A DNA stretch of 64,000 nt. Origin: Odiellus spinosus (lineage: Eukaryota > Arthropoda > Arachnida > Opiliones > Phalangiidae). The position numbers were made by a program, and so were the translations under genes. This document shows positions 1 through 64,000 of this stretch, in pieces; position 1 is the first letter of the stretch, and every line of letters begins with the position of its first letter. A model generated the notes under the pieces. That model was not told where the DNA came from and ran no database searches. It was given only the letters and a program-made list of their open reading frames with translations. Location: contig OY987230.1 in assembly GCA_963920705.1 (NCBI GenBank), forward strand, positions 372,001 through 436,000, read 5' to 3'.

Positions 1-50
1 AGCGAATTTTGAAAATCTGAAATTTGACTATTTTGATATTCTATGATTTC

Positions 51-364
51 TTGAATTGGCCATATTTTTCTTGTTTTTCAACGGATTTTTGAAAACTCTT
101 ATTATTTAGGCTGTCCATTAATTGCTCTTTCGAATGACTTTGGTTTTGTCTAAATTGCAAAATTGTGACAAATATAAAATTGGTTAAAATTAAGCAAAAA
201 CGCTTAAAAATCCAAGATTATTGGATTCAAATGGACACAAAACTTTTGAATTTTAAGCGATTTAGAAAAAATTAAGAGCACTCGAAAGACCAAATTTTGG
301 TCTATCTAAAAAACAATAGTTTTGGAAAATCCGTTGAAAAACAAGAAAAATATGGCCAATTCAA
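51..364 (+). repeat. Satellite core module (314 bp), reference plus copy
   Basis: This is a representative core. Positions 51-158 and 257-364 form an imperfect inverted repeat of about 108 bp per arm. It is identical over roughly the outer 39 bases (starting ttgaattggccatat) and diverges inward. The centre (159-256) is asymmetric and gives the core its orientation. It holds small local dyads: ttaagc/gcttaa around a six-base loop and aatccaa/ttggatt around a five-base loop. A near-palindrome, agaccaaattttggtct, lies in the right arm at about 287-303. The symmetry point is 207.5, and in-place inversion about that point reproduces the spacing of minus cores. I take no coding function from it. 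Confidence 0.9.
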
Positions 365-433
365 GAAATCATACAATATCAAAATAGTCAAATTTCAGAT
401 TTTAAAAATTCGCTTTTTGATATTAGATGTTTT
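365..433 (+). repeat. Satellite linker module (69 bp), reference copy
   Basis: A 69-bp segment lies between successive cores. It begins gaaatcat and ends gatgtttt. Elsewhere the same segment appears as its exact reverse complement, as at 1-50 and 1123-1191. It has a weak dyad of its own: atatcaaaa near the left meets ttttgatat near the right. Among the first 20 cores, the preceding linker and the core show all four orientation combinations (plus core after either linker 5 and 8 times; minus core 3 and 4 times). Linker and core therefore vary independently. Lengths add to 314 + 69 = 383. Confidence 0.88.
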
Positions 434-1619
434 TTGAATTGTCCATATTTTCCATGTTTTTCAACGGATTTTCCAAAACTCTTGTTTTTTAGATAGACCA
501 ATATTTGCTCTTTCGAGTGGTCTTAATTGTGTATAAATCGCTTAAAATTCAAAAGTTTTGTGTCCATTTGAATCCAATAATCTTGGATTTTTAAGCGTTT
601 TTGCTTAATTTTAACCAATTTTATATTTGTCACAATTTTGCAATTTAGACAAAACCAAAGTCATTCGAAAGAGCAATTAATGGACAGTCTAAATAATAAG
701 AGTTTTCAAAAATCCGTTGAAAAACAAGAAAAATGTGGACAATTCAAGAAATCATAGAATATCAAAATAGTCAAATTTCAGATTTTCAAAATTCGCTTTT
801 TGATATTAGATGTTTTTTGAATTGGCCATATTTTTCTTGTTTTTCAACGGATTTTTGAAAACTCTTATTATTAAGACTGTCCATTAATTGCTCTTTCGAA
901 TGACTTTGTTTTTGTCTAAATTGCAAAATTGTGACAAATATAAAATTGGTTAAAATTAAGCAAAAACGCTTAAAAATCCAAGATTATTGGATTCAAATGG
1001 ACACAAAACTTTTGATTTTTAAGCGATTTAGACAAAATTAAGACCACTCGAAAGAGCAAATATTGGTCTATTTGAAAATCAAGAGTTTTGGAAAATCCGT
1101 TGAAAAACATGGAAAATATGGACAATTCAAAAAACATCTAATATCAAAAAGCGAATTTTGAAAATCTGAAATTTGACTATTTTGATATTGTATGATTTCT
1201 TGAATTGGCCATATTTTTCTTGTTTTTCAACGGATTTTCCAAAACTATTGTTTTTTAGATAGACCAAAATTTGGTCTTTCGAGTGGTCTTAATTTTGTCT
1301 AAATCGCTTAAAATTCAAAAGTTTTGTGTCCATTTGAATCCAATAATCTTGGATTTTTAAGCGTTTTTGCTTAATTTTAACCAATTTTATATTTGTCACA
1401 ATTTTGCAATTTAGACAAAACCAAAGTCATTCGAAAGAGCAATTAATGGACAGTTTAAATAATAAGAGTTTTCAAAAATCCGTTGAAAAACAAGAAAAAT
1501 ATGGCTAATTCAAGAAATCATAGAATATCAAAATAGTCAAATTTCAGATTTTCAAAATTCGCTTTTTGATATTAGATGTTTTTTGAATTGTCCATATTTT
1601 CCATGTTTTTCAACGGATT

Positions 1620-2630
1620 TTTGAAAACTCTTATTATTTAAACTGTCCATTAATTGCTCTTTCGAATGACTTTGGTTTTTTCTAAATTGCAAAATTGTGA
1701 CAAATATAAAATTGGTTAAAATTAAGCAAAAACGCTTAAAAATCCAAGATTATTGGATTCAAATGGACACAAAACTTTTGATTTTTAAGCGATTTAGACA
1801 AAATTAAGACCACTCGAAAGACCAAATTTTGGTCTATCTAAAAAACAAGAGTTTTGGAAAATCCGTTGAAAAACATGGAAAATATGGCCAATTCAAAAAA
1901 CATCTAATATCAAAAAGCGAATTTTGAAAATCTGAAATTTGACTATTTTGATATTCTATGATTTCTTGAATTGGCCATATTTTTCTTGTTTTTCAACGGA
2001 TTTTTGAAAACTCTTATTATTTAGACTGTCCATTAATTGCTCTTTCGAATGACTTTGGTTTGGTCTAAATTGCAAAATTGTGACAAATATAAAATTGGTT
2101 AAAATTAAGCAAAAACGCTTAAAAATCCAAGATTATTGGATTCAAATGGACACAAAACTTTTGAATTTTAAGCGATTTAGACAAAATTAAGACCACTCGA
2201 AAGACCAAATTTTGGTCTATCTAAAAAACCATAGTTTTGGAAAATCCGTTGAAAAACAAGAAAAATATGGCCAATTCAAGAAATCATACAATATCAAAAT
2301 AGTCAAATTTCAGATTTTCAAAATTCGCTTTTTGATATTAGATGTTTTTTGAATTGTCCAAATTTTCCATGTTTTTCAACGGATTTTTAAAAACTCTTAT
2401 TATTTAAACTGTCCATTAATTGCTCTTTCGAATGACTTTGGTTTTGTCTAAATTGCAAAATTGTGACAAATATAAAATTGGTTAAAATTAAGCAAATACG
2501 CTTAAAAATCCAAGATTATTGGATTCAAATGGACACAAAACTTTTGATTTTTAAGCGATTTAGACAAAATTAAGACCACTCGAAAGAGCAAATATTGGTC
2601 TATCTGAAAATCAAGAGTTTTGGAAAATCC
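1620..2630. repeat. Segment shared with 41462-42472, 39842 bp away
   Basis: Rare variants occur together here and nowhere else that I noticed: ggtttggtctaaattgc (about 2057 and 41899), aaaaccatagttttgg (2225 and about 42067) and agcaaatacgcttaaa (about 2490 and 42332). Three plus cores follow each other in both places with the same linker order. The offset is 39842 bp. The right edge is where one copy has ccgtagaaaaacatg and the other ccgttgaaaaacaag. Confidence 0.75.
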
Positions 2631-4213
2631 GTAGAAAAACATGAAAAATATGGACAATTCAAAAAACATCTAATATCAAAAAGCGAATTTTGAAAATCTG
2701 AAATTTGACTATTTTGATATTGTATGATTTCTTGAATTGGCCATATTTTTCTTGTTTTTCAACGGATTTTCCAAAACTATTGTTTTTTAGATAGACCAAA
2801 ATTTGGTCTTTCGAGTGGTCTTAATTTTGTCTAAATCGCTTAAAATTCAAAAGTTTTGTGTCCATTTGAATCCAATAATCTTGGATTTTTAAGCGTTTTT
2901 GCTTAATTTTAACCAATTTTATATTTGTCACAATTTTGCAATTTAGACAAAACCAAAGTCATTCGAAAGAGCAATTAATGGACAGTCTAAATAATAAGAG
3001 TTTTCAAAAATCCGTTGAAAAACAAGAAAAATATGGCCAATTCAAGAAATCATACAATATCAAAATAGTCAAATTTCAGATTTTAAAAATTCGCTTTTTG
3101 ATATTAGATGTTTTTTGAATTGTCCATATTTTCCATGTTTTTCAACGGATTTTCCAAAACTCTTGTTTTTTAGATAGACCAATATTTGCTCTTTCGAGTG
3201 GTCTTAATTTTGTCTAAATCGCTTAAAATTCAAAAGTTTTGTGTCCATTTGAATCCAATAATCTTGGATTTTTAAGCGTTTTTGCTTAATTTTAACCAAT
3301 TTTATATTTGTCACAATTTTGCAATTTAGACAAAACCAAAGTTATTCGAAAGAGCAATTAATGGACAGTCTAAATAATAAGAGTTTTCAAAAATCCGTTG
3401 AAAAACAAGAAAAATGTGGACAATTCAAGAAATCATAGAATATCAAAATAGTCAAATTTCAGATTTTCAAAATTCGCTTTTTGATATTAGATGTTTTTTG
3501 AATTGGCCATATTTTTCTTGTTTTTCAACGGATTTTTGAAAACTCTTATTATTAAGACTGTCCATTAATTGCTCTTTCGAATGACTTTGTTTTTGTCTAA
3601 ATCGCAAAATTGTGACAAATATAAAATTGGTTAAAATTAAGCAAAAACGCTTAAAAATCCAAGATTATTGGATTCAAATGGACACAAAACTTTTGATTTT
3701 TAAGCGATTTAGACAAAATTAAGACCACTCGAAAGAGCAAATATTGGTCTATCTGAAAATCAAGAGTTTTGGAAAATCCGTTGAAAAACATGGAAAATAT
3801 GGACAATTCAAAAAACATCTAATATCAAAAAGCGAATTTTGAAAATCTGAAATTTGACTATATTGATATTCTATGATTTCTTGAATTGGCCATATTTTTC
3901 TTGTTTTTCAACGGATTTTTGAAAACTCTTATTATTTAGACTGTCCATTAATTGCTCTTTCGAATGACTTTGGTTTTGTCTAAATTGCAAAATTGTGACA
4001 AATATAAAATTGGTTAAAATTAAGCAAAAACGCTTAAAAATCCAAGATTATTGGATTCAAATGGACACAAAACTTTTGAATTTTAAGCGATTTAGACAAA
4101 ATTAAGACCACTCGAAAGAGCAAATTTTGGTCTATCTAAAAAACAATAGTTTTGGAAAATCCGTTGAAAAACAAGAAAAATATGGCCAATTCAAAAAACA
4201 TCTAATATCAAAT

Positions 4214-5353
4214 AGCGAATTTTGAAAATCTGAAATTTGACTATTTTGATATTCTATGATTTCTTGAATTGGCCATATTTTTCTTGTTTTTCAACGGATT
4301 TTTGAAAACTCTTATTATTTAGACTGTCCATTAATTGCTCTTTCGAATGACTTTGGTTTTGTCTAAATTGCAAAATTGTGACAAATATAAAATTGGTTAA
4401 AATTAAGCAAAAACGCTTAAAAATCCAAGATTATTGGATTCAAATGGACACAAAACTTTTGAATTTTAAGCGATTTAGAAAAAATTAAGACCACTCGAAA
4501 GACCAAATTTTGGTCTATCTAAAAAACAATAGTTTTGGAAAATCCGTTGAAAAACAAGAAAAATATGGCCAATTCAAGAAATCATACAATATCAAAATAG
4601 TCAAATTTCAGATTTTAAAAATTCGCTTTTTGATATTAGATGTTTTTTGAATTGTCCATATTTTCCATGTTTTTCAACGGATTTTCCAAAACTCTTGTTT
4701 TTTAGATAGACCAATATTTGCTCTTTCGAGTGGTCTTAATTTTGTCTAAATCGCTTAAAATTCAAAAGTTTTGTGTCCATTTGAATCCAATAATCTTGGA
4801 TTTTTAAGCGTTTTTGCTTAATTTTAACCAATTTTATATTTGTCACAATTTTGCAATTTAGACAAAACCAAAGTCATTCGAAAGAGCAATTAATGGACAG
4901 TCTAAATAATAAGAGTTTTCAAAAATCCGTTGAAAAACAAGAAAAATGTGGACAATTCAAGAAATCATAGAATATCAAAATAGTCAAATTTCAGATTTTC
5001 AAAATTCGCTTTTTGATATTAGATGTTTTTTGAATTGGCCATATTTTTCTTGTTTTTCAACGGATTTTTGAAAACTCTTATTATTAAGACTGTCCATTAA
5101 TTGCTCTTTCGAATGACTTTGTTTTTGTCTAAATCGCAAAATTGTGACAAATATAAAATTGGTTAAAATTAAGCAAAAACGCTTAAAAATCCAAGATTAT
5201 TGGATTCAAATGGACACAAAACTTTTGATTTTTAAGCGATTTAGACAAAATTAAGACCACTCGAAAGAGCAAATATTGGTCTATCTGAAAATCAAGAGTT
5301 TTGGAAAATCCGTTGAAAAACATGGAAAATATGGACAATTCAAAAAACATCTA
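4214..5353. repeat. Higher-order duplication, partner of 1-1140
   Basis: Cores at anchors 4434 (plus), 4781 (minus) and 5200 (plus) repeat the order and private variants of the first three cores in the window, 4213 bp upstream. Confidence 0.75.
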
Positions 5354-8300
5354 ATATCAAAAGCGAATTTTGAAAATCTGAAATTTGACTATATTGATAT
5401 TCTATGATTTCTTGAATTGGCCATATTTTTCTTGTTTTTCAACGGATTTTTGAAAACTCTTATTATTTAGACTGTCCATTAATTGCTCTTTCGAATGACT
5501 TTGGTTTTGTCTAAATTGCAAAATTGTGACAAATATAAAATTGGTTAAAATTAAGCAAAAACGCTTAAAAATCCAAGATTATTGGACTCAAATGGACACA
5601 AAACTTTTGAATTTTAAGCGATTTAGACAAAATTAAGACCACTCGAAAGACCAAATTTTGGTCTATCTAAAAAACAATAGTTTTGGAAAATCCGTTGAAA
5701 AACAAGAAAAATATGGCCAATTCAAGAAATCATAGAATATCAAAATAGTCAAATTTCAGATTTTCAAAATTCGCTTTTTGATATTAGATGTTTTTTGAAT
5801 TGTCCATATTTTCCATGTTTTTCAACGTATTTTTGAAAACTCTTATTATTTAAACTGTCCATTAATTGCTCTTTCGAATGACTTTGGTTTTGTCTAAATT
5901 GCAAAATTGTGACAAATATAAAATTGGTTAAAATTAAGCAAAAACGCTTAAAAATCCAAGATTATTGGATTCAAATGGACACAAAACTTTTGATTTTTAA
6001 GCGATTTAGACAAAATTAAGACCACTCGAAAGAGCAAATATTGCTCTATCTAAAAAACAAGAGTTTTGGAAAATCCGTTGAAAAACAAGAAAAATATGGC
6101 CAATTCAAGAAATCATAGAATATCAAAATAGTCAAATTTCAGATTTTCAAAATTCGCTTTTTGATATTAGATGTTTTTTGAATTGTCCATATTTTCCATG
6201 TTTTTCAACGGATTTTTGAAAACTCTTATTATTTAAACTGTCCATTAGTTGCTCTTTCGAATGACTTTGGTTTTGTCTAAATTGCAAAATTGTGACAAAT
6301 ATAAAATTGGTTAAAATTAAGCAAAAACGCTTAAAAATCCAAGATTATTGGATTCAAATGGACACAAAACTTTTGATTTTTAAGCGATTTAGACAAAATT
6401 AAGACCACTCGAAAGACCAAATTTTGGTCTATCTAAAAAACAAGAGTTTTGGAAAATCCGTTGAAAAACATGGAAAATATGGCCAATTCAAGAAATCATA
6501 GAATATCAAAATAGTCAAATTTCAGATTTTCAAAATTCGCTTTTTGATATTAGATGTTTTTTGAATTGTCCATATTTTCCATGTTTTTCAACGGATTTTT
6601 GAAAACTCTTATTATTTAAACTGTCCATTAATTGCTCTTTCGAATGACTTTGGTTTTGTCTAAATTGCAAAATTGTGACAAATATAAAATTGGTTAAAAT
6701 TAAGCAAAAACGCTTAAAAATCCAAGATTATTGGATTCAAATGGACACAAAACTTTTGATTTTTAAGCGATTTAGACAAAATTAAGACCACTCGAAAGAC
6801 CAAATTTTGGTCTATCTAAAAAACAAGAGTTTTGGAAAATCCGTTGAAAATCATGGAAAATAAGGACAATTCAAAAAACATCTAATATCAAAAAGCGAAT
6901 TTTGAAAATCTGAAATTTGACTATTTTGATATTCTATGATTTCTTGAATTGGCCATATTTTTCTTGTTTTTCAACGGATTTTCCAAAACTATTGTTTTTT
7001 AGATAGACCAAAATTTGGTCTTTCGAGTGGTCTTAATTTTGTCTAAATCGCTTAAAAATCAAAAGTTTTGTGTCCATTTGAATCCAATAATCTTGGATTT
7101 TTAAGCGTTTTTGCTTAATTTTAACCAATTTTATATTTGTCACGTTTTGGCAATTTAGACAAAACCAAAGTCATTCGAAAGAGCAATTAATGGACAGTCT
7201 AATTAATAAGAGTTTTCAAAAATCCGTTGAAAAACAAGAAAAATATGGCCAATTCAAGAAATCATAGAATATCAAAATAGTAAATTTTCAGATTTTCAAA
7301 ATTCGCTTTTTGATATTAGATGTTTTTTGAATTGTCCATATTTTCCATGTTTTTCAACGGATTTTCCAAAACTCTTGTTTTTTAGATAGACCAAAATTTG
7401 GTCTTTCGAGTGGTCTTAATTTTGTCTAAATCGCTTAAAAATCAAAAGTTTTGTGTCCATTTGAATCCAATAATCTTGGATTTTTAAGCGTTTTTGCTTA
7501 ATTTTAACCAATTTTATATTTGTCACAATTTTGCAATTTAGACAAAACCAAAGTCATTCGAAAGAGCAATTAATGGACAGTTTAAATAATAAGAGTTTTC
7601 AAAAATCCGTTGAAAAACATGGAAAATATGGACAATTCAAAAAACATCTAATATCAAAAAGCGAATTTTGAAAATCTGAAATTTGACTATTTTGATATTC
7701 TATGATTTCTTGAATTGGCCATATTTTCCATGTTTTTCAACGGATTTTCCAAAACTCTTGTTTTTTAGACCAAAATTTGGTCTTTCGAGTGGTCTTGATT
7801 TTGTCTAAATCGCTTAAAAATCAAAAGTTTTGTGTCCATTTGAATCCAATAATCTTGGATTTTTAAGCGTTTTTGCTTAATTTTAACCAATTTTATATTT
7901 GTCACAATTTTGCAATTTAGACAAAACCAAAGTCATTCGAAAGAGCAATTAATGGACAGTTTAAATAATAAGAGTTTTCAAAAATCCGTTGAAAAACATG
8001 GAAAATATGGACAATTCAAAAAACATCTAATATCAAAAAGCGAATTTTGAAAATCTGAAATTTGACTATTTTGATATTGTATGATTTCTTGAATTGCCCA
8101 TATTTTTCTTGTTTTTCAACGGATTTTCCAAAACTCTTGTTTTTTAGATAGACCAACATTTGGTCTTTCGAGTGGTCTTAATTTTGTCTAAATCGCTTAA
8201 AAATTAAAAGTTTTGTGTCCATTTGAATCCAATAATCTTGGATTTTTAAGCGTTTTTGCTTAATTTTAACCAATTTTATATTTGTCACAATTTTCCAATT

Positions 8301-11300
8301 TAGACAAAACCAAAGTCATTCGAAAGAGCAATTAATGGACAGTTTAAATAATAAGAGTTTTCAAAAATCCGTTGAAAAACATGGAAAATATGGACAATTC
8401 AAAAAACATCTAATATCAAAAAGCGAATTTTGAAAATCTGAAATTTGACTATTTTGATATTCTATGATTTCTTGAATTGGCCATATTTTTCTTGTTTTTC
8501 AACGCATTTTTGAAAACTCTTATTATTTCAACTGTCCATTAATTGCTCTTTTGAATGACTTTGGTTTTGTCTAAATTGCAAAATTGTGACAAATATAAAA
8601 TTGGTTAAAATAAAGCAAAAACGCTTAAAAATCCAAGATTATTGGATTCAAATGGACACAAAACTTTTGATTTTTAAGCGATTTAGACAAAATTAAGACC
8701 ACTCGAAAGAGCAAATATTGGTCTATCTGAAAATCAAGAGTTTTGGAAAATCCGTTGAAAAACATGGAAAATATGGACAATTCAAAAAACATCTAATATC
8801 AAAAAGCGAATTTTTAAAATCTGAAATTTGACTATTTTGATATTGTATGATTTCTAGAATTGGCCATATTTTTCTTGTTTTTCAACGGATTTTCCAAAAC
8901 TATTGTTTTTTAGATAGACCAAAATTTGGTCTTTCGAGTGGTCTTAATTTTGTCTAAATCGCTTAAAATTCAAAAGTTTTGTGTCCATTTGAATCCAATA
9001 ATCTTGGATTTTTAAGCGTTTTTGCTTAATTTTAACCAATTTTATATTTGTCACGTTTTGGCAATTTAGACAAAACCAAAGTCATTCGAAAGAGCAATTA
9101 ATGGACAGTCTAAATAATAAGAGTTTTCAAAAATCCGTTGAAAAACAAGAAAAATATGGCCAATTCAAGAAATCATAGAATATCAAAATAGTCAAATTTC
9201 AGATTTTCAAAATTCGCTTTTTGATATTAGATGTTTTTTGAATTGTCCATATTTTCCATGTTTTTCAACGGATTTTCCAAAACTCTTGTTTTTTAGATAG
9301 ACCAAAATTTGGTCTTTCGAGTGCTCTTAATTTTGTCTAAATCGCTTAAAAATCAAAAGTTTTGTGTCCATTTGAATCCAATAATCTTGGATTTTTAAGC
9401 GTTTTTGCTTAATTTTAACCAATTTTATATTTGTCACAATTTTGTAATTTAGACAAAACAAAGTCATTCGAAAGAGCAATTAATGGACAGTTTAAATAAT
9501 AAGAGTTTTCAAAAATCCGTTGAAAAACATGGAAAATATTGACAATTCAAAAAACATCTAATATCAAAAAGCGAATTTTGAAAATCTGAAATTTGACTAT
9601 TTTGATATTGTATGATTTCTTGAATTGGCCATATTTTTCTTGTTTTTCAACGGATTTTCCAAAACTATTGTTTTTTAGATAGACCAAAATTTGGTCTTTC
9701 GAGTGGTCTTAATTTTGTCTAAATCGCTTAAAATTCAAAAGTTTTGTGTCCATTTGAATCCAATAATCTTGGATTTTTAAGCGTTTTTGCTTAATTTTAA
9801 CCAATTTTATATTTGTCACAATTTGGCAATTTAGACAAAACCAAAGTCATTCGAAAGAGCAATTAATGGACAGTCTAAATAATAAGTGTTTTCAAAAATC
9901 CGTTGAAAAACAAGAAAAATATGGCCAATTCAAGAAATCATAGAATATCAAAATAGTCAAATTTCAGATTTTCAAAATTCGCTTTTTGATATTAGATGTT
10001 TTTTGAATTGTCCATATTTTCCATGTTTTTCAACAGATTTTCCAAAACTCTTGTTTTTTAGATAGACCAAAATTTGGTCTTTCGAGTGGTCTTAATTTTG
10101 TCTAAATCGCTTAAAAATAAAAAGTTTTGTGTCCATTTGAATCCAATAATCTTGGATTTTTAAGCGTTTTTGCATAATTTTAACCAATTTTATATTTGTC
10201 ACAATTTTGCAATTTAGACAAAACCAAAGTCATTCGAAAGAGCAATTAATGGACAGTTTAAGTAATAAGAGTTTTCAAAAATCCGTTGAAAAACATGGAA
10301 AATATGGACAATTCAAAAAACATCTAATATCAAAAAGCGAATTTTGAAAATCTGAAATTTGACTATTTTGATATTCTATGATTTCTTGAATTGGCCATAT
10401 TTTTCTTGTTTTTCAACGGATTTTTGAAAACACTTATTATTTAGACTGTCCATTAATTGCTCTTTCGAATGACTTTGGTTTTGTCTAAATTGTAAAATTG
10501 TGCCAAATATAAAATTGGTTAAAATTAAGCAAAAACGCTTAAAAATCCAAGATTATTGGATTCAAATGGACACAAAACTTTTGAATTTTAAGCGATTTAG
10601 ACAAAATTAAGACCACTCGAAAGAGCAAATATTGGTCTATCTAAAAAACAAGAGTTTTGGAAAATCCGTTGAAAAACATGGAAAATATGGACAATTCAAA
10701 AAACATCTAATATCAAAAAGCGAATTTTTAAAATCTGAAATTTGACTATTTTGATATTGTATGATTTCTTGAATTGGCCATATTTTTCTTGTTTTTCAAC
10801 GGATTTTCCAAAACTATTGTTTTTTAGATAGACCAAAATTTGGTCTTTCGAGTGGTCTTAATTTTGTCTAAATCGCTTAAAATTCAAAAGTTTTGTGTCC
10901 ATTTGAATCCAATAATCTTGGATTTTTAAGCGTTTTTGCTTAATTTTAACCAATTTTATATTTGTCACAATTTGGCAATTTAGACAAAACCAAAGTCATT
11001 CTAAAGAGCAATTAATGGACAGTCTAAATAATAAGAGTTTTCAAAAATCCGTTGAAAAACAAGAAAAATATGGCCAATTCAAGAAATCATAGAATATCAA
11101 AATAGTCAAATTTCAGATTTTCAAAATTCGCTTTTTGATATTAGATGTTTTTTGAATTGTCCATATTTTCCATGTTTTTCAACGGATTTTTGAAAACTCT
11201 TATTATTTAAACTGTCCATTAATTGCTCTTTCGAATGACTTTGGTTTTGTCTAAATTGCAAAATTGTGACAAATATAAAATTGGTTAAAATTAAGCAAAA

Positions 11301-14300
11301 ACGCTTAAAAATCCAAGATTATTGGATTCAAATGGACACAAAACTTTTGATTTTTAAGCGATTTAGACAAAATTAAGACCACTCGAAAGACCAAATTTTG
11401 GTCTATCTAAAAAACAAGAGTTTTGGAAAATCCGTTGAAAAACATGGAAAATATGGCCAATTCAAGAAATCATAGAATATCAAAATAGTCAAATTTCAGA
11501 TTTTCAAAATTCGCTTTTTGATATTAGATGTTTTTTGAATTGTCCATATTTTCCATGTTTTTCAATGGATTTTCCAAAACTCTTGATTTTCAGATAGACC
11601 AATATTTGCTCTTTCGAGTGGTCTTAATTTTGTCTAAATCGCTTAAAAATCAAAAGTTTTGTGTCCATTTGAATCCAATAATCTTGGATTTTTAAGCGTT
11701 TTTGCTAAATTTTAACCAATTTTATATTTGTCACAATTTTGCAATTTAGACAAAACCAAAGTCATTCGAAAGAGCAATTAATGGACAGTTTAAATAATAA
11801 GAGTTTTCAAAAATCCGTTGAAAAACAAGAAAAATGTGGACAATTCAAGAAATCATAGAATATCAAAATAGTCAAATTTCAGATTTTCAAAATTCGCTTT
11901 TTGATATTAGATGTTTTTTGAATTGGCCATATTTTTCTTGTTTGTCAACGGATTTTTGAAAACTCTTATTATTAAGACTGTCCATAAATTGCTCTTTCGA
12001 ATGACTTTGTTTTTGTCTAAATTGCAAAATTGTGACAAATATAAAATTGGTTAAAATTAAGCAAAAACGCTTAAAAATCCAAGATTATTGGATTCAAATG
12101 GACAAAAAACTTTTGATTTTTAAGCGATTTAGACAAAATTAAGACCACTCGAAAGAGCAAATATTGGTCTATCTGAAAATCAAGAGTTTTGGAAAATCCG
12201 TTGAAAAACATGGAAAATATGGACAATTCAAAAAACATCTAATATCAAAAAGCGAATTTTGAAAATCTGAAATTTGACTATTTTGATATTCTATGATTTC
12301 TTGAATTGGCCATATTTTTCTTGTTTTTCAACGGATTTTCCAAAACTATTGTTTTTTAGATAGACCAAAATTTGGTCTTTCGAGTGGTCTTAATTTTGTC
12401 TAAATCGCTTAAAATTCAAAAGTTTTGTGTCCATTTGAATCCAATAATCTTGGATTTTTAAGCGTTTTTGCTTAATTTTAACCAATTTTATATTTGTCAC
12501 GTTTTGGCAATTTAGACAAAACCAAAGTCATTCGAAAGAGCAATTAATGGACAGTCTAATTAATAAGAGTTTTCAAAAATCCGTTGAAAAACAAGAAAAA
12601 TATGGCCAATTCAAGAAATCATAGAATATCAAAATAGTCAAATTTCAGATTTTCAAAATTCGCTTTTTGATATTAGATGTTTTTTGAATTGTCCATATTT
12701 TTCTTGTTTTTCAACGGATTTTTGAAAACTCTTATTATTAAGACTGTCCATTAATTGCTCTTTCGAATGACTTTGTTTTTGTCTAAATTGCAAAATTGTG
12801 ACAAATATAAAATTGGTTAAAATTAAGCAAAAACGCTTAAAAATCCAAGATTATTGGATTCAAATGGACACAAAACTTTTGAATTTTAAGCGATTTAGAC
12901 AAAATTAAGACCACTCGAAAGACCAAATTTTGGTCTATCTAAAAAACAAGAGTTTTGGAAAATCCGTTGAAAAACATGGAAAATATGGACAATTCAAAAA
13001 ACATCTAATATCAAAAAGCGAATTTTGAAAATCTGAAATTTGACTATTTTGATATTCTATGATTTCTTGAATTGGCCATATTTTTCTTGTTTTTCAACGG
13101 ATTTTTGAAAACTCTTATTATTTAGACTGTCCATTAATTGCTCTTTCGAATGACTTTGGTTTTGTCTAAATTGCAAAATTGTGACAAATATAAAATTGGT
13201 TAAAATTAAGCAAAAACGCTTAAAAATCCAAGATTATTGGATTCAAATGGACACAAAACTTTTGAATTTTAAGCGATTTAGACAAAATTAAGACCACTCG
13301 AAAGACCAAATTTTGGTCTATCTAAAAAACAAGAGTTTTGGAAAATCCGTTGAAAAACATGGAAACTATGGACAATTCAAAAAACATCTAATATCAAAAA
13401 GCGAATTTTGAAAATCTGAAATTTGACTATTTTGATATTCTATGATTTTTTGAATTGGCCATATTTTTCTTGTTTTTCAACGGATTTTCCAAAACTATTG
13501 TTTTTTAGATAGACCAAAATTTGGTCTTTCGAGTGGTCTTAATTTTGTCTAAATCGCTTAAAAATCAAAAGTTTTGTGTCCATTTGAATCCAACAATCTT
13601 GGATTTTTAAGCGTTTTTGCTTAATTTTAACCAATTTTATATTTGTCACAATTTTGCAATTTAGACAAAACCAAAGTCATTCGAAAGAGCAATTAATGGA
13701 CAGTTTAAATAATAAGAGTTTTCAAAAATCCGTTGAAAAACAAGAAAAATATGGCCAATTCAAGAAATCATACAATATCAAAATAGTCAAATTTCAGATT
13801 TTCAAAATTCGCTTTTTGATATTAGATGTTTTTTGAATTGTCCATATTTTCCATGTTTTTCAACGGATTTTCCAAAACTCTTGTTTTTTAGATAGAGCAA
13901 TATTTGCTCTTTCGAGTGGTCTTAATTTTGTCTAAATCGCTTAAAACTCAAAAGTTTTGTGTCCATTTGAAACCAATAATCTTGGATTTTTAAGCGTTTC
14001 TGCTTAATTTTAACCAATTTTATATTTGTCACAATTTTGCAATTTAGACAAAACCAAAGTCATTCGAAAGAGCAATTAATGGACAGTTTAAATAATAAGA
14101 GTTTTCAAAAATCCGTTGAAAAACAAGAAAAATGTGGACAATTCAAGAAATCATAGAATATCAAAATAGTCAAATTTCAGATTTTCAAAATTCGCTTTTT
14201 GATATTAGATGTTTTTTGAATTGGCCATATTTTCCATGTTTTTCAACGGATTTTCCAAAACTCTTGTTTTTTAGATAGACCAAAATTTGGTCTTTCGAGT

Positions 14301-17300
14301 GGTCTTAATTTTGTCTAAATCGCTTAAAAATCAAAAGTTTTGTGTCCATTTGAATCCAATAATCTTGGATTTTTAAGCGTTTTTGCTTAATTTTAACCAA
14401 TTTTATATTTGTCACAATTTTGTAATTTAGACAAAACCAAAGTCATTCGAAAGAGCAATTAATGGACAGTCAAAATAATAAGAGTTTTCAAAAATCCGTT
14501 GAAAAACAAGAAAAATATGGCCAATACAAGAAATCATAGAATATCAAAATAGTCAAATTTCAGATTTTCAAAATTCGCTTTTTGATATTAGATGTTTTTT
14601 GAATTGTCCATATTTTCCATGTTTTTCAACGGATTTTCCAAAACTCTTGTTTTTTAGATAGACCAATATTTGATCTTTCGAGTGGTCTCAATTTTGTCTA
14701 AATCGCTTAAAATTCAAAAGTTTTGTGTTCATTTGAATCCAATAATCTTGGATTTTTAAGCGTTTTTGCTTAATTTTAACCAATTTTATATTTGTCACAA
14801 TTTTGCAATTTAGACAAAACCAAAGTCATTCGAAAGAGCAATTAATGGACAGTCTATATAATAAGAGTTTTCAAAAATCCGTTGAAAAACAAGAAAAATG
14901 TGGACAATTCAAGAAATCATAGAATATCAAAATAGTCAAATTTCAGATTTTCAAAATTCGCTTTTTGATATTAGATGTTTTTTGAATTGGCCATATTTTT
15001 CTTGTTTTTCAACGGATTTTTGAAAACTATTGTTTTTTAGATAGACCAAAGTTTGGTCTTTCGAGTGGTCTTAATTTTGTCTAAATCGCTTAAAATTCAA
15101 AAGTTTTGTGTCCATTTGAATCCAATAATCTTGGATTTTTAAGCGTTTTTGCTTAATTTTAACCAATTTTATATTTGTCACAATTTTGCAATTTAGACAA
15201 AACCAAAGTCATTCGAAAGAGCAATTAATGGACAGTCTAAATAATAAGAGTTTTCAAAAATCCGTTGAAAAACAAGAAAAATATGGCCAATTCAAGAAAT
15301 CATAGAATATCAAAATAGTCAAATTTCAGATTTTCAAAATTCGCTTTTTGATATTAGATGTTTTTTGAATTGTCCATATTTTCCATGTTTTTCAACGGAT
15401 TTTCCAAAACTCTTGTTTTTTTAGATAGAGCAATATTTGCTCTTTCGAGTGGTCTTAATTTTGTCTAAATCGCTTAAAAATCAAAAGTTTTGTGTCCATT
15501 TGAATCCAATAATCTTGGATTTTTAAGCGTTTTTGCTTAATTTTAACCAATTTTATATTTGTCACAATTTTAGAATTTAGACAAAACCAAAGTCATTCGA
15601 AAGAGCAATTAATGGACAGTTTAAATAATAAGAGTTTTCAAAAATCCGTTGAAAAACAAGAAAAATGTGGACAATTCAAGAAATCATAGAATATCAAAAT
15701 AGTCAAATTTCAGATTTTCAAAATTCGCTTTTTGATATTAGATGTTTTTTGAATTGGCCATATTTTTCTTGTTTTTCAACGGATTTTTGAAAACTCTTAT
15801 TATTAAGACTGTCCATTAATTGCTCTTTCGAATGACTTTGTTTTTGTCTAAATTGCAAAATTGTGACAAATATAAAATTGGTTAAAATTAAGTAAAAACG
15901 CTTAAAAATACAAGATTATTGGATTCAAATGGACACAAAACTTTTGATTTTTAAGCGATTTAGACAAAATTAAGACCACTCGAAAGAGCAAATATTGGTC
16001 TATCTGAAAATCAAGAGTTTTGGAAAATCCGTTGAAAAACATGGAAACTATGGACAATTCAAAAAACATCTAATATCAAAAAGCGAATTTTGAAAATCTG
16101 AAATTTGACTATTTTGATATTCTATGATTTCTTGAATTGGCCATATTTTTCTTCTTTTTCAACGGATTTTCCAAAACTATTGTTTTTTAGATAGACCAAA
16201 ATTTGGTCTTTCGAGTGGTCTTAATTTTGTCTAAATCGCTTAAAAATCAAAAGTTTTGTGTCCATTTGAATCCAATAATCTTGGATTTTTAAGCGTTTTT
16301 GCTTAATTTTAACCAATTTTATATTTGTCACAATTTTGCAATTTAGACAAAACCAAAGTCATTCGAAAGAGCAATTAATGGACAGTTTAAATAATAAGAG
16401 TTTTCAAAAATCCGTTGAAAAACATGGAAACTATGGACAATTCAAAAAACATCTAATATCAAAAAGCGAATTTTGAAAATCTGAAATTTGACTATTTTGA
16501 TATTCTATGATTTCTTGAATTGGCCATATTTTTCTTGTTTTTCAACTGATTTTCCAAAACTATTGTTTTTTAGATAGACCAAAATTTGGTCTTTCGAGTG
16601 GTCTTAATTTTGTCTAAATCGCTTAAAATTCAAAAGTTTTGTGTCCATTTGAATCCAATAATCTTGGATTTTTAAGCGTTTTTGCTTAATTTTAACCAAT
16701 TTTATATTTGTCACAATTTTGCAATTTAGACAAAACCAAAGTCATTCGAAAGAGCAATTAATGGACAGTCTAAATAATAAGAGTTTTCAAAAATCCGTTG
16801 AAAAACAAGAAAAATGTGGACAATTCAAGAAATCATAGAATATCAAAATAGTCAAATTTCAGATTTTCAAAATTCGCTTTTTGATATTAGATGTTTTTTG
16901 AATTGGCCATATTTTTCTTGTTTTTCAACGGATTTTTGAAAACTCTTATTATTAAGACTGTCCATTAATTGCTCTTTCGAATGACTTTGTTTTTGTCTAA
17001 ATTGCAAAATTGTGACAAATATAAAATTGGTTAAAATTAAGCAAAAACGCTTAAAAATCCAAGATTATTGGATTCAAATGGACACAAAACTTTTGAATTT
17101 TAAGCGATTTAGACAAAATTAAGACCACTCGAAAGACCAAATTTTGGTCTATCTAAAAAACAAGAGTTTTGGAAAATCCGTTGAAAAACATGGAAAATAT
17201 GGACAATTCAAAAAACATCTAATATCAAAAAGCGAATTTTGAAAATCTGAAATTTGACTATTTTGATATTCTATGATTTCTTGAATTGGCCATATTTTTC

Positions 17301-20300
17301 TTGTTTTTCAACGGATTTTTGAAAACTCTTATTATTTAGACTGTCCATTAATTGCTCTTTCGAATGACTTTGGTTTTGTCTAAATTGCAAAATTGTGACA
17401 AATAAATATAAAATTGGTTAAAATTAAGCAAAAACGCTTAAAAATCCAAGATTATTGGATTCAAATGGACACAAAACTTTTGAATTTTAAGCGATTTAGA
17501 CAAAATTAAGACCACTCGAAAGACCAAATTTTGGTCTATCTAAAAAACAATAGTTTTGGAAAATCCGTTGAAAAACAAGAAAAATATGGCCAATTCAAGA
17601 AATCATAGAATATCAAAATAGTCAAATTTCAGATTTTCAAAATTCGCTTTTTGATATTAGATGTTTTTTGAATTGTCCATATTTTCCATGTTTTTCAACG
17701 GATTTTTGAAAACTCTTATTATTTAAACTGTCCATTAATTGCTCTTTCGAATGACTTTGGTTTTGTCTAAATTGGAAAATTGTGACAAATATAAAATTGG
17801 TTAAAATTAAGCAAAAACGCTTAAAAATCCAAGATTATTGGATTCAAATGGACACAAAACTTTTAATTTTTAAGCGATTTAGACAAAATTAAGACCACTC
17901 GAAAGACCAAATTTTGGTCTATCTAAAAAACAAGAGTTTTGGAAAATCCGTTGAAAAACAAGAAAAATATGGCCAATTCAAGAAATCATACAATATCAAA
18001 ATAGTCAAATTTCAGATTTTCAAAATTCGCTTTTTGATATTAGATGTTTTTTGAATTGTCCATATTTTCCATGTTTTTCAACGGATTTTCCAAAACTCTT
18101 GTTTTTTAGATAGAGCAATATTTGCTCTTTCGAGTGGTCTTAATTTTGTCTAAATCGCTTAAAAATCAAAAGTTTTGTGTCCATTTGAATCCAATAATCT
18201 TGGATTTTTAAGCGTTTTTGCTTAATTTTAACCAATTTTATATTTGTCACAATTTTGCAATTTAGACAAAACCAAAGTCATTCGAAAGAGCAATTAATGG
18301 ACAGTCTAAATAATAAGAGTTTTCAAAAATCCGTTGAAAAACAAGAAAAATGTGGACAATTCAAGAAATCATAGAATATCAAAATAGTCAAATTTCAGAT
18401 TTTCAAAATTCGCTTTTTGATATTAGATGTTTTTTGAATTGTCCATATTTTCCATGTTTTTCAACGGATTTTCCAAAACTCTTGTTTTTTAGATAGAGCA
18501 ATATTTGCTCTTTCGAGTGGTCTTAATTTTGTCTAAATCGCTTAAAAATCAAAAGTTTTGTGTCCATTTGAATCCAATAATCTTGGATTTTTAAGCGTTT
18601 TTGCTTAATTTTAACCAATTTTATATTTGTCACAATTTTGCAATTTAGACAAAACCAAAGTCATTCGAAAGAGCAATTATTGGACAGTTTAAATAATAAG
18701 AGTTTTCAAAAATCCGTTGAAAAACAAGAAAAATGTGGACAATTCAAGAAATCATAGAATATCAAAATAGTCAAATTTCAGATTTTCAAAATTCGCTTTT
18801 TGATATTAGATGTTTTTGAATTGGCCATATTTTTCTTGTTTTTCAACGGATTTTTGAAAACTCTTATTATTAAGACTGTCCATTAATTGCTCTTTCGAAT
18901 GACTTTGTTTTTGTCTAAATTGCAAAATTGTGACAAATATAAAATTGGTTAAAATTAAGCAAAAACGCTTAAAAATCCAAGATTATTGGATTCAAATGGA
19001 CACAAAACTTTTGATTTTTAAGCGATTTAGACAAAATTAAGACCACTCGAAAGAGCAAATATTGGTCTATCTGAAAATCAAGAGTTTTGGAAAATCCGTT
19101 GAAAAACATGGAAACTATGGACAATTCAAAAAACATCTAATATCAAAAAGCGAATTTTGAAAATCTGAAATTTGACTATTTTGATATTCTATGATTTCTT
19201 GAATTGGCCATATTTTTCTTGTTTTTCAACGGATTTTCCAAAACTATTGTTTTTTAGATAGACCAAAATTTGGTCTTTCGAGTGGTCTTAATTTTGTCTA
19301 AATCGCTTAAAAATCAAAAGTTTTGTGTCCATTTGAATCCAATAATCTTGGATTTTTAAGCGTTTTTGCTTAATTTTAACCAATTTTATATTTGTCACAA
19401 TTTTGCAATTTAGACAAAACCAAAGTCATTCGAAAGAGCAATTAATGGACAGTCTAAATAATAAGAGTTTTCAAAAATCCGTTGAAAAACAAGAAAAATA
19501 TGGCCAATTCAAGAAATCATAGAATATCAAAATAGTCAAATTTCAGATTTTCAAAATTCGCTTTTTGATATTAGATGTTTTTTGAATTGTCCATATTTTC
19601 CATGTTTTTCAACGGATTTTTGAAAACTCTTATTATTAAGACTGTCCATTAATTGCTCTTTCGAATGACTTTGTTTTTGTCTAAATTGCAAAATTGTGAC
19701 AAATATAAAATTGGTTAAAATTAAGCAAAAACGCTTAAAAATCCAAGATTATTGGATTCAAATGGACACAAAACTTTTGATTTTAAGCGATTTAGACAAA
19801 ATTAAGACCACTCGAAAGAGCAAATATTGGTCTATCTGAAAATCAAGAGTTTTGGAAAATCCGTTGAAAAACATGGAAAATATGGACAATTCAAAAAACA
19901 TCTAATATCAAAAAGCGAATTTTGAAAATCTGAAATTTGACTATTTTGATATTGTATGATTTCTAGAATTGGCCATATTTTTCTTGTTTTTCAACGGATT
20001 TTCCAAAACTATTGTTTTTTAGATAGACCAAAATTTGGTCTTTCGAGTGGTCTTAATTTTGTCTAAATCGCTTAAAATTCAAAAGTTTTGTGTCCATTTG
20101 AATCCAATAATCTTGGATTTTTAAGCGTTTTTGCTTAATTTTAACCAATTTTATATTTGTCACAATTTTGCAATTTAGACAAAACCAAAGTCATTCGAAA
20201 GAGCAATTAATGGACAGTCTAAATAATAAGAGTTTTCAAAAATCCGTTGAAAAACAAGAAAAATGTGGACAATTCAAGAAATCATAGAATATCAAAATAG

Positions 20301-20346
20301 TCAAATTTCAGATTTTCAAAATTCGCTTTTTGATATTAGATGTTTT

Positions 20347-23300
20347 TTGAATTGTCCATATTTTCCATGTTTTTCAACGGATTTTCCAAAACTCTTGTTT
20401 TTTAGATAGAGCAATATTTGCTCTTTCGAGTGGTCTTAATTTTGTCTAAATCGCTTAAAAATCAAAAGTTTTGTGTCCATTTGAATCCAATAATCTTGGA
20501 TTTTTAAGCGTTTTTGCTTAATTTTAACCAATTTTATATTTGTCACAATTTTGCAATTTAGACAAAACCAAAGTCATTCGAAAGAGCAATTAATGGACAG
20601 TTTAAATAATAAGAGTTTTCAAAAATCCGTTGAAAAACAAGAAAAATGTGGACAATTCAAGAAATCATAGAATATCAAAATAGTCAAATTTCAGATTTTC
20701 AAAATTCGCTTTTTGATATTAGATGTTTTTTGAATTGGCCATATTTTTCTTGTTTTTCAACGGATTTTTGAAAACTCTTATTATTAAGACTGTCCATTAA
20801 TTGCTCTTTCGAATGACTTTGTTTTTGTCTAAATTGCAAAATTGTGACAAATATAAAATTGGTTAAAATTAAGTAAAAACGCTTAAAAATCCAAGATTAT
20901 TGGATTCAAATGGACACAAAACTTTTGATTTTTAAGCGATTTAGACAAAATTAAGACCACTCGAAAGAGCAAATATTGGTCTATCTGAAAATCAAGAGTT
21001 TTGGAAAATCCGTTGAAAAACATGGAAACTATGGACAATTCAAAAAACATCTAATATCAAAAAGCGAATTTTGAAAATCTGAAATTTGACTATTTTGATA
21101 TTCTATGATTTTTTGAATTGGCCATATTTTTCTTGTTTTTCAACGGATTTTCCAAAACTATTGTTTTTTAGATAGACCAAAATTTGGTCTTTCGAGTGGT
21201 CTTAATTTTGTCTAAATCGCTTAAAAATCAAAAGTTTTGTGTCCATTTGAATCCAATAATCTTGGATTTTTAAGCGTTTTTGCTTAATTTTAACCAATTT
21301 TATATTTGTCACAATTTTGCAATTTAGACAAAACCAAAGTCATTCGAAAGAGCAATTAATGGACAGTTTAAATAATAAGAGTTTTCAAAAATCCGTTGAA
21401 AAACATGGAAAATATGGACAATTCAAAAAACATCTAATATCAAAAAGCGAATTTTGAAAATCTGAAATTTGACTATTTTGATATTGTATGATTTCTTGAA
21501 TTGGCCATATTTTTCTTGTTTTTCAACGGATTTTCCAAAACTCTTGTTTTTTAGATAGAGCAATATTTGCTCTTTCGAGTGGTCTTAATTTTGTCTAAAT
21601 CGCTTAAAAATCAAAAGTTTTGTGTCCATTTGAATCCAATAATCTTGGATTTTTAAGCGTTTTTGCTTAATTTTAACCAATTTTATATTTGTCACAATTT
21701 TGCAATTTAGACAAAACCAAAGTCATTCGAAAGAGCAATTAATGGACAGTTTAAATAATAAGAGTTTTCAAAAATCCGTTGAAAAACAAGAAAAATGTGG
21801 ACAATTCAAGAAATCATAGAATATCAAAATAGTCAAATTTCAGATTTTCAAAATTCGCTTTTTGATATTAGATGTTTTTTGAATTGGCCATATTTTTCTT
21901 GTTTTTCAACGGATTTTTGAAAACTCTTATTATTAAGACTGTCCATTAATTGCTCTTTCGAATGACTTTGTTTTTGTCTAAATTGCAAAATTGTGACAAA
22001 TATAAAATTGGTTAAAATTAAGTAAAAACGCTTAAAAATCCAAGATTATTGGATTCAAATGGACACAAAACTTTTGATTTTTAAGCGATTTAGACAAAAT
22101 TAAGACCACTCGAAAGAGCAAATATTGGTCTATCTGAAAATCAAGAGTTTTGGAAAATCCGTTGAAAAACATGGAAACTATGGACAATTCAAAAAACATC
22201 TAATATCAAAAAGCGAATTTTGAAAATCTGAAATTTGACTATTTTGATATTCTATGATTTTTTGAATTGGCCATATTTTTCTTGTTTTTCAACGGATTTT
22301 CCAAAACTATTGTTTTTTAGATAGACCAAAATTTGGTCTTTCGAGTGGTCTTAATTTTGTCTAAATCGCTTAAAAATCAAAAGTTTTGTGTCCATTTGAA
22401 TCCAATAATCTTGGATTTTTAAGCGTTTTTGCTTAATTTTAACCAATTTTATATTTGTCACAATTTTGCAATTTAGACAAAACCAAAGTCATTCGAAAGA
22501 GCAATTAATGGACAGTTTAAATAATAAGAGTTTTCAAAAATCCGTTGAAAAACATGGAAAATATGGACAATTCAAAAAACATCTAATATCAAAAAGCGAA
22601 TTTTGAAAATCTGAAATTTGACTATTTTGATATTGTATGATTTCTTGAATTGGCCATATTTTTCTTGTTTTTCAACGGATTTTCCAAAACTATTGTTTTT
22701 TAGATAGACCAAAATTTGGTCTTTCGAGTGGTCTTAATTTTGTCTAAATCGCTTAAAATTCAAAAGTTTTGTGTCCATTTGAATCCAAGAATCTTGGATT
22801 TTTAAGCGTTTTTGCTTAATTTTAACCAATTTTATATTTGTCACAATTTTGCAATTTAGACAAAACCAAAGTCATTCGAAAGAGCAATTAATGGACAGTC
22901 TAAATTATAAGAGTTTTCAAAAATCCGTTGAAAAACAAGAAAAATATGGCCAATTCAAGAAATCATAGAATATCAAAATAGTCAAATTTCAGATTTTCAA
23001 AATTCGCTTTTTGATATTAGATGTTTTTTGAATTGTCCATATTTTCCATGTTTTTCAACGGATTTTCCAAAACTCTTGTTTTTTAGATAGAGCAATATTT
23101 GCTCTTTCGAGTGGTCTTAATTTTGTCTAAATCGCTTAAAAATCAAAAGTTTTGTGTCCATTTGAATCCAATAATCTTGGATTTTTAAGCGTTTTTGCTT
23201 AATTTTAACCAATTTTATATTTGTCACAATTTTGCAATTTAGACAAAACCAAAGTCATTCGAAAGAGCAATTAATGGACAGTTTAAATAATAAGAGTTTT

Positions 23301-25256
23301 CAAAAATCCGTTGAAAAACAAGAAAAATGTGGACAATTCAAGAAATCATAGAATATCAAAATAGTCAAATTTCAGATTTTCAAAATTCGCTTTTTGATAT
23401 TAGATGTTTTTTGAATTGGCCATATTTTTCTTGTTTTTCAACGGATTTTTGAAAACTCTTATTATTAAGACTGTCCATTAATTGCTCTTTCGAATGACTT
23501 TGTTTTTGTCTAAATTGCAAAATTGTGACAAATATAAAATTGGTTAAAATTAAGTAAAAACGCTTAAAAATCCAAGATTATTGGATTCAAATGGACACAA
23601 AACTTTTGATTTTTAAGCGATTTAGACAAAATTAAGACCACTCGAAAGAGCAAATATTGGTCTATCTGAAAATCAAGAGTTTTGGAAAATCCGTTGAAAA
23701 ACATGGAAACTATGGACAATTCAAAAAACATCTAATATCAAAAGGCGAATTTTGAAAATCTGAAATTTGACTATTTTGATATTCTATGATTTCTTGAATT
23801 GGCCATATTTTTCTTGTTTTTCAACGGATTTTCCAAAACTATTGTTTTTTAGATAGACCAAAATTTGGTCTTTCGAGTGGTCTTAATTTTGTCTAAATCG
23901 CTTAAAAATCAAAAGTTTTGTGTCCATTTGAATCCAATAATCTTGGATTTTTAAGCGTTTTTGCTTAATTTTAACCAATTTTATATTTGTCACAATTTTG
24001 CAATTTAGACAAAACCAAAGTCATTCGAAAGAGCAATTAATGGACAGTTTAAATAATAAGAGTTTTCAAAAATCCGTTGAAAAACATGGAAAATATGGAC
24101 AATTCAAAAAACATCTAATATCAAAAAGCGAATTTTGAAAATCTGAAATTTGACTATTTTGATATTGTATGATTTCTTGAATTGGCCATATTTTTCTTGT
24201 TTTTCAACGGATTTTCCAAAACTATTGTTTTTTAGATAGACCAAAATTTGGTCTTTCGAGTGGTCTTAATTTTGTCTAAATCGCTTAAAATTCAAAAGTT
24301 TTGTGTCCATTTGAATCCAATAATCTTGGATTTTTAAGCGTTTTTGCTTAATTTTAACCAATTTTATATTTGTCACAATTTTGCAATTTAGACAAAACCA
24401 AAGTCATTCGAAAGAGCAATTAATGGACAGTTTAAATAATAAGAGTTTTCAAAAATCCGTTGAAAAACAAGAAAAATATGGCCAATTCAAGAAATCATAG
24501 AATATCAAAATAGTCAAATTTCAGATTTTCAAAATTCGCTTTTTGATATTAGATGTTTTTTGAATTGTCCATATTTTCCATGTTTTTCAACGGATTTTCC
24601 AAAACTCTTGTTTTTTAGATAGACCAAAATTTGGTCTTTCGAGTGGTCTTAATTTTGTCTAAATCGCTTAAAAATCAAAAGTTTTGTGTCCATTTGAATC
24701 CAATAATCTTGGATTTTTAAGCGTTTTTGCTTAATTTTAACCAATTTTATATTTGTCACAATTTTGCAATTTAGACAAAACCAAAGTCATTCGAAAGAGC
24801 AATTAATGGACAGTTTAAATAATAAGAGTTTTCAAAAATCCGTTGAAAAACAAGAAAAATGTGGACAATTCAAGAAATCATAGAATATCAAAATAGTCAA
24901 ATTTCAGATTTTCAAAATTCGCTTTTTGATATTAGATGTTTTTTGAATTGGCCATATTTTTCTTGTTTTTCAACGGATTTTTGAAAACTCTTATTATTAA
25001 GACTGTCCATTAATTGCTCTTTCGAATGACTTTGTTTTTGTCTAAATTGCAAAATTGTGACAAATATAAAATTGGTTAAAATTAAGTAAAAACGCTTAAA
25101 AATCCAAGATTATTGGATTCAAATGGACACAAAACTTTTGATTTTTAAGCGATTTAGACAAAATTAAGACCACTCGAAAGAGCAAATATTGGTCTATCTG
25201 AAAATCAAGAGTTTTGGAAAATCCGTTGAAAAACATGGAAACTATGGACAATTCAA
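20347..25256. repeat. Local higher-order repeats of 3 and 4 units
   Basis: A block of units recurs in fixed order. Plus cores at anchors 20900, 22049, 23581 and 25113 all carry the variant aagtaaaaacgc in place of aagcaaaaacgc, and each is followed by ggaaactatggacaattc. Most of the preceding minus cores have the agagcaatatttgctct form. Spacing is 1149 bp (3 x 383), then 1532 and 1532 (4 x 383); the longer period has one extra minus core. A related isolated copy lies at anchor 15919. This is a recent, local higher-order amplification. Confidence 0.85.
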
Positions 25257-25325
25257 AAAACATCTAATATCAAAAAGCGAATTTTGAAAATCTGAAATTT
25301 GACTATTTTGATATTCTATGATTTC

Positions 25326-25464
25326 TTGAATTGGCCATATTTTTCTTGTTTTTCAACGGATTTTCCAAAACTATTGTTTTTTAGATAGACCAAAATTTGG
25401 TCTATCTAAAAAACAAGAGTTTTGGAAAATCCGTTGAAAAACATGGAAAATATGGACAATTCAA
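25326..25464. repeat. Collapsed core: 139-bp near-perfect palindrome
   Basis: The core here is 139 bp instead of 314. A minus-type arm (25326-25394) meets the reverse complement of the same type of arm (25396-25464) at base 25395, inside the motif agaccaaaatttggtct. The asymmetric centre and one inner arm are absent. The distance between flanking plus anchors (25113 and 25704) is 591, which is 766 minus 175, so exactly 175 bp is missing and the rest of the lattice is intact. This fits a deletion or template switch at the local palindrome. The product could fold into a hairpin of about 69 bp. Confidence 0.9.
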
Positions 25465-28400
25465 AAAACATCTAATATCAAAAAGCGAATTTTGAAAATC
25501 TGAAATTTGACTATTTTGATATTCTATGATTTCTTGAATTGGCCATATTTTTCTTGTTTTTCAACGGATTTTTGAAAACTCTTATTATTTAGACTGTCCA
25601 TTAATTGCTCTTTAGAATGACTTTGGTTTTGTCTAAATTGCAAAATTGTGACAAATATAAAATTGGTTAAAATTAAGCAAAAACGCTTAAAAATCCAAGA
25701 TTATTGGATTCAAATGGACACAAAACTTTTGAATTTTAAGCGATTTAGACAAAATTAAGACCACTCGAAAGACCAAATTTTGGTCTATCTAAAAAACAAT
25801 AGTTTTGGAAAATCCGTTGAAAAACAAGAAAAATATGGCCAATTCAAGAAATCATACAATATCAAAATAGTCAAATTTCAGATTTTCAAAATTCGCTTTT
25901 GATATTAGATGTTTTTTGAATTGTCCATATTTTCCATGTTTTTCAACGGATTTTCCAAAACTCTTGTTTTTTAGATAGACCAAAATTTGATCTTTCGAGT
26001 GGTCTTAATTTTGTCTAAATCGCTTAAAAATCAAAAGTTTTGTGTCCATTTGAATCCTATAATCTTGGATTTTTAAGCGTTTTTGCTAATTTTAAACAAT
26101 TTTATATTTGTCACAATTTTGCAATTTAGACAAAACCAAAGTCATTCGAAAGAGCAATTAATGGACAGTTTAAATAATAAGAGTTTTCAAAAATCCGTTG
26201 AAAAACATGGAAAATATGGACAATTCAAAAAACATCTAATATCAAAAAGCGAATTTTGAAAATCTGAAATTTGACTATTTTGATATTGTATGATTTCTTG
26301 AATTGGCCATATTTTTCTTGTTTTTCAACGGATTTTCCAAAACTATTGTTTTTTAGATAGACCAAAATTTGGTCTTTCGAGTGGTCTTAATTTTGTCTAA
26401 ATCGCTTAAAATTCAAAAGTTTTGTGTCCATTTGAATCCAATAATCTTGGATTTTTAAGCGTTTTTGCTTAATTTTAACCAATTTTATATTTGTCACAAT
26501 TTTGCAATTTAGACAAAACCAAAGTCATTCGAAAGAGCAATTAATGGACAGTCTAAATAATAAGAGTTTTCAAAAATCCGTTGAAAAACAAGAAAAATAT
26601 GGAAAATTCAAGAAATCTTAGAATATCAAAATAGTCAAATTTCAGATTTTCAAAATTCGCTTTTTGATATTAGATGTTTTTTGAATTGTCCATATTTTCC
26701 ATGTTTTTCAACGGATTTTCCAAAACTCTTGTTTTTTAGATAGAGCAATATTTGCTCTTTCGAGTGGTCTTAATTTTGTCTAAATCGCTTAAAAATCAAA
26801 AGTTTTGTGTCCATTTGAATCCAATAATCTTGGATTTTTAAGCGTTTTTGCTTAATTTTAACCAATTTTATATTTGTCACAATTTTGCAATTTAGACAAA
26901 ACCAAAGTCATTCGAAAGAGCAATTAATGGACAGTCTAAATAATAAGAGTTTTCAAAAATCCGTTGAAAAACAAGAAAAATATGGCCAATTCAAGAAATC
27001 ATAGAATATCAAAATAGTCAAATTTCAGATTTTCAAAATTCGCTTTTTGATATTAGATGTTTTTTGAATTGTCCATATTTTCCATGTTTTTCAACGGATT
27101 TTTGAAAACTCTTATTACTAAGACTGTCCATTAATTGCTCTTTCGAATGACTTTGTTTTTGTCTAAATTGCAAAATTGTGACAAATATAAAATTGGTTAA
27201 AATTATGCAAAAACGCTTAAAAATCCAAGATTATTGGATTCAAATGGACACAAAACTTTTGATTTTTAAGCGATTTAGACAAAATTAAGACCACTCGAAA
27301 GAGCAAATATTGGTCTATCTGAAAATCAAGAGTTTTGGAAAATCCGTTGAAAAACATGGAAAATATGGACAATTCAAAAAACATCTAATATCAAAAAGCG
27401 AATTTTTAAAATCTGAAATTTGACTATTTTGATATTGTATGATTTCTAGAATTGGCCATATTTTTCTTGTTTTTCAACGGATTTTCCAAAACTATTGTTT
27501 TTTAGATAGACCAAAATTTGGTCTTTCGAGTGGTCTTAATTTTGTCTAAATCGCTTAAAATTCAAAAGTTTTGTGTCCATTTGAATCCAATAATCTTGGA
27601 TTTTTAAGCGTTTTTGCTTAATTTTAACCAATTTTATATTTGTCACGTTTTGGCAATTTAGACAAAACCAAAGTCATTCGAAAGAGCAATTAATGGACAG
27701 TCTAAATAATAAGAGTTTACAAAAATCCATTGAAAAACAAGAAGAATATGGCCAATTCAAGAAATCATAGAATATCAAAATAGTCAAATTTCAGATTTTC
27801 AAAATTCGCTTTTTGATATTAGATGTTTTTTGAATTGTCCATATTTTCCATGTTTTTCAACGGATTTTCCAAAACTCTTGTTTTTTAGATAGACCAAAAT
27901 TTGGTCTTTCGATTGGTCTTAATTTTGTCTAAATCGCTTAAAAATCAAAAGTTTTGTGTCCATTTGAATCCAATAATCTTGGATTTTTAAGCGTTTTTGC
28001 TTAATTTTAACCAATTTTATATTTGTCACAATTTTGAAATTTAGACAAAACCAAAGTCATTCGAAAGAGCAATTAATGGACAGTTTAAATAATAAGAGTT
28101 TTCAAAAATCCGTTGAAAAACATGGAAAATATGGACAATTCAAAAAACATCTAATATCAAAAAGCGAATTTTGAAAATCTGAAATTTGACTATTTTGATA
28201 TTCTATGATTTCTTGAATTGGCCATATTTTTCTTGTTTTTCAACGGATTTTTGAAAACTCTTATTATTTAGACTGTCCATTAATTGCTCTTTCGAATGAC
28301 TTTGGTTTTGTCTAAATTGCCAAAACGTGACAAATATAAAATTGGTTAAAATTAAGCAAAAACGCTTAAAAATCCAAGATTATTGGATTCAAATGGACAC

Positions 28401-31400
28401 AAAACTTTTGAATTTTAAGCGATTTAGACAAAATTAAGACCACTCGAAAGACCAAATTTTGGTCTATCTAAAAAACAATAGTTTTGGAAAATCCGTTGAA
28501 AAACAAGAAAAATATGGCCAATTCAAGAAATCATAGAATATCAAAATAGTCAAATTTCAGATTTTCAAAATTCGCTTTTTGATATTAGATGTTTTTTGAA
28601 TTGTCCATATTTTCCATGTTTTTCAACGGATTTCCCAAAACTCTTGATTTTCAGATAGACCAATATTTGCTCTTTCGAGTGGTCTAAATTTTGTCTAAAT
28701 CGCTTAAAAATCAAAAGTTTTGTGTCCATTTGAATCCAATAATCTTGGATTTTTAAGCGTTTTTGCTTAATTTTAACCAATTTTATATTTGTCACAATTT
28801 TGCAATTTAGACAAAAACAAAGTCATTCGAAAGAGCAATTAATGGACAGTCTTAATAATAAGAGTTTTCAAAAATCCGTTGAAAAACAAGAAAAATATGG
28901 CCAATTCAAAAAACATCTAATATCAAAAAGCGAATTTTTAAAATCTGAAATTTGACTATTTTGATATTGTATTATTTCTTGAATTGGCCATATTTTTCTT
29001 GTTTTTCAACGGATTTTCCAAAACTATTGTTTTTTAGATAGACCAAAATTTGGTCTTTCGAGTGGTCTTAATTTTGTCTAAATCGCTTAAAATTCAAAAG
29101 TTTTGTGTACATTTGAATCCAATAATCTTGGATTTTTAAGCGTTTTTGCTTAATTTTAACCAATTTTATATTTGTCACGTTTTGGCAATTTAGACAAAAC
29201 CAAAGTCATTCGAAAGAGCAATTAATGGACAGTCTAAATAATAAGAGTTTTCAAAAATCCGTTGAAAAACAAGAAAAATATGGCCAATTCAAGAAATCAT
29301 AGAATATCAAAATAGTCAAATTTCAGATTTTCAAAATTCGCTTTTTGATATTAGATGTTTTTTGAATTGTCCATATTTTCCATGTTTTTCAACGGATTTT
29401 TGAAAACTCTTATTATTTAAACTGTCCATTAATTGCTCTTTCGAATGACTTTGGTTTTGTCTAAATTGCAAAATTGTGACAAATATAAAATTGGTTAAAA
29501 TTAAGCAAAAACGCTTAAAAATCCAAGATTATTGGATTCAAATGGACACAAAACTTTTGATTTTTAAGCGATTTAGACAAAATTAAGACCACTCGAAAGA
29601 CCAAATTTTGGTCTATCTAAAAAACAAGAGTTTTGGAAAATCCGTTGAAAAACATGGAAAATATGGACAATTCAAAAAACATCTAATATCAAAAAGCGAA
29701 TTTTGAAAATCTGAAATTTGACTATTTTGATATTCTATGATTTCTTGAATTGGCCATATTTTTCTTGTTTTTCAACGGATTTTTGAAAACTCTTATTATT
29801 TAGACTGTCCATTAATTGCTCTTTCGAATGACTTTGGTTTTGTCTAAATTGCAAAATTGTGACAAATATAAAATTGGTTAAAATTAAGCAAAAACGCTTA
29901 AAAATCCAAGATTATTGGATTCAAATGGACACAAAACTTTTGATTTTTAAGCGATTTAGACAAAATTAAGACCACTCGAAAGACCAAATTTTGGTCTATC
30001 TAAAAAACAAGAGTTTTGGAAAATCCGTTGAAAAACATGGAAAATATGGACAATTCAAAAAACATCTAATATCAAAAAGCGAATTTTGAAAATCTGAAAT
30101 TTGACTATTTTGATATTCTATGATTTCTTGAATTGGCCATATTTTTCTTGTTTTTCAACGGATTTTTGAAAACTCTTATTATTTAGACTGTCCATTAATT
30201 GCTCTTTCGAATGACTTTGGTTTTGTCTAAATTGCAAAATTGTGACAAATATAAAATTGGTTAAAATTAAGCAAAAACGCTTAAAAATCCAAGATTATTG
30301 GATTCAAATGGACACAAAACTTTTGAATTTTAAGCGATTTAGACAAAATTAAGACCACTCGAAAGACCAAATTTTGGTCTATCTAAAAAACAATAGTTTT
30401 GGAAAATCCGTTGAAAAACAAGAAAAATATGGCCAATTCAAGAAATCATACAATATCAAAATAGTCAAATTTCAGATTTTAAAAATTCGCTTTTTGATAT
30501 TAGATGTTTTTTGAATTGTCCATATTTTCCATGTTTTTCAACGGATTTTCCAAAACTCTTGTTTTTTAGATAGACCAATATTTGCTCTTTCGAGTGGTCT
30601 TAATTTTGTCTAAATCGCTTAAAATTCAAAAGTTTTGTGTACATTTGAATCCAATAATCTTGGATTTTTAAGCGTTTTTGCTTAATTTTAACAAATTTTA
30701 TATTTGTCACAATTTTGCAATTTAGACAAAACCAAAGTCATTCGAAAGAGCAATTAATGGACGGTTTAAATAATAAGAGTTTTGGAAAATCCGTTGAAAA
30801 ACATGGAAAATATGGACAATTCAAAAAACATCTAATATCAAAAAGCGAATTTTTAAAATCTGAAATTTGACTATTTTGATATTGTATGATTTCTAGAATT
30901 GGCCATATTTTTCTTGTTTTTCAACGGATTTTCCAAAACGATTGTTTTTTAGATAGACCAAAATTTGGTCTTTCGAGTGGTCTTAATTTTGTCTAAATCG
31001 CTTAAAAATCAAAAGTTTTGTGTCCATTTGAATCCAATAATCTTGGATTTTTAAGCGTTTTTGCTTAATTTTAACCAATTTTATATTTGCCACGTTTTGG
31101 CAATTTAGACAAAACCAAAGTCATTCGAAAGAGCAATTAATGGACAGTCTAAATAATAAGAGTTTTCAAAAATCCGTTGAAAAACAAGAAAAATATGGCC
31201 AATTCAAGAAATCATAGAATATCAAAATAGTCAAATTTCAGATTTTAAAAATTCGCTTTTTGATATTAGATGTTTTTTGAATTGTCCATATTTTCCATGT
31301 TTTTCAACGGATTTTCCAAAACTCTTGTTTTTTAGATAGACCAATATTTGCTCTTTCGAGTGGTCTTAATTTTGTCTAAATCGCTTAAAATTCAAAAGTT

Positions 31401-34400
31401 TTGTGTACATTTGAATCCAATAATCTTGGATTTTTAAGCGTTTTTGCTTAATTTTAACCAATTTTATATTTGTCACAATTTTGCAATTTAGACAAAACCA
31501 AAGTCATTCGAAAGAGCAATTAATGGACAGTTTAAATAATAAGAGTTTTCAAAAATCCGTTGAAAAACATGGAAAATATGGACAATTCAAAAAACATCTA
31601 ATATCAAAAAGCGAATTTTGAAAATCTGAAATTTGACTATTTTGATATTCTATGATTTCTTGAATTGGCCATATTTTTCTTATTTTTCAACGGATTTTCC
31701 AAAACTATTGTTTTTTAGATAGAACAAAATTTGGTCTTTCGAGTGGTCTTAATTTTGTCTAAATCGCTTAAAATTCAAAAGTTTTGTGTCCATTTGAATC
31801 CAATAATCTTGGATTTTTAAGCGTTTTTGCTTAATTTTAACCAATTTTATATTTGTCACGTTTTGGCAATTTAGACAAAACCAAAGTCATTCGAAAGAGC
31901 AATTAATGGACAGTCTAAATAATAAGAGTTTTCAAAAATCCGTTGAAAAACAAGAAAAATATGGCCAATTCAAGAAATCATAGAATATCAAAATAGTCAA
32001 ATTTCAGATTGTCAAAATTCGCTTTTTGATATTAGATGTTTTTTGAATTGTCCATATTTTCCATGTTTTTCAACGGATTTTTGAAAACTCTTATTATTTA
32101 AACTGTCCATTAATTGCTCTTTCGAATGACTTTGGTTTTGTCTAAATTGCAAAATTGTGACAAATATAAAATTGGTTAAAATTAAGCAAAAACGCTTAAA
32201 AATCCAAGATTATTGGATTCAAATGGACACAAAACTTTTGATTTTTAAGCGATTTAGACAAAATTAAGACCACTCGAAAGACCAAATTTTGGTCTATCTA
32301 AAAAACAAGAGTTTTGGAAAATCCGTTGAAAAACATGGAAAATATGGACAATTCAAAAAACATCTAATATCAAAAAGCGAATTTTGAAAATCTGAAATTT
32401 GACTATTTTGATATTGTATGATTTCTTGAATTGGCCATATTTTTCTTGTTTTTCAACGGATTTTTGAAAACTCTTATTATTTAGACTGTCCATTAATTGC
32501 TCTTTAGAATGACTTTGGTTTTGTCTAAATTGCAAAATTGTGACAAATATAAAATTGGTTAAAATTAAGCAAAAACGCTTAAAAATCCAAGATTATTGGA
32601 TTCAAATGGACACAAAACTTTTGAATTTTAAGCGATTTAGACAAAATTAAGACCACTCGAAAGACCAAATTTTGGTCTATCTAAAAAACAATAGTTTTGG
32701 AAAATCCGTTGAAAAACAAGAAAAATATGGCCAATTCAAGAAATCATAGAATATCAAAATAGTCAAATTTCATATTTTCAAAATTCGCTTTTTGATATTA
32801 GATGTTTTTTGAATTGTCCATATTTTCCATGTTTTTCAACGGATTTTTGAAAACTCTTATTATTTAAACTGTCCATTAATTGCTCTTTCGAATGACTTTG
32901 GTTTTGTCTAAATTGCAAAATTGTGACAAATATAAAATTGGTTAAAATTAAGCAAAAATGCTTAAAAATCCAAGATTATTCGATTCAAATGGACACAAAA
33001 CTTTTGATTTTTAAGCGATTTAGACAAAATTAAGACCACTCGAAAGACCAAATTTTGGTCTATCTAAAAAACCAGAGTTTTGGAAAATCCGTTGAAAAAC
33101 ATGGAAAATATGGACAATTCAAAAAACATCTAATATCAAAAAGCGAATTTTGAAAATCTGAAATTTGACTATTTTGATATTCTATGATTTCTTGAATTGG
33201 CCATATTTTTCTTGTTTTTCAACGGATTTTTGAAAACTCTTATTATTTAGACTGTCCATTAATTGCTCTTTCGAATGACTTTGGTTTTGTCTAAATTGCA
33301 AAATTGTGACAAATATAAAATTGGTTAAAATTAAGCAAAAACGCTTAAAAATCCAAGATTATTGGATTCAAATGGACACAAAACTTTTGAATTTTAAGCG
33401 ATTTAGACAAAATTAAGACCACTCGAAAGACCAAATTTTGGTCTATCTAAAAAACAATAGTTTTGGAAAATCCGTTGAAAAACAAGAAAAATATGGCCAA
33501 TTCTAGAAATCATACAATATCAAAATAGTCAAATTTCAGATTTTAAAAATTCGCTTTTTGATATTAGATGTTTTTTGAATTGTCCATATTTTCCATGTTT
33601 TTCAACGGATTTTCCAAAACTCTTGTTTTTTAGATAGACCAATATTTGCTCTTTCGAGTGGTCTTAATTTTGTCTAAATCGCTTAAAATTCAAAAGTTTT
33701 GTGTCCATTTGAATCCAATAATCTTGGATTTTTAAGCGTTTTTGCTTAATTTTAACCAATTTTATATTTGTCACAATTTTGCAATTTAGACAAAACCAAA
33801 GTCATTCGAAAGAGCAATTAATGGACAGTTTAAATAATAAGAGTTTTCAAAAATCCGTTGAAAAACATGGAAAATATGGACAATTCAAAAAACATCTAAT
33901 ATCAAAAAGCGAATTTTGAAAATCTGAAATTTGACTATTTTGATATTGTATGATTTCTTGAATTGGCCATATTTTTCTTGTTTTTCAACGGATTTTCCAA
34001 AACTATTGTTTTTTAGATAGACCAAAATTTGGTCTTTCGAGTGGTCTTAATTTTGTCTAAATCGCTTAAAATTCAAAAGTTTTGTGTCCATTTGAATCCA
34101 ATAATCTTGGATTTTTAAGCGTTTTTGCTTAATTTTAACCAATTTTATATTTGTCACAATTTTGCAATTTAGACAAAACCAAAGTCATTCGAAAGAGCAA
34201 TTAATGGACAGTCTAAATAATAAGAGTTTTCAAAAATCCGTTGAAAAACAAGAAAAATATGGCCAATTCAAGAAATCTTAGAATATCAAAATAGTCAAAT
34301 TTCAGATTTTCAAAATTCGCTTTTTGATATTAGATGTTTTTTGAATTGTCCATATTTTCCATGTTTTTCAACGGATTTTTGAAAACTCTTATTACTAAGA

Positions 34401-35379
34401 CTGTCCATTAATTGCTCTTTCGAATGACTTTGTTTTTGTCTAAATTGCAAAATTGTGAGAAATATAAAATTGGTTAAAATTATGCAAAAACGCTTAAAAA
34501 TCCAAGATTATTGGATTCAAATGGACACAAAACTTTTGATTTTTAAGCGATTTAGACAAAATTAAGACCACTCGAAAGAGCAAATATTGGTCTATCTGAA
34601 AATCAAGAGTTTTGGAAAATCCGTTGAAAAACATGGAAAATATGGACAATTCAAAAAACATCTAATATCAAAAAGCGAATTTTTAAAATCTGAAATTTGA
34701 CTATTTTGATATTGTATGATTTCTAGAATTGGCCATATTTTTCTTGTTTTTCAACGGATTTTCCAAAACTATTGTTTTTTAGATAGACCAAAATTTGGTC
34801 TTTCGAGTGGTCTTAATTTTGTCTAAATCGCTTAAAATTCAAAAGTTTTGTGTCCATTTGAATTCAATAATCTTGGATTTTTAAGCGTTTTTGCTTAATT
34901 TTAACCAATTTTATATTTGTCACGTTTTGGCAATTTAGACAAAACCAAAGTCATTCGAAAGAGCAATTAATGGACAGTTTAAATAATAAAAGTTTTCAAA
35001 AATCCGTTGAAAAACAAGAAGAATATGGCCAATTCTAGAAATCATAGAATATCAAAATAGTCAAATTTCAGATTTTCAAAATTCGCTTTTTGATATTAGA
35101 TGTTTTTTGAATTGTCCATATTTTCCATGTTTTTCAACGGATTTTCCAAAACTCTTGTTTTTTAGATAGACCAAAATTTGGTCTTTCGAGTGGTCTTAAT
35201 TTTGTCTAAATCGCTTAAAAATCAAAAGTTTTGTGTCCATTTGAATCCAATAATCTTGGATTTTTAAGCGTTTTTGCTTAATTTTAACCAATTTTATATT
35301 TGTCACAATTTTGCAATTTAGACAAAACCAAAGTCATTCGAAAGAGCAATTAATGGACAGTTTAAATAATAAGAGTTTT

Positions 35380-36990
35380 CAAAAATCCGTTGAAAAACAT
35401 GGAAAATATGGACAATTCAAAAAATATCTAATATCAAAAAGCGAATTTTGAAAATCTGTAATTTGACTATTTTGATATTGTATGATTTCTTGAATTGGCC
35501 ATATTTTTCTTGTTTTTCAACGGATTTTCCAAAACTATTGTTTTTTAGATAGACCAAATTGGCCATATTTTTCTTGTTTTTCAACGGATTTTTGAAAACT
35601 CTTATTATTAAGACTGTCCATTAATTGCTCTTTCGAATGACTTTGTTTTTGTCAAAATTGCAAAATTGTGACAAATATAAAATTGGTTAAAATTAAGCAA
35701 AAACGCTTAAAAATCCAAGATTATTGGATTCAAATGGACACAAAACTTTTGAATTTTAAGCGATTTAGACAAAATTAAGACCACTCGAAAGAGCAAATAT
35801 TGGTCTATCTGAAAATCAAGAGTTTTGGAAAATCCGTTGAAAAACATGGAAAATATGGCCAATTCTAGAAATCATACAATATCAAAATAGTCAAATTTCA
35901 GATTTTAAAAATTCGCTTTTTGATATTAGATGTTTTATGAATTGTCCATATTTTCCATGTTTTTCAACGGATTTTCCAAAACTCTTGATTTTCAGATAGA
36001 CCAATATTTGCTCTTTTGAGTGGTCTTAATTTTGTCTAAATCGCTTAAAAATCAAAAGTTTTGTGTCCATTTGAATCCAATAATCTTGGATTTTTAAGCG
36101 TTTTTGCTTAATTTTAACCAATTTTATATTTGTCACAATTTTGCAATTTAGACAAAACAAAGTCATTCGAAAGAGCAATTAATGGACAGTTTAAATAATA
36201 AGAGTTTTCAAAAATCCGTTGAAAAACAAGAAAAATATGTCCAATTCAAGAAATCATAGAATATCAAAATAGTCAAATTTCAGATTTTCAAAATTCGCTT
36301 TTTGATATTAGATGTTTTTTGAATTGTCCATATTTTCCATGTTTTTCAACGGATTTTTGAAAACTCTTATTATTTAAACTGTCCATTAATTGCTCTTTCG
36401 AATGACTTTGGTTTTGTCTAAATTGCAAAATTGTGACAAATATAAAATTGGTTAAAATTACGCAAAAACGCTTAAAAATCCAAGATTATTGGATTCAAAT
36501 GGACACAAAACTTTTGATTTTTAAGCGATTTAGACAAAATTAAGACCACTCGAAAGAGCAAATATTGCTCTATCTAAAAAACAAGAGTTTTGGAAAATCC
36601 GTTGAAAAACATGGAAAATATGGACAATTCAAAAAACATCTAATATCAAAAAGCGAATTTTGAAAATCTGAAATTTGACTATTTTGATATTCTATGATTT
36701 CTTGAATTGGCCATATTTTTCTTGTTTTTCAACGGATTTTTGAAAACTCTTATTATTTAGACTGTCCATTAATTGCTCTTTCGAATGACTTTGGTTTTGT
36801 CTAAATTGCAAAATTGTGACAAATATAAAATTGGTTAAAATTAAGCAAAAACGCTTAAAAATCCAAGATTATTGGATTCAAATGGACACAAAACTTTTGA
36901 ATTTTAAGCGATTTAGACAAAATTAAGACCACTCGAAAGACCAAATTTTGGTCTATCTAAAAAACAATAGTTTTGGAAAATCCGTTGAAA
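35380..36990. repeat. Higher-order duplication, copy 1 (partner about 38890-40565)
   Basis: This segment and the one starting near 38890 share rare variants: the form aaaatatctaat (about 35420 and 38932), the 64-bp fragment, aaaatatgtccaattc (near 36236 and 39810), gacaaaacaaagtc, and a ttgctctatct form. The offset is 3510 bp before the 64-bp fragment and 3574 bp after it, about nine units. The shared variants end where one copy has aattctagaaatc and the other aattcaagaaatc. Confidence 0.8.
35495..35558. repeat. Extra 64-bp arm fragment before a plus core
   Basis: The outer 64 bp of a minus-type arm, from ttggcc to gaccaaa, stands in front of the same arm start of the next plus core. Anchors 35241 and 35724 are 483 apart instead of 419, a gain of exactly 64. 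It looks like a small tandem duplication or template-switch product with a few bases of homology at the join. The related locus at 39005-39132 carries two copies. Confidence 0.9.
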
Positions 36991-38889
36991 AACAAGAAAA
37001 ATATGGCCAATTCTAGAAATCATACAATATCAAAATAGTCAAATTTCAGATTTTAAAAATTCGCTTTTTGATATTAGATGTTTTTTGAATTGTCCATATT
37101 TTCCATGTTTTTCAACGGATTTTCCAAAACTCTTGATTTTCAGATAGACCAATATTTGCTCTTTCGAGTGGTCTTAATTTTGTCTAAATCGCTTAAAAAT
37201 CAAAAGTTTTGTGTCCATTTGAATCCAATAATCTTGGATTTTTAAGCGTTTTTGCTTAATTTTAACCAATTTTATATTTGTCACAATTTTGCAATTTAGA
37301 CAAAAACAAAATCATTCGAAAGAGCAATTAATGGACAGTCTTAATAATAAGAGTTTTCAAAAATCCGTTGAAAAACATGGAAAATATGGACAATTCAAAA
37401 AACATCTAATATCAAAAAGCGAATTTTGAAAATCTGAAATTTGACTATTTTGATATTCTATGATTTCTTGAATTGGCCATATTTTTCTTGTTTTTCAACG
37501 AATTTTCCAAAACTATTGTTTTTTAGATAGACCAAAATTTGGTCTTTCGAGTGGTCTTAATTTTGTCTAAATCGCTTAATATTCAAAAGTTTTGTGTCCA
37601 TTTGAATCCAATAATCTTGGATTTTTAAGCGTTTTTGCTTAATTTTAACCAATTTTATATTTGTCACAATTTTGCGATTTAGACAAAACCAAAGTCATTC
37701 GAAAGAGCAATTAATGGACAGTCTAAATAATAAGAGTTTTCAAAAATCCGTTGAAAAACAAGAAAAATATGGCCAATTCAAGAAATCATAGAATATCAAA
37801 ATAGTCAAATTTCAGATTTTCAAAATTCGCTTTTTGATATTAGATGTTTTTTGAATTGTCCATATTTTCCACGTTTTTCAACGGATTTTCCAAAACTCTT
37901 GTTTTTTAGATAGACCAAAATTTGGTCTTTCGAGTGGTCTTAATTTTGTCTAAATCGCTTAAAAATCAAAAGTTTTGTGTCCATTTGAATCCAATAATCT
38001 TGGATTTTTAAGCGTTTTTGCTTAATTTTAACCAATTTTATATTTGTCACAATTTTGCAATTTAGACAAAACCAAAGTCATTCGAAAGAGCAATTAATGG
38101 ACAGTTTAAATAATAAGAGTTTTCAAAAATCCGTTGAAAAACATGGAAAATATGGACAATTCAAAAAACATCTAATATCAAAAAGCGAATTTTGAAAATC
38201 TGAAATTTGACTATTTTGATATTCTATGATTTCTTGAATTGGACATATTTTTCTTGTTTTTCAACGGATTTTTGAAAACTCTTATTATTTAGACTGTCCA
38301 TTAATTGCTCTTTCGAATGACTTTGGTTTTGTCTAAATTGCAAAATTGTGACAAATATAAAATTGGTTAAAATTAAGCAAAAACGCTTAAAAATCCAAGA
38401 TTATTGGATTGAAATGGACACAAAACTTTTGATTTTTAAGCGATTTAGACAAAATTAAGACCACTCGAAAGAGCAAATATTGATCTATCTAAAAAACAAG
38501 AGTTTTGGAAAATCAGTTGAAAAACATGGAAAATATGGACAATTCATAAAACATCTAATATCAAAAAGCGAATTTTTAAAATCTGAAATTTGACTATTTT
38601 GATATTGTATGATTTCTAGAATTGGCCATATTTTCCATGTTTTTCAACGGATTTTCCAAAACTCTTGATTTTCAGATAGACCAATATTTGCTCTTTCGAG
38701 TGGTCTTAATTTTGTCTAAATCGCTTAAAATTCAAAAGTTTTGTGTCCATTTGAATCCAATAATCTTGGATTTTTAAGCGTTTTTGCTTAATTTTAACCA
38801 ATTTTATATTTGTCACAATTTTGCAATTTTGACAAAAACAAAGTCATTCGAAAGAGCAATTAATGGACAGTCTTAATAATAAGAGTTTT

Positions 38890-40565
38890 CAAAAATCCGT
38901 TGAAAAACATGGAAAATATGGACAATTCAAAAAATATCTAATATCAAAAAGCGAATTTTGAAAATCTGAAATTTGACTATTTTGATATTGTATGATTTCT
39001 TGAATTGGCCATATTTTTCTTGTTTTTCAACGGATTTTCCAAAACTATTGTTTTTTAGATAGACCAAATTGGCCATATTTTTCTTGTTTTTCAACGGATT
39101 TTCCAAAACTATTGTTTTTTAGATAGACCAAATTGGCCATATTTTTCTTGTTTTTCAACGGATTTTTGAAAACTCTTATTATTAAGACTGTCCATTAATT
39201 GCTCTTTCGAATGACTTTGTTTTTGTCTAAATTGCAAAATTGTGACAAATATAAAATTGGTTAAAATTAAGCAAAAACGCTTAAAAATCCAAGATTATTG
39301 GATTCAAATGGACACAAAACTTTTGAATTTTAAGCGATTTAGACAAAATTAAGACCACTCGAAAGAGCAAATATTGGTCTATCTGAAAATCAAGAGTTTT
39401 GGAAAATCCGTTGAAAAACATGGAAAATATGGCCAATTCTAGAAATCATACAATATCAAAATAGTCAAATTTCAGATTTTAAAAATTCGCTTTTTGATTT
39501 TAGATGTTTTTTGAATTGTCCATATTTTCCATGTTTTTCAACGGATTTTCCAAAACTCTTGATTTTCAGATAGACCAATATTTGCTCTTTCGAGTGGTCT
39601 TAATTTTGTCTAAATCGCTTAAAAATCAAAAGTTTTGTGTCCATTTGAATCCAATAATCTTGGATTTTTAAGCGTTTTTGCTTAATTTTAACCAATTTTA
39701 TATTTGTCACAATTTTGCAATTTAGACAAAACAAAGTCATTCGAAAGAGCAATTAATGGACAGTTTCAATAATAAGAGTTTTCAAAAATCCGTTGAAAAA
39801 CAAGAAAAATATGTCCAATTCAAGAAATCATAGAATATCAAAATAGTCAAATTTCAGATTTTCAAAATTCGCTTTTTGATATTAGATGTTTTTTGAATTG
39901 TCCATATTTTCCATGTTTTTCAACGGATTTTTGAAAACTCTTATTATTTAAACTGTCCATTAATTGCTCTTTCGAATGACTTTGGTTTTGTCTAAATTGC
40001 AAAATTGTGACAAATATAAAATTGGTTAAAATTAAGCAAAAACGCTTAAAAATCCAAGATTATTGGATTCAAATGGACACAAAACTTTTGATTTTTAAGC
40101 GATTTAGACAAAATTAAGACTACTCGAAAGAGCAAATATTGCTCTATCTAAAAAACAAGAGTTTTGGAAAATCCGTTGAAAAACATGGAAAATATGGACA
40201 ATTCAAAAAACATCTAATATCAAAAAGCGAATTTTGAAAATCTGAAATTTGACTATTTTGATATTCTATGATTTCTTGAATTGGCCATATTTTTCTTGTT
40301 TTTCAACGGATTTTTGAAAACTCTTATTATTTAGACTGTCCATTAATTTCTCTTTCGAATGACTTTGGTTTTGTCTAAATTGCAAAATTGTGACAAATAT
40401 AAAATTGGTTAAAATTAAGCAAAAACGCTTAAAAATCCAAGATTATTGGATTCAAATGGACACAAAACTTTTGAATTTTAAGCGATTTAGACAAAATTAA
40501 GACCACTCGAAAGACCAAATTTTGGTCTATCTAAAAAACAATAGTTTTGGAAAATCCGTTGAAAA
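38890..40565. repeat. Higher-order duplication, copy 2 (partner 35380-36990)
   Basis: This is the partner of the segment near 35.4-37.0 kb and differs from it mainly by having two 64-bp arm fragments instead of one. Core orientations are the same in both copies (plus, minus, plus, plus). Confidence 0.8.
39005..39132. repeat. Two tandem 64-bp arm fragments
   Basis: Two copies of the 64-bp fragment also seen at 35495 sit head to tail (39005-39068 and 39069-39132), followed by the normal start of a plus core. Anchors 38751 and 39298 are 547 apart, which is 419 + 128. The surrounding units share private variants with those around 35.5 kb, so the two loci are copies of one ancestral segment. Confidence 0.92.
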
Positions 40566-41461
40566 ACAAGAAAAATATGGCCAATTCAAGAAATCATAGA
40601 ATATCAAAATAGTCAAATTTCAGATTTTCAAAATTCGCTTTTTGATATTAGATGTTTTTTGAATTGTCCACATTTTTCTTGTTTTTCAACGGATTTTTGA
40701 AAACTCTTATTATTTAAACTGTCCATTAATTGCTCTTTCGAATGACTTTGGTTTTGTCTAAATTGCAAAATTGTGACAAATATAAAATTGGTTAAAATTA
40801 AGCAAAAACGCTTAAAAATCCAAGATTATTGGATTCAAATGGACACAAAACTTTTGATTTTTAAGCGATTTAGACAAAATTAAGACCACTCGAAAGAGCA
40901 AATATTGCTCTATCTAAAAAACAAGAGTTTTGGAAAATCCGTTGAAAAACATGGATAATATGGACAATTCAAAAAACATCTAATATCAAAAAGCGAATTT
41001 TGAAAATCTGAAATTTGACTATTTTGATATTCTATGATTTCTTGAATTGGCCATATTTTTCTAGTTTTTCAACGGATTTTTGAAAACTCTTATTATTTAG
41101 ACTGTCCATTAATTGCTCTTTCGAATGACTTTGGTTTTGTCTAAATTGCAAAATTGTGACAAATATATAATTGGTTAAAATTAAGCAAAAACGCTTAAAA
41201 ATCCAAGATTATTGGATTCAAATGGACACAAAACTTTTGAATTTTAAGCGATTTAGACAAAATTAAGACCACTCGAAAGACCAAATTTTGGTCTATCTAA
41301 AAAACAATAGTTTTGGAAAATCCGTTGAAAAACAAGAAAAATATGGCCAATTCTAGAAATCATAGAATATCAAAATAGTCAAATTTCAGATTTTCAAAAT
41401 TCGCTTTTTGATATTAGATGTTTTTTGAATTGTCCACATTTTTCTTGTTTTTCAACGGATT

Positions 41462-42472
41462 TTTGAAAACTCTTATTATTTAAACTGTCCATTAATTGCT
41501 CTTTCGAATGACTTTGGTTTTGTCTAAATTGCAAAATTGTGACAAATATAAAATTGGTTAAAATTAAGCAAAAACGCTTAAAAATCCAAGATTATTGGAT
41601 TCAAATGGACACAAAACTTTTGATTTTTAAGCGATTTAGACAAAATTAAGACCACTCGAAAGACCAAATTTTGGTCTATCTAAAAAACAAGAGTTTTGGA
41701 AAATCCGTTGAAAAACATGGAAAATATGGCCAATTCAAAAAACATCTAATATCAAAAAGCGAATTTTGAAAATCTGAAATTTGACTATTTTGATATTCTA
41801 TGATTTCTTGAATTGGCCATATTTTTCTTGTTTTTCAACGGATTTTTGAAAACTCTTATTATTTAGACTGTCCATTAATTGCTCTTTCGAATGACTTTGG
41901 TTTGGTCTAAATTGCAAAATTGTGACAAATATAAAATTGGTTAAAATTAAGCAAAAACGCTTAAAAATCCAAGATTATTGGATTCAAATGGACACAAAAC
42001 TTTTGAATTTTAAGCGATTTAGACAAAATTAAGACCACTCGAAAGACCAAATTTTGGTCTATCTAAAAAACCATAGTTTTGGAAAATCCGTTGAAAAACA
42101 AGAAAAATATGGCCAATTCAAGAAATCATACAATATCAAAATAGTCAAATTTCAGATTTTCAAAATTCGCTTTTTGATATTAGATGTTTTTTGAATTGTC
42201 CATATTTTCCATGTTTTTCAACGGATTTTTGAAAACTCTTATTATTTAAACTGTCCATTAATTGCTCTTTCGAATGACTTTGGTTTTGTCTAAATTGCAA
42301 AATTGTGACAAATATAAAATTGGTTAAAATTAAGCAAATACGCTTAAAAATCCAAGATTATTGGATTCAAATGGACACAAAACTTTTGATTTTTAAGCGA
42401 TTTAGACAAAATTAAGACCACTCGAAAGAGCAAATATTGGTCTATCTGAAAATCAAGAGTTTTGGAAAATCC
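41462..42472. repeat. Segment shared with 1620-2630
   Basis: This is the partner of the segment near 2 kb and lies within the longest same-orientation run of the window (seven plus cores, anchors 40063-42361). Confidence 0.75.
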
Positions 42473-42549
42473 GTTGAAAAACAAGAAAAATATGGCCAAT
42501 TCTAGAAATCATACAATATCAAAATAGTCAAATTTCAGATTTTAAAAAT

Positions 42550-43390
42550 TCGCTTTTTGATATTAGATGTTTTTTGAATTGTCCATATTTTCCATGTTTT
42601 TCAACGGATTTTCCAAAACTCTTGATTTTCAGATAGACCAATATTTGCTCTTTCGAGTGGTCTTAATTTTGTCTAAATCGCTTAAAAATCAAAAGTTTTG
42701 TGTCCATTTGAATCCAATAATCTTGGATTTTTAAGCGTTTTTGCTTTATTTTAACCAATTTTATATTTGTCACAATTTTGCAATTTAGACAAAACCAAAG
42801 TCATTCGAAAGAGCAATTAATGGACAGTTTAAATAATAAGAGTTTTCAAAAATCCGTTGAAAAACATGGAAAATATGGACAATTCAAAAAACATCTAATA
42901 TCAAAAAGCGAATTTTGAAAATCTGAAATTTGACTATTTTGATATTCTATGATTTCTTGAATTGGCCATATTTTTCTTGTTTTTCAACGGATTTTTGAAA
43001 ACTCTTATTATTTAGACTGTCCATTAATTGCTCTTTAGAATGACTTTGGTTTTGTCTAAATTGCAAAATTGTGACAAATATAAAATTGGTTAAAATTAAG
43101 CAAAAACGCTTAAAAATCCAAGATTATTGGATTCAAATGGACACAAAACTTTTGAATTTTAAGCGATTTAGACAAAATTAAGACCACTCGAAAGACCAAA
43201 TTTTGGTCTATCTAAAAAACAATAGTTTTGGAAAATCCGTTGAAAAACAAGAAAAATATGGCCAATTCAAGAAATCATACAATATCAAAATAGTCAAATT
43301 TCAGATTTTCAAAATTCGCTTTTTGATATTAGATGTTTTTTTAATTGTAAATATTTTCCATGTTTTTCAACGGATTTTCCAAAACTCTTG
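42550..43390. repeat. Five-unit-offset duplication, copy 1 (partner 44463-45303)
   Basis: The variants gctttattttaacc (about 42743 and 44656), ctctttagaatgac (about 43031 and 44944) and tttttttaattgtaaatatt (about 43336 and 45249) recur at an offset of 1913 bp, five units less two bases. The order of cores is minus then plus in both. The last variant removes a stop codon in one frame, which is why open frames of 62 and 79 codons appear here; I do not regard them as genes. Confidence 0.8.
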
Positions 43391-44462
43391 ATTTTCAGAT
43401 AGACCAATATTTGCTCTTTCGAGTGGTCTTAATTTTGTCTAAATCGCTTAAAAATCAAAAGTTTTGTGTCCATTTGAATCCAATAATCTTGGATTTTTAA
43501 GCGTTTTTGCTTAATTTTAACCAATTTTATATTTGTCACAATTTTGCAATTTAGACAAAACCAAAGTCATTCGAAAGAGCAATTAATGGACAGTCTAAAT
43601 AATAAGAGTTTTCAAAAATCCGTTGAAAAACAAGAAAAATGTGGACAATTCAAGAAATCATAGAATATCAAAATAGTCAAATTTCAGATTTTCAAAATTC
43701 GCTTTTTGATATTAGATGTTTTTTGAATTGGCCATATTTTTCTTGTTTTTCAACGGATTTTTGAAAACTCTTATTATTAAGACTGTCCATTAATTGCTCT
43801 TTCGAATGACTTTGTTTTTGTCTAAATTGCAAAATTGTGACAAATATAAAATTGGTTAAAATTAAGCAAAAACGCTTAAAAATCCAAGATTATTGGATTC
43901 AAATGGACACAAAACTTTTGAATTTTAAGCGATTTAGACAAAATTAAGACCACTCGAAAGAGCAAATATTGGTCTATCTGAAAATCAAGAGTTTTGGAAA
44001 ATCCGTTGAAAAACATGGAAAATATGGACAATTCAAAAAACATCTAATATCAAAAAGCGAATTTTGGAAATCTGAAATTTGACTATTGTGATATTCTATG
44101 ATTTCTTGAATTGGCCATATTTTTCTTGTTTTTCAACGGATTTTTGAAAACTCTTATTATTTAGACTGTCCATTAATTGCTCTCTCGAATGACTTTGGTT
44201 TTGTCTAAATTGCAAAATTGTGACAAATATAAAATTGGTTAAAATTAAGCAAAAACGCTTAAAAATCCAAGATTATTGGATTCAAATGGACACAAAACTT
44301 TTGAATTTTAAGCGATTTAGACAAAATTAACCACTCGAAAGACCAAATTTTGGTCTATCTAAAAAACAATAGTTTTGGAAAATCCGTTGAAAAACAAGAA
44401 AAATATGGCCAATTCTAGAAATCATACAATATCAAAATAGTCAAATTTCAGATTTTAAAAAT

Positions 44463-45303
44463 TCGCTTTTTGATATTAGATGTTTTTTGAATTGTCCATA
44501 TTTTCCATGTTTTTCAACGGATTTTCCAAAACTCTTGATTTTCAGATAGACCAATATTTGCTCTTTCGAGTGGTCTTAATTTTGTCTAAATCGCTTAAAA
44601 ATCAAAAGTTTTGTGTCCATTTGAATCCAATAATCTTGGATTTTTAAGCGTTTTTGCTTTATTTTAACCAATTTTATATTTGTCACAATTTTGCAATTTA
44701 GACAAAACCAAAGTCATTCGAAAGAGCAATTAATGGACAGTTTAAATAATAAGAGTTTTCAAAAATCCGTTGAAAAACATGGAAAATATGGACAATTCAA
44801 AAAACATCTAATATCAAAAAGCGAATTTTGAAAATCTGAAATTTGACTATTTTGATATTCTATGATTTCTTGAATTGGCCATATTTTTCTTGTTTTTCAA
44901 CGGATTTTTGAAAACTCTTATTATTTAGACTGTCCATTAATTGCTCTTTAGAATGACTTTGGTTTTGTCTAAATTGCAAAATTGTGACAAATATAAAATT
45001 GGTTAAAATTAAGCAAAAACGCTTAAAAATCCAAGATTATTGGATTCAAATGGACACAAAACTTTTGAATTTTAAGCGATTTAGACAAAATTAAGACCAC
45101 TCGAAAGACCAAATTTTGGTCTATCTAAAAAACAATAGTTTTGGAAAATCCGTTGAAAAACAAGAAAAATATGGCCAATTCAAGAAATCATACAATATCA
45201 AAATAGTCAAATTTCAGATTTTCAAAATTCGCTTTTTGATATTAGATGTTTTTTTAATTGTAAATATTTTCCATGTTTTTCAACGGATTTTCCAAAACTC
45301 TTG
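44463..45303. repeat. Five-unit-offset duplication, copy 2
   Basis: This is the partner of 42550-43390 at +1913 bp, with the same three private variants. The copies diverge at the next core, which has the ttgttttttag form here and ttgattttcag there. Confidence 0.8.
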
Positions 45304-47027
45304 TTTTTTAGATAGACCAATATTTGCTCTTTCGAGTGGTCTTAATTTTGTCTAAATCGCTTAAAAATCAAAAGTTTTGTGTCCATTTGAATCCAATAAT
45401 CTTGGATTTTTAAGCGTTTTTGCTTAATTTTAACCAATTTTATATTTGTCACAATTTTGCAATTTAGACAAAACAAAGTCATTCGAAAGAGCAATTAATG
45501 GACAGTTTAAATAATAAGAGTTTTCAAAAATCCGTTGAAAAACAAGAAAAATATGGCCAATTCAAGAAATCATAGAATATCAAAATAGTCAAATTTCAGA
45601 TTTTCAAAATTCGCTTTTTGATATTAGATGTTTTTTGAATTGTCCATATTTTCCATGTTTTTCAACGGATTTTCCAAAACTCTTGATTTTCAGATAGACC
45701 AATATTTGCTCTTTCGAGTGGTCTTAATTTTGTCTAAATCGCTTAAAAATCAAAAGTTTTGTGTCCATTTGAATCCAATAATCTTGGATTTTTAAGCGTT
45801 TTTGCTTAATTTTAACCAATTTTATATTTGTCACAATTTTGCAATTTAGACAAAAACAAAGTCATTCGAAAGAGCAATTAATGGACAGTCTTAATAATAA
45901 GAGTTTTCAAAAATCCGTTGAAAAACATGGAAAATATGGCCAATTCAAAATCATCTAATATCAAAAAGCGAATTTTGAAAATCTGAAATTTGACTATTTT
46001 GATATTCTATGATTTCTTGAATTGGCCATATTTTTCTTGTTTTTCAACGGATTTTTGAAAACTTATTATTTAGACTGTCCATTAATTGCTCTTTAGAATG
46101 ACTTTGGTTTTGTCTAAATTGCAAAATTGTGACAAATATAAAATTGGTTAAAATTAAGCAAAAACGCTTAAAAATCCAAGATTATTGGATTCAAATGGAC
46201 ACAAAACTTTTGAATTTTAAGCGATTTAGACAAAATTAAGACCACTCGAAAGAGCAAATATTGGTCTATCTAAAAAACAAGAGTTTTGGAAAATCCGTTG
46301 AAAAACATGGAAAATATGGACAATTCAAAAAACATCTAATATCAAAAAGCGAATTTTGAAAATCTGAAATTTGACTATTTTGATATTCTATGATTTCTTG
46401 AATTGGCCATATTTTTCTTGTTTTTCAACGGATTTTTGAAAACTCTTATTATTTAGACTGTCCATTAATTGCTCTTTAGAATGACTTTGGTTTTGTCTAA
46501 ATTGCAAAATTGTGACAAATATAAAATTGGTTAAAATTAAGCAAAAACGCTTAAAAATCCAAGATTATTGGATTCAAATGGACACAAAACTTTTGAATTT
46601 TAAGCGATTTAGACAAAATTAAGACCACTCGAAAGACCAAATTTTGGTCTATCTAAAAAACAATAGTTTTGGAAAATCCGTTGAAAAACAAGAAAAATAT
46701 GGCCAATTCAAGAAATCATACAATATCAAAATAGTCAAATTTCAGATTTTCAAAATTCGCTTTTTGATATTAGATGTTTTTTGAATTGTCCATATTTTCC
46801 ATGTTTTTCAACGGATTTTCCAAAACTCTTGTTTTTTAGATAGACCAATATTTGCTCTTTCGAGTGGTCTTAATTTTGTCTAAATCGCTTAAAATTCAAA
46901 AGTTTTGTGTCCATTTGAATCCAATAATCTTGGATTTTTAAGCGTTTTTGCTTAATTTTAACCAATTTTATATTTGTCACAATTTTGCAATTTAGACAAA
47001 ACCAAAGTCATTCGAAAGAGCCATTAA

Positions 47028-47029
47028 TG
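47028..47029. other. Left copy of 2-bp target-site duplication (TG)
   Basis: Intact satellite units read attaatggacag at this point. The left flank ends attaatg and the right flank starts tggacag, so TG is present on both sides (also 50797-50798). The lattice length agrees with a 2-bp duplication. The left flank also has gccattaatg instead of the usual gcaattaatg. Confidence 0.75.
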
Positions 47030-47052
47030 CCCTTACCAAAAAATAAGTTTGC
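47030..47052 (+). repeat. Left terminal inverted repeat
   Basis: This 23-bp end pairs with 50774-50796. The first 14 bases (CCCTTACCAAAAAA) are identical and the next nine differ at three positions. Confidence 0.88.
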
Positions 47053-47222
47053 AAAAAACTACTTAAAACAAATTGTAAACTTACTTATTATTAAGTTGAT
47101 ATTTGGAACAAATGCGTACTTATATACAACTTAAATAAGTACCTAAATACTATTCGAAATTGATATGGACAACTAAACTTAAACTTAAAACTAACCAAAT
47201 AAAAAGCAACTCATTACCCGAA

Positions 47223-47582
47223 ACCCACTTGTTACTAACCAAATATTGACCACTTAAAGCCAACTCAATACGGGACAAACATAGACAACTTAAAACTAAC
47301 TCAATAGGAACTAAAAATATACAACTTACAATCAACTTAATACTAACCAAATATAGACTACTTATAACGAACTTAATGCTAATAGAATACATACTATTAA
47401 AAACCAACTCAATACTTACCAAATATAAACCACTTAAAACCAAGTTAATACCTACCAAACATACCCAACTTACAACCAACTTTATACTTGCTATTTATAG
47501 AAGACTTAAATCCAACTCAATTCGGACTTAACCCCAACCACTTAGAACCAACTTAATAATTAGACTTATAGGGACTTTAAAC
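47223..47582. repeat. Degenerate 36-bp tandem repeat, about 10 copies
   Basis: Copies begin near 47223, 47259, 47295, 47331, 47367, 47403, 47439, 47475, 47511 and 47547. The typical start is accaacttaatac, followed by taaccaaatata and ending in cacttaaa. Spacing is 36 bp except at the edges, while individual copies differ at many bases. Because 36 is a multiple of three, the complementary strand stays open for 109 codons (47150-47479) with a 12-residue pattern rich in L, V, I and S. I read that as a by-product of the repeat, not a protein. Looser copies of the motif reach left to about 47110 and reappear at 50280-50620. Repeats near one end of a transposon can be transposase binding sites, but nothing here proves that. 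Confidence 0.85.
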
Positions 47583-48058
47583 CAACCAAAATATATATTA
47601 CCCAACACAGAAAAATTATTACAAAGTTTCGAATCCAACAATCTCCACACCTAACCCTTAAAAAACTGATGTAAGTAAACGAATGTAAATTAATTTCATT
47701 TAAACCACTTAAGTATTTTAAAAAGTATTTTATTAGATTCTCTAAAGCAAAAATTGTCAAGAACTGCCTTATGCTTGAACAGAAAACAATAAATATAGCA
47801 GAATATTAAAATATATTTATAGAAAATTAAAAAGAGTTAATTACATATAGTATTCACCGGTATTGACGTTTAAAAGTTTGTTGCTTAAATATTCCGAAAA
47901 AAAGCGTGTTTAAGGAGTAGAGTAGATTTCCATTCTGAGCTGTTGAAAAAGTAGCGTCGTTGAAGGGCGAATAGCTTCTATCTGGTTCAGCTGAAAATGA
48001 CAATTAATGTATTATATATTATAGTGTCCAGTTTGTAACATTTAATTGAAAAATATAT
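47583..48058. other. AT-rich element interior, nothing recognised
   Basis: There is no repeat structure, conserved motif or convincing reading frame. The minus-strand open frame at 47566-47760 (64 codons) has no domain or signal that I recognise. Confidence 0.6.
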
Positions 48059-48074
48059 TTAAGGTAAAGCTATA
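48059..48074 (+). repeat. 16-bp inverted repeat, left
   Basis: ttaaggtaaagctata, perfectly complementary to 49163-49178. Confidence 0.75.
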
Positions 48075-48180
48075 ATGTTGATTCGAGAATAAGTCTGTTC
48101 AACAGACTACTGAAAAAGGTATAATACATATAATATTATGAGCTCCAAACGTAATATGTAAATTAAGATGTAATTTGGGT

Positions 48181-48377
48181 CGATCAAGTGTTTTCCCTAA
48201 TTCATGGTTTAAAATGCTCCATGTTTTAATTGGAAAGGCTTATCATATTCTGTCGAGGAATATTTTAAAATGAACGCAAACGTATTTAATATATTCCCAG
48301 ACATAATCCGATTATTCTTTCCTATTAAACCATTGAGAATTGTGAACAGTGAATTAGGGAAAAACACCTAATCGATC
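48181..48377. repeat. Imperfect inverted repeat around 145-base loop
   Basis: The arm 48181-48204 (cgatcaagtgttttccctaa and on) pairs with 48350-48377 (tgaattagggaaaaacacct and on) apart from a few extra bases in the right arm. It lies in the longer left part of the nested structure and has no partner on the right side. It may be the remnant of another palindrome or an independent small hairpin. Confidence 0.65.
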
Positions 48378-48444
48378 TTATTTTATAAATTAGGTTTAAG
48401 CCCATTAATATGAAACCGGGCAATATACTAAACAATAATGTAGC

Positions 48445-48577
48445 TAGGTAGTTTTTTACAATAGCTACTGGAAGGCTTTTGCGGGGGAGGAAGGGTGGGA
48501 GGGGAGGAGAAAAAAGAGACAAATTTTATGGTACAAAAATATTTTGGGGCAAACCATTATTAACAAAGTTACAAGGG
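48445..48577 (+). repeat. Inner fold-back arm, left
   Basis: This is an imperfect reverse complement of 48951-49083. Shared landmarks are atagctactg, a purine-rich stretch, ttatggt-caaaa and gcaaaccatta. A second direct copy of the last landmark lies at about 48656. Confidence 0.65.
48483..48504 (+). other. G-quadruplex motif 1
   Basis: Four G-runs of 5, 3, 3 and 4 are separated by loops of 5, 1 and 1 bases, which meets the usual quadruplex pattern. It stands out in a very AT-rich window. Confidence 0.7.
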
Positions 48578-48589
48578 TTTTAACTTTTT

Positions 48590-48615
48590 GGGGGAGGGGG
48601 TAGGGGAAAGAAGGG
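48590..48615 (+). other. G-quadruplex motif 2
   Basis: G-runs of 5, 5, 4 and 3 have loops of 1, 2 and 6 bases. It lies 85 bases after the first motif on the same strand. Confidence 0.7.
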
Positions 48616-48690
48616 AAAATGTATGTTTTATACGTGTAACGCCAAAATTATATTTCGCAAACCATTATTACGAGAATTACACGCATTTTT

Positions 48691-48786
48691 CCTAACTAAC
48701 CTAACCTAACCTAACCAAAACTAACCTAACCTAACCTAACCTAACCAAAACTGACCAAAACTAACCTAACCTAACCTAACCAAAAC
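48691..48786 (-). repeat. Interstitial telomere-like (TTAGG)n tract
   Basis: Eleven CCTAA units, the complement of the arthropod telomere motif TTAGG, lie in three groups of 4, 4 and 3. The groups are separated by CCAAAA and CTGA-type variants. The tract lies close to the centre of the fold-back and is part of the inserted element, not of the satellite. It could be a simple repeat grown within the element or a trace of telomere sequence. It is the best clue that the host is an arthropod. Confidence 0.85.
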
Positions 48787-48950
48787 AAGTTAAAATAAAT
48801 AAAATCTTAAATATTATTTGCTTTTTTACAAAATAAATTTTTGTTTAATGGCTCGGGGATTCTTTTCTCCATGGAGAGGTCTCAGTATTCACTATAGAGC
48901 TTTTAGCACTAAGGTGCTAATTTGCTTAGGAATGTATACAATAATTGAAA
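48787..48950. other. Centre of fold-back, nothing recognised
   Basis: AT-rich sequence between the telomere-like tract and the right arm. It includes a short ggagaggtctcagtattcac stretch of no recognised meaning and no open frame of note. Confidence 0.5.
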
Positions 48951-49083
48951 CGTGCATAACTTTTTAATTAATGGTTTGCGCTCAAAAAGTTTTGCACCAT
49001 AATTTTTTTCTCATTTTTCTCTTTCCAAATAATGCCATCTCACCTCCAAAATGTTTTCAGTAGCTATTCTACAATCTACCCAT
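48951..49083 (-). repeat. Inner fold-back arm, right
   Basis: This pairs with 48445-48577 without net length change. The G-rich insertions of the left arm are much reduced here, where the complement reads cacctccaaaa. Confidence 0.65.
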
Positions 49084-49162
49084 GTAGGTATATAAAAAAA
49101 TCTTTCACGTCAATACATAGTCAAGAAATCAAGATACCACCGTATACTTTTCGGTTGAACCG

Positions 49163-49178
49163 TATAGCTTTACCTTAA
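49163..49178 (-). repeat. 16-bp inverted repeat, right
   Basis: This is the reverse complement of 48059-48074, ending in TTAA. Confidence 0.75.
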
Positions 49179-49657
49179 TTTTTTGTACTGTTAAATTTAA
49201 TGAACAAAATTTACATTACCTCATAAATTTCCAAAAAGCTCTGTTGCTGTTCTTGTACACGCGAACACCGTTAAGTTTTAAGCTAACTGGATAACCGGGT
49301 ATTCGCGTCTATGAAAAAGTTCGCGTACTTAAATATAATATAAAATCCACACAATTCCATTTACGTCTTTATACTATACTCGTTTCTTAAAAATACACGG
49401 AACTCTTCCCATCCTATTTCCTTGGACTCCTCTCGCCCCATTAGAAAATAAAGAGAATAGGGCCATACCCACTATCCGGGTTATCACAAATCAAAGGGGT
49501 GAACACTTCTATATATAGTTTACATGTTAATAATATTATATTTGCTTTAAAATACTCAAGAAAGAAGCATTTGAAAATCGTGACGATTTTTATCTTCAGT
49601 TTATTCTTCCTCGCCATAAGCAAAATCGCGCGGAAGGTCTAAACTTCGCAAATAGCA
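49179..49657. other. Element interior, nothing recognised
   Basis: Mixed-composition sequence with a small inverted pair, acgcgaa (near 49259) and ttcgcgt (near 49302). The minus open frame 49441-49623 (60 codons) shows no recognisable domain, and I do not call it a gene. Confidence 0.55.
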
Positions 49658-49913
49658 ACCTTTGATAATTCTCCCGTTCCTAATGAAAATAACTTGTTTT
49701 CTATGGGAAGGAGAATGCTATCCAAGCTCGCAACATCTTCTTCACTCTCTTAAATCCAAAGCCGGAAAAACAATTGTATGGTACTCTTTTTCTTTTGACA
49801 ACAACCACGCCTCTAATATCCTGTGACTTATCAAAAATCTATTCAAACATTTGGTATTAGGTATGCCACTTAAGGGCCAACTTAATTCAAACTAAAAAAT
49901 AATAATAATTTTT
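49658..49913. repeat. 256-bp tandem duplication, copy A
   Basis: It starts accttt and includes attctcccgttcc, gaaaataacttgttttctat, ctatccaagct, ctttttcttttgacaac, accacgcct and taagggccaact. The same landmarks follow in copy B at +256 bp with many substitutions and small indels, so the duplication is old compared with the satellite copies. Confidence 0.85.
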
Positions 49914-50170
49914 ACCTTCGAGTATTCTCCCGTTCCCAATGAAAATAACTTGTTTTCTATGGGAAGTAGAATGCTATCCAAGCTTGCAATTAACATTTTT
50001 TTCACTCTTAAATCCAAGGTCGGACTTCATTTTATGGGACCCTTTTTCTTTTGACAACCAACCACGCCTTTTCAGTAATCCATTCAAACCTTGGGGGTTA
50101 GGTATTGCCAATTAAGGGCCAACTAAGGGCCCACTTAATACAAACTTAAAAATAAGAATACTTTTTAAGA
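49914..50170. repeat. 256-bp tandem duplication, copy B
   Basis: This is the second copy of 49658-49913. Near its end it reads taagggccaactaagggccc, a small internal repeat missing from copy A. The minus open frame 50112-50294 crosses its edge and has no recognisable domain. Confidence 0.85.
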
Positions 50171-50773
50171 TTACTTGAAAGGAATTCAATTTAAGAGGGA
50201 AGAGATTCGTCTTAACACATACAACGAGAAACCCACTTATTATCAACATAAAAAAAACTTTGCCACTCAGAGGGAAATAAAGCATAGACGACACAAACTT
50301 AATACCAACTAAAATCGACGTAAGATTTAGTTATTAATAAGTTGTTCTTGAGATAAATATTTCCAAAAACTTTAAAACCATTATGCGAAAGAAAACAAAC
50401 TTGATACAAAATTAAAAGAAAAAAAAGAATATTTCTTACTATTTCTTAACTGCGCCAAACTTAATACCAACTATAAGCTAGTATTGAGTTACTTGTTATT
50501 AAGTTGTCTGTTAGAAAAGTAATTATTAAAACTGCTAAAACCTATTTTGCAAAATAGAACCAACTTAATACACACTTAAAAAACACAGAAAATTCCTGAA
50601 TACTTTAAAGCAACTAATTGCTAACCTGTAAAAATTAACTTTTTTACTGCCAACTGGAAACCAACCTTTTGCTACTATTAAAAGTTAACCAAAATATATG
50701 GACAACTTGAGACTACTAATAACAAAGATAATACCTACTTATAATGCACATTCATACTAAATGCATACCAAAA
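50171..50773. repeat. Right subterminal region with scattered caacttaatac motifs
   Basis: Copies of aaacttaataccaact and aaccaacttaatac lie at about 50296, 50460 and 50560, in the same orientation as the 36-bp array near the left end but not in tandem. Inverted forms (gttattaataagttg, ttattaagttg) occur at about 50330 and 50490, and one lies at about 47089 near the left end. Both ends therefore share a subterminal motif family. No gene was seen. Confidence 0.6.
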
Positions 50774-50796
50774 GCCAACTCTTTTTTTGGTAAGGG
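50774..50796 (-). repeat. Right terminal inverted repeat
   Basis: This is the reverse complement of the left end, ending ttttttggtaaggg, with three mismatches in the inner nine bases. Confidence 0.88.
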
Positions 50797-50798
50797 TG
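50797..50798. other. Right copy of 2-bp target-site duplication (TG)
   Basis: The matching TG follows the right inverted repeat, and the satellite core then continues as gacagtctaaat. Confidence 0.75.
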
Positions 50799-53639
50799 GA
50801 CAGTCTAAATAATAAGAGTTTTCAAAAATCCGTTGAAAAACAAGAAAAATGTGGACAATTCAAGAAATCATAGAATATCAAAATAGTCAAATTTCAGATT
50901 TTAAAAATTCGCTTTTTGATATTAGATGTTTTTTGAATTGTCCATATTTTCCATGTTTTTCAACGGATTTTTGAAAACTCTTATTATTTAAACTGTCCAT
51001 TAATTGCTCTTTCGAATGACTTTGGTTTTGTCTAAATTGCAAAATTGTGACAAATATAAAATTGGTTAAAATTAAGCAAAAACGCTTAAAAATCCAAGAT
51101 TATTGGATTCAAATGGACACAAAACTTTTGATTTTTAAGCGATTTAGACAAAATTAAGACCACTCGAAAGACCAAATTTTGGTTTATCTAAAAAACAAGA
51201 CTTTTGGAAAATCCGTTGAAAAACATGGAAAATATGGACAATTCAAAAAACATCTAATATCAAAAAGCGAATTTTGAAAATCTGAAATTTGACTATTTTG
51301 ATATTCTATGATTTCTTGAATTGGCCATATTTTTCTTGTTTTTCAACGGATTTTTGAAAACTCTTATTATTTAGACTGTCCATTAATTGCTCTTTCGAAT
51401 GACTTTGGTTTTGTCTAAATTGCAAAATTGTGACAAATATAAAATTGGTTAAAATTAAGCAAAAACGCTTAAAAATCCAAGATTATTGGATTCAAATGGA
51501 CACAAAACTTTTGAATTTTAAGCGATTTAGACAAAATTAAGACCACTCGAAAGAGCAAATATTGGTCTATCTAAAAAACAAGAGTTTTGGAAAATCCGTT
51601 GAAAAACAAGAAAAATATGGCCAATTCAAGAAATCATAGAATATCAAAATAGTCAAATTTCAGATTTTCAAAATTCGCTTTTTGATATTAGATGTTTTTT
51701 GAATTGTCCATATTTTCCATGTTTTTCAACGGATTTTTGAAAACTCTTATTATTTAAACTGTCCATTAATTGCTCTTTCGAATGACTTTGGTTTTGTCTA
51801 AATTGCAAAATTGTGACAAATATAAAATTGATTAAAATTAAGCAAAAACGCTAAAAAATCCAAGATTATTGGATTCAAATGGACACAAAACTTTTGATTT
51901 TTAAGCGATTTAGACAAAATTAAGACCACTCGAAAGAGCAAATATTGATCTATCTAAAAAACAAGAGTTTTGGAAAATCAGTTGAAAAACATGGAAAATA
52001 TGGACAATTCAAAAAACATCTAATATCAAAAAGCGAATTTTGAAAATCTAAAATTTGACTATTTTGATATTCTATGATTTCTTGAATTGGCCATATTTTT
52101 CTTGTTTTTCAACGGATTTTTGAAAACACTTATTATTTAGACTGTCCATTAATTGCTCTTTAGAATGACTTTGGTTTTGTCTAAATTGAAAAATTTTGAC
52201 AAATATAAAATTGGTTAAAATTAAGCAAAAACGCTTAAAAATCCAAGATTATTGGATTCAAATGGACACAAAATTTTTGATTTTTAAGCGATTTAGACAA
52301 AATTAAGACCACTCGAAAGACCAAATTTTGGTCTATCTAAAAAACAAGAGTTTTGGAAAATCCGTTGAAAAACATGGAAAATATGGACAATTCAAAAAAC
52401 ATCTAATATCAAAAAGCGAATTTTGAAAATCTGAAATTTGACTATTTTGATATTCTATGATTTCTTGAATTGGCCATATTTTTCTTGTTTTTCAACGGAT
52501 TTTTGAAAACTCTTATTATTTAGACTGTCCATTAATTGCTCTTTAGAATGACTTTGGTTTTGTCTAAATTGCAAAATTGTGACAAATATAAAATTGGTTA
52601 AAATTAAGCAAAAACGCTTAAAAATCCAAGATTATTGGATTCAAATGGACACAAAACTTTTGAATTTTAAGCGATTTAGACAAAATTAAGACCACTCGAA
52701 AGACCAAATTTTGGTCTATCTAAAAAACAATAGTTTTGGAAAATCCGTTGAAAAACAAGAAAAATATGGCCAATTCAAGAAATCATACAATATCAAAATA
52801 GTCAAATTTCAGATTTTCAAAATTCGCTTTTTGATATTAGATGTTTTTTGAATTGTCCATATTTTCCATGTTTTTCAACGGATTTTCCAAAACTCTTGTT
52901 TTTTAGATAGACCAAAATTTGGTCTTTCGAGTGGTCTTAATTTTGTCTAAATTGCTTAAAATTCAAAAGTTTTGTGTCCATTTGAATCCAATAATCTTGG
53001 ATTTTTAAGCGTTTTTGCTTAATTTTAACCAATTTTATATTTGTCACAATTTTGCAATTTAGACAAAACCAAAGTCATTCGAAAGAGCAATTAATGGACA
53101 GTCTAAATAATAAGAGTTTTCAAAAATCCGTTGAAAAACAAGAAAAATATGGCCAATTCAAGAAATCATAGAATATCAAAATAGTCAAATTTCAGATTTT
53201 CAAAATTCGCTTTTTGATATTAGATGTTTTTTGAATTGTCCATATTTTCCATGTTTTTCAACGGATTTTCCAAAACTCTTGTTTTTTAGATAGACCAAAA
53301 TTTGGTCTTTCGAGTGGTCTTAATTTTGTCTAAATCGCTTAAAAATCAAAAGTTTTGTGTCCATTTGAATCCAATAATCTTGGATTTTTAAGCGTTTTTG
53401 CTTAATTTTAACCAATTTTATATTTGTCACAATTTTGCAATTTAGACAAAACCAAAGTCATTCGAAAGAGCAATTAATGGACAGTTTAAATAATAAGAGT
53501 TTTCAAAAATCCGTTGAAAAACATGGAAAATATGGACAATTCAAAAAACATCTAATATCAAAAAGCGAAATTTGAAAATCTGAAATTTGACTATTTTGAT
53601 ATTCTATGATTTCTTGAATTGGCCATATTTTTCTTGTTT

Positions 53640-54520
53640 TTCAACGGATTTTTGAAAACTCTTATTATTTAAACTGTCCATTAATTGCACTTTCGAATGA
53701 CTTTGTTTTGTCTAAATTGCAAAATTGTGACAAATATAAAATTGGTTAAAATTAAGCAAAAACGCTTAAAAATCCAAGATTACTGGATTCAAATGGACAC
53801 AAAACTTTTCATTTTTAAGCGATTTAGACAAAATTAAGACCACTCGAAAGACCAAATTTTGGTCTATCTAAAAAACAAGAGTTTTGGAAACTCCGTTGAA
53901 AAACATGGAAAATATGGACAATTCAAAAAACATCTAATATCAAAAAGCGAATTTTGAAAATCTGAAATTTGACTATTTTGATATTCTATGATTTCTTGAA
54001 TTGGCCATATTTTTCTTGTTTTTCAACGGATTTTTGAAAACTCTTATTATTTAGACTGTCCATTAATTGCTCTTTCGAATGACTTTGGTTTTGTCTAAAT
54101 TGCAAAATTGTGACAAATATAAAATTGGTTAAAATTAAGCAAAAACGCATAAAAATCCAAGATTATTGGATTCAAATGGACACAAAACTTTTGAATTTTA
54201 AGCGATTTAGACAAAATTAAGACCACTCGAAAGACCAAATTTTGGTCTATCTAAAAAACAATAGTTTTGGAAAATCCGTTGAAAAACAAGAAAAATATGG
54301 CCAATTCAAGAAATCATAGAATATCAAAATAGTCAAATTTCAGATTTTCAAAATTCGCTTTTTGATATTAGATGTTTTTTGAATTGTCCATATTTTCCAT
54401 GTTTTTCAACGGATTTTCCAAAACTCTTGATTTTCAGATAGACCAATATTTGCTCTTTCGAGTGGTCTTAATTTTGTCTAAATCGCTTAAAAATCAAAAG
54501 TTTTGTGTCCATTTGAATCC
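53640..54520. repeat. Fifteen-unit-offset duplication (partner about 59384-60264)
   Basis: The order of cores plus, plus, minus (anchors 53783, 54166, 54513) and the variants gactttgttttgtctaaatt and acgcataaaaatcc recur at anchors 59527, 59910 and 60257, an offset of 5744 bp (15 units less one base). Confidence 0.65.
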
Positions 54521-55199
54521 AATAATCTAGGATTTTTAAGCGTTTTTGCTTAATTTTAACCAATTTTATATTTGTCACAATTTTGCAATTTAGACAAAAA
54601 CAAAGTCATTCGAAAGTGCAATTAATGGACAGTCTTAATAATAAGAGTTTTCAAAAATCCGTTGAAAAACATGGAAAATATGGACAATTCAAAAAACATC
54701 TAATATCAAAAAGCGAATTTTGAAAATCTGAAATTTGACTATTTTGATATTCTATGATTTCTTGAATTGGCCATATTTTTCTTGTTTTTCAACGGATTTT
54801 CCAAAACTATTGTTTTTTAGATAGACCAAAATTTGGTCTTTCGAGTTGTCTTAATTTTGTCTAAATCGCTTAAAATTCAAAAGTTTTGTGTCCATTTGAA
54901 TCCAATAATCTTGGATTTTTAAGCGTTTTTGCTTAATTTAACCAATTTTATATTTGTCACGTTTTGGCAATTTAGACAAAACCAAAGTCATTCGAAAGAG
55001 CAATTAATGGACAGTCTAAATAATAAGAGTTTTCAAAAATCTGTTGAAAAACAAGAAAAATATGGCCAATTCAAGAAATCATAGAATATCAAAATAGTCA
55101 AATTTCAGATTTTCAAAATTTGCTTTTTGATATTAGATGTTTTTTGAATTGTCCATATTTTCCATGTTTTTCAACGGATTTTTGAAAACTCTTATTATT

Positions 55200-56170
55200 A
55201 AGACTGTCCATTAATTGCTCTTTCGAATGACTTTGTTTTTGTCTAAATTGCAAAATTGTGACAAATATAAAATTGGTTAAAATTAAGCAAAAACGCTTAA
55301 AAATCCAAGATTATTGGATTCAAATGGACACAAAACTTTTGATTTTTAAGCGATTTAGACAAAATTAAGACCACTCGAAAGACCAAATTTTGGTCTATCT
55401 AAAAAACAATAGTTTTGGAAAATCCGTTGAAAAACAAGAAAAATATGGCCAATTCAAGAAATCATAGAATATCAAAATAGTCAAATTTCAGATTTTCAAA
55501 ATTCGCTTTTTGATATTAGATGTTTTTTGAATTGTCCATATTTTCCATGTTTTTCAACGGATTTTTGAAAACTCTTATTATTAAGACTGTCCATTAATTG
55601 CTCTTTCGAATTACTTTGTTTTTGTCTAAATTGCAAAATTGTGACAAATATAAAATTGGTTAAAATTAAGCAAAAACGCTTAAAAATCCAAGATTATTGG
55701 ATTCAAATGGACACAAAACTTTTGATTTTTAAGCGATTTAGACAAAATTAAGACCACTCGAAAGACCAAATTTTGGTCTATCTAAAAAACAATAGTTTTG
55801 GAAAATCCGTTGAAAAACAAGAAAAATATGGCCAATTCAAGAAATCATAGAATATCAAAATAGTCAAATTTCAGATTTTCAAAATTCGCTTTTTGATATT
55901 AGATGTTTTTTGAATTGTCCATATTTTCCACGTTTTTCAACGGATTTTTGAAAACTCTTATTATTAAGACTGTCCATTAATTGCTCTTTCGAATTACTTT
56001 GTTTTTGTCTAAATTGCAAAATTGTGACAAATATAAAATTGGTTAAAATTAAGCAAAAACGCTTAAAAATCCAAGATTATTGGATTCAAATGGACACAAA
56101 ACTTTTGATTTTTAAGCGATTTAGAAAAAATTAAGACCACTCGAAAGATCAAATTTTGGTCTATCTAAAA
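55200..56170. repeat. Recent head-to-tail run of near-identical plus units
   Basis: Three plus cores (anchors 55314, 55697, 56080) follow each other with the same linker orientation, the same attattaagactg start and, in two of them, the private change cgaattactttg. This is an ordinary single-unit tandem amplification inside a mostly mixed-orientation array. Confidence 0.7.
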
Positions 56171-57959
56171 AACAAGAGTTTTGGAAAATCCGTTGAAAAA
56201 CATGGAAAATATGGACAATTCAAAAAACATCTAATATCAAAAAGCGAATTTTGAAAATCTGAAATTTGACTATTTTGATATTCTATGATTTCTTGAATTG
56301 GCCATATTTTTCTTGTTTTTCAACGGATTTTTGAAAACTCTTATTATTTAGACTGTCCATTAATTGCTCTTTCGAATGACTTTGGTTTTGTCTAAATTGC
56401 AAAATTGTGACAAATATAAAATTGGTTAAAATTAAGCAAAAACGCTTAAAAATCCAAGATTATTGGATTCAAATGGACACAAAACTTTTGAATTTTAAGC
56501 GATTTAGACAAAATTAAGACCACTCGAAAGACCAAATTTTGGTCTATCTAAAAAACAATAGTTTTGGAAAATCCGTTGAAAAACAAGAAAAATATGGCCA
56601 ATTCAAGAAATCATAGAATATCAAAATAGTCAAATTTCAGATTTTCAAAATTCGCTTTTTGATATTAGATGTTTTTTGAATTGTCCATATTTTCCATGTT
56701 TTTCAACGGATTTTCCAAAACTCTTGATTTTCAGATAGACCAATATTTGCTCTTTCGAGTGGTCTTAATTTTGTCTAAATCGCTTAAAAATCAAAAGTTT
56801 TGTGTCCATTTGAATCCAATAATCTTGGATTTTTAAGCGTTTTTGCTTAATTTTAACCAATTTTATATTTGTCACAATTTTGCAATTTAGACAAAACCAA
56901 AGTCATTCGAAAGAGCAATTAATGGACAGTCTAAATAATAAGAGTTTTCAAAAATCCGTTGAAAAACAAGAAAAATATGGCCAATTCAAGAAATCATAGA
57001 ATATCAAAATAGTCAAATTTCAGATTTTCAAAATTCGCTTTTTGATATTAGATGTTTTTTGAATTGTCCATATTTTCCATGTTTTTCAACGGATTTTCCA
57101 AAACTCTTGATTTTCAGATAGACCAATATTTGCTCTTTCGAGTGGTCTTAATTTTGTCTAAATCGCTTAACAATCAAAAGTTTTGTGTCCATTTGAATCC
57201 AATAATCTTGGATTTTTAAGCGTTTTTGCTTAATTTTAACCAATTTTATATTTGTCACAATTTTGCAATTTAGACAAAAACAAAGTCATTCGAAAGAGCA
57301 ATTAATGGACAGTCTTAATAATAAGAGTTTTCAAAAATCCGTTGAAAAACAAGAAAAATATGGCCAATTCAAAAAACATCTAATATCAAAAAGGGAATTT
57401 TGAAAATCTGAAATTTGACTATTTTGATATTCTATGATTTCTTGAATTGGCCATATTTTTCTTGTTTTTCAACGGATTTTTGAAAACTCTTATTATTTAG
57501 ACTGTCCATTAATTGCTCTTTCGAATGACTTTGGTTTTGTCTAAATTGCAAAATTGTGACAAATATAAAATTGGTTAAAATTAAGCAAAAACGCTTAAAA
57601 ATCCAAGATTATTGGATTCAAATGGACACAAAACTTTTGAATTTTAAGCGATTTAGACAAAATTAAGACCACTCGAAAGACCAAATTTTGGTCTATCTAA
57701 AAAACAATAGTTTTGGAAAATCCGTTGAAAAACATGGAAAATATGGAGAATTCAAAAAACATCTAATATCAAAAAGCGAATTTTTAAAATCTGAAATTTG
57801 ACTATTTTGATATTGTATGATTTCTTGAATTGGCCATATTTTTCTTGTTTTTCAACGGATTTTCCAAAACTATTGTTTTTTAGATAGACCAAAATTTGGT
57901 CTTTCGAGTGGTCTTAATTTTGTCTAAATCGCTTAAAATTCAAAAGTTTTGTGTCCATT

Positions 57960-59015
57960 TGAATCCAATAATCTTGGATTTTTAAGCGTTTTTGCTTAAT
58001 TTTAACCAATTTTATATTTGTCACAATTTTGCAATTTAGACAAAAACAAAGTCATTCGAAAGAGCAATTAATGGACAGTCTTAATAATAAGAGTTTTCCA
58101 AAATCCGTTGAAAAACAAGAAAAATATGGCCAATTCAAAAAACATCTAATATCAAAAAGCGAATTTTTAAAATCTGAAATTTGACTATTTTGATATTGTA
58201 TGATTTCTTGAATTGGCCATATTTTTCTTGTTTTTCAACGGATTTCCCAAAACTATTGTTTTTTAGATAGACCAAAATTTGGTCTTTCGAGTGGTCTTAA
58301 TTTTGTCTAAATCGCTTAAAATTCAAAAGTTTTGTGTCCATTTGAATCCAATAATCTTGGATTTTTAAGCGTTTTTGCTTAATTTTAACCAATTTTATAT
58401 TTGTCACAATTTTGCAATTTAGACAAAACCAAAGTCATTCGAAAGAGCAATTAATGGACAGTCTAAATAATAAGAGTTTTCAAAAATCCGTTGAAAAACA
58501 AGAAAAATATGGCCAATTCAAGAAATCATAGAATATCAAAATAGTCAAATTTCAGATTTTCAAAATTCGCTTTTTGATATTAGATGTTTTTTGAATTGTC
58601 CATATTTTCCATGTTTTTCAACGGATTTTCCAAAAAGTCTTGTTTTTTAGATAGACCAAAATTTGGTCTTTCGAGTGGTCTTAATTTTGTCTAAATCGCT
58701 TAAAAATCAAAAGTTTTGTGTTCATTTGAATCCAATAATCTTGGATTTTTAAGCGTTTTTGCTTTATTTTAACCAATTTTATATTTGTCACAATTTTGCA
58801 ATTTAGACAAAACCAAAGTCATTCGAAAGAGCAATTAATGGACAGTCTAAATAATAAGAGTTTTCAAAAATCCGTTGAAAAACAAGAAAAATATGGCCAA
58901 TTCAAGAAATCATAGAATATCAAAATAGTCAAATTTCAGATTTTCAAAATTCGCCTTTTGATATTAGATGTTTTTTGAATTGTCCATATTTTCCATGTTT
59001 TTCAACGGATTTTCC
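57960..59015. repeat. Twelve-unit-offset duplication, copy 1 (partner 62555-63610)
   Basis: Rare variants gagttttccaaaatcc (58091 and 62686), gatttcccaaaac (58241 and 62836), ccaaaaagtcttg (58630 and 63225) and gctttattttaacc recur at 4595 bp, about 12 units. Minus cores lie at matching anchors in both copies. The match ends where one has cttgttttttag and the other cttgattttcag. Confidence 0.8.
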
Positions 59016-62000
59016 AAAACTCTTGTTTTTTAGATAGACCAAAATTTGGTCTTTCGAGTGGTCTTAATTTTGTCTAAATCGCTTAAAAATCAAAAGTTTT
59101 GTGTCCATTTGAATCCAATAATCTTGGATTTTTAAGCGTTTTTGCTTAATTTTAACCAATTTTATATTTGTCACAATTTTGCAATTTAGACAAAACCAAA
59201 GTCATTCGAAAGAGCAATTAATGGACAGTTTAAATAATAAGAGTTTTCAAAAATCCGTTGAAAAACATGGAAAATATGGACAATTCAAAAAACATCTAAT
59301 ATCAAAAAGCGAATTTTGAAAATCTGAAATTTGACTATTTTGATATTCTATGATTTCTTGAATTGGCCATATTTTTCTTGTTTTTCAACGGATTTTTGAA
59401 AACTCTTATTCTTTAAACTGTCCATTAATTGCTCTTTCGAATGACTTTGTTTTGTCTAAATTGCAAAATTGTGACAAATATAAAATTGGTTAAAATTAAG
59501 CAAAAACGCTTAAAAATCCAAGATTATTGGATTCAAATGGACACAAAACTTTTGATTTTTAAGCGATTTAGACAAAATTAAGACCACTCGAAAGACCAAA
59601 TTTTGGTCTATCTAAAAAACAAGAGTTTTGGAAAATCCGTTGAAAAACATGGAAAATATGGACAATTCAAAAAACATCTAATATCAAAAAGCGAATTTTG
59701 AAAATCTGAAATTTGACTATATTGATATTCTATGATTTCTTGAATTGGCCATATTTTTCTTGTTTTTCAACGGATTTTTGAAAACTCTTATTATTTAGAC
59801 TGTCCATTAATTGCTCTTTCGAATGACTTTGGTTTTGTCTAAATTGCAAAATTGTGACAAATATAAAATTGGTTAAAATTAAGCAAAAACGCATAAAAAT
59901 CCAAGATTATTGGATTCAAATGGACACAAAACTTTTGAATTTTAAGCGATTTAGACAAAATTAAGACCACTCGAAAGACCAAATTTTGGTCTATCTAAAA
60001 AACAATAGTTTTGGAAAATCCGTTGAAAAACAAGAAAAATATGGCCAATTCAAGAAATCATAGAATATCAAAATAGTCAAATTTCAGATTTTCAAAATTC
60101 GCTTTTTGATATTAGATGTTTTTTGAATTGTCCATATTTTCCATGTTTTTCAACGGATTTTCCAAAACTCTTGATTTTCAGATAGACCAATATTTGCTCT
60201 TTCGAGTGGTCTTAATTTTGTCTAAATCGCTTAAAAATCAAAAGTTTTGTGTCCATTTGAATCCAATAATCTTGGATTTTTAAGCGTTTTTGCTTAATTT
60301 TAACCAATTTTATATTTGTCACAATTTTGCAATTTAGACAAAACCAAAGTCATTCGAAAGAGCAATTAATGGACAGTCTAAATAATAAGAGTTTTCAAAA
60401 ATCCGTTGAAAAACAAGAAAAATATGGCCAATTCAAGAAATCATAGAATATCAAAATAGTCAAATTTCAGATTTTCAAAATTCGCTTTTTGATATTAGAT
60501 GTTTTTTGAATTGTCCATATTTTCCATGTTTTTCAACGGATTTTCCAAAACTCTTGATTTTCAGATAGACCAATATTTGCTCTTTCGAGTGGTCTTAATT
60601 TTGTCTAAATCGCTTAAAAATCAAAAGTTTTGTGTCCATTTGAATCCAATAATCTTGGATTTTTAAGCGTTTTTGCTTAATTTTAACCAATTTTATATTT
60701 GTCACAATTTTGCAATTTAGACAAAAACAAAGTCATTCGAAAGAGCAATTAATGGACAGTCTTAATAATAAGAGTTTTCAAAAATCCGTTGAAAAACAAG
60801 AAAAATATGGACAATTCAAAAAACATCTAATATCAAAAAGCGAATTTTTAAAATCTGAAATTTGACTATTTTGATATTGTATGATTTCTTGAATTGGCCA
60901 TATTTTTCTTGTTTTTCAACGGATTTTCCAAAACTATTGTTTTTTAGATAGACCAAAATTTGGTCTTTCGAGTGGTCTTAATTTTGTCTAAATCGCTTAA
61001 AATTCAAAAGTTTTGTGTCCATTTGAATCCAATAATCTTGGATTTTTAAGCGTTTTTGCTTAATTTTAACCAATTTTATATTTGTCACAATTTTGCAATT
61101 TAGACAAAACCAAAGTCATTCGAAAGAGCAATAAATGGACAGTCTAAATAATAAGAGTTTTCAAAAATCCGTTGAAAAACAAGAAAAATATGGCCAATTC
61201 AAGAAATCATAGAATATCAAAATAGTCAAATTTCAGATTTTCAAAATTCGCTTTTTGATATTAGATGTTTTTTGAATTGGCCATATTTTTCTTGTTTTTC
61301 AACGGATTTTTGAAAACTCTTATTATTTAAACTGTCCATTAATTGCACTTTCGAATGACTTTGTTTTGTCTAAATTGCAAAATTGTGACAAATATAAAAT
61401 TGGTTAAAATTAAGCAAAAACGCTTAAAAATCCAAGATTATTGGATTCAAATGGACACAAAACTTTTGATTTTTAAGCGATTTAGACAAAATTAAGACCA
61501 CTCGAAAGACCAAATTTTGGTCTATCTAAAAAACAAGAGTTTTGGAAAATCCGTTGAAAAACATGGAAAATATGGACAATTCAAAAAACATCTAATATCA
61601 AAAAGCGAATTTTGAAAATCTGAAATTTGACTATTTTGATATTCTATGATTTCTTGAATTGGCCATATTTTTCTTGTTTTTCAACGGATTTTTGAAAACT
61701 CTTATTATTTAGACTGTCCATTAATTGCTCTTTCGAATGACTTTGGTTTTGTCTAAATTGCAAAATTGTGACAAATATAAAATTGGTTAAAATTAAGCAA
61801 AAACGCTTAAAAATCCAAGATTATTGGATTCAAATGGACACAAAACTTTTGAATTTTAAGCGATTTAGACAAAATTAAGACCACTCGAAAGACCAAATTT
61901 TGGTCTATCTAAAAAACAATAGTTTTGGAAAATCCGTTGAAAAACATGGAAAATATGGACAATTCAAAAAACATCTAATATCAAAAAGCGAATTTTGAAA

Positions 62001-62554
62001 ATCTGAAATTTGACTATTTTGATATTCTATGATTTCTTGAATTGGCCATATTTTTCTTGTTTTTCAACGGATTTTTGAAAACACTTATTATTTAGACTGT
62101 CCATTAATTGCTCTTTAGAATGACTTTGGTTTTGTCTAAATTGAAAAATTGTGACTAATATAAAATTGGTTAAAATTAAGCAAAAACGCTTAAAAATCCA
62201 AGATTATTGGATTCAAATGGACACAAAACTTTTGAATTTTAAGCGATTTAGACAAAATTAAGACCACTCGAAAGACCAAATTTTGGTCTATCTAAAAAAC
62301 AATAGTTTTGGAAAATCCGTTGAAAAACAAGAAAAATATGGCCAATTCAAGAAATCATACAATATCAAAAAAGTCAAATTTCAGATTTTCAAAATTCGCT
62401 TTTTGATATTAGATGTTTTTTGAATTGTCCATATTTTCCATGTTTTTCAACGGATTTTCCAAAACTCTTGATTTTCAGATAGACCAATATTTGCTCTTTC
62501 GAGTGGTCTTAATTTTGTCTAAATCGCTTAAAAATCAAAAGTTTTGTGTCCATT

Positions 62555-63610
62555 TGAATCCAATAATCTTGGATTTTTAAGCGTTTTTGCTTAATTTTAA
62601 CCAATTTTATATTTGTCACAATTTTGCAATTTAGACAAAAACAAAGTCATTCGAAAGAGCAATTAATGGACAGTCTTAATAATAAGAGTTTTCCAAAATC
62701 CGTTGAAAAACAAGAAAAATATGGCCAATTCAAAAAACATCTAATATCAAAAAGCGAATTTTTAAAATCTGAAATTTGACTATTTTGATATTGTATGATT
62801 TCTTGAATTGGCCATATTTTTCTTGTTTTTCAACGGATTTCCCAAAACTATTGTTTTTTAGATAGACCAAAATTTGGTCTTTCGAGTGGTCTTAATTTTG
62901 TCTAAATCGCTTAAAATTCAAAAGTTTTGTGTCCATTTGAATCCAATAATCTTGGATTTTTAAGCGTTTTTGCTTAATTTTAACCAATTTTATATTTGTC
63001 ACAATTTTGCAATTTAGACAAAACCAAAGTCATTCGAAAGAGCAATTAATGGACAGTCTAAATAATAAGAGTTTTCAAAAATCCGTTGAAAAACAAGAAA
63101 AATATGGCCAATTCAAGAAATCATAGAATATCAAAATAGTCAAATTTCAGATTTTCAAAATTCGCTTTTTGATATTAGATGTTTTTTGAATTGTCCATAT
63201 TTTCCATGTTTTTCAACGGATTTTCCAAAAAGTCTTGTTTTTTAGATAGACCAAAATTTGGTCTTTCGAGTGGTCTTAATTTTGTCTAAATCGCTTAAAA
63301 ATCAAAAGTTTTGTGTCCATTTGAATCCAATAATCTTGGATTTTTAAGCGTTTTTGCTTTATTTTAACCAATTTTATATTTGTCACAATTTTGCAATTTA
63401 GACAAAACCAAAGTCATTCGAAAGAGCAATTAATGGACAGTCTAAATAATAAGAGTTTTCAAAAATCCGTTGAAAAACAAGAAAAATATGGCCAATTCAA
63501 GAAATCATAGAATATCAAAATAGTCAAATTTCAGATTTTCAAAATTCGCTTTTTGATATTAGATGTTTTTTGAATTGTCCATATTTTCCATGTTTTTCAA
63601 CGGATTTTCC
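62555..63610. repeat. Twelve-unit-offset duplication, copy 2
   Basis: This is the partner of 57960-59015 at +4595 bp. It differs by a few single bases, for example gtgtcc here where copy 1 has gtgttc. Confidence 0.8.
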
Positions 63611-63952
63611 AAAACTCTTGATTTTCAGATAGACCAATATTTGCTCTTTCGAGTGGTCTTAATTTTGTCTAAATCGCTTAAAAATCAAAAGTTTTGTGTC
63701 CATTTGAATCCAATAATCTTGGATTTTTAAGCGTTTTTGCTTAATTTTAACCAATTTTATATTTGTCACAATTTTGCAATTTAGACAAAAACAAAGTCAT
63801 TCGAAAGAGCAATTAATGGACAGTCTTAATAATAAGAGTTTTCAAAAATCCGTTGAAAAACAAGAAAAATATGGACAATTCAAAAAACATCTAATATCAA
63901 AAAGCGAATTTTTAAAATCTGAAATTTGACTATTTTGATATTGTATGATTTC

Positions 63953-64000
63953 TTGAATTGGCCATATTTTTCTTGTTTTTCAACGGATTTTCCAAAACTA
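63953..64000 (-). repeat. Partial satellite core at window edge
   Basis: The first 48 bases of a core, at the position predicted by the lattice. The ccaaaacta form is typical of minus cores. Confidence 0.85.

What the first reader, a model, noticed from the sequence alone, without database searches (positions are those of the whole stretch)
1..64000. Satellite built of two modules that flip independently in place on a fixed 383-bp lattice
Cores (314 bp) and linkers (69 bp) each occur in both orientations, in all four combinations, yet anchor spacing takes only the values 383, 347 and 419 (347 + 419 = 2 x 383). Inverting a core about its own centre moves the anchor by 36 bases, which gives exactly these values. 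The array therefore behaves like a row of switches: orientation changes while register is kept. Ordinary head-to-tail satellites, or satellites with a fixed inverted dimer, do not do this. The inverted ends shared by all modules would be the natural crossover sites.
Basis: partly seen in the sequence, partly recalled or inferred. Interest (0 to 1): 0.8.

Follow-up and report, generated by a model that had tools for sequence, protein, structure and literature searches.

The report
Satellite DNA with inverting modules
A long insect-like repeat array is built of two hairpin-like pieces, each found in either direction without breaking the 383-base rhythm, most likely because rare exchanges between short mirror-image sequences turned pieces round and ordinary array copying then spread and shuffled the result.

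Summary
The window (apart from one inserted element) is a 383-bp satellite of two alternating modules, K and L, bounded by one inverted 18-mer, TGTTTTTCAACGGATTTT. Each occurs about equally in both orientations, in all combinations, with register kept. The exchange borders are 254 + 129 bp, not 314 + 69. The switch reading is only partly right. In 11 sampled loci elsewhere in the genome the satellite is head-to-tail, and genome-wide 14.6% of exact junctions are flipped. Flipped junctions carry founder haplotypes that fade with distance, so most look inherited from few events. Modules between parallel neighbours still favour the presumed ancestral orientation (K 121:41, L 146:66). Of 407 switch points 317 lie in the 18-mer and 88 in neighbouring 8-9-bp identical tracts, which argues against a site-specific recombinase. 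One clean in-place inversion is visible: K at 1221-1492 is reversed against eight paralogues with 98-99% identical flanks. Best reading: rare homology-driven exchange or template switching between the arms of quasi-palindromic modules, then amplification and exchange between copies. Whether inverted neighbours speed further flips rests on one event and is not settled. Sampled euchromatic copies lie in foldback-like elements. A new variant of a known kind.

The parts
1..47029 (.). Satellite array, 383-bp unit of alternating K and L modules in mixed orientation
50797..64000 (.). Satellite array continued after the inserted element
72..343 (+). First complete K (core) module incl. both 18-bp anchors (272 bp; 254 anchor to anchor)
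326..472 (+). First complete L (linker) module incl. both anchors (147 bp; 129 anchor to anchor)
838..1109 (+). K module; the stretch one base off it (839-1110) folds as one long imperfect hairpin in DNA (z -9.97)
1092..1238 (-). L module; single strand folds as a long hairpin (z -11.65); left neighbour of the inverted K
1221..1492 (-). K module inverted in place relative to eight paralogous copies; flanked by inverted copies of L
13725..13871 (.). L module in opposite orientation to its counterpart at 21388-21534 (147/147 when inverted); candidate in-place L inversion, short context, inconclusive
21388..21534 (.). Counterpart of the L module at 13725-13871
25347..25443 (.). Irregular interval: opposite anchors only 79 bp apart
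35511..35592 (+). Irregular interval: two like-oriented anchors 64 bp apart
39021..39166 (+). Irregular interval: three like-oriented anchors 64 bp apart (64-bp tandem repeat)
47030..50796 (.). Inserted element with ends CCCTTACCAAAAAA...TTTTTTGGTAAGGG and a 2-bp TG duplication, interrupting a K module

Best explanation
The satellite unit is two quasi-palindromes, K and L, that share one perfect 18-bp inverted end. In one class of arrays, rare homology-driven exchanges between these inverted arms (probably polymerase template switching or recombination at stalled forks, mostly within the 18-mer, sometimes in neighbouring 8-9-bp identical tracts) inverted a module in place and so created two new junction types (Ll-Kr and Lr-Kl). 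Amplification of larger repeats and exchange between homologous modules then spread and shuffled the four junction types. Where neighbouring L modules are inverted to each other, K lies between longer arms and may invert again more readily; this step rests on one event. Register is kept because every exchange joins homologous positions. Shown: anatomy, founder haplotypes, exchange intervals, one in-place inversion, non-flipping sister loci. Inferred: the enzyme pathway, the order of events, the rates.
For: Shared 18-mer ends and alternation. Head-to-tail phase elsewhere: 0 of 234 scored junctions flipped in 11 loci on C1-C5, and all 25 modules of L041 canonical. Genome-wide exact junctions: canonical 52,111 + 44,127, flipped 9,174 + 7,330. 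Founder signature at Ll-Kr junctions: the base 10 bp inside K is A in 86% (4% at Lr-Kr); further in, 88 v 32% at +32, 85 v 32% at +38, 74 v 27% at +79; on the L side 60 v 5% at -33 and 35 v 1% at -63. Exchange intervals: 317 of 407 in the 18-mer, 59 in an 8-bp tract, 17 and 12 in two 9-bp tracts, 2 elsewhere. Preference for one orientation between parallel neighbours. In-place K inversion: 270-271/272 when inverted, 172-173/272 when direct, flanks 377-381 of 383-384, against eight paralogues. Flips among near-identical K pairs: 0 of 134 with parallel L neighbours, 9 of 48 where just the adjacent L's are mirror images. Single-strand hairpins, z -10 to -14. Precedent: spacer inversion and arm homogenisation between inverted repeats, PMC8604942 (passages).
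Against: The nine flipped pairs trace to two sibling copies, probably one event. With three matching modules a side the count is 1 of 20 at mirror depth 1 but 0 of 42 at depth 2, so more flipping with longer inverted arms is not borne out. A 12-bp identical tract at +35 holds no switch point while an 8-bp tract holds 59, so tract length alone does not predict exchange. 3 of 177 near-identical L pairs with parallel K neighbours differ in orientation. 17 flipped K pairs with parallel neighbours differ by 6-7 bases, which fits replacement by another module. The head-to-tail C5 loci have fewer exact anchors (139 of 234 found, against 296 of 318 in the window), so they are an imperfect control. Some exchange classes could be later conversion of arms. 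Pathway and number of founding events are not measured.
Confidence: 0.58

Rival explanations
1. Each module is an independent, still active switch that flips in place at its inverted ends, so that orientation is at or near equilibrium.
For: Near-equal orientation counts; identical module haplotypes present in both orientations, for example 22 + and 21 - for the commonest L; one clear in-place inversion; five L pairs that match better inverted, in short contexts.
Against: 0 of 134 near-identical K pairs flipped with parallel neighbours; 121:41 and 146:66 orientation bias; founder haplotypes at flipped junctions; no flips in the sampled head-to-tail loci.
Confidence: 0.17
2. A site-specific recombinase or a transposase-derived protein acts on the 18-mer.
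For: The 18-mer is near-invariant (296 of 318 exact) and holds 317 of 407 switch points; a 12-bp identical tract nearby holds none.
Against: 90 of 407 switch points lie outside it; it is also the longest identical tract of the arms; the window holds one ORF of 90 aa or more, which overlaps tandem repeats of the inserted element; sampled head-to-tail loci with the same consensus site do not flip. No search for a recombinase gene was made in the genome.
Confidence: 0.09
3. The mixed orientation was produced only by amplification of a few inverted-repeat blocks, for example foldback-element copies, with essentially no single-module inversion.
For: Founder haplotypes; five sampled euchromatic copies lie in large inverted repeats; neighbouring L modules tend to alternate (lag-1 correlation -0.31).
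Against: Flipped junctions keep the lattice and nearly all switch inside short identical tracts, whereas the turn-over point of the foldback copies is a 244-bp off-lattice join; in-place inversion of K at 1221-1492.
Confidence: 0.13
4. Assembly artefact.
For: No reads were available to test it.
Against: Mixed orientation appears on C6, C112, C130 and C27, and gap-poor blocks of 3.36 kb align at 98.5-98.6% between the window and stretches of C6, C112 and C130; the C5 loci of the same unit are not mixed.
Confidence: 0.03

Closest known systems
Spacer inversion and arm homogenisation by template switching between short inverted repeats (yeast; PMC8604942, passages read)
   Same: Short perfect inverted arms, the sequence between them inverts in place, arms can take on each other's bases, reversible.
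   Different: There single loci with very short spacers in coding DNA; here spacers of 111 and 236 bp repeated tens of thousands of times in a satellite and spread by array turnover.
Macro-dyad symmetries of Tribolium satellites (PMC13081366; abstract, passages and first part of the discussion read)
   Same: Satellite with internal dyad symmetry, orientation changes inside Mb-scale arrays, conserved inversion sites.
   Different: There kilobase-long inverted subarrays with a few special inversion sites; here single modules of 129 and 254 bp on one lattice.
Foldback transposon Tetris and its TIR-220 satellite in Drosophila virilis (PMC4079207, abstract read)
   Same: A foldback-like element carrying tandem units that also form satellite arrays; modular, rearranged forms.
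   Different: Other repeat length and species; module flipping is not mentioned in the abstract; whether the element here gave rise to the satellite is open.
Inverted-repeat recombination at a replication fork barrier (yeast; PMC8748988, abstract read)
   Same: Closely linked inverted repeats recombine and half of the recombinants invert the segment between them.
   Different: Engineered locus in yeast, not a satellite.
Small hairpin-associated inversions of chloroplast DNA (search listing, otherwise recalled)
   Same: Loop between short inverted repeats inverts in place.
   Different: Single plastid loci, not tandem arrays.

Membership tests
Satellite DNA | Long tandem arrays of a conserved non-coding unit | tested here: met
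   383-bp unit over the window and 90 kb around it, 126,013 exact anchors genome-wide; one ORF of 90 aa or more in the window, inside the inserted element
Head-to-tail satellite | All units in one orientation | tested here: not met
   407 of 972 scored junctions flipped in the mixed arrays; met in the 11 sampled C1-C5 loci, 0 of 234
Inverted-repeat spacer inversion by template switching or recombination | Perfect inverted arms longer than 9 bp with the spacer inverted between sister copies | tested here: met
   18-bp arms; K 1221-1492 inverted against eight paralogues
Inverted-repeat spacer inversion by template switching or recombination | Arms exchange or homogenise in patches | tested here: met
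   Switch points in four tracts; 8 of 284 Lr-Kr arms show a three-site r-l-r patch
Inverted-repeat spacer inversion by template switching or recombination | Flip rate rises with length of the inverted arms | tested here: inconclusive
   K pairs: 0 of 134 at mirror depth 0, 9 of 48 at depth 1 (one event); with longer context 0 of 89, 1 of 20, 0 of 42 at depths 0, 1, 2
Inverted-repeat spacer inversion by template switching or recombination | Polymerase template switch as the cause | not testable with these tools
   needs a molecular assay
Site-specific inversion system (Hin/FLP type, recalled) | Crossover confined to one recognition site | tested here: not met
   90 of 407 switch points outside the 18-mer
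Site-specific inversion system (Hin/FLP type, recalled) | Dedicated recombinase | not tested
   ORFs of the window only; no genome-wide recombinase search was made
Tribolium-type macro-dyad satellite | Multi-kilobase inverted subarrays meeting at conserved inversion sites | tested here: not met
   orientation changes at single-module scale in the window and 90 kb around it; lag-1 correlation of L -0.31
Foldback element (euchromatic copies only) | Long inverted arms and target-site duplication | tested here: met
   1054-nt arms 100% complementary in L023, the one copy tested; 9-bp duplications readable in 3 of 5 copies
CENP-B box satellite | Motif with TTCG and CGGG cores (recalled) | tested here: not met
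   18-mer lacks both cores, read by eye from the consensus; the rest of the unit was not scanned

The most novel reading that the evidence does not exclude
A natural satellite in which single modules invert in place as living switches: inverted neighbours act as arms, so every flip changes the flip rate of the next module, making a self-scrambling array whose orientation string records its own inversion history and may alter chromatin or centromere structure between individuals.
Probability: 0.18. Interest if true: 0.8.

Novelty: new variant of a known kind. Interest (0 to 1): 0.6.

Why it matters
Satellite theory mostly treats arrays as head-to-tail repeats changed by unequal exchange. Here orientation is a second, countable character on a fixed lattice, with non-flipping sister loci in the same genome for comparison. 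That lets one measure, from sequence alone, how often short inverted repeats invert DNA in heterochromatin, where the exchanges fall, and how such changes spread through arrays.

Tried and rejected
Site-specific recombination at the 18-mer as sole mechanism: rejected because switch points also lie in three neighbouring identical tracts; the empty 12-bp tract at +35 speaks a little the other way. Fully independent flipping: rejected by founder haplotypes and orientation bias. Linkage disequilibrium across versus within modules: at 40-80 bp mean r2 was 0.046 across canonical junctions, 0.155 across flipped ones, 0.066 within L and 0.101 within K, so no hot spot could be claimed; it was the lead to the founder test. 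Flips in palindromic contexts at least as deep as the flank compared (20 of 204 K pairs with D<=2 at F=2, 2 of 57 at F=3) were left out because an inverted copy of the whole block gives the same picture. Pairs differing by 3 or more bases were also kept apart (mirror depth 1, F=2: 24 same, 5 flipped). In-place inversion of L: five pairs checked, inconclusive because the context is short and L haplotypes are common. Irregular intervals between anchors were dropped before junctions were counted, among them 375-, 377/379-, 244-, 104- and 142/150-bp ones in the C1-C5 loci. Species: 399 residues of cytochrome oxidase I read openly with the invertebrate mitochondrial code and look insect-like by recall; no eukaryote database was at hand and the one nucleotide search, against plasmids, gave no match. 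Text searches: pieces of the unit, '383 bp', 'orientation switches' and 'inverted monomers' with their companion terms found no paper; others (20 of 1,832 listed; 12 of 14) listed papers none of whose titles or abstract openings describes single-module flipping on a lattice. That does not prove absence from print.
Full report
What is there. Apart from an inserted element at 47030-50796 it is one satellite with a 383-bp period. An 18-mer, TGTTTTTCAACGGATTTT, occurs 318 times, 296 exact and 22 with one mismatch; regular spacing breaks at five intervals. It cuts the array into L modules (129 bp from anchor to anchor) and K modules (254 bp). There are 157 L (84 +, 73 -) and 155 K (75 +, 80 -) and all eight neighbour combinations, 30 to 50 times each. 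K-centre spacing lies within 2 bases of 383 in 150 of 154 intervals.

Both modules are quasi-palindromes. Their consensus sequences match their own reverse complements at 94 of 147 (L) and 176 of 272 (K) positions, with the outer 18 positions perfect. Single strands fold into long hairpins: z -9.97 for a K and -11.65 and -14.02 for two L.

Sister loci. In 11 sampled loci of C1 to C5 all 234 scored junctions are of the two canonical kinds; irregular intervals were not scored. All 25 modules of L041 on C5 are canonical too. These loci have the same 18-mer in their consensus, but single anchors are less often exact: 139 of 234 in L017-L021 and 58 of 67 in L022-L027 (up to 3 mismatches allowed), against 296 of 318 in the window. 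Their modules score 0.90-0.97 in string similarity to the window's consensus. Genome-wide, exact 30-mers across the junctions give 52,111 and 44,127 canonical and 9,174 and 7,330 flipped cases, 14.6% flipped. The capped lists run in contig order; those of the flipped kinds begin on C6, those of the canonical kinds on C1, so no exact flipped junction seems to precede C6. At the flipped fraction of the sampled mixed arrays (407 of 972) this means roughly 7-8 Mb of mixed array (inference).

Founders. I collected 972 junctions from 154 kb around the window and four 10-kb stretches of C6, C112, C130 and C27. At Ll-Kr junctions the base 10 bp inside K is A in 86%, against 4% at Lr-Kr; the contrast is 88 to 32% at +32, 85 to 32% at +38 and 74 to 27% at +79, and on the L side (against Ll-Kl) 60 to 5% at -33 and 35 to 1% at -63. 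Lr-Kl junctions fall into at least two haplotypes (102 and 50 of 202), and 55 of 202 switch at a second point. This is the pattern of few founding events followed by recombination. Exchange points by diagnostic sites: 317 of 407 in the 18-mer, 59 in an 8-bp identical tract at -22 to -13, 17 in a 9-bp tract at -13 to -3, 12 in a 9-bp tract at +2 to +13, 2 elsewhere; a 12-bp tract at +35 holds none. Exchange is thus not confined to one site, nor set by tract length alone, and some classes could be later conversion of arms.

How free is flipping? If flips were frequent, a module between two parallel neighbours would be canonical half the time. It is canonical in 121 of 162 cases for K and 146 of 212 for L (binomial p 2e-10 and 4e-8, not corrected for shared descent; in the window alone 36 of 51 and 50 of 79). 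K lies between inverted L copies in 320 of 482 cases, and the K modules between two left ends of L are mostly one haplotype (121 of 159). Among pairs of K with two matching modules on each side and at most two differences, orientation differs in 0 of 134 with parallel L neighbours and in 9 of 48 where just the adjacent L modules are mirror images. With three matching modules a side the numbers are 0 of 89, 1 of 20, and 0 of 42 where two modules on each side are mirror images. The last figure does not support more flipping with longer arms. Deeper palindromes are ambiguous and were set aside. L pairs with parallel K neighbours differ in orientation in 3 of 177 (0 of 61 with the longer context); the five L pairs examined match well when inverted, but over short contexts.

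One inversion in place. K at window 1221-1492 matches the eight paralogous copies taken at 270-271 of 272 bases when inverted and at 172-173 when not, while 383-bp flanks match at 377-381 of 383-384 on both sides. Another copy, 4,213 bp upstream (C6:369008), shares the window's orientation. Against L037 the agreement extends over nine modules on one side and five on the other. So at least one single-module inversion with register kept is shown. It lies between inverted copies of L, which offer arms longer than the 18-mer.

Mechanism. The most economical account is rare homology-driven exchange between inverted arms, by template switching or recombination at stalled forks, followed by amplification and exchange that spread and shuffled the junctions. 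Template switching between short inverted repeats is reported to invert spacers and homogenise arms in yeast, with spacer inversion seen only with arms longer than 9 bp (PMC8604942, passages read). Recombination at a fork barrier inverts the segment between inverted repeats in half of the recombinants (PMC8748988, abstract). No recombinase is needed, though none was searched for in the genome.

Comparison. Tribolium satellites show dyad symmetry at the level of kilobase subarrays with conserved inversion sites (PMC13081366; abstract, passages and first part of the discussion). The present case differs in scale: single modules on one lattice. Five sampled euchromatic copies (L023-L027) share an element with inverted ends; in the one tested, L023, the arms are perfect over 1054 nt, and 9-bp target duplications are readable in three of five. 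This resembles the foldback element Tetris, which supplied a satellite in Drosophila virilis (PMC4079207, abstract). Whether the element gave rise to the satellite or took it up is open.

Limits. No raw reads, no second individual, an unnamed species, and only about 0.3 Mb of the genome besides the window could be read.

Noticed in passing
47030-50796: Inserted element with inverted ends CCCTTACCAAAAAA, a 2-bp TG duplication, internal 36/72-bp tandem repeats and a CCTAA tract; its one ORF of 90 aa or more has 109 aa; family not identified.
   Followed up: partly
L023:2594-7459 and counterparts in L024-L027: Five euchromatic copies of the satellite lie in a foldback-like element of about 4.3-5.8 kb with GGCTCCGTCAACTTGGCC ends, internal repeats about 149 bp apart in the arms of L023, and 9-bp target duplications in three of five.
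   Followed up: partly
35511-35592; 39021-39166: Like-oriented anchors 64 bp apart, once and twice in tandem, off the lattice.
   Followed up: no
25347-25443: Two opposite anchors only 79 bp apart, probably a truncated K module.
   Followed up: no
L017-L021, L041 (C5:1.80-1.89 Mb): Array of the same unit, head-to-tail in all scored units, with recurrent 375- and 104+150-bp intervals in L018-L021.
   Followed up: partly
G000:C17: Nine partial matches to cytochrome oxidase I, several with TAG stops, on a contig of at least 4.39 Mb; perhaps nuclear copies of mitochondrial DNA.
   Followed up: no
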